NCBI GenBank assembly: GCA_905221605.1
Contig: CAJNDS010002845.1
Location: 656,713-720,712 of the forward strand
Direction of reading: 5' to 3'
Length of the DNA: 64,000 nt
From: Symbiodinium natans
Taxonomy: Eukaryota > Sar > Dinophyceae > Suessiales > Symbiodiniaceae
This document shows positions 1-64,000 of the stretch, in pieces. The notes beneath the pieces were generated by a model, which saw nothing but the letters and a program-made list of their open reading frames with translations, was not told where the DNA came from and made no database searches. The position numbers and the translations under genes are program-made. Each line of letters starts with the position of its first letter. Position 1 is the first letter of the stretch.

Positions 1-3000
1 TAGCCTTTACCTTAGAAATAGACAGGCGATGACACCCATCCGAGCTTCCCCCGTTTCTTTGTTATTGGGAAGCACGTTCCGGTTTGCGAGGCCCCCATCA
101 TGGCCATACCACCATTTGGGCCTTGCTGCCACAATGCTGCTTGGACAAGTTTGGATGCCCACCAGATCAAGGGTTCAAGGGCGGGGTGTCGGCGTTCCGC
201 GCCATGCTATAAGTTTCAAACATGCGCATGAACAAAAGCACCCTTCGTCACCCTTCGTCATCGTGTCCGCAGCATTTGCCCACAGCATGTCAGTCGAGGC
301 CTCATTCATGCCATTTCTTCCCATCAGCTTCTCGGACACCGAGCTGGAGCCAGCAGCTCGGCAGTTTCCTTGGGCTGATATATTTTTTGCTTTGCAGGTG
401 TGATACGAAAGGCTGATTCGGGGATCAGGGAGCAGATCTCCTTTCGTGGCATGAGGTAGCATCAATGAAGCAAAACGAATCAAGTCCGAAGGGACAGGCT
501 GCTGTAGCACCCCGGGAGCCGAACAGCTTCCAGGTTGTGGCTTACAACTCACATGTACAGACGTGATGCCCGTGATGCTACAACTCCGCGCAGGTGCTGA
601 TTCCTCCAGCGCCCTGCTTCTTTGCGTGGACTGGGCCCGGCCATCACAAAGGATTCAAGGGACTTCGGGTTGCAGCTTAGGCAGGCCCGTGCGGCAGCAC
701 CAGTCTTTCACAATTCTAGACCAGATCTGAGAGTGCTTTTGCAGCGCCAGTCGTACAGAAATGATGATGCATGACCTTCCTCATCTGGACCAGGAGGGCG
801 ATGAACTTAAGCGAAATTCCTCCATCGACCCTTCGTGTGGGTTCGTGCATGCAGTTTGAATGCCCCACGAAGCCTAAGCCCCGAAGACTCCGGCACCCAA
901 AATCCCACTTGCTCAACACCAGGCACTGTCCGAATTGAAGCGTCCAGTCACCCAGCTAGATGTGGCGAAGTCTTCGTCAGAGCCCCCATTGATCTGACCA
1001 GGTTTGGGCAAGATTAAGCCCGGCGGCATCGTCATGACGGCTTTGCCCTCCGCACTGCCGGTGCGTTGGGAGGGATCGGGTGGGTGTCTCGGATTTCGGG
1101 TCAAGTTGGTTGCCCCTTCTAGGAACCCCAGACAATAGGCGCCCTAATGTGTGGAAGCCCCAGCTGGTAAGCCTCAAGAGCTGAGAACCTCCCATCCGTT
1201 GCCCTGCCTACAGTCTTCAGGGAACAAGTGACAAGTGCGGAGCTTTGATCCCCATGCATGTCATTCATTTCAGGAGGCGCTTGGCTTCGTGGCATTGGTG
1301 GCGGACGCACCGGTCAATCTTGACCCGGTGGTGCCTGCGGCTTGTGATCTTTTTTTGGCCGAAAGGGGGGGGGGGGGGGGGAGGTTTTGGGATTCAGGTT
1401 TGGGATGAGCATTAAGTTTGGGAGTTTGTAGGGGTTTGTAGGAATCAAGCGTTCGACAATTCTAGAGTCTAGAGTTCATGTTTGGATTTGAAGCGGCTAA
1501 TTTGAAGCGTAGACGTAGACATCAGCAGAAGGGCACTGAAGTGTCAGTGAGTCGAGATGGGTCGTGGCACATTGAGCAACTCATCATAGGACCATGTCTT
1601 CGGCAATAGCACAGCCTGCAAAAGCCAAGAGCTTTCGATCCGCAATGAGAAGCCGCAATCCCTGTTAAGACTCTTAAATGAAATCTCCCAAACCCTGATT
1701 CAAGTCCTAATTGCTGCGGTCAAAGGAGGGTGCTCGGCTACCTGGATTTGGGGACCAGTTGCCAAGCTGCAGCTCAAGTGGTGGAGGATCATGATCACCT
1801 TGCTGGCGTGCTCGAGGGTTGACAAGCTTGCTGAGCACATCGTTGCATTCCTGAACGCCGCATGGGACTCCGACAAGGCTGACTCAACTGAGCTGCTGGC
1901 GCCTTCCCTCCGCATCGCCCGCTGCACCGCGCCGTGCTGTTTGCGTTGGCTTCGAGCGGCCGGGAAGCACACCCTTGGTTCATCGTCTTTGTTGTCGTCG
2001 GCAGTGACTATCGTTAGTACTGTGATTGCTGTTGCATACCCTGGCTGTTGCCATGATGTATGTTTTTGAAACATATGTTTTGGGTAAGATTCCGTAGGAT
2101 ACCGGGTGCCAACATGTGGACACATGATGACACATGCGGGTCCCCTTGCGTTGACTCTGGGCTGCTTTGAAGGAAACCAGAGTTTTGCTGCTTTTCTGTG
2201 GTTAGGCTTGTTTCGGGCCTGATTCTTCTGCGCAATGAATGCCCGAAGCCAAGATGGAAGGCTGTCAACCCAAGATCGTTCTAAATAAGTTCTTGAAGAC
2301 CGATGGAGCCTTCCATAAGGGGGGTGGTAACTCAACTAAGGGGTCGACGCATGATCTCAAGATGCGAAGGTCGAAGGCTCGAGGTCCACAACGAACCTTG
2401 AAAAACAATTAAAGACGTAACGTCCGAATACTCGGAAGTCTTCCAGTCTTCCAAATGTCGAAGGTACTTCTGCCCACAGGGGCATCGTTTCTTAGCGCCG
2501 CCACCAAAGTGCTCCGGACTGGTGGTTGCTGCAGCTCGTCAGTCATAGTGTCATAGTGCATGTCGAAGCAGGTTGAGTGTTTAAACAGTTTGAAACCTGA
2601 AGCTACTCAGGGTGGTTCAGGCGCACGGCGCATGCGTTGCACGAAGAGTTGCTTCATCAACAAATAGGAGGTATATACCCTGAAAACGTGCTGTTTAGGC
2701 CCGGGACTTTACCGGAGGCGTACTAAGCGATAAATTTCATGCTGATGCATGTGCCTTCATAGGGGCAAGGGGAAGGGATGGAGCTACAAGGTTGACGGGC
2801 AGTGGCACACGGAGGGCAGCGTTGCCAGTAGAAACCACGATCCGACAGCAGCAAGGATCCAGAATTGTCCCGACCGCGCCGCAGCCGACGGCGCAAGGAC
2901 TTGGGACCCTTTCGGCTTTCAGATGCTTTCATGTTAGTCCTTCCATCTTCGGAGCTTCGCCTTCGGGCCAGGTCTACGCCAAGTTGCACATCGATGCTGG

Positions 3001-6000
3001 AAAGCCCTAAAGGCGAACTCGCCTTAATAAAGGAACGAACAAAGAGTAGCAAGCAGGGGCTCTACAAACAACCAACATCTGCTCATGATTTCACTGCGTG
3101 TAGCCTCAGTGTCCAAACGTGGAGGATGGCTACAGGGAGGGACCGTCAGCACCCACCTTCATGGATGAAAGTGGCACCCTGGCTAAAGTGGGCGGAGCCG
3201 CTGCAGGTACCCACCGAGAGCTAGCAGCAGGGATTGTCCGCGGCCCGTTCACCTTGCGAAATCCCGAATACCAGGAACAGAGAATTGTCGGGCAAAGGTG
3301 CAAAGTGAGCACGTCTGTCAGAGCTGCAGGCTGCAAGGTCGCAATGATGTAGTGTCAGGTCGAGGTGTCCATACTCTTTTCATATGGGACCGCGGTGGTA
3401 TCGGCGTCATATTGCCGCATTCACGGCAAAATTACTTGTGGCTTCATTCGCACAGGCGCCGGCGAGCTCGAGGTCGTCCCTCTCTGTCCTTATCGGCTTT
3501 TCCTGCCATGTGTGCGGCACCGTGACAGGCGTCCCCGGGGCAAAGGCGCGGTCCAAAAGCTTTGACATGGTTTGCTGTAGAGGCTTTTCTCTCGAATAGT
3601 GAACGCTTGGACGTTTGTTGGGCTTTGGTAGTTATGCATGTTATGCCTGGTAGACCCTTACCTGTGCCCTGCCAACCCCTTTACTCCAAAGCGAATTCTC
3701 AGCCGCGTCGACGTCAACGCCTCGTGAAGCGCGTTAGTTGAGACTTGGAGTGAGGTGTCGTTGCGGAGAATTGGTTTTTGGAAAGCAGCCACACCCCCCC
3801 TTGCAGGTGTCGGCGCGCCCTAAGTTCGAAACCGCAAAGGTTCGGGTTTGAGTTCTTCACTGAACGGCAGATAGCTAGCGAGACACGCGGAACGGCAGCG
3901 ACTTCATTGCATGTAGGCGAGATTTCCGTCAGAGATCCTGACCGTCCCGGGGTTCATTTCGGGTGTTTCTATTTGACATGGGTTTCGTACGTCCTTCATA
4001 CGTGTTCATAATGCTTTCGTCGTGCTGAATAGCTTTCCAAGCCACAGCATCGCATTCCCGGCAGGCCGTGAGGGCCCAGCACCCTGTGTGGCGCAATTGG
4101 GACGGATCTGGGCGCCTTGACTGCGAGGTTTGTGTTGCGGGCCAGAGATCGGTTTTGGACGTTTCGGGTTCGGTACCTCTGTACCTTGCCATTACGTGAA
4201 GCAATGGGCTTGGCCCATGCTGATTAGGAAGCCGCAAAGCGATTTAATGTTCGGGACTTTGCCCAAACAAGCCAGAACACCCTGAATCCAAACCCCTAAG
4301 CTAGTTCGCTAGTTCCGAGTTCGCGTTCCGGCTTCACGGTTCTTCGAATACCTCGAACTGGGACCTTCATCTTCATCCATTTCAGGGCTTTCAGGGCTTT
4401 TGGGCATCGGGGTGTGGAAGCCGACTCCAAGGACTGGGGAAGAAGTTGAGAGCCCTCCAGAAAAGGGCTCACAGCCGAAATAGGGTTCAGAACTCAGACC
4501 TCTCAGAGCTACTAATAGCCAATAGCAAGCTCAGAGTTCAGCAACAAGAGCAAGAAACTGCTGATCAGCTCGTTGCAGGTGTTCACGCCCCCGAACTCTT
4601 GTGGATCAGTGGTGGCAGCCCCCAGAGTTGCAGTGGTGGACCCGGAAGGAGCTTCTCAGTGCAGCTAGGTGCAGCTCCAGGTGCAGCCTGACCAACTCCG
4701 GAGTCCACCTGAACACTTCAGGGACGATGCAAGATGATGTAAACATGTGCACACGTGTATAAACATGCAGAGCCCCCAGGATTGCAAACCGCTCATGTTT
4801 TGGTGTTTTAAAGACCTGGGGCCCAAGCCACCAGGACCAGTGGGCTTCGACGGACGCTCGTCTGAGGTCGTCGTGACAGGCCCGACACCGACACCTTCGG
4901 CGTGCTTGTACGTTGCAGAAACCTTGCAAATTTCAAAGGGTCCACCGAAACTTATATAATCCTTGACGTCTAGGCTTGGGCTAGGGAGCATCTTCTTCGA
5001 GAAGCAATGTTGGACCCACCGCTGTCAGGTGGCAAGGTGGCCCTCCCCCCGGATACTCTGGTCCAACTCGTGCTGCCATCCACATATTTCCGCGACCTGG
5101 TTTGGATCAGTGCTTTTTCCAAGTTCCATGTGCGCGAGCTTCCCACTCCCCAACATGCACAATGCATCTCCAACGGCCCGCGGTCCACTGCATGCAGTCA
5201 AAAGTTTTTGTTCGTGACAGCCTCGTGATGGAGGCACAGGGTCACAGGGTTGGGAGTTGAAGCTATCGAGCCCTCGGGGCTCTGTGGGTCCTTGTGACTC
5301 CTTGGCACGTAATGATGTGGTGTGGTGCAGGCCCTGGCGATGTCAGGTCTCCTTTGCCGCGCTGCTGCTTGCATGAACCATGATCTATTGCAAAGTGATC
5401 ACTTCTGCCATCCCCACGTTGCCCCCACACTGCCCCGCATTCTCCCAGTTCTGAGCCCCTTAAGACCTTGCAGGCTGGGAGCTCTCTGCGGCGGAGACCG
5501 AGCGCTGCCGGTTGCTATCCGGACGCCTTCAATGACTGCCACTGACATGCTAGAGTCCGCTAGAGGTACTGCTAGTCTAGAAAGCAGCTAGTACAGCTCA
5601 TTCATATTCCAGCCGCAAGCAGTAAAACCCCAGCACGGCTTTTATCAGCGATATCTTGTTCCCTGACTGAAGTCACGACAACGGACGGGATCCTTTTTTT
5701 ATGGCATGCGTGCTGTGAAGTCATTCAGACAAGGTGGGGTTTGGATGATGGGTGGGTACCAACGCCGTGTTTCTAAGGCTGCCATATCTGCTCTCCCTTC
5801 GTCGCCCTACCTGATTGACCTGGCCTTGTAGGTTGTAGATTGTTTCAAGGTGTCCTGCCGGGGCAAGGTGGTTCAATTCGTGCGGAGACCAGTCAACAAT
5901 CTGCACCCTTTATCCTGGCCTTTCTGCAGGCTCCGATCGAAATGCTAGATAGGTAGGATGGCCAATCGCAAAATTTGCTATGCCCTTCGCAGCTCATCTC

Positions 6001-7195
6001 CAGACACAGGTAGCTCTCCCTGAACCTGGTACTGGGCTGCTTGTCTCCGCATGCCTCCGCCTCCAGCATTCCATCTGACTGCTTAAAGGAAGCTTCGCGC
6101 AGCAGGGTGAGGTGAACAAGAGAAAAGCACACAGCTTTTGTAGGGGTCGCAGGGATGACAGGCAAGGTTTGTGAGATGCACCTAGGGGCCTAGCTGCGCT
6201 GTGCTGCCCTTTGACACCCGGCCACTTCCTTCGTAGCCTCGTGAACGTCATCAAGATGCACCAGCCTGCAACCGTGGCATACGGTAACGCGAGCCGCATC
6301 ATGCAAGGGCGCGCGCCCCTTGACAAGTAAGGGCCCTTGCACGGCTTGGTCCCCCCTGGTTCTGTGATACGTGTGCAGAAAAACTCGTCTCATGTTCTGA
6401 GAACCAGGGGCTGTGGCCGCCTTGCCCAAGGCCACTGACAGGTACAAGCTCCCATAGAGTCAGAAAGAGCCTCGCATCGAGCTGGACTTCACCGGAGGCT
6501 GTGAAAGCGCCTCCCGAGAGCTGGCGGCTGAGAAGTCGCGTGAGGCCTTCCCAGCAATGAGGCATCATCTTCTCCGCAGCGTGAGAGTACCATAGCCGTC
6601 CTCGTGCCAATGTCGGAATTCTTTGGGCACAGAGCCCACGCTCAGGATGCCTCGGGCAGACAAAAAACTGAGTGCCAGCAATCCTGCAACCTCGACCGGT
6701 TGTGCCGCACGTTGTGGCTACTTGGCGCCCATGTCCTTGCAGCATCGGCACCTGAGGCGCAACTGCAGCTGGCTGCTGTTACCACCGACAAGGCCAGTCT
6801 AAGTATCCGGGTATGGAAGGCACGGGAAGATTCCAGGCGCAGAATGTACGTAGTGACGGTGACACGAAGGGTCGCTACGAGTAAACATCGCGCTGCGTGC
6901 ACGAAGTGTCCATGGGCCCAAGCAACAAATATCTTGCATGCTCGGAAAGCTTCCTTCCTTTGCAGGGAATGCGAGGAGCTGCAGAGGCCGGATCTTGGGT
7001 TCTAGGGTCTTAGACTTGGGCTCTTCTGAGGCTCTTGGCTCGTTTCAGGGCTCAGAAGGGCATCCAGCAAGCGACAACTCGGCGGTCAAGGAGCTCTAGT
7101 GACTCTAGTGGATAAAGTTGCGTAAGTTATTCAACATGATGGGCTCGACGGCAAGCTCCGGGATTCCACAGCCTGTTGAGCCCTTTCTGACTGAA
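1..7195. other. No recognisable gene
   Basis: I see no protein motif, RNA gene or tandem array that I can name in this stretch. Open frames are short and overlap on both strands without family-like sequence. A G-run lies near 1365-1382. The stretch could be intergenic or could hold introns and distant 5' exons of the cyclase gene that starts further right. Confidence 0.5.
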
Positions 7196-7198
7196 GTT

Positions 7199-7866
7199 CG
7201 CTCTGCCCGTGGATGGCATCTTGAGGGATGCGCAGCAGCTCAAGGTCAAGGTATGTTTGGGATGTTGGGTTGGAGAAGTTTGGCGCCGCCCTGGAGCGCA
7301 TCGATTGTCGTCTTCTCATTCTCTCGAAAGTTTCATGTGTCCTCGATCCCTTGCAAGGTTCGCCTCATTTGGCACATCTTCTCAAAGACGTCGGGGGCTT
7401 GGACATCGGGAGTCTTCGGGTCTCATTCAATGATCCGGTTTGGGGTTCCAGGGGGCGCAGGCATACAACTCGTGGGTGCAGGGCGCCCATCGCCTCAGCT
7501 TCAAAATTTTCAGAAGACCTGCAGGATCCAAAGACCCGCAATCTTCTTCCTTCAAGTGAGGAAAATGTTCAGGATGATACCTTGAGCCAGTGGTCAAGAA
7601 CCGTGAAGGAGCACGCTGACTCTGGGTTCAGGGAGAAAGCTCGCAAAGGAGCTAGAGTCAGCTAGAGGCGCAGGATTAAGATCCATGCCTGATTCACGCA
7701 AATGTTGCCATGCTTGGTCTTAGCTACTCTGAGCATCTGCTCCCATTTCACAGGTAGAACAAGTGGAGGCCCTATCAGCATCCCGAACGTCTGGATCAAG
7801 GCCCTTGCGTGAGCCAAGGAAAGTTGCCATACGATCCTGGGGGAAGTACGTTCCCTGGCCAGTGGT
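7199..7866 (+). CDS. Candidate upstream exons of the cyclase gene
   Basis: Three protein-like pieces lie just before the cyclase catalytic exons and read in the same direction. The first (about 7199-7250) reads LPVDGILRDAQQLK and ends at a strong AAG|GTATGT donor. The second (7525 to about 7602) follows GCAG and reads DPKTRNLLPSSEENVQDD. The third (7819-7864 or 7866) follows CCAAG|G and contains WGKYVPWPVV. In many class III cyclases a (G/R)YVP..VV motif sits shortly before the first metal-binding aspartate, so the third piece is the best supported. A short linking exon between about 7.87 and 9.08 kb is missing from my reading. The first two pieces are weaker and could belong to a separate N-terminal domain or be chance open frames. 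Confidence 0.4.
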
Positions 7867-8339
7867 GCCACTCGACCCCGATGTGAGGTTGACGTTCGTT
7901 TTTGGTCTTTGGGCCGTCCATAGGTGTCCTTTTTGGCACAGGGCTTCGCTAGGAGTTGGCAGGCACTTTTGGTTTTGCACTGTAGGAACCGAGTCTGAGT
8001 CACCGGCATCCGCCCCAAGTTCCCGGCACGAGAGGCACCCAAACCATTGGGCCGAGACCTGAGGCAGAATCTCCTTGTAGCTGGGGAGGAGGTCCGGCCA
8101 AAGATTGAGGAGCGGGAGGCCCGAGTCGGACTTGGGAAGGGTGAAACGCTTTGGGTCCCTAAAGGTCGAGAGGGGGCATCTTAGGGAAAAGAATTGTCTT
8201 GATGGATCTTTTTCTAACGTCTCGGTCAAATTGTCCTTAGCATGATGGCACATTCCTCCCGGCCTTGAGTGCAAGCTGCAGTGGAGATCATCGGCTTCCA
8301 AGCTTGAGCCTTCAGGGCTTGAAATGCGAAAAGGTGAAT

Positions 8340-8468
8340 GGAGGAGAGAGTGTGCAAGAGAGAGAGAGAGAGAGAGAGGGAGCGAGCGAAGCGAGAGCGA
8401 GCAGTGAGAGAGAGCGCAGTGAGAGAGAGCGCAGTGAGAGAGAGAGAGAGAGAGAGAGCAGTGAAAGG
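8340..8468. repeat. GA-rich microsatellite with GCAGTGAGAGAGA units
   Basis: A (GA)n run near 8356-8378 is followed by copies of a roughly 15-bp unit (agcgcagtgagagag) and another (GA)n run. It lies between the candidate 7.8-kb exon and the first clear catalytic exon of the cyclase, so probably in an intron. Confidence 0.9.
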
Positions 8469-9083
8469 AGGGGTCGGGGGGGGCTACTGTAGCTAACGAT
8501 GTATCTGGGGGTGTTGACTTAATGCACGCTGCAGGCAGTGCCACAGATTTGGCAAACACCAGTTGCAAAGACAAGGGGGGGGGTGCGGCGAGTAGTTTTG
8601 CGGGATGTTGCGGGTTGAGGGTCAGCAGTGTTTTGCCAGGTCCTTTGGCTAGCTCGATCGACTGACCGCCCTAAACACAGGGGGCGCGAACCGCGAGCGC
8701 CGGTCCCTCAACCCCCAAGAGAGAGAGAGGATGCTAAAAGGTTGCCAACTCACCTCAGGGGGGAGCTTTATCTCAAGCTTCACGTCGACCGGACTCGTGA
8801 AAGTTGGGTGCACCTGGTGCGGGAACCCCGCCTTCCGGCCCGGAAGAGTAGAGGAAGAGCAGAGACAGCAACACGCAGAAGAGAACGAAGACTTGTGAGG
8901 GGGAGGCGTGGTCGGCGATGAGGGCCATTTCTTGGGGATTCATTCGGGGGGGTATATGGAGCTGTGCCTTGCCAGTTCGTGTGGACTTGGCTGGGGGCAT
9001 GGTGTGGTCACCTTGCCTGAAGCAGAAAGACAGAGGGCATGAGAGTAAAGGAATGAAGCAAACATGCCTACTTGGCTGCACAG

Positions 9084-11860
9084 GTGACGCTGTTCTTCTC
9101 AGACATGGCCTCCTTCACAAGCAACTTGGCAGTGAATGGCCTGGAAACCAGGCGGTTGCTGGGTACCGGAGGGGCCAAGAAGGGAAAGGAGCAGCAACAA
9201 CACCAATCTGTCGCAATCACTAGCTTAGACCATTGAAGCTTGGACCTGCAGCATCGTCTCAGCTAAAACCCTGGTGTATCTCACCACACCGCAGTATTCG
9301 TAGCCCCAAAACTCAGTGCCGAGCAACACAACGACAATTCTTTCTTGTAGTGCAAAGCGGAAGGTAGCACAAAGACCAGTATGCACGTGTGTGTGTGTGT
9401 ATTCATATTACTCGAATGTGAAGTAGCTCCCACAAGCGGCAACACAGCTCTCAGGAGGTTCGTCGGGACCCATGTAGTTTGAAGATGATGGCCAGAATTA
9501 CAGGGCCAGGCCTCCGGCGCCAGTATTTGCCCAACAAGCAAATCACTGGAGGGGAACCCAACCAATCTGGTCGGTACAGTCATCAATTGACAAATGAGAG
9601 GTGATGTTGAGGAAATCGGGCGGGGGGGGGGGGGTGGGGCAGGCAGCAGCTAGAACGATGCTCAGGGAAAGCCTTCGTGATGTGTTAACCAAGCCTCTGA
9701 TCGTGAAGCACCGATTGCTGATTGCATGACTGCTTGTCTCTCCTCTCCCTCTCTCTCTTTGTGTCTGTTCTTTCTCTGTCTCTCTCTTTCTGTCCTCGCT
9801 TGCTCGCTCGCTGCCTATCTGTCCCTCCCTCTCTCTCTCTCTCACTTTCCCGCTCTGATGAGGTGCAGGCCACAATGATGTGTGAAGACAGAATCGGAAG
9901 CTGTGGAAGAGTAAGCGACTAGCTCCCGGTGGATGAGCTGCCTGTGGATGAGCTGCCACTGTGTTTATTCATGCAGGTATTGTCGAGAAGCTGGAGCCAG
10001 AACAGACGCTGCTACTTCTTAGTCGATACTTCAACGACATGTCGGAAGTGCCGCTTGCCTGCAGCCGTTAAAAGGTGCCCTACGTTTGCATGCTCTTCGC
10101 TTGCGCCTCTCGAATGTCGTTGTGAATTGCATGTGCGAGCAGTTTCTCAGTGGCAGCGGACCGTTAGACTTTGCCAGAAGTCACGAGCTGTATCAGTTGG
10201 GGGTCTCAGAACCTTGGAAAGCCCGTTCTTTTGCTGGGATTTGCTTCTCAGTTCAGGCATGAGCTCCAGCAAGTAGAAGCCCCACAGAATCACAGCAGCA
10301 AGATACCCGTCCCTATATGCCCTGCGAGGATTGACAAGTTCGGCGGCATCGTGATTGAGTTCATTGGCGATGCTATCTATGCCGTCTTTGGGGCGCCGGT
10401 GCGGAACCGGGAGCATGCAGAGGCAGCTTGATGTGAGCTCCAGGGTTCATGCTATTCGAATTGCTCTGCTCGTTGATTTTATTTGTCTACTCTATGCTGA
10501 AAGATGGATAGCTGGACAGGTAGATAGCTGTAGTCCAGGAAGGGAGCAACTTGTGCCGTCAGATCTGATGCACGGGCCACGTCAGCAAGCTTACATCATC
10601 CAGATTTTCCAGAGCTGTGGGCATCATGGGCAGGCGGGCGCGAAAGCCATGATTAAGATGCTGAAGACTGTGCAGCGCATCAATGCCTGGGCGAAGCAGC
10701 GACTGCTTCCCGAGGCGGGCCTCTTGTCGGAGTTCTTGTGTGTTGAGACAATAGACTCAACAGACGCAATAGACGATGCTCACTCTAGCAGAGGATTCCA
10801 TTGCCAAAGAAGTGCAATCTTTGACAGTCTGGAAGTGGCTTATTTTCACAAAGTCCGTGGATCAGCCCTTGCAGGTCAGCATCCGCTGCGGCTTACATTC
10901 CGGCCCTGTTCAAGTCGGAAACATGGGCTTCCACTCGCGGCTCAAGTACGGAGTCATGGGTACCTCAACTTTGGCTTCAGCTAGCTTAGCAGCTACCTCG
11001 TGCAATAAGTGTGCAGTCACTGCAGTCGTTTCGTTGTCCTTTACGGCTTCGACCATTTTGCCTGCCGTTCTTTGGAAGTCCTCTGTGCTATTGCTGTTTT
11101 GTTTCTTTGCTTGTTGCTCTCAAGGCTCAGATCAAGTTAGCTGGCAGCTAGGTTGGCGCTTCCAGGGACTGGGATCTGCCACTGCACGCCTTCTTTAGTT
11201 CTTGTGAGCCTGTGGCAGAGGCTTCGTGAGAGGCTAAATTACAAGGTGCAACGCCAAACTTGTTCTTCTCGCTCCTGTGGGTACGTTACGGTTACGTAAG
11301 TTAAGTCCAAAGCTCAGCTACTCAGGCGCCGGCTCAGAGATTCCCTCGAAGCTGGAGGAGACACCACAGCCACAAAATGAAGATTCCGAGTGCCACTGGG
11401 TCACTGGATGACTGCGTCTTTGCTCACTTGCTGTTAGGGATGAACGGATACGAAGCCAAGTTCGAAACTGCAGCAAAGGGATGTCCTGAACAATGCACAC
11501 GATTCATCTCGATTCCACATCGGCTCGGCAGCTTCAGGAGATGAACAAAACCTACGGCACCCACAACCTCATCTCTGAGTCGACATTCCACAAGTTGCCA
11601 CCAGATGAGCCCCCCAGCTGCACCGTTCTCTTGGAACCGGCTAACTCTGGAAGAGGAGGTCTGGCTTTGGATGTTCAACCATAGTCACCGTGCTGGCGCA
11701 GGGTCAAGAGTTAAGAGTGACTTGCTGTGCAGGTATGTGATGAGACCCATCGACTTCGTGGACATGTCGTGCCTTGGCCACTGAACCGATGAACCGCTCT
11801 TTCACCAAGTGAACCTTCAGGGAAAATCAGGTGCATGTCATGTTGGATAAGACGATTCGG
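9084..11860 (+). CDS. Class III adenylate/guanylate cyclase catalytic domain, multi-exon
   Basis: The product makes a cyclic nucleotide (cAMP or cGMP) from the NTP. Exons read in phase: 9084-9120 (VTLFFSDMASFTS, first metal Asp), 9977-10040 (IVEKLEPEQTLLLLSRYFND), 10329-10425 (GGIVIEFIGDAIYAVFGAP, second metal Asp), 10634-10714 (KMLKTVQRINAWAK), 10875-10959 (IRCGLHSGPVQVGNMG), 11326-11357 (EIPSKLE), 11538-11608 (EMNKTYGTHNLISE), 11733-11768 (YVMRPIDFVDM) and 11821 to about 11860 (ENQVHVML, end uncertain). Donors are GC at 9121, 10426, 10715 and 11609, GT at 10041, 10960 and 11769, and GA at 11358. Every acceptor is AG|G. Order and spacing match the complete catalytic domain. Odd points: Glu in the base-recognition position before FIGD, and Glu and Lys where the family usually has Asn and Arg near SRLE. 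The natural nucleotide is therefore uncertain. I could not find the stop codon. Confidence 0.9.
9385..9400. repeat. (GT)n microsatellite
   Basis: Short GT dinucleotide run within the cyclase intron 9121-9976. Confidence 0.8.
9735..9850. repeat. CT-rich polypyrimidine tract
   Basis: Dense CT repeats on the + strand, inside the GC-AG intron 9121-9976 of the cyclase gene. Its composition is the reverse complement of the GA-rich tract near 8.4 kb. Confidence 0.85.
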
Positions 11861-11999
11861 AATCTGAATCGTTGCGACCGGGTCTGTAAAGTCTACCTGG
11901 CAGAGAAAGACACCCTAAGATATCCCCACACCCCACACCTTCAGTTCTGAGCAAGTCATCCAAACGGGTGCTCGGGCATGGATCGGCAGTAGCAAAGCT

Positions 12000-13500
12000 C
12001 TGAAGCACTCCCTGACCCGTCCGAGTATAATTAGTGGTTCCTTGATGGCTGCCAAGCGGTGCATGCCTCCCTCCGTCATTGATATCAGACTTACTTACAG
12101 TATGTACTTAACAAGCTATATGGGTTGCTTGCCATGAAAGCCTGGAGCTTGAGAAGCCCGCACCTTCGTCGCCCCAATAATCCGTGCTGCGACATGCCGC
12201 AAGGATGCACGACTGTGGGGGGGGGGGAGGCAGGTCACTCCAGCAACAGCACGGGTATGGTGTATGGGCTGTTTACATCGGAACTCAAAATTTCAAGCCC
12301 TTACCCCGGCCTTGAGTGAGACAGAGCGAGAGAGAAGCTGCTGCAGGCACGGAGTGAACGATCCAGAGCCAGTCTACGAGGCAGACCTTGCATTGCAAGG
12401 TTGAAAGCCGGATTGCCTTGCACACTTCTTAAGTCTCGATCCGTCTGTATGGTGCCCTTGGGCTTGCCACAAGACCACCTAGGAGGTGCTCATGGTTACC
12501 AGGCAAGTTCAGTTGCGGCACAGCCCCTGTGTAACGATTGAAACATGCAAAATGTTGCGTAGCAAACCTCGCAGGGCGTTTAAGCTCCCGTCCTGTAGAG
12601 CAGGGGGCAGCCTCTTGGTTTTGGCATCTCTTTGGAGGTGCTTCGCAGGTTCTGGGTTCTTTGTTCACTTTGTTCTCCCTCCCTGCCTCTGTCCTTTCCT
12701 CTTCCTCTTCCTCTTCCTCTTCCTCTTCCTCTTCCTCTTCCTCTTTCTCTTTCTCTTTCTCTTTCTCTTTCTCTTTCTCTTTCTCTTTCTCTTTCTCATG
12801 ACGCTGTGTTCGATCCATCCCGTCAGTTGTTCATGGAACTTAATTGTTAATTTGTGCACACGCCCTGCCAGATCATGAGCCAAATCGCGAGCATCGGTTC
12901 TCCGAGTACAAGGCTGCATGAGGGAAGTTTAAGGTTGCAAGGTTTGAGTGCCTCAAATGGTTCTTGAGTCTTCAGGCTGCACAGCATGTGATTCCATTCA
13001 CTGCTACGTTGGCTTCGGAGTGTGCCACGGGAGGTCGACCCGGCGAGACATGCTGGCTCGAAAGTATGAGAACCCTTGCCGCAAGAAGCCGCAGGGCACC
13101 AGAACCACAAAATCCTACAGAGTCCTCTGTGAGCTTGAACACCTTAAGTTAAGGCCATTGTCTGAGACCTGGCTGTTGCTCAGAATATGCTCATCCATGA
13201 ACACGAACCGCTGACATCTGAATAGGCGCAGCAGCCTCTTCCAGCCCCTGAAACTCCAAGTGCACAGTAGCTTCAGTAGCTCAGGACCGCCTTGGACATG
13301 TATACGGAGAAGAGATTCAGCAGGGCGGCAGCGCAGTTCAGAGAGGCCCCCGTTGCACGCTGGATGTTTCCAGGGGGGTCCTCTTGAAGTCTTGGGTCGG
13401 CTGATCTATTCTTTAAGGCTGTCTTCTGCTGGTAGACACGATGTAAAGCAGGCAAGGCTTCCAAACTTGGCTTTCAGATTTCAGGCCCCGGGCGCGTCGT
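12000..13500. other. No recognisable gene; holds a polypyrimidine array
   Basis: After the last cyclase exon I can place, I find no family-like sequence. Later cyclase exons or its 3' end may be here. The only structured element is the TTCCTC/TTTCTC array listed separately. Confidence 0.45.
12696..12797. repeat. (TTCCTC)n followed by (TTTCTC)n hexamer array
   Basis: About eight TTCCTC hexamers run straight into about nine TTTCTC hexamers, with a single clean switch near 12743. Long open frames on both strands here (poly-Ser/Phe/Leu or Lys-Arg) are artefacts of the array. Confidence 0.95.
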
Positions 13501-13518
13501 AAAGCCATCTGGTGCGCA

Positions 13519-13617
13519 AGGTCAGCACACTGATGGGCCAGACGTTTGGGATCTTCGACAAGCCCTCCGTCCTCATGAGGAAGAGGGCCGCTTACTACAT
13601 GCCCCCGGGCCTTGAAG
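13519..13617 (+). CDS. Orphan exon candidate, function unknown
   Basis: An uninterrupted frame after a GCGCAAG|GTCAGC boundary contains TFGIFDKPSVLMRKRAAYYM and PPGLE, with a plausible protein composition. I do not recognise the family. It lies about 1.7 kb after the last cyclase exon and could be a late cyclase exon or part of a separate gene. Exon limits are approximate. Confidence 0.3.
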
Positions 13618-15307
13618 TCAAACGGTCGGGGATGAAGGGAACTTGATTCTGGGCCAGTATCGGATGGCGTGAGTTTGGAGGGATGTGCCAGTCCTCTCTT
13701 TGCCCAGCTGTTGTCGTTCGCGGGGGGCTCCGTCCTAATCCCTTTCGGATGTCACAACCACAACTCCGACCCTGAACCTTGAAAGCCCAGCCCACCAAGG
13801 AAGCATCCTCCACCGGAGGGCTGGCAAGGAGTCTGGACGCGGCCACGGGAGCCTGATGAAACAGCGCCTTGTTGTGGTCAGAAACTTGCGGCGCAGTGTG
13901 GGCCCAGCTATTGTGTTCCTGCTCCTAATCCTGGAAGAGCCAGGGCAGGAAAAGTCCAGGGGTATGAATATTGCCACGATGTTTCCGAACGCTTGCTCCT
14001 TTTCCTGTTTCCCCGCGGTGATGTCCCCCCCAGGTGATCCTGACATTCTTGTCTTGCAACGAAGCAAAACAGGGGTGGCGGATCGATTGCCACGGCTTTT
14101 CTGTGTTTGAAGACCAGGGGCCTAGACGACTTGGTGCAATCGAGCAAGTCTTGTGCGTTGCGATGGGGCAAAATGGTGGCGGGTTCGACTTTTCGAAGCC
14201 TTCCTCCCAGAGAAGTTGGTGTTATCAATTCCTTGTGCATTTGCAGAAGCAAACGGTGCGGTTCGACAGCAGAATTGTCTGACGCCCCTTCCTTAAATCA
14301 AGAAAATGTGGTTCCATCAAGCCAGCTTGTGCTTCCCAATATTTGCTTGAAGTATCTTGCGCTTCAAAAGGGACACAGTGTGCACGTGCTGTCCAGGACG
14401 GGATCGAGGATGAGGTCGTCTACGTTTGCGTCTGACAGAGGCAGCTGGCAGCATCTGGCAACTAAGTGTCGAAGCCTCGTCTTGCGGGGATTTTTTCTCA
14501 GGACTTATGGAAGTCATCTTGAGGGCTATGGCAGCTATTGCAGTAGGTCATTAAGTCATGGGGCTTGTCCGTCCTGCAGGCCAAACAAAGCCCGTGGCCG
14601 CCTGGCCCCCGCCCCCCCCCAAACTCATGCAGGCTGCTTGTGAAAATTCAAGAGCCCAACGGGGGGATTGAATGGGTCAGATGTGTGCCCTTGGACCGAG
14701 CAGCAGGACGCAAAGCCCACTAAATGCAGTCCATTTGCAGCTTTTCGTCCAATCGGGCCACATCTGCATCCCACGTTGCAAAGCAATTCGCACAAGAGAA
14801 GTTCGAGCTCCAAAGGAGCGAACCATGCGGTGCCACGTGCGCTCAGACCACTGCCCAGCGACGGCTTCAGATGCTTCATGGGCTTGGTGCAGGTGCTGCA
14901 GCTGTCGAAGCTGCTGTAGAAGCTGTAGAATACGAATGCAACAACTTCACGCAGGACAGAGTCTCTGGCTCGGGATACCTCCTGTCCGGATACCTCGAGG
15001 GGTGATTTGGTCGAATTTGTTTTTGTTGACATTTGGTGTATCCGGATGGTGCCCGCATCAAGGGCGGTCTTAGAGTTCAGGGCGGCTTGGGTTTCAAGGT
15101 GTTGGGTTAAGTCAGGAGAATGCCACCGGATTGTCAAGGAACGAAGCACTCTCCAAGCATCCGGCAAGCCCAGACTTCCGATGAGTGTCCGACTACGATG
15201 CGCTCTCTTCGGGCGCAGTGGACGTCAGCAGCTCGGAGTCTGTTTGGGCATGTCTCCGTACAGTTCCTCCAAAATAGGAAGTAGGGAAATCTTGCGCCCT
15301 TTATGAG

Positions 15308-15434
15308 GTTCATCAACCCTCTTGCTGTGAAGCTCCCCTTTTTGAAAGCCACTCTCCATGGTGCCTTGCTATCGGGGTTCCTCTGCATTGCGTTGCATGC
15401 CCAAATCGATGAGGAGATGCTGGTTTTTTTTACA
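15308..15434 (+). CDS. Orphan exon candidate with a hydrophobic segment (possibly TRP-channel-like)
   Basis: After ATGAG|G the frame reads FINPLAVKLPFLKATLHG, then a hydrophobic stretch (LLSGFLCIALHA), then IDEEMLVFFT before a stop. The pattern 'F..P.VK' followed by a membrane helix recalls the pre-S1 to S1 region of TRP-type channels, but the match is weak and no other channel exon was found nearby. Exon ends are approximate. It could also be a chance open frame. Confidence 0.3.
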
Positions 15435-15439
15435 GGCCG

Positions 15440-18400
15440 GCCTTGAGCCTCTACGTCCCGTGCTTCACAAGAGAGCAAGAGAGATACCCGGGACAGCCAT
15501 CTTGAGGCCCTAAATCCCCCCCACACAGAGCTCAAAAAAGGCATTTAAGGGCCCCCAAACTCCAAGTCAGACGTCCAATCAGCCAGTAAGCCTGAAGATG
15601 GCCAAGTTATAGGCCGCCAGATCGCCACGGCAGGTCCTTCAACTTCAGCCGCCCAAATTGGCCGAATCACATCCTCGATTTCGCAGCAGTTTCTGGCCCG
15701 TTTGCTATCCTAGATTGCGTAGGGAAGTTCGGGGCGTGATGCGACGTACGTCTTTGAGTTCACTGTATACATAAATATATAGCACAAGCATGTGACACAC
15801 AGATCGGAGCGAGGCTTTCGAATTCTTCGCTACTTGCTTGTAAGAGTGTAAGAGTAAAGAGCCTGCTCTCACTCTATAGTCTATAGGTCCTGCAGTCCTG
15901 CCAAAGTCGGTCAACGGAAAGGAAGGGCTTGGAGCGCGTTTCACCCCGGCCATGCGAACGACATCCGTTTCTCTGGACGTCACTCTGGCTAGCTGTCCAA
16001 GCTTCAACAATCACTCAGACTTGAGACCAAAACAGGTCCATACAGCACTGAGAAATCTGTTCAACCCAGCATGTCAGAGACCATTCGAGAGGACGTGATT
16101 CTTGACCAAGGGCAGGGAGCAAAAGGGCCCTCGATGTGCGTTTAGGGACTTTGTATGGATGTGGGAGTCATAAGTTATATAGGGTGTCATAAGAAGGGTA
16201 GGTGTTTGCCTTCAGTTTTCCCCAGACCTACTGCGCCCGACCACTCTCTGCGTTGACCACAGTGCTCGTCTGTCGGCTCTCTACAGTGTAGGCTGGGTTG
16301 CTTGCAGGTTTCGGGTCCGAGATGCACAGTGGTCTCGGGCCCTTTCGAGTTTCCGTAAAGTATCGGCTTACTTCTGGGTCTGTATGTATTCAGAGACCAA
16401 AGAGGTATAGCCGGAGCCACAGACGTGATGGGCCAGGCCTCTTCCCTTGAGCCGCTGGGCCAGGCCGAAACGGTAGAGCGGTTGCGAGAGTTTGGGGGCT
16501 GGGGGAAGGTGGGAGGGTTCCAGGGCTTGGGGGGGACCGCGCACCGAATTCTTGAGTTCTTTTGCTGCATGCACTCCTGGAGGCTCGGAAATGTAGTGGA
16601 TTTGTTTTTGACACCGCATGCAGATTAATTGTAGTTCCGGCGTTAAGGCCGAGTCTTGTTCGCGTATGTCTGCACATCATGTCTGTTCTCACGGGCAGCG
16701 AGGTAATGAAACAACCGAGTCCTGGGTAGCCCACGTCGCTTGATTCGATGTCACGCAGCTGTAAAGCATCCACTCAAGTCCAAACGACAGCATGCGAGAG
16801 CTAAGTGTCAGTCACGACCACAAAGCAGTTTGGGGGAACTTCAAGGCTCGAACTTCACCTTCCGTATAGCTTTCTGGGTCGGGGCTTGCGATGCAGCGCC
16901 TCAAAGCTTTCTCCATGTCGTCTGGGATTGCAGGATTGGGTGTTGTTTTCGGGATCGTGGTGCTTTGGGGCTTTGGCGGCCTCGGGCTGGGAACCTGAGT
17001 TCGCTATGCCCGTTGGCGCGAGTTGGCACCGTGCGCCGCGCAGGCTCTCCGCGGCAGTGAGATTTGTTCTGAGCTCTTCAGGGGCCAATGGGCCAAATAA
17101 CCTCAAAAGCCCCGGAATCTCATCGTGATGTTCTAAGTCGCAGATGCCTTCCGAGATTCCGAGAGGCTTGTCGCCCTTGCAGCCATTGCAGCATTTGCCG
17201 CATCTGGATGTGGCGGCACTTTCGTTGCCAGGGCGCTCCGAAACGAATGAGTGTTCCAGTGCTTTTGGGTCGTTTATAGTAGCTGCTGATTCCAGGCTTT
17301 CTGAAGTTTCAGGGTTGGTCTCGGCTTGGGTTGACATCCTGTCTTGCAGGCGGCAACAAGGAGAGGGTAAGTCGAGCCGAAAGCGAACCGCGGACCTAAG
17401 AATCCTGCAACAAAAAAAATTGCAATGAGGCGCTGAGATAGCTGACCCGCAGCTAAGTTTGTTGGCGACGTTGGGGCCATTGTGACGGCTCCATACCGCT
17501 TTGCTCGGCTTGCGACGATCACGAAGGACGGCAGAGATCCTTGGGACTAGGAGTCTAGGGGAGTTTAATAGAGTTTAACTGCGACCATGGCGCGTCTTCT
17601 TGCTCTTCAATGCCTGTGTGCCGGGAACTGTTCAAAGACACATTGGGACACTTTGCATATCCAAGTTGTCCAAGTGTGCGGCACTTGCCTTGGAGTTTGC
17701 GTCGTGCTGCAAAATCGAGACCAATGCTTGCACACATCATAGGGCTCCCCCGATTCGTACTGAGCCATTGAATCACCAGGACGTTGCCGAGCGTGCCAAG
17801 GACGATGAGCGGGGAAGGGGGTTACGCAAAAGCATTGGGGCCATGTCTGGAGGGGATCGGAATACTATTCAGCACCAGATTCTTGTTGGCTTCAGGGGTG
17901 CCTGGCAGCTCTCATCCAATCAGAAGACACAGAAAGATTCGTTCAGAGCTGCAATCAATGCATCAGATGGCGGCCGGCAGGACCGCGCCAAGTCAAGACA
18001 GGTTTCGGAGGAGCGTTCCAAGAGTTTCGGCAGCACTTGTGGACATGTCGTACAGCACCATCCCTTCAGCCCTTACGCCGGGGAAGCCCGAAATCCTTGT
18101 TTGCACAGAACGAGAAGTTTTCCTTTGGCGCGCAGTCAGGGGGTGAGCTGCGACAGGGGCGATGCTTTGATCACTCGTCGCACGTTGGGTGAATATTCTG
18201 GGAGACCCCCTGTGGGGGACTGCAAAGCATCTTCCTCAGTGCAATCGCCAAAGCTCCATGCGGATCAGGTTTGTGCGTTTTCGTTTTAAGCTTCACCGGG
18301 CAATTTCGCGGCAGGCTTTCAGGCCTGGATCCCCAGCCCCCAGCCGTGCGGATCAGGAGTGGGAGCGGGGCGGCGAAGACCTTGAAGACTTTTCTACCAG

Positions 18401-20179
18401 ACTACATGAGGACTGCAGGCCTTCGAAGGTGTTTCTGTGCTTCAAGAGGCGTTTTCTTCGATGCAACTTCGTAGCAGGGGTCCTCAGGCCTGGTCTTGAA
18501 GCCTTGTCCCATGGCCTCCACTTCAAAGCTCAAAGTCCTGAAGCTGAAGCGGAACTAGGTGTTCTGCCACATAATTCGCTTCAGCCCCCAGGAGCCACGT
18601 CGTTGCAAGGACCCCGCCGGCGGAGTACCGGGATCTCCTGCACCTCATCAGCTTAGAGATTTGTTTTTGGGATTCAAGTGGCGAGAGGGCTGTGGTCACT
18701 TCCAGCATTCAATACTAGCTCGTTCTTGAGCTGAGAAGGGGGGGGGGGTTGAAAAACCCACAAGGACTTGATGTGAGGGTTTGAGAAAGTTGGGCTCGTG
18801 GTTTCAAGCGTTGAGCAGAACATTCATCCGCCTCGCGTTCCGAAACAGGAAAGCCCCAAAATGCACCAGTCGAGAACTGGCTTTTGGAAAGGTCAAGCAA
18901 AGGTAACGCTAGTTTTTAATGTGCCCCTCATCGCGCGTGCGAGCTTGGATCTTATCTCAAATCCTAAAGCAACCTCCCAATCTTGGCCCCGACCACATGT
19001 CGAATGCCTCAGTGATCGCATGCAAGCGTGTGCTTGAGCTGTTCTCCAGTTCAGGAACACATCTTTGACTTTGCTTCTCGACTCCGTGCTGGCGGAGGCC
19101 CCGGAGTCGGTCGAGAGCTTCTCCAGGGGTTCCCAATATTAAACCAGGAAGTTTGCGCACATCACCGAGGTGGTCAGTCCTTGTGTCACCGAGGTCTGTT
19201 TCAGGAACAGGTGTGCTTGCAGCCAGGGAAGGTAGTGCAGTTCACGTGGTTTCAGGGTATGTGTTGCAGTTTCACTGAACCTTCTTGCAGAGCTGATCTT
19301 GAGGTTTGAGGCAGCAGGAGTTTCAGGTCTTGTCTAGTTAGTCTAGTTCTTGTTTCGGCTCCGCCGGTGAGAGGACAATGTGGCGGAGGGCTGCTTCAGA
19401 TTTTCAGCTTCCCTTAGTGCCTGGAAGTGTGGGACGCAAGAATCGGTAGTGTAGTGCCCTGTTTCTGCTCGGTGCCGAGTTGGGCCGTTAAGATAGGGGG
19501 GTTCAGCCGAGAGCCAGACATCAGACAACCCTGGCGCAGGAACCTTTCGAGTTTGAACCCTACCACGAGGCCATTCGAGGCCGCCATCTTCTAAAGGTCG
19601 TTTGGGATCTTGTGGGGTGAGGCTTCGGCAAGCCGGCAAGCCGGCAAGCCGGCAAGCCGGCAAGTGTAAACATTTTGGTGGACTGGAGTTTGCAAGATTT
19701 TGCAAGATTTAGATAGTCTAGTCGGTGCTCAAGGAGTTGTCCTCCTTGCTTTTCAAGACATCGGAAAGACCTGCGGGCCAGTATGCAGCTGCAAGGTCCG
19801 GAGCTGGATCTTTACAGCTGGGGGAACAACTTCTTTCGTCCGATGATCAAGTGGCGCCACACACGCGTGGAGGCTCTGTGAGTTTGGCAGCAGCTTTGGG
19901 AACTTACGGTCGGTGCGCTGGGTTCACGTATGGGTTTGTGCTGCAGCGTTGGGCAAGGGTCTCGCCGTGGAGCGAGTACGTACCACCCCAACTAATCCCA
20001 AGAGGGGTCCTGAAATTCAAGGTCATGACGCCCTTCTCAAACGTAGCATAATGTTTTCGCGCCTTGGCGACGGCTCCGTGCCCTGGAGTTAGCATCTTAG
20101 CCACGATGTTTCTTTCGCTTGTGGCAAGACACGTAAACTCCCGACCTTAAGCCACAAGCTCGTCGCCACAGTGCTGCAG
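15440..20179. other. No convincing gene; may contain missing N-terminal GPAT exons
   Basis: I searched by eye for the conserved N-terminal GPAT segment (family motif around 'REPFDYY') and for transit-peptide-like starts, and found neither. Open frames such as 16855-17337 (-) and 17600-18289 (+) show no recognisable family. A GGCAAGCC octamer array lies at 19.6 kb. Confidence 0.4.
19626..19665. repeat. GGCAAGCC octamer tandem array
   Basis: About five head-to-tail copies of an 8-bp unit (ggcaagcc). Junctions between units create CCGG and GCCGGC palindromes. Confidence 0.9.
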
Positions 20180-23100
20180 GGTTCGCAGAACATTGAGTCC
20201 ATCCGTCAAAGCCTCGCCAAAGGTGACAACATAGCTCCTGGGCAGCAGGGAGCATGGATATTCCCGTGACACCAGGGCACCCGTTTGGGGGGAAGTTCCA
20301 GATGCCTTTTGTCCTGCAGGTGCTGCTTGCAAACCACCAGACCGAAGCAGATCCGCAGGTGCGTGATTATGTGGGGGGCATCCGCTATCCGCTTGGGATG
20401 TTGGGAGATGGCCGGGCTCCTTGTGCCTGATTTTCCAGGTAAGACAAGGCATGTGGGCTTAGCAGGGAGGCAAGCAGGCAGCCAAGCAATGAGGCCGTGC
20501 TGCTTTGAACTTTAAGCAACCTCTCGCGGGGTCAAAACCAAATTGTGCTTGGAAAGCCCCGATAGAACGCGTCAAATTCCACAACGTGCGCAATGTGTAT
20601 TCAGCCACTGGACAAATCCCAGTGCAACGTACGCAGGCTGAACAACCAGTCTAAAATCAACTTGTGTACTCACTTTCACACAGAGTGTGTAAGAGTAGGG
20701 ATTAGCTTTGGTGTAGTTCTGGGGTCAAAACCAAACTGCACATGCATGCACATGCTTAATTTAACGGACCTCTTGCAACAGCGTCCATTCCTGCTGCAGC
20801 CAAACCTCGAGTGCGCCTTTGACCTTAGGTGGCAGGAATGGGGGACAGGAAGCCGAAGAATGCATTGTGGGTTCCCAAAATCTGCTTGAAAGAACTGCTG
20901 AGACGCACCTTCAAAAACACGAGCCCCACCGCCACAGAGCCCAAGCGTTCTCTTCATCTCGCAACGTTTGTTTCGTTTTACCCATCGATCCGCGCCATCC
21001 CCGAGGATTTCTTCGCTCTGATGGGCAATTCCGCCTCTGATATGTATATTCGCGGTGGTCATCTGTGGTCCACAATGGGGTGTGTATTTGCACAGACTAG
21101 ATTCAACGCCACTTCGAGGGTACCAATGGCGCCGAGAAGTGAGGCGCCAAGCCCTTGATGTTTGCCTTGTCTTATGTTGGTTGCAAACATATCCGGTCTT
21201 GGCATCTTTCTGTGTCGTCTTGCCGGGCATGATGTAGCAGCATGTCTTCAACCCTAAACTCCAAATGCTGGGCTGTTCGTGAAATGTGAGAGTCGACAGG
21301 TGCTGTCCCTTCTATTGGAGAAAGAAGGATGCGAAGAAGTGGCCGAGAAGTGCATCCTGCAGTTACTTGTGAGGGCCGTGACGGCCAAGGTAACAAAAAT
21401 GGGGTTTCGGGTTGAGGGCTGGCTATAGGGGTTTATGAGTTTAAGCCTTCTGCATCTTGCCCGGCTAGCGGATCGGAGACCTGGATGTAGAAAAGCCTTC
21501 CGCGTCTGACACATCACATGTCACCTTTGCCTTCGAGCTGACTGTTACGGATCATGTCGCGCGCTGAGGTATCTTCGTTGCGGGGCACAAGGCAAGGCTT
21601 CAGACCTTTCCATCCGGCTTCACATCCGACGGAAGTCTGCTTTGTGGCCCGTGTGACCCTGCCATGCATGCCCAAGCCAATAGAACACAGACCAGGTTCA
21701 GCAAGAGGCTATTTTAATGAACCAGGCTGGTTGATACGTTGACGAGTCTGGCGAGTGCCCTTGCCCACGGAACATTTTCCCGGACTTGGCCCAGCCATTT
21801 ATTGAGAACTTTGTGAGCGTACGACAGGTGACCACCGACCGCCTCGCGATACCTTTCAGCTCCCTGGCAACATTGAGCCGTTGAAAAACTCTCTCACGCC
21901 TTACACTCCCATCACAGAAGGCCACTGTGCAACTGAGCGGCAGAAGCGCAAGGAGAAGGTGAGCAGCTCAGGCCAGGGACGGTACTTGCTGTCGATTTAC
22001 TCCAAGAAGTACTTGGACGAGGGCACTGAGGAGGCCTCTCAGTGCCGGTGATTTAAAGTTCTGCTTTGTCTCAAGAGGTCAAGCAAGGAGCTGATTGATT
22101 GTCAGTAGGGGTGACTTGCCCGTGCCCTCTTGAATTGAATGGTCTCAACCAGCACAAGAGGTGCCTTGCTGCTGTAGTGCTTTGGGCAGTCTGAAGTTAT
22201 GCCGTCTTTGATGGCTTACTGATTCGCCGGAGGGTTTCGCGGCTGCTGCCAGACCTCTTGGTTCCGGTCTGATGGACCCCTTCGCTCCTCCCAGTAACCC
22301 GCCGAAGAGCATTTCGAAGCCGATCTATTTCAACAAGATCGAGTTAACATGTGCGGCCGAACAATGTTGCAAATGGGCGGGGCTCTGGAAATCAAGCGTC
22401 TTTGTTTTCCGTCTGTGATTCTTCGAGAGTAGTAGTTATTCATGGGGCATGTGCCTCGGTAAGTAGGCTTCCGGATTTCGGTTTGAGGGCAGATTTGGGG
22501 GATCCTCGAGATGTTGGCCTCATGTCCCTGCCAGGAACAAGAGGCCAAGGCCGAACGCAACAAGAAGCCTCTCAGCTCAGACATGGAAGGGAAGAGTCAC
22601 TTGAGGGGTTATGAAGGATTCTGAAGACTCTTGGATCGCGTTTAAGATATGGCTTCTGACGTGATGCACGTGGCCGTATTGGCCAGTAGCTTCTGTGTGA
22701 CGACGGGGGGCCTGGCAGGTATTGCGCAGGCGAGGCACAGAATCCGTACCCTTAGGGACCTTAACAGAAAGAACAGTAATGAAGTTCCTTTAGCTCAATC
22801 GAAGTCCGAAGCCCTAGACCCAAGAGGACTGTGTCGGAGATGCAGCGTCTGATGAAGGAAGGAGGCCGGTTGGGGGTTACCCTGCTGCAAGTCGACATCC
22901 CCTAGGGCCCTACTCCATATTGTCCGGTCCCCTGTAGGCCACATCTTCTGGGTCGCGCCATCGGGCGGCCGTGACCGAAGGACGGCTGACCTCTTGGTAT
23001 TCTTGCACTAGGGCTGAGGCTTTTCTCATCATCACTCAGAAGAAGCCAAGCGTCAGCTCAAAGCATCAACGATCTGCCGCCGAAGAGGTCACTTGCGCTG

Positions 23101-25023
23101 TGTACATTCAACGCCAGTCCCTTCGAAACCCCTGGGCAGCATCCTTCCTAAAGCGTCTGAGGCCCAAGCCCCTTAATTGACCTGTTGCAAGCTTAAGTCT
23201 ATAGGGTCTACTTCTCAGCATGTCTAAACGTGTCTAGACATGCCGAAAAGCTGTTTGGAAGATTGCAAAAGGGCCTCTAATCGCCGATCCGCAAAGGCGA
23301 CCCGAGACGGGTCGTTTCGGCCCAGCAGAGTTTGACCAGGCGCCGGCCTCGAGCAAAGCCAAGGAAATGGAGGAAAGGTGTGAAAAGGTGAAAGGTCTTC
23401 TAGGATGTGAGCAGGGGTCCGATAGGACTTGAGGTGATGCAGCGATGAACTCCGTCCAGAAAAATGTCCAGAGTTTGCATGAGGTGCTGTTGCCATAGGA
23501 TGGTGGAGAGGATGGTGGAGGGGAAGTTTGAGCATTGTTCGCATAGTACAAGGTGAAACAAGAAGTTTGCAGGCCAGCACAAACTGACGTGTAGAGACCA
23601 CACGAGCTGAGGCCTCCGTGGGCCTCTTCTCGCTTCTGGCACAGAAGGTGCGCACTGGGCACCGAGGGAAGCTGGGTTAAGCCAGCGTGCGGCCCCGATT
23701 CAATCTTCAAAGGCAGTGGCGTACAGACCTCGATTCCTCGACTCCGGTTTTAGTATGGCTTGGCATCAGGCAGCATTGTTATTGCCTAGATTGCGCCGCC
23801 AGCCGAAAAGCCTTGAACACAGAAGGTGGGCTGCGTGCTTGACCCTCAGGCTGCACGCGGTGGAGGCCCGACCACACACTTCTTCCCTTTGGCGATGTGG
23901 ACGCACAGGCCAAGTTGGGCTTGGGCACTTCAAGTCCGGGCTGGGTTGAGGTTTTTGTGCTGTAGTTCATAGTCGCATGGTACCAGCGAGTGCCCTGCTG
24001 GCCAGTGTCGGACTGCATTGCCGAAGCAGTGGATCTCGAGTCTGACAGGCACAACATCTCGTTTTCTCCGGAGCTCGTTTTCTCACCTGACCAGGCTGGT
24101 CCCACCCCCAGAAGATGCCAAAGCTGGAGTTGGAGAGGTGCGGTGCTTTGCTTTGGGATAAACTTTCACTCGTGTGAAATGAGCCGAAGGTAGCAGAATG
24201 ATGGCCCCCCCCCCCCCCCCCCAGAAGCTCTTAAATGCGGATCTGGCCGACTGGGCCTGGCTTGCTTCACCAGGTAGCTGGACGTCACGGTGTAGTGTAG
24301 GTAGTGTAGGTGTTTCTCGCATATTTGACTGGAGAAGCGCGGCCGCAAGTAATGCCATGCTGCCATCACGCCATGCCATCCTCGGCGACCCACCACAATG
24401 GCAAGCTGCACGAAGCTGATCGAATGCCAATAAGCGCCAGGGTTTCCCCTCGCCCAAACTCAAGGAACTATGATCCTCAGGCACACCATAGTTGCCATGG
24501 GCTCGCAGAGTCGCAGAGTCCAAAGAGCAAGGTGTGTTGAGTTCCGAGCCGGCTTCTGGACATCATGTCCTGCTCGTCTAGGGCCGGGGCTTCGGGCCAC
24601 TGTGGACTGCGGTTCCCTTGGAAATTTCCTCAAAAGATGCTAAAAGATGTCCCAAATCAGCGCTTCTCGCGAAGAATGTGTCCCGGTGAGAGAATTTTAG
24701 AACAGCGGCCGAGGCACGTAGCGCCGCGAGAGCTCCGGTGGGCCTGTCCTTCGGAGAGGCGCTCACCCTCCGCTGCCACCCAGCTCCCACCCCTCCCTCC
24801 TAACAGTCCTAACATGGTTCGAGGCAGTTCTGTTGTTGAAGCATGTACTTCAACACAGAATACTTGAACCCTAAACCCTAAACCCCTAAACCCAGAGGGG
24901 GTCTGCTAGGCGGGTGGCAAAAACACCCTAAACCCTAAACCCGAACAGGCCATGGATCCAAAAAAGGAGGGCGGGCGGAAGAAGTTTCCAGCAGCCGTGG
25001 AGAAGCGTGTCAACGACCTGTAT
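20180..25023 (+). CDS. Plastid-type glycerol-3-phosphate 1-O-acyltransferase, 14 exons, N-terminus not found
   Basis: The enzyme transfers an acyl group to sn-1 of glycerol-3-phosphate, the first step of plastid glycerolipid synthesis. Exons: 20180-20233 (NIESIRQSLAKGDN), 20320-20358 (LLANHQTEADPQ, the H-x4-D catalytic block), 21300-21351 (LSLLLEKEGCEEVAEK), 21569-21591 (IFVAGHK), 21828-21858 (VTTDRLAIPF), 21972-22033 (GRYLLSIYSKKYLD), 22535-22566 (EAKAERNK), 22827-22864 (VSEMQRLMKEGG), 22938-22980 (HIFWVAPSGGRDR), 23297 to about 23339 or longer (ETGRFGPAEFDQ), 23850-23908 (GPTTHFFPLAMWTH), 24095-24137 (LVPPPEDAKAGVGE), 24714-24758 (ARSAARAPVGLSFGE) and 24949-25023 (FPAAVEKRVNDLY). Of 11 phase-checked introns, 9 have GC donors and 2 have GT. 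The exons follow the order of the plant and algal plastid enzyme. Missing: the N-terminal domain and transit peptide, perhaps one exon near 23.4-23.8 kb, and the last few C-terminal residues. A Tyr follows SKK where the plant enzyme has His. Confidence 0.9.
24205..24222. repeat. Poly-C run
   Basis: About 18 consecutive C residues inside the GPAT intron 24138-24713. Confidence 0.9.
24868..24941. repeat. Interstitial telomere-like CCCTAAA repeats
   Basis: Two short clusters of CCCTAAA, the complement of TTTAGGG, lie inside the GC-AG intron 24759-24948 of the GPAT gene, ending only a few bases before the AG acceptor. TTTAGGG is the telomere unit of plants and of dinoflagellates. Confidence 0.85.
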
Positions 25024-25029
25024 GTGACT

Positions 25030-26530
25030 TGGTGGTCAAAGGCGAGCTGCATCGAGATAAATGGAGTCAGCTGAGAATGTGGGCCAACTAGCTCAAAGAC
25101 ACTTTCTTAATCGAAGGTTTCCTTGGTGATTTCAAGACTTTCTCGCCTAAAGCCCTCCTTGGGGCTCGAAAAAAAACTGCTTCGCCAATTCACCTTCCGA
25201 GGACTCCTTGGACTCCCATATGCCCTGAGATGCGCGCACCTTTGAGTGAGTTCCAATGTTCTGCTCCCCATTAGAATTCCTGAAGTTTTTCGAGCACGAA
25301 GCGGCGCTGCATGAAGCCGCAAGCTTTTCCTTCGGACATGTCTCTGACATGTCAGCTCTCAGTGATTGGCTGCGCTTCTGCGCAATGCTGGCGGGACGGT
25401 ACGGGGGCCACGATAAAGCGAAGTGCTTCACAACAACTTCTGCATGACCAGATCCGTCTTTGCAGTGGCTGCAGCATCGTCAGTGGCCCAAGAAATTGGG
25501 CGGCAAGTAATTCAATGCATTGCTGCTCTTACTTTCGAAGAGCCGCAGTGAAGCCACATTTTCCATGTCATGGCAGTTAGTGCCTGTCTCTTGAGCTCAT
25601 CGAGGCCGTTGCGACTTTGCGACCTGAGCCTGGCTTTGTGAGGGTGGCCCCAACCCGTTTTCGCAATAGCCGCTGCCCAAACGTACCGTTAAAACCCCAT
25701 TCCGACCTAGCAATCCATGTTGAAAAGTAGCTAATGCCTACATGTCCATGCGACACTCCGTATAGTCCATTAAAGGAACTTCGACTGTTCGCATGGGGCT
25801 CGCTGACCATGGTCCGCACCTTGCCCTGCGCACCATCAGGCCGAAGCCGGTTGTGACCACCCTTGACTGAGACGCATTTCTTCGAAAGAAACGAGCGACG
25901 TTTCCTTGCCCAACCCCGACGCTCTTACGAGCAACCCTGGATACCTTAAGACGGAAAGCGAACTGACTCGGGACTATGACTCCCATTGCCATAGGCGGGG
26001 TGCATAGACTTAGAATTTCGCCACGTTGCGTTGCGCGTCTTTTGAGTACGCAAGTGGATGCCGCCAAGGAGCATGACTACAGAACCCGCAACTGCGACAT
26101 GTCCATTTTAGTGAGTTAGTGCATGGCCTTGCCCGGCGATGAGCTAAGCCCATGGCCCACTTCAGCTCCAAAAATACAAGATCCCGCCAGTGTGCACAAC
26201 TCAAAAGAAAGCAAACTTGCAGCGAATTTTCTGCGACCTTCCCACATGTGGCGTTGTTTTGCTCCACCTGAGTCCATGGGATGCCGCTGTCTCACGCCTT
26301 CTCCGCCTGCCTTAGCTCCTTCCAAGAGCTTTCTCAGGAGTGCATCGTCGAATCGTCCGTGCATGCACTGCTGCAGGGTTGAGACCTGTTCAGATCATGA
26401 GCCTGGGTAGACTCAGGATGACTCCACTATGGGCGTACTGTAGAAGAGCAGCGAAAAACATCACCACTCGGTCATTGGTTGTTCTGGAATTTGCACTCGA
26501 GCGGGTGACCCCGTGCGCTGGTGAGGACGA
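25030..26530. other. No convincing gene
   Basis: The final GPAT exon should lie here but I could not place it. A 63-residue open frame at 25256-25447 (+) is somewhat protein-like (EFLKFFEHEAALHEA) but has no family match that I know. Confidence 0.4.
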
Positions 26531-26537
26531 CTCGCAG

Positions 26538-26647
26538 GCGGATGCGCCCCCTCCTCCGCCACGGTTTCGAAAGACCTACAGCCTGGATGCCGAGCCGTTC
26601 GAGGTCTCCAGCGGAGCTGTGATTGTAGCGGGTTCGATGTTCATCGG
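26538..26647 (+). CDS. Exon candidate resembling the start of a voltage-gated channel S1 segment
   Basis: After CGCAG|G the frame reads ADAPPPPPRFRKTYSLDAE, then PFEVSSGAVIVAGSMFIGL, and a GC donor is available at 26648. In dinoflagellate and other protist voltage-gated cation channels a short 'xFE...G..I..N...IG(L/V)' helix marks S1, and a basic or proline-rich cytosolic stretch often precedes it. Only one helix is visible, so the assignment is tentative. A possible EF-hand exon lies 1.2 kb downstream. Confidence 0.35.
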
Positions 26648-27135
26648 GCTTAGAGGTTCTGTCTTAACGTTGTGGCAGGCAGATGCATTACACGCTGCCA
26701 TCTTTAATCAGCTGCCTACAGTTCCCTGAATCTAGATTCCGCCGTTGAAGCTTTGAACTCGCAGTTCTTGCAGTTGCAGGGACGCTTTCTACAAGCTCGA
26801 GCACGGAAAGTTGAAGAACTTACGTTTCCAGAAGCTTTGAGAATGCTCTGGCAGATCACCAACTGGGCGTCGGATCACCGGCTAGAGCTGCCATTCGAGG
26901 CAGTCCGACACCGGCATAGGGCAGCTCAAGAGCCGAAAGGGTTCAAGGGGTTGGAGGAAGGCACTTCTTGGCGACCGCCGGGCCTGCGACTTCGGGTTTT
27001 ACAGAGTTTCTCCAAGTCCCAAACCCTGCCTGGTTTCCATGATCTCAGGGCTCTTGTGCCAGGCTTATGCTGCGTACTTAGGCTTGCCCAGTTGGCGGTC
27101 CTCTCTTGCATCACCACGATTGCTTGGCTGGCTGG

Positions 27136-27168
27136 GGGGCGGGGGGGGGGGGGGGGGGGAGGGAGGGG
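27136..27168. repeat. Poly-G run
   Basis: Near-continuous G tract, interrupted by single C or A residues. Probable G-quadruplex former; polymerase slippage makes its assembled length unreliable. Confidence 0.9.
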
Positions 27169-27840
27169 TGCTCTCTGAACCCGAACAGCAAATTCTTGGT
27201 GTCAGGACCCTGCGAATCCGGTTTTTCGATGGAAGCTGCGATGCTGGTCCTCTTCCTGCAGCGGCCCCGCATACATCTACTCGCCAGACTACACGAGGGC
27301 GCGATTTGGGAGCTTTTGATTGTCTAATGCTCTAATGCAGACCCCTTCATGAAGGACCTTGCTCATCCTGAGACCTTGAAGGCATGAAGCCAAGCTTGAA
27401 GCGCTCCCTTCAGGATGTAGCCGGAGGAAAAGCGTCCCCATGCTTGGTCCTGCGGCTGGCCAGCATTCAATGGGCAACTTCCATGTCCTCTCCCATGCAC
27501 CACAGCAAAGCTCTTTCTCTCGTGCCGATTGCAATAGCTTAGGCTTTCTAGGCCCGCCTTACGTAGTGACGTAGTGCAAGTCGGCAAGCCGGAGGCAGCG
27601 GCCGCACAAAGACCCCAACGACGAGCCACAGCCGCTGCTGCAAGTGATGCCTGACTCGCAAGTCCAACCGCATCCTTAGGAAAGGGGTTTGAACTCAGGT
27701 GTACTTACATGACGGTATTAATTAGATACAGTAGACTGCCAACAGACCATGGTGCACTTTGCACCGTCTTATGAGGCTTGTTCTGATTCAGTATCCTAGC
27801 ATTCTCTGGTGGCTCACTGATCTGAGCTTGAAAACCTCAG

Positions 27841-27907
27841 GCTCGACCATTACAAGCTGATGGACATCGACTGCTCCACGGACGGAGTGCTGACGCTCGG
27901 CGGGAGT
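27841..27907 (+). CDS. Exon candidate with an EF-hand-like calcium loop
   Basis: After CCTCAG|G the frame reads LDHYKLMDIDCSTDGVLTLG. It resembles the end of an EF-hand first helix and its loop, but the spacing between the DID and DG parts is two residues longer than in a canonical 12-residue loop and the final Glu is a Gly. It may belong with the 26.5-kb channel-like exon, since many protist channels carry EF-hands after S6. The 3' end of the exon is approximate. Confidence 0.35.
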
Positions 27908-27909
27908 GG

Positions 27910-29860
27910 CCTAAGTGAGTGCGAGCACCAACTTTGAGGGCCTCCCTCCTTCACTGCCAATCCGAGTGGGCAAAATGCCATGGTTGAAATCAAGAAGTGG
28001 TCCCGCCACGCATCCTAGCAAGAGTCTTATTCTGTGGTTTGTTTCATCTCTCGCGGGCCCGCCAAGGACTCCGTTTTGCAACATCTGCATGAAGCTGGAG
28101 CCTGTGGCCATGTGCGATGATCAGACACCTGAGCGGAGTACAGAAACGCAAGAAGCGCGCTGTGCTGCGGAGATCTGTAACACTCCTGTAGTAGAGAGTG
28201 TCTGGGGGCGCCTGGGGCCTTTCGCGGTCTTGGTGTAAGTGAATGCCACGTGAATTTCGCAGCCACTAACACGGTGTCCAAGGAACATCTGCCAGCCCAG
28301 TGTGAACCACTTCACCATCCGTACAACTTGTCCGAGACCAAAGTATCTCACGGAAAGTGGCAACCTGGATTTGAACAGTATCTCCGATTTCCCAGTGAAA
28401 GCAAGGCTCGGACATTATGAAGTACCGTCGGATGGCTTGTTTTAGAGATAGTTAGACTGCTTCAGAAAATCAGTGTGTCAAGTGGATAGGTGTGCCTTTC
28501 CTCGTATGACCGTTTGGCGAATCAAACTTCCTCGCCCACGCAACCCAGACTGGCCCTAAAAGCCTGAACGCTCTTGACCTCGGCAAGGTCAGCGAGCTTA
28601 GATCAGAGTTGTTAGCAGGACTGCTCCGATTCTTTACGGCCTCAACCTTGCATGCCCATGCAATTGAAACGCAGACGCGGATCCTACTTTGCACCTGTAT
28701 GTGCCATAAAGCCCTCAAATCCCCTCTAAGACGGGAACGTCTTCTTCGCGCCGCAGAGCGACGGAGACGAGCAGCCAGGATGAACTCAAACGGGAAGTGA
28801 GATTTCTTTGTTGCAATGAGCTTTCGGGCTTTGCTTGCTTCGAAACAGATCAGAACTTTCTGGGCTTCGGGGCAGATGCGTGCTGATCGCGTCTGAGAGT
28901 TGCTCCCAGCTCACTTCTAAGCACAATAGACTAGCCAAATGAACTGTAGTAATTGTCTATACGCAAGAGGGAGTCGGACCGTGTTTGTCCCTTGTCCCAG
29001 GCAGCGTTGGCGGCTGTCGGAGCCTTTGGGTGCTTCGCCTCCGCAGCAGAGCTTCGACTTTCTCTGAAATGCTCGAAAAAATGGGGCATGTGGGGCCAAA
29101 TGGTGACTGGATGACGGCTTCGTGCTTGAATGTGCTTGACTTGAATGTGCTTGAGCCGTTGGTGGGAATCAGAGTGTACCAGTCGCCGGCGGTATGATGA
29201 AGGCAGTAGTTGGGGCTTAGAGGGAGTCAACTCCGACAAAATGGCCGAAGAGGGCGAGCCGGCCACGTGCCAGCCGTGCAGGGATATGTGATTCGCAGAC
29301 GTCTCGAAGGATGCATGGGTTGCCCTACCGCCTGCTTTGGGTTCAGCTTGTTCTTTACTTAAGTGCGTCATGGCTGCATTGCAGCAGGTCAAATTAGAAC
29401 CATCGACATCGCAGAACTCGGAGGATCTGCTAGCAGATAATAGTCATAGGCAACCCAAGACCTCCGTTTATGCAGACTATCACTTGCAGCGGACATGCTT
29501 TGAACTGTTACAAGCGCCTGCCCTTTCAAAATGCTTCCTCGAGCAGCCCAGTCAGAGCGTAAGGGCTTTGTGGGGTGTACTTCAGACCTCCATTCTAAGG
29601 CCTCCTGCCCAACCCTTTTTTCACCTCCCCGGCAGACAAACTACACGGTAAAGCTCTACGAAGCATAGGGTGCCCTCCGCCATGTCCCACATCTTTGGCT
29701 GCAAGCAAACCCCGCCAACGCCTCCGACAACGAGCGATGAGGCCAACAAAGCGGGCCAGAAAAAGACGGTAGAGACGAGACTCTCAGAATCGCGTTCTCT
29801 CGCATCTTGCAGGTAGGGTCGGGGGGTGCAATCAGTCTTTTGTTGCATCCCTACAAACAC
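27910..29860. other. No convincing gene
   Basis: Both strands show only short unrelated open frames. A polar frame about 29700-29815 (+) could be 5' coding sequence or UTR of the TPR gene that follows, but I cannot support a start codon. Confidence 0.4.
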
Positions 29861-29867
29861 CGAGCAG

Positions 29868-31074
29868 GAGAGCTCCGGGAGCACCAGCGATGCGGAGATG
29901 AAGAAGAAGAAAGGAAATCGCGCCATGGGCAAGAAGAGCCTTTGAGCAAAAGTCCAACCAATCCGGTAACCCAAAGCTAGAGCTACAAGCCAGAAGTCTT
30001 GATGAAGCAGCTGGTGCACAGACCCAAATAATAAAGGCGCATAAGGCGTTTGCTCCAAAGCGGCCGTACATAGGAATGATGCACGACTTCTCTTTCCTCT
30101 TGACATATCAGGAAGTATCCGAAAGCTGTCAAGTATTACACGAAGGCGATCAAAATCGATCCGGAGAACGCAGCCTGGCCCAGCATTGGAGGGTTCCTCA
30201 GTCCACGCTTCAAAGGGTTTAGCGGTTTTTGTTTGCTACGATTCTTGCAGTGATGGCACCCCTCGTGTCGGGTGGGCTGAGGCCACCTACCATCTAAACC
30301 GGGCCATTGCCAATGCAGCGCTGGAGCTCTGGAAGGATGCGGAGGCACTGAAGTTACTAGCTGGATGCAGAAGGCCAGCAAAGCTAAAGGAAGGAGCAGC
30401 GGTCATTTCGATGGACTTGAGTTGTTGGTAGCGGTTGATCAGCGATTGAAGCTGGGCGCATTGACCTTCAGACTCTGTTGGCGTCAATCATGAACAACTC
30501 AGGAAATTCCGGATGCTCGATACAAGCTCCAGCCGTGCTACTGTTGCGTCCGAGGCCGATGCAGCGAATGCGGTGGAGCTGCAAGAGGACCAACCATCTT
30601 CCAAGATCCTTGGCAGCCTTCATGCAGAGAGCATTAAGGCGGGAGGGCGTCTAGTTGAGAGCAGGGTGGGAATGAAGGTGCGAGCGGGGTTCTCCAATCC
30701 CCTCGAACCAGAGTCGTGGAGAGCATCGTGTGCGAAGTGCATGCAAAGGCGTCCACGATTCGCATGCGAGTTGCACGAGCTTCTTTGTGTGGTTCTTTCC
30801 TGTTTAATGACCTTTACATTTTTTCAGTTTCTAGTCAAAGCTGTTTGCACCCCACCACGAAGCCATGAAGCAAAGATCAATGTCCCAGTTTACTTCCGGG
30901 CTATTGCGTATCTTTTGCCCTCGCAAGACCTCAGAACCCCGATAAGCACCCTGAAGCATACCCCCAAAGACAGGAGCTGCGTGCCCTGTTTCAATCCCAG
31001 AAAATCCCCCGAGGGGCCACTTCCAGCTTGCCCGGGCGCGCTTCCGCCGTGGCCGCTGCCGGGAAGCCCGCGAG
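29868..31074 (+). CDS. TPR protein, first module (co-chaperone-like TPRs)
   Basis: Exons in phase: 29868-29935 (DAEMKKKKGNRAMGKK), 30112-30172 (YPKAVKYYTKAIKIDPENA), 30282-30344 (ATYHLNRAIANAALELWKDA), 30555-30580 (ADAANAVEL) and 31014-31074 (GHFQLARARFRRGRCREARE). Donors are GA at 29936 and GC at 30173, 30345, 30581 and 31075. Together they give two to three tetratricopeptide repeats of the Hop/STI1/RPAP3 type: 'KKxGN', 'Y..AI..DP.N' and 'Y..NRA'. Lys, Asn and Asn at the first carboxylate-clamp positions are present, and basic residues occupy the last helix, so binding to an Hsp70/Hsp90 C-terminal EEVD tail is possible. The start codon was not found. This module runs in frame and on the same strand toward the TPRs at 32.5-36.4 kb, so I treat both as one gene. 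Confidence 0.75.
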
Positions 31075-32491
31075 GCGTTGTTTTAATGGTCTTTTACAGT
31101 GGCTCTCTGCTCTCGTCCTTGTTTCGCGCCTCAGTCAATGCATCGAGTCGCGTGGTGCCCGCGGCGCAGGGTTTTCTCCCACACGTGGTTTTTCCCTGAG
31201 TCGGGGCTTAGGGATTGTGACATTGCGGCACCCGTTTAAGGGAAAGATCCAAGATCGCGTCCCGGCCCCCCCACTAATTCAAATCTGAGAGCAGATGTAT
31301 GTGGGGGAGCCTTAGGATGAGTGTACGACACTGGGAAGGCGCTGAGGGTTTAGGGGGGGGACCTTTTCAACAGAGGCGAGGGCACTGCAGCATAAGAAAA
31401 TGGCATCGTGACTGCAAACCAGATGGAATGCAGATCCGGTCGTGTCCAGAGATTGCCATTGCATGGTTCACACATCATGCTCCTTTAAGCAGGTCTTCAC
31501 CTGGCTCGCCTGAAAACCCAGCAGAACACTCCTTGAACCAAATCCGATAACCCCCAGCCTTTCAACCCTCATTAGCCTCAAACTGCAGCTTCAGTCCCAA
31601 GGCCCAGACTTTGTAGCCAGGCCTCTGAGAGGTTTTCTAGATGTCCGAACTTGGCTTTGAGAGTGCCGGCATGTAGGGGCCTCGATCTATGAGGCCCTGA
31701 AGATGGGTTTGGCGCGGTTTCCAACCGAGCCCGCGCTGCTCAAGCTTGGCAGCTCGGTTTTAGGGCAGTTGGGGCTATGTCTTGGGGGCCACTACTCTGC
31801 AGGCAACACAAGGGACTGGTTCTCAAAGTAATGCGTTGAAGGCCTCAGATCTGGATCTGGAAAATTGCCGAACTTCCCTACTTCAGGCACATGCAACTGC
31901 GGGGCGCTATGTGCGGATCCGGGAACCTGTGAAATTTGTTATTGGACACCCGTGGTCAGCAAGGAACATTATGAACATGGCATGAAAACAAGAAAAATAG
32001 TTCCAAGCGCAGCAGATTCATGAAGACGACGAAAATCTGGTCTGGCGGGCGCGGCCACTACGATGATAAACGAGCCCACAAAGACTGACTCGAGCGGCCA
32101 AAGCGCGCGAAAGCCGTGGAACCATTTTGCCGTGGCCTGCCGAGGGCGCGAAATTGACGCCGCTGTGCAAGCTCTGGAGCAGCGGCGAGTGCAGGCTGTA
32201 CTGTAGGGCTGTGTATAAAGCGGTTTCAGGATTCGGGTTCAACTTTGACTCTGGAGAGGGAGAGGGGGTCAGAGGGGCATCATATCAGTTATGGTGGCTC
32301 CTTGGGGCTTTTGGGCTTCGGACGTTCGCTCGAACTCAGTGCTTGGCGCCGGAAGACCCCTCGCACAGACCGAGCTGGCAGGCAAATTGGTTTCAGGTTG
32401 AGGTTGAGGGAATCAAGTGGCGTGGTTTTTTTGGGTTTGCATAAGTGGTGTCAAGGATATGTGGCACTGGGATAAGATCGCGTTTCTTCAG

Positions 32492-35400
32492 GAGGAGGAA
32501 GCGGAGCAGCAACGCTTGCAACGCTCAGCAGGGCCGAGCGGGGCCAAGGCTCTCACCGACCAGGCGCGTGGTGACGTGGTGTTGCCCGTGGTGTCATCTT
32601 GGTGTCATCTCTTTGGCTCTCGAGGTGTCTTAAGATGCAGAGTTTGAGAGCCAGTGTGGCGTTTAGTCTCTTATTCCGCTTTTTTCTCTCGCTTGTTGTA
32701 GCTTGAGGCGCGTTGGTCAACTGTTCACCTTTCTACTCCTGCGCTTGAGGGATGTGGAGAGGGGCGCAGGCTGTTGATAGAGGTGAAGAGTGGCTGAGTT
32801 GGGCTTGGAGTTTTGGTCGGAAGGCCCGGCTCCGGCATTATCGTCTTGGCAATGCCTAGGGGGGGGAGTGAAGATGAGTGGTTTTTGAGCTGAGGACCGA
32901 GGACTCGCCACAAAGTTAACACTACCCCAAAAAAGGGCTTATAGGCCTTAGGAAAGTTTCTGCCATCCCGGATCCTGAGGTGTTGAAACGGGAACGCACA
33001 TCGCTGCACTCTCCAAAGTCCAAAGGTTCCCCCGACAGCCTCAAATTCCAAAGCAGGCCAGGGCGCTGGTGACGGCCGGCAACGTGGAAAGCGCGCTGCC
33101 CTTGCTTGCAGAGGCCCGACACGACACGAGAGGGACCACCTGCTGCGACAAGCAAGCACCGGACCCGGTGTTGCTATCATCGCATACAGAATTATGCGGA
33201 ACATGCGCATGTACAAGAGCTGAAAGTGAGATCTGTGGAAATGTTCGGCACGACGAAATTCTAGAAAGCTTGAAGCGCCCATGCCTGCAAAATAGCCAGA
33301 AAACGTTCCGGGAATGATTTTCGTGTTGAAATTGAAAATGATGCACTGGAGCCTGCACCCTTGCACTGCAATTGCGCTTAGGCTTAGCTCTCCATGTTTT
33401 CCGAGGCACGCTCTGCAGCTCGGGCTGCGGGTGCGAAACGTGAAGAGATCAACGCAGCATCCCTTCAGGGCAAGGCAGATGGGAGTTCAGCTCTTTGGAA
33501 GTCTATGCCGGCATGTTTTTTGGTCACAGAATCCTAAGAACCTGAGGGTTTGCTGCAGCGGCGATTGCTGGCAGTTCACAGAGTTGTTGCCCGGACGGGA
33601 AAGTCTTGAAAGGTAACAGGCTTCATAGCGTCGCAGCGCCATGCTTCCAAACCTCATGGATCCCCCTTTGTAAGCTGTTCAAAAAACCGGAAGCTTGAAG
33701 CTGCTGCGGTCGAAGCTGAGTAGGTTGAGCTCCGCCTACGTCGGTGGGCGGATGCCGTGTCCACCTGGGAGGCTCCTGCGGTAAAGAGATGTTTTGTTTT
33801 CGTTCCTGTTCGTAACACATACGGTCAAAGTACACAAGTCAGCAGGCCACCCCAGCGAGGACTCCAAGGTTCTCGCTGAATCAAGCATGGCGTGTCTTGC
33901 GGCAGGTAGTAGTTGGCATGGAGACGGAGGAGTTTTCCATGGACGTGGCTGAGGACGGCCAACCAAGACCTGCTGATCATGAGTATCCGACTCGGCAAAC
34001 TGCACACCTCACTCATGCGGCATGCGTTTCCGTCAGTTGTTTGGAAGCCTACGACCACGAAGGAGTGCCAGTAGGCAGAGATGCGCTGTCAGGAGCGTGA
34101 AGCGTTGTCCAACGCCCAGAACAACCTGGGCATCGCGTTAAAAAATGCACAAAGGCTGCGGCTGTGTGTGGAACGGCTTTGTTCTGTCAGAAACTCCGGT
34201 GACGTTGTACCCCGATCGCTAGCTAGGGTCCCAGTATCCAGTCCCTTCAAGCCCGACAGTTCCCCTGTGGTTATCTTCGTTGTCACAGTGGCTTTTGTTG
34301 TGGCTCCGACACAGGGCATCACCCTGCTTCGCTTTATGGAAGGTTGGACAAAGCTGGCACTGCCTTCAACGAAGCCTACCGTCTCTCGACGAATGGTGAT
34401 GACAAAGTCGCCACCTACCAGGCATCTGCAGCCTGCAAGCCCTCGCAAAAGATCCACAGCACTGAGCTGCGGATGAATGTGCTGCACGATACAAAGCCCA
34501 CCCGCAAAGTAGGTCAGATGTCCTTGATCGTCCTTGTAGGCCGCGCAGATCTTGCAGAATGCGTCGCAGTGCCTCTAGTCTTCTCATGGTGTTGGGGGGG
34601 GGGCGCCTCGGTTAGTGTGACGCAGCCACCAAGGCCTGTTGGCGCAGGGCAAGGCCCAGGAGGCGCGCAGCCTCAGTGCCCGCGCCTTGACCGAAGTTTG
34701 TTGGAAACCCTGCGCGTTTAGAGACGCAGAGTAGCCAGTCTGCATCTGTGTGTGTGTGGGTGCTGCGCCGCCCAGCAAGAAACACTAACTTCTCAGATCC
34801 CGATCCCTGGCAGAATTGGCTTAAACGAATACCCGAAAGGAAAGGGTTGTCCCCCACGCGCGCACCACACACACCACGCACCGCCGGCACACTCGAGCAA
34901 GCATGGCAAAGATATAAATCCAAGTTCCTTGAAGCACTTCCGATTGTTGTTTAGAAGACTTCAACCCAGCTTTGGCTGCCAGTTGTTAGTCTTTCTGCAT
35001 GTGAGACTTTTCAATCCTAACGCGCAACTTCGCCTGTAACACTACCCGTCGTCCCTAGTGGTCCTGCAGAAGAGGGTTGAGGGTCCCGGACATGGCCAGG
35101 CTCTTAGGACATTCTCTTGCACAGGCCCTCAATGTTTTCTGGGTTCTATAGATGCGCAGCCGTGCTGCGTGGCGCAGTCGGCCCCTGGACCTGAACCAGC
35201 TACAAACTCCATGCAGAGCTCTTGGTTTGCCTCAAGGCGCATTGGAGATTGCCCAGCGCATCCTTGGCGAGAACCATGCTTCTTTAGCTTTGGCGAACCT
35301 CGCCCTGGCACGATGCTTGCGGGCAGAAGGTCCGAGACAAACAGCCCGGTTTGGAACGATGGGAGGTTGATAGCTCATCAGATGTGAGGGCAGGGTCATC

Positions 35401-36450
35401 ACCATGCACGTCTGCCCAAACCTACCCCCCCCCCCCCCCCTTAAGGCAGCACACTGCAGGAAGCAAATCGCTTAAGCTCTCATTGTTTGCCCTGAAATTC
35501 CAAGTCAGCTCAGCCAGCTCCGAGGGCTGTGAGGGGGTGTTGCACAATTTGATGATTATTAGGCCGGTTAGGCTACGTTCGGTCACTCTTATAACACCCA
35601 AATCCACGGGTTTGTTTGGCGCGGTGCGCTCCAGCCAAGCTCGTCTCAGGCCGACGCGGTGGATGCTAAATTGCTTTATGTTCTTTTGTATTCTTCCAGA
35701 CTATATTTTTTTATCTTCGCTCCCGGTGTCGAATGCAAGCCTCTGCGAGGCCAACTGAGACCGGCCGTGACCGCTTACGCCAAGACTCTGGAGATCTTCG
35801 CGCAGAAGACCAGCGAGGTCTCATTGGGGAACATTTTTGGAGAGCCGGCACGGAATCGAGGTTTTTTTCTTGTCGAAGCCAAGAGGGCTTCGACCAAACT
35901 TTCGAAGCCCATACTTCCCCCTGCAAGGAGTGTTTGGCAGAAATACCAGAAGTGCCGAGTGACCTGGCACAACTTTCTTCTTAGACTTCGGGGCACATGG
36001 CGTGTGATTTGATGGGCTAATAGGCACTTCGAGGCAAGCCGAAATCACGAAACGCTCGTCACACCACGTGGCAACTCGAGGTCGTGAGCGATTAGATCAG
36101 CTGCAGGGACAGGCGCGGGAACGAGTTTGCAGTCGGATTCCCAAGTGGGGCTGCAGAGATGGAGATTTTGGGGTTGGCTTGACATCTCGAATGCCTGGGA
36201 GAGGGAGAAAGAAAGAGGTTGGCTTGCTTATTTATTCAATATGGAGGCTTAGGAAGAAGCACCATACTCTTGCTTAGCTCAAAAAGGTTGAGGTCAGAGG
36301 CTTAAAGTTGACCCTTAGCCTTCTACAGTCACAAGAAGTTTCTGCATGACTGATCCACCAATTCTGCACAGAGATTGTAGGGCTTTGCCAGGTCAAAGCT
36401 GAGTTGGCTCAGTTGCTCGCTATAGCAGAGCAAGCGAAGGCCATGTCCCG
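32492..36450 (+). CDS. TPR protein, second module (kinesin-light-chain-like TPRs)
   Basis: Exons in phase: 32492-32527 (EEEAEQQRLQRS), 33057-33113 (ARALVTAGNVESALPLLAE), 33406-33453 (ARSAARAAGAKREEIN), 34093-34129 (EREALSNAQNNLG), 34315-34395 (GRLDKAGTAFNEAYRLSTN), 34634-34681 (LLAQGKAQEARSLSA), 35237-35329 (ALEIAQRILGENHASLALA, LALARCLRAEG), 35750-35817 (LRPAVTAYAKTLEIFAQKTS) and probably 36392 to about 36450 (VKAELAQLLAIAEQAKAMSR). Donors: GC at 32528, 33114, 33454, 34130 and 34682; GT at 34396, 35330 and 35818. The 'ALEI..ILGE.HA..A...LA......G....A' pattern is typical of kinesin-light-chain/NPHP3-type TPRs, which act as protein-binding solenoids. One joining exon between 31075 and 32491 may be missing; a frame near 32150-32200 is a candidate. 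No stop codon was identified. Confidence 0.7.
35426..35442. repeat. Poly-C run
   Basis: About 17 C residues inside the TPR-gene intron 35330-35749. Confidence 0.85.
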
Positions 36451-36459
36451 AGTGTGTTT

Positions 36460-39400
36460 GTCCGTGCTTGCTTGTCCCTGCTTCTGCGCGGCACCCGCGG
36501 CACATCATCTGGGGATGAAACGTCCATCCCGGGGTCGTGGTTCACAGGTAAACCTGCGCTGGAACCCGGTCTCGGATTTCAAGTTTTGGTATGGACACGG
36601 ACCTGTGATCTCAAGTCATCGAGCCTTGAGAGCATAGGAGTGGGCTTGACAGTGTTGTTGCAAGGTACCTGTAACAGGAACGACTTGCTAGGACTCCGCG
36701 AGTTAATCAGTGCTCTCCTCCGTTTTGCAAGACCGCGTAGTCATGAAGAACACTTGTCAGTACTGATCGGCGTTGCCTTCCGGAGGCCAACATGGGTTCC
36801 GCATCCGCGACCAGTGACGGTGCTGCAGCAACTGGCAGTGGGGGGTATGTGGAGCACTCTCCTGCAGCGTAGGTTGGTCAGCTGGGGCAAAATGCTCGTC
36901 ATGGACACAGCCGTCGGCCTAGCTCTGCAACGAGTAACGAGCATCTACGACTGTAAACAGTGTTCTTTGGACAGCAACAACCTTGATCATGATGAGATGT
37001 CCGGGACCATCACAAGTTATCAATGATGCATTAGGAGCCAACCTAGAACCCGAGACCACGACGACAGCACACAGCAAGTGTTGCTCAATGAGGGGCACGC
37101 TCCAAGGCCCAAAAGCGACGACGCTTCCTCGTCGGACGCACAAACTTAGCCTTGCTGGCAGTCAGGTTACCACAAGCAAGTCTCCTTCAAGTTGCTAGTC
37201 TAGCCACTGCAACAGCGGAGGAACCCACACGCTTGTTATTGGATGTTGCAGAAGCCCCAGTCTGACCTGGCATGCGAGCCTCCTCCCCAAAGCGAATCGT
37301 CATGCAGACGTGTGCACCCGAATGTCCCTGGTTTCACCAGCTCAGTGGATAGACTGCCCTGCGAAGGGCGTGACAAAGACAGATCGGCAGTTCGGGATCA
37401 AATCAAGGGCATGAACACGGCATCAGTTACTATTTGATCAGATCAGAGCCCAGAGATTCGGACAGGCCCGATGCGGGAACAAAAGATGCGGAGCGCACAC
37501 TTTTCGGGATCTTTTCGGGCTTCTCATCTTTCTAAGGGCTTTGACATGCTTTGACTAAAGTTGTAGCATTCTATGGCATTCTGCGTGGAAGTTGGGTGCC
37601 CCGAGCTGGTGAGTTTGTGTTCGGGCTGGCCTATGCAAACTCCAACAAGCCCAGCTTCTTGATGAACTGGGGTTGCTTCCACATCCAACTTATGCCGCTT
37701 GTAGAGAATGTGTGACATGTGCAAAGGCCGAAACGAAACACTCGTCTGAAGGCCCAGGACAGGAACTTCAAGCAGCTTGATGGCAGGACTTCTTCCAGGC
37801 GCCGGCGTAGCCGATGCTGTGGGCTTCGAGTTGAGGTTTATCTCTCAGGTTGGAGAAGAAGCGATGTCAGGGCTGATAAGGCCTGCTACGGCCGACTTCA
37901 TTGGTCCCAGGTGCTGTTGCTGTTGTAGGTGTGGCACCGCCGTGAGAAAGGGAAGCAGTAGGTCTGGTAGTCTTTTCTATTACGCTGATTTCAGAAGTAC
38001 GAAAGGCTGGATTAGCTTCCCTGTCAACGCTTGAGCCCGTCGCAGTACGGACGGTTGCCTGTCTTGTCAGAGTGTGAAGTCCTGCTGTTTTGGGCATGTG
38101 ATGTAATTCGCAGCCGCTGCAGTACCGAACTTACATGTACAGAGAGGATGATGTCTCAAGGCCACACGAAGCATAGAAACGGCACTGAGAACCCTTGCAG
38201 TCCTAGTGCTCCATAAGAGCTAGAATCAGCTAGAAAGTGCAGAGTCTGAGATATCTCCATGGGCACTTTGGAAAGTAGCGGCGGCTCAAACCTTAGCCCT
38301 TAGGCAGCCCAGAAACCACATTGGGGCAGCCTCCACCTTCAGAACTTCAGCTCGACCCCCCTCTTAGCCCAACCCCCCAACCCATAAACTCCATGTGCCA
38401 TCAGACTCCATGCCATCAGAGTCGTTTTCCTAGCGCCCGTGGCCTTTGTCATGGACTCATCCTTTGCGCAGAGCCCTGGCGTGAAGGGTCTTGCCATGTG
38501 AGCTGTTGATGCTTGTGGGGCGTTCATGTCAAAAGTCTTGAGATGCCTAGTGCTCAGTAGTGCACATGCCCCCGCCCCGCGGACCGGCGACTTTCCAGCC
38601 TCCTACGCAGCTGCATAAGCTTGAGTCTTAATGTCTTCTTGTGACGTTCGCCTTTTGCCTGATATTGCCAGGTTTCATGCTCGTGTGTATGTGTTTAGCA
38701 CCATGCACTACTTAGCTGTCTCGCCAGCGTCTACCTGCAGTTTGCTGTTTGCATGGCGATTTAGCAGAGCAGGCAACAGGTGCTCCATGCCGCGTCTACA
38801 TTGTGTATCTCTAGAACACCATTTTTTTGAGTCTACCTGTACTCTTTGCCACAACCGTTTCGGTCGCACTGTTTGGTCCAGAGCAGATTCACATACCCAT
38901 AGAATCCAGCATCTCTGTGGGGATGACCTCATCGGTGCTATGGGTCTAGAGCTCGGTATGTTAAGGAGAATGCCGCGCCCAGTATCGTGAAACTGCCGGC
39001 ACCGTAATTACAGTAGCCTGATCCACCAAGCCTTTTCAACCGACAAAAAGCACTTCTTTCGGATTCTGAACCAGAGGCCTGGGCTGTTATGTAATATGCT
39101 CTACGTGTTTCACGGTGGCTTCCAAAAAAAAACGTCTCCCTGGCGATACCTGCCTGAAATTGTAGCATGTACTTGCATGGAAAACGCGTCAACACCGTGG
39201 TGGCTGCTACAGCCACATAGGCGAGGTTTCTGCAGGTTCTACACAGCTACTTCAAACGCAGCGTCTACTTGGGGATTCGCATTCCTTGATGCATTTTTCT
39301 GCGATTGATGCCATTTTTCTGCTATGCAGCGTCTACTTGGGATGATGCATATTCTCACCGGGTGAGGCAAGATAACTCTACCCCTTGTAGGAACCACCAG

Positions 39401-41210
39401 ACATGGTCATCTTCAATGTAACCCTGTTTTCCTCGCAGCCACGTATAACATGAGCCACCTTCCAGCTGTAAGAGCCCAAGAGATTACCTCATAAGGTTAT
39501 TTTCGTCTTTGCAAGGCCCTGCATGAGAACGGCGTTTAAAATCGGTGAGGAAATTGCCAGCCAAGGTTTCGGAGTGCGCTCAGCGGCCCATTTACGGGGC
39601 ATCCCGCACAAGCCGTGCCATCTCCAGGCCATTTTCGGACCTTGAACCTGAATGACGTAAGCTCAACTGAGATTTTCTGCTGCACTTTCGAGGTACGTTC
39701 TCCTATGTTCTCCTGAACCGTTTATCGATTGCCGGTCAGTGCCATGCAATGCATCGTGAGTGTCAGCTAGGTACGTGGCAACCAAAAACCAAGCGAGAAA
39801 ACGCCCAACAACAGCAAGCCCTACGTAAAACCCCAAACTGTTTTGGACCAGAGTCTGAGGTCTTCAAGCCATGCCTTAGTTTCGGGCACTGCGCTTTTCA
39901 TGCCAGGGTTTTGCAGAACCCTTGTCATCTCCAGGCTCTGAAAATCGTTGACATAGATCTACTATGATCTGCTCAACTAGCGTGGTTATCACATATCTTA
40001 TTAGCGAGGTGATGACCCTGGGACCCGTGCGCGCAGCAGACTCCAGCGCCATGTTACTGGGGGCCTCCGCGCTCAGCGCCTCGGCAGTTGAATGGGTCCG
40101 AGGGGTTCGAGGGGTTCGTGCACTTTGCATGGGACCATGCCTCGGGTTCTTGGGGTACTGGTTGCGTTGCATGAACTTGTTTGGCGAGGCACGGTTAGGC
40201 AAGATGTTTCAGATGGGAGTTTGCACTGTTCAAGCTTCCTGCTCACAGGTCACGAGGCCACAGCCGTGGGCGAAGCCGTAGCTACGAGGCCTTGACTGTG
40301 CGAGCAATCATGCCTGGTGGGTGGGATTTCCAAAACGTTCCTTGCTTCGGACTGCTTTGGAGGCGCCCCCTTGGCATCGCTCACGGAGCGCCAGCCGAGT
40401 GCGGAGTTCTTCTCGAGGGCGGGATCCAATCCCCAGCGATCTTTGGCATTGTTTGAGCTGTGGGCTTCTGGCGGCCATGTTCTTGAGTAGGGCTCGCTGA
40501 TTCATCTCTCTTCGGCGGTAGCTTCAGAGTCCCAAATCTAAGCAGAGAGTCGAAACCCAAGGCAACTGATTCTGGAAAAGATTCATGTGGCAGTGAGCCA
40601 TCTAGAATCTACCGGCACGGCGGTGACCAGCATACCCAGGAACCATTCCTCCGTCATGCCCAAGCACGAGCAGACTGGACGCAAATGGTCGGCGATGAGG
40701 CCGAGCCTCGCAGGTCAAGCCTGGGGTTTTCAATCTGACACAAATCTCAAAGGCTTATGCCGTTATGCCTATCAGTCGTCCCGAGTGGGGACGAAAGAAG
40801 GCCCAGCAGAGCCCATGGCATCCCTGTCATCGTATGGAGCAAAACATGTAGCGAACACCCCCCCCCTCACCCCCAAAAAATGGGACCATCAGAGTTTTAC
40901 CGAACTTTCCATGTCAAGTTGCCCTTTGCTTGAAGAGCGTGCTGCTGCCGAGCGGTTTCAAGTTGCCAGGACTTGTACCGACAGCCTCAGCGCAGGCCTG
41001 GCTGAGATTTGCGAGGACAACCAGTCATATAAAGGTGCAAGGGAAGGATGCTGCGAAGAACATCAAAACCGAACAGTGTTGTGGGAAGACGAGCTGTTTA
41101 AGGGGCTTTCAGCAGAACGTCCAAGAACCTGTGCAAAGAGATCCCCGCGAGAGCAGGCTGACGTTGGGCCACTTTGTGGCTTGCGACCCTGCACCTGCCG
41201 ATGCTTATCT
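36460..41210. other. No convincing gene
   Basis: Several short frames look mildly protein-like: 36796-36870 (+, starts MGSASATSDG), 40600-40720 (+) and 40925-41020 (+, LEERAAAERFQVARTCTD). None matches a family I recognise and competing frames are equally open. The 3' end of the TPR gene may extend into the left part. Confidence 0.4.
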
Positions 41211-41229
41211 GCAACTTGGGGGGCTTGTG

Positions 41230-41830
41230 TTTCGCTGAGGGCTGGGTTTTTTTTGCCACCCGTAGGGTTTTTTTTAGACCCTTTTTCGAAGGCTGTTTCT
41301 GCGCCCTGGGCCGGCCTCCTGGTCGCCCCCCTCGTGGACAGGGTCCGAAAAAAGCCCTCCTCGCCAACCCACGGCTTTTTCTATCCCCTGCCATGCACCC
41401 AGGACGAGAAAAAACCTCGCCCTGCCTTGATAGGGCTTTAATTCCGCCCTGCGCAGCCCGGACCCAGCCTCCCGTGCCACCTACACGTCCCGATAAAAAC
41501 CCTTCTCGACCCGACGGTGGGCTTTCAACGGGCCACTCTTGACGCCCCATGTCCCGAAAAAAGCCTTCTCGACCCAACTGCGGGCTTTTTTTGGATCACT
41601 GCACGAGCCCTTTGGCCGGACAGGTCTCAAAAAAAGCCCCCCACCCTTCGCCAACGGGATGCAAAGGGCCCCCTTAATGGCTTCAAACGCGCTTCGGGGG
41701 CACAGGGCCAGAATGAAGCCCCAGGGGGAGCGGAAAACATCCTATAGGCCTAGGAGGGCTTTTTTCACGCCCCGTGAAGGCTCTCTTTACGTCCTGTTTG
41801 AGCCTCAGGGCCTCTCCAGGACCTTTTGCT
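41230..41830. repeat. Degenerate array of GAAAAAAGCC / GGGCTTTTTT motifs
   Basis: Segments such as 'cccgaaaaaagccttctcga' and 'gggctttttt' recur roughly every 60-70 bp, mixed with GC-rich spacers. The same motif (g(c/t)gaaaaaagccc) reappears at about 44305 and at 49075-49190, on both sides of the satellite block. Confidence 0.6.
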
Positions 41831-41851
41831 ACTTCATACAATTGGCCCCTT

Positions 41852-41902
41852 CTGAGTGAGTGAGTGAAAGAAAGAAAGAACGAAAGGAAAGAAAGAAGGA
41901 AT
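41852..41902. repeat. GTGA / GAAA tetranucleotide microsatellite
   Basis: Tandem gtga units turning into gaaa units with scattered substitutions. Confidence 0.85.
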
Positions 41903-41983
41903 GGAAAAAACGCAGAGGGGCCTACCCGGGTCTCGGGGTTTGAGGCTTTCGGGAGTTTGTGGCGAGGGGGGGTTCAAGTCGTA

Positions 41984-42480
41984 CGAACCCATCGTGCGAG
42001 GATTGTGTCTGCAGATGGGGGGGGGCTGCGCCCCCCCCCAACCCCCCCTGCTTTTTCCAGGCTGCCACCCATTTTAAGTGTACAGTCTTTTCAAAGACAT
42101 GATGCGAGTATGTGTTTGCAAAGCCGTGCAGTTCTTTCAAAAAAACCTGATGCGACCTGTGTGTTTGCAAATGGGGGGGGGGCTGCGCCACCCCCCCCTC
42201 CCCAATCCCCCCGCTCTTTTTTTAGATGCACAGAGCTTTGAAAGAACATTTTGTCTCAAAGCCATCATGCGACGTCGTGGTTGCAAACCGGGGAAGGGGT
42301 GTTTGAGTCGTGCGAACTCAGCACGCGAACATTGTGTTTACAAATGGGGGGGGGCTACAACCTCGCCCCCGCTTTTTTTAAGGCTGCCGCCCATTTTAAG
42401 CCGTACAGTCTTTTTCAAACACATGCTGCGAGGATTGTGTCTGCAAGTTGGCGGGGCTGCACTCCCCCCAGCCGCTGCAA
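41984..42480. repeat. Diverged copies of the G-run/C-run hairpin repeat
   Basis: Four to five diverged units of 100-160 bp, each with a G-run, a CTGCG-like loop and a C-run, followed by a T-rich stretch and a segment resembling 'gcgaggattgtgtttgcaaatgg'. They resemble the better-conserved array at 44.4-48.3 kb. Translated frames here (poly-Pro/Gly) are artefacts. Confidence 0.8.
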
Positions 42481-42518
42481 ACTCGGAAATGCTGCTCAGT
42501 ATTTGCGACCTCTGGACA

Positions 42519-42690
42519 CGCACAAATGCTGCTATTTACAGTATATGCAGCCTGTGGCAACGCAGAAATGCCGCTATTCACAGTATTTGCAGACTTTGGC
42601 AACGCAGAAATGCTGTGATAAACAGTATTTCCGCCTTTGCAAACGCAGAAATGTTTCAATTTGCAGCACTCGCAGCCGAACCAAGAACCA
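42519..42690. repeat. 42-bp tandem repeat (CGCAGAAATG...)
   Basis: Four units, three of which carry cgcagaaatg (starting near 42561, 42603 and 42644), followed by a 'cagtatttgcagcctttggcaa'-type second half. Confidence 0.85.
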
Positions 42691-42779
42691 AGGCCGAGCC
42701 ACACCTTTGCAAGGGAAACATGGCCGAGCGCTTTGCAACAAAAACCTCCGCTCATGTATGAAGTTGGGGTCGACAAGAA

Positions 42780-43465
42780 AAGATTTACTTCTCCCACAAT
42801 TAAGGACATCCAGTCTTTCAAAATTTCAAATTTCGAAATGTTTTGAAAATTTGAAAGTTTGAACTTCTCACACTTTCAAACTTGCAAAATTTCGAAAATA
42901 TTTAAAGGCGAGCATATGTGAAATTTTGAAAGTTTGAAATTCCAAAATTTCAAAAGTTGCTAAAATTTAAAAAGTTCGGGAATCTTCCCAGGCAATATTT
43001 TCCAACTTTCAAGATTCTAAATCTTCAAAAAAGTTTTAAAGGCGAAGATTTTTGAAATATTTAAGGTTTGAGAATCCAAGTTTTCAAAATTTCAAAATCC
43101 CAAAAAAGTTTGTAAAGGCGAAGATTGTTGACAATTTGAAAGTTTGAAATTCTCAGACTTTCAAGAGTTTTGAAATTTTGAAAGTTTGAAATTGAAACTT
43201 TCAAAATTTCAAAAGTTTTTAAAAATTAAAAAGTTCGGGAAACTTACCGGACAGTTTTTTCCAGTTTTCAAGATTTCAAATTTTCAAAAATGTTTTAAAG
43301 GCGAACATTTTTGAAATTTTGAAAGTTTGAATATCCAATCTTTCCCTGTTTCAACATTTGAAGAAAGTTTTTAAGGCGAAAATCTTTTAAAATTTGAAAG
43401 TTTGAAATTCTCACACTTTCAAACTTTCAAAATTTCAAAAACATTTCAAAAGGCGAACATTTTCG
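42780..43465. repeat. AT-rich AAATTTTGAAAGTTTGAA array
   Basis: Strongly AT-rich tract built from short forms of 'ttgaaagtttgaaatt' and its complement, punctuated by aaaggcga near 42903, 43038, 43116, 43298, 43372 and 43449. It contrasts sharply with the GC-rich sequence on both sides. No coding potential. Confidence 0.85.
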
Positions 43466-43735
43466 TATGGAGGGAAGGCCCGGGCTCGTAATTTAGTATT
43501 GGGGGAAGCCCGGGCTCGTGATTTTGTATTGGGAGGAGGCCCGGGCTCGTAATTTTTTGTTGGGGGGAGGCCCGGGCTCGTAATTTAGTATTGGGGGCAG
43601 GCCCGGGCTCGTAACTTCGGGCTCGTAATTTAGCATTGGTGGGAGCCTCGCGCTCGTAACTTAGTATCGGGAGGCGGCCCGGGCTCGTAATGAAGTATTG
43701 GGGGGAGGCCCTTGCTCGTAATAGTATTGGGAGGA
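43466..43735. repeat. GCCCGGGCTCGTAA minisatellite, about 34-bp unit
   Basis: About eight degenerate copies of a unit with cccgggctcgtaa followed by tt(t)agtattggggg. The CCCGGG palindrome is present in most copies. Confidence 0.85.
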
Positions 43736-43744
43736 GGATTCGAA

Positions 43745-44045
43745 TAGTTTGAATGGTTTGGGGGCTTTTCCTATCCCTTAGGATTTGTTGGGCTGCGGTG
43801 GGAAGCAAAGGCCAAGAGGCCATCCTATCGCTTAGGACTTTTGGGTTGCGGTGGGAAGCAAAGGTTCAGAGGCCCTCCTATTCCTTGGGATTTTTGGGAC
43901 TGCGATGGGAAACAAAGGCCCAGAGGCCCTCCTATCCCTTGGGATTTTTTGGGGCTGCGGTGGGAAGCAAAGGGCAAGAGGCCATCCTATCGCTTAGGAC
44001 TTTTTGGGCTGCGGTGGGAAGCAAAGGCCCGGAGGCGACTAGCCG
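43745..44045. repeat. About 56-bp minisatellite (CTGCGGTGGGAAGCAAAGG)
   Basis: Five copies of 'cctatcccttaggattttt' plus 'ctgcggtgggaagcaaagg' plus an 'aggcc' end, with a few substitutions each. Confidence 0.9.
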
Positions 44046-44379
44046 ACAAAACAATCCTAAGCCACAGTAATAGCATTTTTCATGAAAGTGAGTTCTTGCA
44101 ATTTCGGAAAACAACGGCGGGGAGTCGTCTTGAAGCCGGACAACTCATTTTTGGACAGGCTCGCCTCGCTGCCAGCTTTTGCGGGAAGCCGCTTCGGAAC
44201 AAAAAATAGGCTTTTTCATAGATTCCCAAAAGTCTGCAATCACGCTGACTCTGTACTTTTTTCGCTTAGAATCAGCAAAAACAGCAAGTTTGCTCAAAAA
44301 AATCGGGGTGTAAAAAAGCCCTGCCCTCTCATAGGGGGTTTAGGTTTCGGAGGCGTGCGACCGGGCAACAGCCAGATTA

Positions 44380-45820
44380 TTGAGTCCCCGCCGCTTCTTT
44401 TAAGCCGTACCAAGCTTGCTTCAAAGCCCAAGAAACTAGTTGAAAAAAAGAAAAAAACATCGTGTGAGCAATGTGTTTGCAAATGGGGGGGGGCTGCGCC
44501 CCCCCCAACCCCCGCGCTTTTTTTAGCCGCGCAGAGCGTGCCTCAAAGCCCAAGAAACTTGTTGACGCCCATCGTGTGAGCAGGGTGTTTGCAAGTGGGG
44601 CGGGGGGGGGGTGCGCCCCCCAACCCCTCCCCGTTCTTTTAAGCCAAGAAACTAGTTGAAAAAACATCGCGTGAGCATTGTGTTTGCAAATGGGGGGGAG
44701 CTGCCCCCCCCCCCCCCCCCCCCCCCAACGCTTTTTTTGTTAAAGCCGTGCAGAGCGTGCTTCAAGCCCAAGAAACTTGTTGACACCCATTATGTGAGCA
44801 GGTGTTTGCAAATGGGGGGGGCGCTGCGCCCCCCCCCCACCCCCCCCCGCTTTCTAACAGGCAAAAGCGTGCGAAGCGTTTTAAGCCGTGCAAAGCGTGC
44901 TTCAAAGCTGTGAAGCCCAATCACATTGCGTTCAAATGGGGGGGGGGGCTGGGCCGCCCCCCCCGCATCTTGTTTTTAGCCGTGCAGAGCGTGCTTCAAA
45001 AGCCCAAGAACTTTTTTGACACCCATCAGTGAGCAGGGTGTTTGCAAGTGGGGGGGGCCAGCCCCCCCCCGCTTCTTTAAGCCGTAACCAAGCGTGCTTC
45101 AAAATCCCAAGAACCTAGTTGAGAGAAAAAAAAAAACATCGTGTGGCATTGTGTGGGGCTGCGCCCCCCCCCCCCCCCCAATCCCCCCGCTTTTTTTGCC
45201 GTGCAGAGCGCGCTTCAAAGCCCAAGACAAGAAACTTTTTGACGCCCATCATGTGAGCAGGGTGTTTGCAAGTGGGGGGGGCTGCGCCCCCCCCCAACCC
45301 CCCCCGCCTCTCTTAGGCCGTACCAAGCGTGCTTCAAAGCCCAAGAAACTAGTTGAGAAAAAAAAACATCGTGTGAGCATTGTGTTTGCCGGGGGGGGCT
45401 GCGCCCCCCCCAACCCCCGCGCTTTTTTTTTTTTTTTTGCCGTGCAGAGCGTGCTTCAGAGCCCAAGAAACTTGTTGACACCCATCATGTGAGCAGGGTG
45501 TTTGCAAGTGGGGGGGGGCTGCGGCCCCCCCCCCCCCCAACCCAAGCGTGCTTCAAAGCCCAAGAAACTAGTTGAGGAAAAAAACATCGTGTGAGCATTG
45601 AGTTTGCAGATGGGGGGGGCTTGCGCCCCCCCCAACCCCCCCGCTTTTTTTTTAGCCGTGCAGAGCGCGCTTCAAAGCCCAAGAAACTTGTTGACACCCA
45701 TCATGTGAGCAGGGTGTTTGCAAGTGGGGGGGGCTGCGCCCCCAGCCCCCCCCGCTTCTTTTAAGCCGTACCAAGCGTGCTTCAAAGCCCAAGAAACTAG
45801 TTGAAAAAAAAAAACATCGT
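44380..45820. repeat. Alternating A/B G-run/C-run hairpin repeat array (left part)
   Basis: Units of about 110-120 bp. Each has 'gcttcaaagcccaagaaact', a variable segment, 'tttgcaaatggg', a G-run, CTGCG, a C-run and a T-run. Two unit types alternate. Type A carries cttgttgacacccatcatg and 'gagcagggtg'; type B carries ctagttgaaaaaaacatcg and 'gagcattgtg'. The G-run/CTGCG/C-run core can fold into a hairpin. Translated frames in this array are artefacts. Confidence 0.92.
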
Positions 45821-47514
45821 TTCGACAGCCAGACTATAGCATCCTTTCTGACGCAAGACCGTGATGTCTAGGGGGTTTAGTGTCGGAAGGCATGCGACCG
45901 GGCAACAGCCAGATTATTGATTATTGCATCACTATTGCATCATTGCTGAGGCAAGACCATGATGTCTAGGGTTCAGGCTAGCATGCTCACGGGAGCTGCA
46001 AGTAGGCGAGCTCAGAACGCAGAGTCATGAGCAAGGACCTGACGACAGCCAGACTATGGCATCGTTTCTGACACAAGACCGTGATGTCTAGGGGGTTTAG
46101 GGTTCGGAAGGCATGCCAGATTATTGCGTCATTATTGAGGCAAGACCATGATGTCTAGGGTTTAGGTTTAGGTTTGGGAAGCATGCTCACGGGAGCTGCG
46201 AGTAGGTGAGGTCAGAACGCAGAGTCATGAGCAAGGACCTGACGACAGCCAGACTATTGCATCATTTCTGGCGCAAGACCGTGATGTCTAGGGGGTTTAG
46301 GTTTCGGAGGCGTGCGACCGGGCAACAGCCAGATTATTGGCAAGACCATGATGTCTAGGGTGTAGGTTTAGGGTTGGGAAGGATGCTCACGGGAGCTGCG
46401 AGTAGGTGAGGTCAGAACGCAGGGTCATGAGCAAGGACCTGACGACAGCCAGACTATTGCATCATTTCTGACGCAAGACCGTGATGTCTCGGGGTTTAGG
46501 GTTCGGAAGGCATGCGACCGGGCAACAGCCAGATCATTGCGTCATTGCTGAGGCAAGACCATGATGTCTAGGGTTTAGGCTTATTAGGGTTTGGGAAGCA
46601 TGCTCACGGGAGCTGCGAGTAGGTGAGCTCAGAACGCAGAGTCATGAGCAAGGACCTGACGACAGCCAGACTATGGCATCGTTTCTGACACAAGACCGTG
46701 ATGTCTAGGGGGTTTAGGGTTCGGAAGGCATGCCAGATTATTGCGTCATTATTGAGGCAAGACCATGATGTCTAGGGTTTAGGTTTAGGTTTGGGAAGCA
46801 TGCTCACGGGAGCTGCGAGTAGGTGAGGTCAGAACGCAGAGTCATGAGCAAGGACCTGACGACAGCCAGACTATTGCATCATTTCTGGCGCAAGACCGTG
46901 ATGTCTAGGGGGTTTAGGTTTCGGAGGCGTGCGACCGGGCAACAGCCAGATTATTGGCAAGACCATGATGTCTAGGGTGTAGGTTTAGGGTTGGGAAGGA
47001 TGCTCACGGGAGCTGCGAGTAGGTGAGGTCAGAACGCAGGGTCATGAGCAAGGACCTGACGACAGCCAGACTATTGCATTATTTCTGACGCAAGACCGTG
47101 ATGTCTAGGGGTTTAGGGTTCGGAAGGCATGCGACCGGGCAACAGCCAGATTTCTGCGTCATTGCTGAGGCAAGACCATGATGTCTAGGGTTTAGGCTTA
47201 TTAGGGGTTGGGAAGCATGCTCACGGGAGCTGCGAGTAGGTGAGCTCAGAACGCAGAGTCATGAGCAAGGGCCTGACGACAGCCAGACTATGGCATCGTT
47301 TCTGACACAAGACCGTGATGTCTAGGGGGTTTAGGGGTCGGAAGGCATGCCAGATTATTGCGTCATGATTGAGGCAAGACCATGATAGGGTTTAGGTTTA
47401 GGTTTGGGAAGCATGCTCACGGGAGCTGCGAGTAGGTGAGGTCAGAACGCAGAGTCATGAGCAAGGACCTGACGACAGCCAGACTATTGCATCATTTCTG
47501 GCGCAAGACCGTGA
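45821..47514. repeat. 200-bp satellite with a 617-bp higher-order period
   Basis: Monomers begin with gacgacagccagactat at 46041, 46241, 46441, 46658, 46858, 47058, 47275 and 47471, giving spacings of 200, 200, 217, 200, 200, 217 and 196. Three different monomers form a 617-bp unit that repeats. A partial unit precedes 46041. Each monomer contains 'caagaccgtgatgtctaggg', a telomere-like 'ggtttagg' segment and 'gctcacgggagctgcgagta'. It splits the hairpin array with clean junctions near 45820 and 47514. Confidence 0.93.
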
Positions 47515-48275
47515 GAGCGCGCTTCAAAGCCCAAGAAACTTGTTGACGCCCATCATGTGAGCAGGGTGTTTGCAAGTGGGGGGGGGCTGCGCCCCCCCCC
47601 AACCCCCCCGCTTCTTTTAGGCCGTACCAAGCGTGCTTCAAAGCCCAAGAAACTAGTTGAGAAAAAAAAAACATCGTGTGAGCATTGTGTTTGCCGGGGG
47701 GGGCTGCGCCAACCCCCGCGCTTTTTTTTTGGCCGCGCAGAGCGTGCCTCAAAGCCCAAGAAACTTGTTGACGCCCATCGTGTGAGCAGGGTGTTTGCAA
47801 GTGGGGCGGGGGGGGGGGCTGCGCCCCCCAACCCCTCCCCGTTCTTTTAAGCCGTGCCAAGCGTGCTTCAAAGCCCAAGAAACTAGTTGAAAAAAACATC
47901 GTGTGAGCATTGTGTTTGCAAATGGGGGGGAGCTGCCCCCCCCCCCCCAACCCCCCCGCTTTTGTTTAAAGCCGTGCAGAGCGTGCTTCAAAGCCCAAGA
48001 AACTTGTTGACACCCATCATGTGAGCAGGGTGTTTGCAAATGGGGGGGCACTGCGCCCCCCCCAACCCCCCCCGCTTTCTAAGCAGTGCAAAGCGTGCGA
48101 AGCTGTTTTAAGCCGTGCAAAGCGTGCTTCAAAGCCTGTTGAAGCCCATCACATTGCGTTTGCAAATGGGGTGAGGGGGGGGGCTGGGGCTGCGCCCCCC
48201 CCAACCCTCCCGCTTTTTTTCAAGCCGTGCAGAGCGCGCTTCAAAGCCCAAGAACTTGTTGACACCCATCATGTG
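47515..48275. repeat. Alternating A/B hairpin repeat array (right part)
   Basis: Same A/B units as the left part. 47519-47720 closely resembles 45206-45420, and 47725-48190 closely resembles 44520-44960, including a shared variant unit with 'ctttctaa' and 'gcgtgcgaag'. The right part is therefore a rearranged copy of the left. Confidence 0.9.
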
Positions 48276-48840
48276 AGCGTATGAATAATATGAAAACATA
48301 GAGGGAATGCAGCTTTTTACAAGGAAAAGCAAGAAAACACACCATAAAGATAGTTAATATTTCGAAACGTAGTATGAATCCCATGAAAATATGGACGGAA
48401 TGTAGCTTTTTCCTACGAAAAACCAAGAAAGCGAATCACAAAAGAAGCATTAATAAGAAATCTGACGAAAAGTAGTATGAATCCGATGAAAATATAGAGG
48501 GAATGATAGAAACCAAGAAACGAACCAAATAGGGTTTTCCCTAGGAAAAAGAAGGAAAAGCAACGTACGCTATTACGTTTGACGAAATCCGTCCAAAATG
48601 TAAGCAGAATAGGGTTTCCTTAGGAAAAACCAACGAAAACCTCAAGGAAATGACACCCTAGGAAAAACCAAGGAATACCTAAGGGAAATGACAGGAAATC
48701 CGTTTAAGATCTAAAAGAAATACGGTTTTCCCTATGGAAAACCAACGAAAACCTAAGGGAAATGACAGAAAATCCGTCCAAAATGTAAGGAAAGTAGGGT
48801 TTTTCCTAGAGAAAACCAAGAAAATCGATAAAAAAAAGAC
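48276..48840. repeat. Array of CCTAGGAAAAACCAA units
   Basis: AT-rich repeats of two related types: 'atgaaaatatagagggaatg' units first, then 'gggttttccctaggaaaaac' units with 'gaaatgacaggaaatccgt'. Palindromic tttcctaggaaa cores recur. No coding potential. Confidence 0.8.
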
Positions 48841-49199
48841 CCCCCAAAACAAAAGACCCCAAAGCGCCCTAAGCCCGAAACGTAACGGTAGAGGTCTCTC
48901 CATGGACCCTAAACCTGGCCATAACACCGAAACTCAACCTGTAAGCCTTAAGCCTAAGCACAGCTATGAGACCCAGCCTGGCCTCATCCCCAAATGACTC
49001 CAATCCCCCTGAAGAAGCCGACCCCCAAGCTGGGAATCGCCCCTAAACATGTGCAGCACTAAACTCAGCCCGGGCGCGAAAAAAGCCCCAGACCCAGCCC
49101 AGGGCAGTCCGGACAGGGTGCGAAAAAAACCCAAATCCTGAACAGGGTGCCAAGGGAGCCAATTCGGGGTGTAAAAAAAGCCCTGCCCTTTCGCTGATG

Positions 49200-50950
49200 T
49201 GCAGACCGATGTTTTCCCACAAGCACCTTTACTTGTGTTGAACTTCAGAGTTGGTCCAGCCCTAAACCCTGAACAATCCTGACCTCCAAAGTTTGCTTCG
49301 CCGAAAACGACACCGTCCTAGATGTCAACCTGAGCGCATCATCTCTTGAAGATGGCGGCACCGAATAGAGCAGCCCCGAAAGTGCCTGAAACCCTCCTAG
49401 CCCTGTGACTTGGGATGCTCCCCCTTCTTCGAACGATCCTAAATAGGGATTATGGTACCCCCTCTTATAGTCCCCATCAACTACAAAAAGGGGTAACATC
49501 CCAACCTCTGTGACACAAGCCTCCAAAGATGTGAAGTTTGAGGAGCTGCCACGTGCCCCCAGCCGCTCTCCGAGCCCTCCCATCGTGTTTCCAGACTCCG
49601 TCAGCAGCGCCCCGGACTGCGGTGGGGGTTTCGGTGTTTCAAGGGTTGCGAATGAGAGATGGGCAGAGCTGTTAAGCTAGGAGGGACCTGGTGTGTCCAA
49701 CGCAAGGAAGTTTGAGGCAATAGCAGGCCTGTGATGCCTTTGGCTGTCCTGGGCTGCATGCACGCTACACTGATGCGCTCAACGAGTTTACAATCTTGCC
49801 TGGAATGGCTGGGTAACCTTTTTAAAACGCATCGTCATTGCAACACGAGGAACTCGAGGTCCTGGTAAGCGCGAGTCGCTAGCTTATGCTGATTACGCCC
49901 GTGCCCTTCGTACACACCGCCCATCGCTCCTACCGATTGAGTGATCCCGTGAGTTCTTCGGACTGACGTTAGAGGCGCTTTTGTGCGGTTCAACGGTGCA
50001 TCCGAACAGCACGAGCTCAGAAGAAGTTCTGGAGGTGGGGCGTCTACTGGCGTGAGCTTCGGGTCTCGACAGCCACAGGCAGCGCGCCACCTGAGGGTCT
50101 TGTAGCGCTTCATCTTGCAGCTGCACGCTTCCTCGCCACCTACCCTACTAAGACCCGCCCCAAGGAGGCCGCAAACTCTGGAGCCCCGCGTGTCTCGACG
50201 AGATATTTGGCCACTTCAGGGGAGGGAGAAGATGTTTCAGCTGGCAAATGTGACAACACGTTTCAACTCATGGTAGCCGCTGGGCAGTTGCCCCGGAGTC
50301 TAGCGAGCTTTTGTATCCATGAATGCATCAAACTGAGGCAGGAACAGATGGATTCTTGGTTGAACTGTCAAGCTTCTGTGGGCTACGTATCGGGAGATGT
50401 TCTGCGCATCGGCGTTTTCCATGTCGCGATATGTAGAAGTCGACATCAACCCAGGAATCGGCACAACCCCCCCGAGCCTTCAGCGACGCCAGCAGAGACT
50501 GCCGCGCCAGTGCTCCCTTGCCCGGAGATCGCGCTGAATGAAGGCCAGCCTTCAAGCCTTGGGTGGGTCTTGGCTTGGCTCTTTTGTCCCTTGTCGTGCT
50601 CGCAGCAGCAAGAACTAAGAGCTGTCTTCATGAGAAAAGAGATGTACATGTATTTTACTATGTACCTTGAGCAACCCAAGAACCCTCAACTGCCTGCACC
50701 CCTAAACAGATATTCGAGCCGCGCAGCTGGCTTCACTTGCCCCAAAGCAGCAATGTCTATCGAGGCCGGGCTGGGTCTTGCGGGGGGGTGTAACGTGTGC
50801 GAGGCCTTCCAACTGTGCTTGGGTTGCAGTTGGGGAGGATGGATGTCTGGACGGCGAGGTACTTTCTTGAAGTGCTATGCTATATGTTGGTTTGACGAGA
50901 GCATAGGAATGCAAGTTGGAGATGCGGAAGATGCGGGATCAGAAATGCCT
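49200..50950. other. No convincing gene
   Basis: The flank between the repeat block and the helicase gene. A frame at 50220-50260 (+) reads EKMFQLANVTT after CTTCAG|G and could be a 5' exon of the helicase gene. The open frame 50207-50965 (+) is probably not translated as such. Confidence 0.35.
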
Positions 50951-50956
50951 GTCGAG

Positions 50957-53900
50957 GCAAGCTGAGCGGAAGCAACAGAAGAAGAAGGCCAAGCAGGCCA
51001 GGGGAATGCTGCCATAGTCCATGCCCCCACGCAGGGATTTCTCATCTGACAGTTCTCAGCGCTGCACCCTCTCTTCATTTAAGGCAGCCCCTGAAACCAG
51101 GCCAAAGGAACCTTGGAAGAGGACGGCGAGAAGAAACAGCAGCAGCGGGAACATCTACTCAGCTTCGGGCCAAGAGGTTAATGATTAGGGGTGTCTCTTT
51201 CGGCTGGGGGCCATTTTCGGCGCAAGCCCATGGTATTTGATAGGATGCGCAAGTCAATCGCCTGATCTTGATGTCAGGTCTTCTGGAAGCGGAACACATT
51301 GCGGACCAGGGTCAGAAGGCAGAGGCTTGGACATCGCGGAAGCGTGTGTCATAGTTCAACACCAACAGAACGTTCTCAGTTCCAGTAGCTTTCGGCTCTT
51401 GTTTAGGACCTCGCGCTGGGAAGTGTTCTGCACACAGTGCTTCTGCGCCAGGAGCGATCAGAAGATCCAGAGCCACCGCCCGCTCCAGCACAAGTTCCCC
51501 CACCGAGCGAAACGGATGAGACAGCATCAATGATCAGCTCTTTGTCTGCAGCTAGAAACATGATGAGCACAGGTAGTTTGTGTCCGTGACAGGCCATGTA
51601 AAAAACCCCGGAATCCCGGAACAAAGTCAGGAAGTAGCTGGGTTCAGGCCGCCTTGCGTGCAAGATTTTGCAAGCATTAATTGCAGTTGCGCGCCTTGCC
51701 TCAACGCGACGTCGCGTGACAGAATCCGTCTATGTGGGGTGTCCTCAGCCTCAAGTCGAGGTGGAACCACCAGCACTTCGCGCCTGCCAGGCTCATCGAA
51801 CAGCTTCGTAGCCAGAGCTGCAAGCCCCCAACGTTTATGCATACAATGGTAAAACTGGTTAAACTTTGAGTGCTCGAATAAAGGGGCCGGTGGACGTTTG
51901 GTTTAGTTTCGTGTGCAGGCCGCATCCACTTCGAGGAGGCTCTGCCGGAGCTGGACACAGTGCAAGAGGCCAGGGTCAACTTTTACAAGTGTAGCGTGCA
52001 GGACCATATGAGCCACTTGCTAAATCCCGCGCCTCTCTAGGTAGCCTTGGGCGGCACTGCTAAAATTCGCTGTGAAAGCAATACACCCAAATACGGAGTC
52101 AGTTCTATCCTCATAACTTGAGCTGATTATCTGGCTGATACAGCGCATTTCGCTTGAAGTCCGCTGGTAAGAGTGCTCCTGGTGCTCCATGACATAGCAG
52201 CACGGTTTTGATTGGGAAAGCGATAATACCTAACCCCAAAAGCGATACCCTCAATGAATGGCGCAGCCGTGCCTATATGCTCGTAGTAGACAATGCTCTG
52301 CGAGCAGTGGCAATGAGCCACCTGAGCCAGACAGGACGAAGGCGACAACGAGCGCCGCCCTGAAGCTGCAAATTCAGTTCCCTCACATGCTTCGCTTATT
52401 GTGTGTGTGTGTGTGCTTCGTTGGCGGTTTTTTGGCGTCAGCGTCACCAGCAAGAACGCACCCAAACAGATCTCTGTGAGCCAAAGCCAAGGCAAAGCTC
52501 TTGAAGAGCTGTTCGAGAAACATGTCTGGTACATCACCTTCACCGATGAGGTGGGAGCCACTTGGAGCCCTGTCCTGAGACTTGAAAAGCAAAGCGTTCA
52601 CAGGCCTTCTCTGAGCTCAGAAGGCTGGTTCGCAGCCAGCAGAAGGCCCGGGCTTTGAAGTTATTATTGCCTGGGTTGGGGATTCCGGGTCTTGCGAGAT
52701 TTCGGATCAATCAGGTCAGTCAGAGTTTGCCTCCGCAAGATCTTGCAGGGCCCCGAGGTAGCCCTACTGTCCGAAACGGCAGGCTGTCCTCGACGTCTTC
52801 ACTGCGGGGGCTCCCGATAGTGAGCGTTTGTTCGTATGCAACTGGCTGTGTCGGCTGCAAGCTGCACCCAGGCTTCGTGACATGTTTCGGTCTGCGGCAG
52901 ATGTACTCAGGTGCTGGCTTCTGGGAAATGGCCTGAGGACCGGGCGGTCAAAGGGCACGGCGGGTCCCGAGGAAGCAACTCAAGCTTCTGACAGGAGCAC
53001 TGCGTGAAGTTGAACGACAGCGGGTACCAGCGCCTGAAGCGAGCAGCAGGCGGGAGGTCAGTGGAAACCTTGAGCCGACCTAAAATGCGAGACAGCGGAA
53101 CATGCCAGCCTTATCGGTATGGCATCCCAGCACGGCCATTGAGATACATGTATCGCATGTGCGATGTTCAAAAGCAGATAAACTTTGAACAAAATGTACA
53201 CACGCACACACATAAATAAATATAAATATAAATATAAATATATATATATATATAATAGCTCCAGAAAATATATGTATATACACTAACACTAGATAAGCAT
53301 CTACTTCCATTTAATATGATGACACAACATAGCACAAGATAGCATAATGCACCAGTATCTGCTGCAGATTACGCCCCGCAAGGCGGCCAGCAGCACATCC
53401 TTTGGAGCCTCTCGGTCTGTGAGAGGCTTTAGCTGAGCGAAGCAACATGCAAACCCGGACTTTGGGGAGAGATGCTGGAAGGGAGATGGTGTTGACATCC
53501 CGGTGGTGTAAGGTCTGGACATGCAGTATGTCAGAGCGCAGAAGTCTTTCGTTGAAGTCATCAAGATTTGGCATGTCCTCGGCCTCTTGGAATGATTTGG
53601 CTGCCTTCAGGAGCTGAGCAGTACCATTCCTGTGATGTTTCTGCCTGCTGCCTCAGGTCAGGAGGACTCGCAAAAAGCAGCAGATGCCTTGATCGACGAG
53701 TGGAAGCGATCCGCCAGAAACTTCGAAGGCACCGTGGCTACACCAGGGCAACCGGCAACCGTTGTGTATGTCTTCTCTCGGGGGTTTTTATGTCTTGAGA
53801 TGTCCTGAGTGTTGATGTCTTATTTTCTGTAGGGTCGCAGGGCTGAGGGCTCGTTTCTACATCGATCTTCCCAGTCACTGCTGCCGCGCTGATGCAGCAG

Positions 53901-54480
53901 GAATAAAACGGGCTCTCCACAAGAAGGGTCACGAGGAGTTGCTCGGCTGCTCTTGCTTCCATAAGCTTAGTTACAAGGATGCGGTGGACATTAGCGTCAT
54001 TCGGAGGAGCAGCGTGCAGGAATTCGCGTATGTTGAGATGTTGTAAAGGTATCAGCCCTGTCCTAGTGTGTTTTGCTGGCCGGGTTGCATTGTGTCACAC
54101 AATTGTGCAATTTTACCCTATAGTTGTTTGCGCAAGTTTCCGGAAGACAGCAAGTCTCATCCTTCTAGCTATGGTCTACTTGCCAAGATGTGAGGAACGG
54201 CGTCCGGTACCCGAGATCAGTGATGCGGTCGGAGCTTCAAGATAGTGACTCATATGCAGACCTTGTGAGTAAGCCACGGTGCGGGTGCTTGGGTACAGGG
54301 CAGAGGGTCGCTTGCCTTACAACTCGCTTTTGTGCGTGCTCTTGCAAGGGCCAGCTGCTGCTAGCTGCGTAATCGAAAACTTCGCAGAAGTAGCAAGATG
54401 ATCAGGTGATGTGTTCTCCTTGCGCAAGTTCTACACCCTGGACTGGCGCACCATGAGATCCCTCTTGATGGATGACGCGG
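50957..54480 (+). CDS. Upstream exons of the helicase gene, domains not recognised
   Basis: Exons on the + strand lead in phase toward the helicase core: 50957-50996 (QAERKQQKKKAKQ), 51122 to about 51163 (DGEKKQQQREHLLS), 51919-51993 (RIHFEEALPELDTVQEARV, NFYKC), 52492-52550 (KALEELFEKHVWYITFTDE), possibly 53006-53040 (KLNDSGYQRLKRA), 53657-53765 (KAADALIDEWKRSARNFEGT), 53833-54031 (GLRARFYIDLPSHCCRADA, IKRALHKKGHEELLGCSCF, HKLSYKDAVDISVI) and 54406 to about 54460 (VFSLRKFYTLDWRTMRSLL). The 53657 and 53833 exons join perfectly across a 67-bp GT-AG intron. The 54406 exon resembles the segment that precedes the nucleotide-binding part of TRANK1-like helicases. The rest matches no domain I know. 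The Lys/Gln-rich start looks like a charged linker or a nuclear localisation region. The true 5' end is not defined. Confidence 0.65.
53209..53266. repeat. (TAAATA)n / (TA)n microsatellite
   Basis: Six-base ataaat units pass into an alternating TA run inside the region between helicase-gene exons. Confidence 0.9.
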
Positions 54481-54761
54481 AGGGAGGCGCCTGCAGATGG
54501 GGATGTCGGTGCCGCGAACATGCAAATTCCAAGAGAAAGCACTGCCCTTCATGTTTGTAGACCCAAGTAGAGGCCGACTGGGCGCCGGTGAACAGCCACT
54601 TGGGTCAAGGAGGTCAGGGCTTGCGGGGTGCGGGGCTTTCATTTTCCCAGAACTAGTCCCAGTAGCAGACCTGCAAGAATCCAACAGGGACCCAGCACTG
54701 CACTCAAAGCTACGGCACATTCGCATCAGCGAATCTCTTGGGCCGCACAAGCATCTCTGAG

Positions 54762-57700
54762 GTTCCTGTTGAACACCTCGGAGCAGGAGGATGCCATCAT
54801 CGAGAAGAAAGGGCCAATGATAGTGCAGCTTGGCTTCAGCGTGCAGGTTGCGGAGCGAACTCGTGAAAGGCACTCACCTTGTTGGTGATTCTGCCCGAAA
54901 GTCTGAAAACATTGGCAGTGGTAGCTGAGAAAACACCGACATATTGATATACTCAACACATGAGTTAAAGAGGTAGATGCCAACGAGTCTACGAGGTGGT
55001 ATAGTCGTAAGTGAGGTGAGTGCCAACCCATAGGCGCAAACCCACTGCAAAACTCAAATAAGCTCACCCTCTGCCAGGAATCCCGAAGGCGCCCACGATT
55101 GCGGATAAACAACTGCAGTAGCTTTAAGCTCTGTATAATTTCCGCTCCAGGATTGGGCGGAGCGGCTCCGGCAAGACCCTCTGCCGTCAGCTTAGAGAAG
55201 TTTGCCCAGCACAGGGATGAGTACCGGGGGTTGGGGGGGCTGGGCTGAAGGCAGTGACACGGTCAGTGAGTGCCACATACAGGTTGCGCCTATCGCATGT
55301 TCTACCAGTGGGTCGACTACTGGAAGAAGTCCATGGAGGTGCTTGCTAGAGCCGCCCGCAGTAGACGCGCCCAAACTACAAGTCGCTACGTCGCTACAAG
55401 TTAGGTGGCTAGCATGTGGCTTCAGGCAGATGGCGCCGCTTTGCTGTCCTCCGGAACCCGCGGCTTGGTCCACCTGAACCAGGTGCCACCTGAATCCTGT
55501 AGCCTCGATGCTTTGCACGCATTGACACAGCGTCTGCGCACACGAGTTCCGATCTCATGGCTTCTACGTGCTTCCGTTCCACGTACTTCAACAATCTTCA
55601 ACATAGGAACTGAACCCGGACACCCGATGTAGACAAGGTCCACGTTGAAACTGCTCCCCGCAGGTGTTTGTGACGCACAGTGCCAGCCTGGCAAACAAGG
55701 CCGGCTTGCCTTGCTAAAGAATAGGACTGAATAGGGTGTTTGACTCCAAGTTGACATTGTTGGAGTGTGGGATTTCGAGATCCACGCAGTCCGCCCAGCA
55801 CAGCTATGTTTCGGAGTTTACGGCAGAAAACAACCCAGTACTGGTCCACAATGCTCCAACTACATACATACTGCTGACGCGAGCTGCGTTGCTCCCCTCC
55901 TTCGTACTCACTGGGATTCCCCTCAAATGTTTTGGAAGGTAGTCTCTTCCCCATAACGTTGCCGACTAGCTGCAGAGAACGAGTATTTTGTTTTCCAACT
56001 TCTCTCAGTGCCGCAGGTGCTGGAGTACTTCTCGAATCTGCAGCTGAAAAGCCAGGCTGGTGTGTGGCTTCAGGTTTGGGGCATGTCATGTGGCCAGGCG
56101 TAATTCGTCTTTCTGCTGGCTCTATTTTCTTCCCATGTTCGATGCCTTTGCGGAAAAGGGGGAGAGGGAGAGAGGGAGAGGGGGGCGGAGAGGGAGGAGT
56201 GCAAGAACATTGGGATCCTGTGCCCACAGCCACCACGCTTGGCATTAAGTAGGGCCGGTGGGAACCGCCCGGGGGGGGGGCCTTGGCCCAAGCACGACAA
56301 AAGAAGGAAATGAAAGAGAGAGCAAGAGCACGAGAGAGTGAGCACCGTGATGCAGATATATGCAGATTGGCAGAATGTATCTGGCTGGAAATGGGCCCCA
56401 ATCGGAAGACAGCGAGGACACGGTGCCGCAGACGCGGCGTTCGGGGCTTCTGGAGCAATCAAGGCCTCAGCCCGTACTCCCAGTGATTTCAGCTTCTTGG
56501 GTTTGCATCGCGGGGTACCACAATAACAGCTTGTAAGAGCACGAAAGTTCGAAGGGATCACCGCACATCACTGGCGTGTCCTTGTTGCAGATCAGCCCTG
56601 GGAGGAGCATCCTGAGCCCCCAGCGTTTGAGCTGCTTGTCGTCTTTTCACGTTGTCGTTCGGCATAGAGGGCGAACACTCATCACTACTTACTATGAAGC
56701 CAATCAAAGTGTCAAGCAAGTTCGTGGCCCAAACCAACACACCTGGACCTTCAGATGAGCGCTCCGGACCCTATGCGCCTCGGAGGCATCCCGACAACAT
56801 CAAGCACGTGAAGAGCTTCCCGTTGTTCATCACGCCTGCGGGCTGAACAGGGTCTTTGGGATGGCTTGAAATTTTTTACGCGAGGTTTGCGGACGACAAG
56901 GTTGGGCTTCGTGAGCCTGCTTCTTCCCTGGTGGACGGTTTAGGGTTAGGGCTTAGGGTTTAGGAACTTACCTTATATCGCTGCTTGCGCAGGTATCGGA
57001 AGTTCCTCATCATGCTGGACGGTAGCCTGTCGCAAAGAGACGTGGACTTGCTTCGATGTCGTCGATGGCGCTTCTGCCAGAGAGCACCAACACAGTTGCC
57101 GAGGTTGCCTGGATCGGCCCTTCTTTCCACGGCGAAGCACCGGAGTTGTTCACCCAGACAAGGCGCATGAAGCGCCGAAGAAGTGAATTTTCTTGATGTT
57201 GGCCCTCTTAGAGCCCTAAACCCTACACCCTAGACCCTAAACCCTCACTTGTTTCTGGCCCCTCTTTTCCTTAGCTAACTCAGGTGGTCCAGGCAGAGGC
57301 TGCGGATGGCTTGGATCCCATCTCCGCCCTCCGCGAGCAGCGCCGAGCCGCCGTCAGGGCCCAGGCACCAGCTGTCCTGCTGGTCGCGACAAAGTTCAAT
57401 GCGGTGTCATCGGAAGCAGCAGATTGAGGGGCTCCTGCGCCAAAGCACGTCAGTTAGTGAAGATTTAGTGTCATGGCAGGCCTTCGGCCGGAACACTGCC
57501 ACCGCAGCACCGCGCCCGCAAATGCAGGATGTGCTCAAGCAAGCCACTCTAATCACTAATGCTGCGAGAGGCCATTGCATGCAGAGAGCTGGCGCGATCA
57601 TGACTTGCCCAGAACCGAGGCCGAGGACAGAGTGCTTTATGAGGTGGACTACGACCTCTTCAAGCTCAAGTTTTGGCCGAAGCTGTGCCAAAAGGCCCGG

Positions 57701-60700
57701 CTGGGGAAATCTGAAACCCTGAGACGAGCATGATCCGTAAGCCACTTGAGGTTCCCTCCGGCTGCGATGCTGTGCTGGTCTGGCGTGAGTTCATGCACCC
57801 TGGTGCTGAGAGATCATGACTTGAACGTCAATCGTAAGTAGTTGAGTTCTCGGCTTGGGGTGCCCGTGAATCACAATGTGACATGTCATGTGCAGCTGTG
57901 CGGGTTGCTGGATGTGTCCAAGCCCGTCTGAGCTTGCACAACGGGCATGCGCAGCGACGGCCGCACAGCAGTTCGCTCGTGATGCCCAGGTCATACATCA
58001 AGGGCTCCTACAAAGTGCTGGAGATCGGGGCTCGGGGATTGCGTTTCACTGATTGTAGCACGTAGGGTTTGCAAGGTTTCAGGTCGGCTTCCAGATCTCA
58101 TTCTGATCGGGGATTTGGCCGCCTCTGCTGCTTTCAAGTGGCAGTAGACTCAGTAGATGAGTGAGGATATAGGTCCCAGGGCCCTTAAACTGGTACAGCA
58201 TATTTCCTACGTTCTGCGTTTTGTGCCCGTCTTTCCAACCTGTAGGCACAGGTTGCAGAGGGCCGAGAATTAAGTAGGAAGCTACCAAATGCGGCGCTGG
58301 TGTTGAAGTTGACCTCATCGAGTGAGCCCACCAGAAATCGCAGGACTGCGAGCAAGGCTATTTGGACCTGGCAACCTATCAGGAGATCACAAGCAAGTGC
58401 TCACCAGGCCTAGCCGTAACCTTCATAAGAGTAGCAGAGGGGAGAGGGGGTAGCCAGGATTCATGGTCATACAAAAGCCACATCCTACCCCTTCGGTGGC
58501 CTTGTCATCCGCTTAGGGACTCAGAGGATCGATTGGAGTGAAGCCTTAGACACTTAAGTTATCTTAAGTCATGACTTTGAGGCATGTGCTTCAAACATAC
58601 GCAGATTTCGCAGTTTCATTGGAACCAGGCCCAGAGGGTGGGCGAAGGTAGCCTCCTCTGGTCATTGCAGGTTTCAAAGACTTTCGGAAGGAGCCGCTTG
58701 GGCAAAGTGGAGGCAAGGAGGCTTGAGTTCGTTTCTTACTGCCCTCATCCACATACGGAGCGTGTTGGTTAAAGGGGGCGCACTGCAAGGGCTCGGATGA
58801 CCAGGTGTATCGCCAGGACGCATAGGCCCGCTGCGTAGCTTGTCCGGGCTCAGGATCTACGCAGCCTTCAAGACGTACGAGAAGCTCCGGGAGGAGTGGA
58901 ACTACTTCGACAGGCCACCGAGGGAAATCAGCCGTTGCGTGCGATTTATCTCGGCAACCCAAGGAAAGAGAACAGACACCTTGACTTATGATCCCGAAAA
59001 TTCCCCTGGAGGAGTTGCCCCAACACAAAACCTCGCCGCAAATCCCTAATCCCGATGCATCCAGTATGATAATCACTGGGTCAACAGCAATCAGTATCTC
59101 CAAAAAATGAAAACATCTTCGCTCTCGCTGGAGATCGTGCTAGCTCTTGCAAACTCGCGCAGATAGTATCAAAGACTTGCTGCATGCTTGTCCGAACAAC
59201 GGCCACAAGGACAAGGAAGAGAGATTGGGATTGACCACAAGTTGCAGGCATTCAAAGACCTCAGCCCTCACAGGAACCACAAGCCGAGAGTCCCGCTCGC
59301 TGAGCCCTCAACGAGGGCCCCAGCAAGAAAGGGCAAATTAGTTTGCGAGTGTGCGCGCCTCGTCTTCCCAAAGTGCTGTTTTTTCAGGCAGGAAAAGCTT
59401 GGTCTATTGAGGGCCTCCCTGCACAAATGGTTCCAAGATTTTGACTCTTTATACCTGAAGCCAGTTCCCTCTACAACCCTCTCTCTGGAAGCCACGATTT
59501 CAACCCAAGCCGCTAAAGCCCTGCCAGGATGGACGTCGCCCGCCATGTCATCCAGCAGCTGCAGCCTGCCTTACTACTCCTTGAAAGTGTTTCACAAATA
59601 AGCCTCAGCCAATCCGAAGCATCTGATGTGTCCTGGTTGTTGGAGAAATCTCTGAGCCGAGGAAGCGGAACCCTTACGATGGCCCTCCCATCCACTCGTC
59701 TGCCGTCGATGAAGTGCAAGATCTTGCCCAGCAGCTTTGTCGAACTAGGGGTGAGTTGGGGAGACGTGGGCTTGTCAGATAGAGCTTCATGGGCTTTACG
59801 TAATGTGTTCAGGGCTGCTGCTTGACACAAGGTGCCCAACATTAATGTGTACTCCTGGGGGAGCCACTCGCCGCTCCCAAACCCAGTGGCGAGTCTTGCA
59901 GAGCGCAGTTGACAAGTGATTGTTCAGGCTCGAGCTTGCGGTCTTCTTCATGGTGATGAAGAAGCCTTACGAGGAGCGGTCGTGTGCCAGTCAAGCTCAG
60001 TGGGCCAAGTTAGCTGCTGAACTTAGGATGCTTTCAGGTGGCACCTCCTCCCATGCCAGTTCTGTGGATTTGTAGCATTGTAAGGGCAGTATACAAGGTG
60101 CAGGACAGCAGACGACTGCCTCATACTGCGGTGGCTGTGGGACAATGTAGGACGCATCTTGAGTTTCAGTCTGGCCACCCCAGGAGCTTTTCCTGACGGG
60201 TGACACTTCGCAGACGGTGTCCCGTGCTGTGGAGTTTCGGTTCTGCGACCTCCAGTCCCATGGGTGCAAGCAGCTTTGATGGTTTGGGGCCCCGGCGCTC
60301 ATGGTCGAGCTGCCCGGAGGTTCATTCTCGACGAGCCCCAAGCAATCGCGGCAGCGGGTTTGCGTGTAGGACCGTGTAGGAGAGCAGCAGCCCAGGTCCA
60401 AAAGGAGTACCTCCTAGAAAAGAGCAGCCAAGGTCTCTCTTCCACTACTTCAACCCACGTGAGATGCTTGGTGACTTTTGGTTGGCGCTGGAGTACGGCG
60501 TAAGGGTTCCGTCTGGCAGGTTGCGTCTGGCAGAATGGGGGTGATTGGGGATGCATGAGGGTTGAGCCGGGTTTTGGGGCTGGAGGCTTCTAAGGCCGTC
60601 GGTACGCTTCGCTGTCTTAGTGGGAAACCATTGCGCATGCGTGTGACTGCGTGTGAGCTTGAATCATCAGGCAGTGAGGCGCTAGCACCCAGCGAAAGTC

Positions 60701-61860
60701 CCCAAAGAGAGCTGGTGGCGCAGCCAACACCTCAGCCTCAAAGCTAGACCAAGAAAAAGGGGTTGAGGCCGGTAGTGAGGGGAGAATGCAGAATCAAGAT
60801 GGGAAGTCTGCAGCGCCTTGGAATTTGCATACCCTGGCCGAATCCGGCAGCGTGAGAGCCCAGTCAGACCCTTCAACGGGCAATGTTCAGCAACTCTCCG
60901 ACACACCATGATGCTTGACAACTCTCGCGAACAGTGACGGTGTATGTTGTATTGGAGGTTGCTTTCTGAAATTTCGAAGAGAGATAGAGATAGAGGGTCA
61001 GCACATGTAAGCGCCCGACTTTCGCCTCGACATTGAGCCGGCATGGCCTGGGGGCGTTCCCTCGGGCGGGGAGTGGGGGGATCTTCTTCGCTGGGCAGAG
61101 GAAGAAGAAGAAGAAAGAAGAGGAAGAAGAAGAAGAAGAGGAAGAAGAAGAGGAGAGACCAGAAGTCTCGGCGAACTGCTGCAGTGGCGACACACTGTCT
61201 AGAGTATATGCGCATGCGTAGAGGACATGCATCTAAGACCTTGAGGAAAGTGCCAGAGCTGGATCAGCTGCTGATCAACTACCGCAGCCACCAGAAGCTG
61301 CCTGACCGAGTAAATGTGTGTGTGTGTGAGATTGATTGTGTGATTGATTGTGTGTGTGCGTGCGCGCCATGCGCCCTTTTGGAACAAAGGATCCTTGCGC
61401 TCTCCCACCGGGGCGTGGTGCAGCCCTTGGAGCTGGGCTTCCCGTAGCGTGGCGGAAGCCAGAGATTCTGCAAGTGCTTTCTGCCCCTGCGCTCCCGTAA
61501 AGATGTGTGTGCATTATAGTCTATAGTCTATAGTGTAAATCTACGTATAGGACTCCTAGAAATGACAGGGTTAGTGACGGCCTTTTGTTCGGCCCTGGCC
61601 ACGGTGACCGCCATGTTGGTGTTGGCTGCAAAGATTCTTGATGTGCGTTGCCAATGCTTGCACAGACTGGAAGCCGAGAGTGCCCCATATCCGAGCTGTC
61701 TCCTTTGCGGGGAGGGGGGGGGGGGGGCAGGTGGGCCAGATGTCGCAATGTGTTGAGGGATTGCCGGCGCAGCATGGCAAAGATCACGAAGAAGAAGAAG
61801 AAGAAGAAGAAGAAGAAGAAGAAGAAGAAGAAGAAGAAGAAGAAGAAGAAGAAGAAGAAG

Positions 61861-61891
<31 letters not shown>

Positions 61892-63322
61892 GAAGAAACG
61901 ATGTGAAAAGGGATCCAGACACGGAGCAGAAAATGCGTCGAGCAGCTAACCCCGAGCGGTTTGGAGATCGGGTGGAGGCGCCGCTCGAAGGCCGAGCTGA
62001 AGCCTGGGTGCATCCCCAGGTTGAAGGTCGTTGGACATTTGGCCGCCTATAGCTGGCTGCATCTGGAAAACTCTGCGACACACTTCCTCGCTTTCACTCG
62101 CTTCAATGAGGTATGCCATCGACAAGCTGCAAGCCGACACCGGCCACCGGGAGCCTCGGAACAGCACTTGAGTGAGGACAAGGATCACCATTGGCCACAG
62201 CATGTGACAGTTGCTCCAGTTTTGACCTGAGTGCACCTGGTGTTGTTCGTGGCACATTCTAGGTTTGCTCGCCGAACAGAACGACCAAACATCCACAGGG
62301 CCAGGCGACATGTTAGGATGCTTTTCCCGAAGGGGCCGTGTGGTCTGCAGGTTGGTTTGGAAAACAGACTGACGCAAGGCTCAAAAAATGCTAGACATCA
62401 GGAAGCGCTGGAAGCAGCCGTTGGATTTGCGAACAGCACCTGGAAGTACCTGAAACGAGCCGTTACACGCCTGCTTAGGATGGCGTGCTGCCTGTCATTG
62501 TCAAAGACGTGGCCTTGGAGGATGCGCTGCAGTGACGGAATGTGTGTCATGGGCTGTTGCCAGTATGCGTAGCTTCGGCTTCTTCGAGCATTCCGACTGC
62601 TGGTGAGGATCTGGCCCAGCATATGTTTAATCTCGATGGCTGTGCCTTGGCTAGAGCTAGAATGAATGTCAGGATCCAGCTGTTGCCTGTCCAGTGCGAA
62701 TGCTGCCTCACTACTTGCTTCAACGAGCCTGCCTGCCATCCACTGAACCAGGGCTACCCGAAGAGTGGATTAAGCAGGATACAGTTACAAGATGTTACAA
62801 GTTGAAAGCCTGAGGCAGTGCGGGCATTGCGTTTGGAGCCAGCCAGTGCATTCTCGCACGCGCCTAAGTGGTCGAGTCTGCAACGTGTTAGAGCCCACTG
62901 GCCGCTTTTCAGAACGCACATGCCAGGCCCAAAGCCTCAAAAACGGCCAATGATAACCAATAGCCCCCTGCAAGAAACGATTAATCCAGTGTGAGGTTCG
63001 CAATGAGGCTTCCAGACTCTTGGCAGCATTGTTTCCCAGCCTGCAGAAGTATTACTTGAATTAGATTTCTCTGAAAGCCTGCCCAGAACTTCGATGCAGA
63101 AGTCGTCAATTTCTGATCCAGTCGACACCCAGAAAATGTCAGCTCGTCCGAGATGATGGATGTCGTTGTTGCAAATCGAGGGCCAGAGCTCAAGTCTTTG
63201 AAGCCGCATCTCTAAGCGATGATCCTCATCGGAATCCTTCTTTGCAAGGAAAGAAGCTGCCCCCATCGCTGTCCAATGCCCTTGTGCTGACTGTGGAGCA
63301 ATCGAAGGGGCTGGAGTTCGAT
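54762..63322 (+). CDS. Superfamily 1 (UvrD/TRANK1-like) helicase core, about 22 exons, continues to the right
   Basis: ATP-dependent nucleic-acid helicase core. Exons and motifs in order: 54762-54837 (SEQEDAIIEKKG, Q motif), 55151-55185 (GRSGSGKTLC, motif I), 55283-55338 (YRMFYQWVDYWKK), 55664-55699 (VFVTHSASLANK, Ia), 56017-56055 (VLEYFSNLQ), about 56750-56833 (NIKHVKSFPLFI), 56993-57021 (YRKFLIMLDG), 57104 to about 57180 (RPFFPRRSTG), 57284 to about 57385, 57626 to about 57708 (YEVDYDLFKLKFWPKL), 57751-57794 (AVLVWREF), 57990-58029 (SYIKGSYKVLEIG), 58344-58396 (GYLDLATYQEITS), 58854-58913 (IYAAFKTYEKLREEWNYFD), 59528-59563 (DVARHVIQQL), 59662-59730 (VDEVQDLAQ, II), 59928-59970 (LELAVFFMVMKKPY), 60184 to about 60255 (LFLTGDTSQTVSR, III), 61246-61309 (LLINYRSHQ, IV), 62479 to about 62530 (GVLPVIVKDV) and 63249-63322 (LVLTVEQSKGLEFD, V). 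The 'FPLF.T..(F/Y)L.MLDG' and 'F..EIWP' segments are typical of TRANK1 relatives, not of bacterial UvrD. Motif VI must lie to the right. Confidence 0.88.
56156..56205. repeat. GA-rich tract
   Basis: Purine-rich gagagggagag repeats, probably in an intron of the helicase gene. Confidence 0.8.
56937..56964. repeat. Telomere-like TTTAGGG cluster
   Basis: Degenerate gtttagggttagggctta cluster in the GC-AG intron 56834-56992 of the helicase gene, about 30 bp before the acceptor. Confidence 0.8.
57213..57247. repeat. Telomere-like CCCTAAA cluster
   Basis: Four to five degenerate ccctaaa/ccctaca units just before the acceptor of the exon starting at 57284. Orientation is opposite to the cluster at 56.94 kb. 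Confidence 0.8.
61101..61156. repeat. GAA/GGA purine tract
   Basis: Imperfect gaagaagaagaggaag repeats in the helicase-gene interval between motifs III and IV, on the + strand. Confidence 0.9.
61315..61369. repeat. (TG)n / TGATTG tract
   Basis: Alternating tg with gattgattg insertions, starting a few bases after the motif IV exon (splice donor near 61310). Confidence 0.8.
61788..61890. repeat. (GAA)n triplet array, about 34 units
   Basis: A nearly perfect GAA/AAG run of roughly 100 bp in an intron-sized gap of the helicase gene. Poly-Glu, poly-Lys and poly-Phe frames here are artefacts. Confidence 0.95.
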
Positions 63323-64000
63323 GCCCCTTGGCTATCAATATGTCATTCTGGCAAAGCTGGGGTCTTGAAAGAAGGCTCGTGTAAAGCATTCAATTTGGAG
63401 GCTGAGGCAGAACCAAACGGCTTCCCAGAGGTGCAGGGTTCTAAGCCGTGTGAGAACGCATGGGCGCACGATTTTTTTACCTTAAGCATGTCTCAGTTGC
63501 TGCTCCGAAGCGGAAAGGGGGCTCGCATCATTCTAGCGAACTCCAACCCCGCTATGAAGGCCCGGCGTTCTCTCTATAAGTCAGTAATTGTAAACGCTTG
63601 CGCGCGCCGCCTCGGCAGCCGGGCCGGCCCCAGGCAGGAAAGGAGGAAAGAGGGTTTCACAAGACAACGGCGGTATCAGGGAAGGGGGGGTGGGGAGGGG
63701 GGGGGGGGGGGGTGGGGGGGGGGGGGGGGGGGGTGGGGGTGGGGGGGGGGGGGGGGGGGGGGGTGGCGTCAAAAAATTTTGCATGGGGGGAAGGGTTGGG
63801 TTAGGGGGAAGGAGGCCCGATCCGGGCCTGCTTGTTCCAGACGCTTCTCGGCAGGAAGCCGAGGCGAAATACATGTATGACATGTATATACATGCATGAA
63901 GCTTTGTAAAGCCTGTGTGCCTGCATGGTGCCGGACACTTCATGGTACTTAGGCTTACTTACCTAAGGTCAGGTTACGAGAGGGATCGCCTAAGTTCCTC
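63323..64000. other. Intron or downstream part of the helicase gene; no exon recognised
   Basis: The motif V exon ends at a GC donor, so coding should resume at an AG|G acceptor. I could not identify the next exon (motif VI) before the window ends. Confidence 0.4.
63684..63763. repeat. Poly-G tract with T interruptions
   Basis: About 80 bp of almost pure G with occasional T or A, downstream of the motif V exon. Likely G-quadruplex former and a likely assembly trouble spot. Confidence 0.95.

Follow-up and report, generated by a model that had tools for sequence, protein, structure and literature searches.

Which donor sites do the introns of a dinoflagellate gene region use, and how could U1 recognize them if most are GC? 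The question arises from a 64,000-nucleotide stretch of Symbiodinium natans DNA (the window), for which the first-pass annotation had reported a GC majority among 44 introns with AG/G acceptors (the slash marks the junction). Because those 44 junctions came without a list, we rebuilt them afresh and could fix 10, which belong to the cyclase, TPR, and helicase genes; the acyltransferase gene and the window's GA junctions lie outside the 10. The 10 junctions, preceded by one cyclase exon, are as follows.

9084..9120, plus strand: cyclase exon (VTLFFSDMASFT), within the spliced domain, whose PF00211 match reaches 69.4 bits
9121..9976, plus strand: cyclase intron 1, GC-AG with acceptor AG/G, from a 3r5g run with acceptor bonus, the paralog, and Pfam
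10050..10328, plus strand: cyclase intron 2, GC-AG, an exact junction without splice-site preference (2w01; also the paralog)
10423..10633, plus strand: cyclase intron 3, GC-AG, from the continuous paralog exon and Pfam
10715..10874, plus strand: cyclase intron 4, GC-AG, from LPE/VSIRCG, gapless against 2w01, and Pfam
30173..30281, plus strand: TPR-gene intron, GC-AG, with PENA/ATYHLNRA across the join
54825..55150, plus strand: helicase intron upstream of the P-loop, GC-AG, from family motif order
55183..55282, plus strand: helicase intron downstream of the P-loop, GC-AG, with GKTLC/CAYRMF, a family motif
55339..55425, plus strand: helicase intron, GT-AG, rebuilt junction
55483..55663, plus strand: helicase intron, GT-AG, with LNQ/VFVTHS
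59731..59927, plus strand: helicase intron following VDEVQDLAQ, GC-AG, rebuilt and the least certain of the 10

As reconstructed from sequence, 8 of the 10 junctions have GC donors and 2 have GT, and GC is the predicted majority where the window was tested; the reported majority thus stands for the 10 of 44 introns covered. All 10 also fit the AG/G acceptor claimed for the window, a result only partly independent of the placement method, AG/G having been used when placing the TPR and helicase acceptors. The judgment that a GC-majority window is striking is not borne out. Table 1 of PMC7789003 lists 26% GT-AG against 73.95% GC- or GA-AG introns for S. microadriaticum, and the annotation's own count was 11 of 44 (25%) GT. 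The GC majority is real, yet already published for the genus Symbiodinium.

The cyclase calls are the strongest of the 10. A paralog (C2317) has no introns at joins 1 and 2 and reads straight through, with FTTIVES uninterrupted at join 1; at join 3 its exon is unbroken, but the slight similarity downstream makes this case less clear, and the alignment without splice-site preference picked different borders there. We also ran spliced alignments of the region against partial sequences from three proteins of known structure, which proved too permissive as a placement method. One run (3r5g, with the acceptor bonus) recovered intron 1 exactly and the two 2w01 runs both recovered intron 2, but introns 3 and 4 were matched by single borders only. 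In the TPR gene, TPR_11 bridges the join below its cut-off (23.6 versus 26.8 bits). The helicase calls are based on what we take to be the TRANK1/UvrD motif order, and Pfam matches to the peptide joined across 54825..55150 all fall below cut-off. A Pfam scan of 9001-24001 in two plus-strand frames, with X in place of stops, matched no family, probably because of the short exons, and an Rfam search of the 64-kb window gave no match at the gathering cut-off.

HSP70 genes of the same genome served as a control. Aligned without donor preference, in a run that still rewarded acceptor AG and AG/G and from which copy C1002b is absent, they gave 12 GC, 5 GA, and 1 GT donors at 18 of 21 well-anchored positions. 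With zero splice-site preference, the AG/G register was recovered in at least one copy at 14 of the 18 positions (9 GC, 4 GA, and 1 GT). We dropped p8, p11, and p226, which are well anchored and at which near-identical copies disagree, as well as p249/p250 and p504, where local identity is weak. Copies C538a-c, in tandem, and those of C102 and C1864 were merged by position, and p68 was tallied as GC, with one of its seven copies (C102e) reading GT. A wider set of 37 selected introns has 27 GC, 5 GA, 4 GT, and 1 GG donors, so that GC and GA together outnumber GT. All 37 have the AG/G acceptor, AG and AG/G having been rewarded or used in placement. From C1002, p24, p60, and p252 are among the 37 and outside the 18, while p7, p290, p297, and p318 were dropped; C2418 and C2116 were left out (identity 0.36-0.38). 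C1805 junctions were retained only if the donor began with G and AG/G was present, which is a biased filter, and results are therefore also given without C1805 and C1002.

The GC count could be an artefact if exon ends were picked by eye and true GT donors lay a few bases off, since the calls are manual and direct repeats blur the borders. Around the four cyclase introns there are 46 in-frame, open GT-AG alternatives, of which six were scored on PF00211. All six fall below the 69.4 bits of the spliced domain: 65.6 at intron 1, for an alternative that preserves protein length, 59.6 and 56.6 at intron 2, 64.8 at intron 3, and 67.7 and 64.0 at intron 4, where the margin is smallest, at just 1.7 bits. 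Against such an artefact, the paralog agrees with the GC join at cyclase introns 1 and 2, and none of the 32 GC or GA introns in the wider set has an equivalent register that reads GT-AG. The excess of GC over GT is not a bias of the reader, because the HSP70 control, run without donor preference, keeps it. We consider misplaced borders a very improbable source of the count.

As to how U1 recognizes these sites, its genes, as distinct from its RNA, give part of the answer. The 5′ end AAACUUACCUGG occurs in 15 of 16 Rfam matches, the exception being one copy (L023, 35.5 bits) without the canonical 5′ end. The canonical 5′ end, ACUUACCUG, is shared by all 20 exact pattern matches, each with the canonical A. 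The ACAGAGA box is present in all four U6 matches. A variant U1, altered at position 7, might instead read GC or GA donors. The Rfam list gives a minimum, since five exact pattern sites are absent from it, and a looser search by pattern match alone yields 16 U1-like sites with one or two mismatches (none in the reversed control), six of which have G (C1446 and, twice, C1668) or T (C120, with one mismatch, C104, and C558) facing +2. These six nevertheless all lie outside the 16 Rfam hits, and with the canonical A in every exact match a variant U1 seems very unlikely. Pairing between U1 and the donors is itself modest: at +3 to +6 the donors show no significant advantage over other AGG sites (P = 0.09), and at -3 to -1 GC donors reach 1.48 of 3, below the 2.50 of the four GT donors. 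Even AG/G is incomplete at the donors: of the 37 introns, 24 have A at -2 and 25 have G at -1. U1 pairing could instead be replaced by a downstream signal specific to dinoflagellates, CTTG at about +5 to +8. C occupies +5 in 16 of 27 GC donors and in all 5 GA donors, 11 of 37 introns have an early CTTG, compared with 9.4% of inner windows, and GCNNCTTGG occurs in the window 17 times on the plus strand and 5 times on the minus strand. However, GCNNCTTG is nearly as frequent on one strand of the window as on the other (47 versus 39), as is AGG[CAT]N{1,3}CTTG (20 versus 22), and the spacing between GAAGGC and CTTGGCT is flat over gaps of 0-8 in a hand tally of the 100 matches listed of 645 genome-wide. 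We regard such a signal as very unlikely.

The reading that we favor, with a probability of roughly 0.88, is that the window holds ordinary spliceosomal introns from a dinoflagellate of Symbiodinium type, in whose genome GC is the commonest 5′ splice site and a canonical U1 is tolerant at +2. Given canonical genes for U1 and U6, U1 would pair chiefly with AG/G at the exon-intron border and would tolerate C, T, or A at +2. The canonical 5′ ends of the U1 genes suggest that GC is a tolerated +2 mismatch rather than the target of a changed U1; the tolerance step is our inference. With AG/G at the acceptor as well, most introns would have a short direct repeat at their two ends.

We evaluated these repeats for traces of how the donors arose. 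The direct repeat at the two ends of the same intron measures 3.59, compared with 3.04 for shuffled pairs, and none of 500 shuffles is as long. Donor position +2 matches exon position +2 past the acceptor in 22 of the 37 introns (13.9 expected; P = 0.0005) and in 13 of 25 without C1805 and C1002 (P = 0.028), hinting at copied target-site repeats; the excess is absent from the window's 10 introns, which show 4 matches where 4.0 are expected and so do not support the duplication reading. The GC excess is not explained by the composition of exonic AGGN either, as C at 73 of 324 sites predicts no GC majority. According to PMC9860276, S. microadriaticum introners create 4-bp duplications, which supply the 5′ splice site. 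Many donors here may likewise have begun as the upstream member of a duplicated AGGN target site, produced when transposons that create introns (introners) inserted. It is possible, though we would give it well under even odds, that the donor dinucleotide was not chosen for U1 at all, that its second base copies the second exon base as a leftover of insertion, and that a canonical U1 needing little beyond AG/G let GC become the majority. Terminal inverted repeats show no excess in 57 introns (4.37 for own pairs, 4.45 for other pairs). Separately, CTTGGCT...AGCCAAG was seen by eye in a 57-base intron (C1805_338) excluded by the length limit. CTTGGC...GCCAAG pairs number 53 across the DNA examined, where 60 permuted hexamers average 10.9 and two of them reach 53, a count that speaks against rejecting terminal inverted repeats. 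For a 1,417-base query that takes in cyclase introns 1 and 2 and a portion of intron 3, the only repeats encountered, in a search that skips common words, lay within a low-complexity tract.

A reading of the letters alone thus picked up a genuine, published oddity of dinoflagellate splicing. Gene finders restricted to GT-AG would, on published figures, miss about three-quarters of such introns. Canonical U1 genes together with the match between donor and exon bases would offer a concrete, testable account of how splice sites of this kind might originate and persist.

GC-AG introns of animals and plants are a small minority and pair strongly with U1, whereas here GC is the majority and U1 pairing is weak. 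The combination of a GC donor with an AG acceptor is common to both, such introns being named in PMC7789003 and PMC5029490. Breviolum (Symbiodinium) minutum likewise has GC, GT, and GA donors, the AG/G acceptor, and clustered snRNA genes (PMC4083563), but there GC is about as frequent as GT, while here it clearly exceeds GT. The introns studied here differ from the S. microadriaticum introners (PMC9860276) in that 57 introns yielded no terminal inverted repeats, and may resemble them in the direct repeat across the 5′ splice site, with all 37 introns taken together. The introns also closely resemble those of S. microadriaticum in general, whose donors are given in the order GC, GT, and GA (PMC5177918): here, too, GC comes first, followed by GT and GA, with about one-quarter GT-AG, and the available portions of PMC5177918 and PMC7789003 reveal no difference.

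We reexamined the claim of the first-pass annotation that GC donors outnumber GT donors among 44 introns called by hand. That annotation did not list its junctions, and we rebuilt and fixed 10 window introns, of which eight carry GC donors and two carry GT. Joined at four GC donors (introns at window 9121-9976, 10050-10328, 10423-10633, and 10715-10874), the cyclase gives an unbroken PF00211 match (residues 1 to 122 against profile positions 9 to 125, 69.4 bits). Around these introns lie 46 in-frame, open GT-AG alternatives (11, 17, 7, and 11 for introns 1, 2, 3, and 4, respectively), and the six that were scored reached 65.6, 59.6, 56.6, 64.8, 67.7, and 64.0 bits. A cyclase paralog on contig C2317 (locus L079, 1500-2175) matches query residues 1 to 34 as a single piece over join 1 (71% identity), and its next exon reads through join 2; at join 3, its exon is also continuous, yet barely similar downstream. 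One GT-AG alternative at join 1 leaves the protein length unchanged, and the GC reading there is favored by the paralog (FTTIVES), not by protein length. An aligner without any splice-site preference placed join 2 exactly and join 1 within a synonymous shift, and it did not recover join 3. The intron positions of the paralog differ from those of the window gene and include one GT-AG and one probable GA-AG intron where the window cyclase has none. Cyclase intron 1 also holds a TC-rich tract (window 9722-9858; 104 similar genome places listed), a low-complexity sequence and not a family of introns.

In the TPR gene, the join PENA|ATYHLNRA is crossed by TPR_11 with a score under the cutoff. Helicase joins were placed by what we take to be the motif order of TRANK1/UvrD-like helicases, and all Pfam matches of the joined peptide fell under the cutoff. 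Dense tandem repeats fill window 42497-48098 between the two stretches, including an ~200-base unit in ~7.5 copies (45980-47514).

The HSP70 genes of the same genome permit an unbiased donor test because an intron-free paralog (C2349) is usable as the reference. With a spliced aligner that has no donor preference and rewards only AG and AG|G acceptors, 18 distinct well-anchored positions gave 12 GC, 5 GA, and 1 GT donors; three more well-anchored positions were left out because their copies disagreed. Without any splice-site preference, the AG|G register returned in at least one copy at 14 of the 18 positions (GC 9, GA 4, GT 1). Together with the junctions fixed in the window and with weaker positions in HSP70, these form a set of 37 introns (GC 27, GA 5, GT 4, GG 1). 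Border direct repeats allow several equivalent registers per intron, and GT-AG is among them in none of the 32 GC or GA introns.

The GC majority is sound where tested, but it is typical for the genus rather than striking (PMC5177918, PMC7789003). Aranda 2016 (PMC5177918) gives the predominant donors as “GC/GT/GA” in S. microadriaticum, “GT/GC/GA” in S. minutum, and “GT/GC” in S. kawagutii. Table 1 of Farhat 2021 (PMC7789003) prints 0.26 GT-AG and 73.95% GC|GA-AG in a column that a mean intron length of 505 identifies as S. microadriaticum (lengths from PMC11453091); the GT share first called in the window was 11/44 (25%). In B. minutum, a review describes GC as almost equal to GT, with G often after AG (PMC4083563).

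What is worth following is the match between donor and exon bases, together with the canonical U1 genes. Direct repeats between the two ends of one intron average 3.59, versus 3.04 (standard deviation, 0.14) with the ends of different introns paired; 0 of 500 shuffles reached 3.59. Across the 37 introns, the second donor base equals the second exon base after the acceptor in 22 cases versus 13.9 expected (P = 0.0005), with a weak excess at +3 (P = 0.049) and none at the other tested positions. The +2 excess persists without the two low-identity genes (13/25 versus 8.6 expected, P = 0.028) and is absent from the window's 10 introns alone (4 versus 4.0). It fits an introner-type origin, in which the 5′ splice site may come from a 4-bp duplication, as described for S. 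microadriaticum introners (PMC9860276). Exonic composition does not explain GC dominance, as AGG in HSP70-family coding sequence is followed by C (73) less often than by A (110) or T (80; G, 61).

GC donors show no upstream compensation in U1 pairing: positions -3 to -1 form 1.48 of 3 pairs in GC donors versus 2.50 in the four GT donors. Positions +3 to +6 form 1.16 of 4 pairs in the 37 donors versus 0.96 at the window's 974 AGG[CAT] sites, which include the true donors (P = 0.09). Genome-wide, GAAGGC followed by CTTGGCT within 0 to 8 bases occurs 645 times, compared with 111 times for its reversal; the 100 matches listed show no favored gap length.

Rfam finds 16 U1 matches in the genome, and 15 share the 5′ end AAACUUACCUGG; the other (locus L023, 35.5 bits) has a diverged 5′ end. 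We also searched for this end with the base facing +2 left free and the reversed pattern as a control. All 20 exact matches, five of them absent from the Rfam list, carry the canonical A at that base. Looser, U1-like matches number 16 versus 0 in the control, and six have G or T there (C120:73623, C1446:57122, C1668:381982, C1668:408923, C104:69439, and C558:597297), each with 1 or 2 further mismatches. The four U6 matches examined have the canonical ACAGAGA box. U1 to U6 of Crypthecodinium were isolated in 1983 (cited in PMC5029490), and a literature search found no statement on the Symbiodinium U1 5′ end among the matches listed. On contig C479 (101379-130056; loci L009 to L013 and L024), tandem units carry U1, U4, U5, U6, SRP RNA, and 5S genes, with all six kinds together in L009, an arrangement like that of the clustered snRNA genes described in B. 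minutum.
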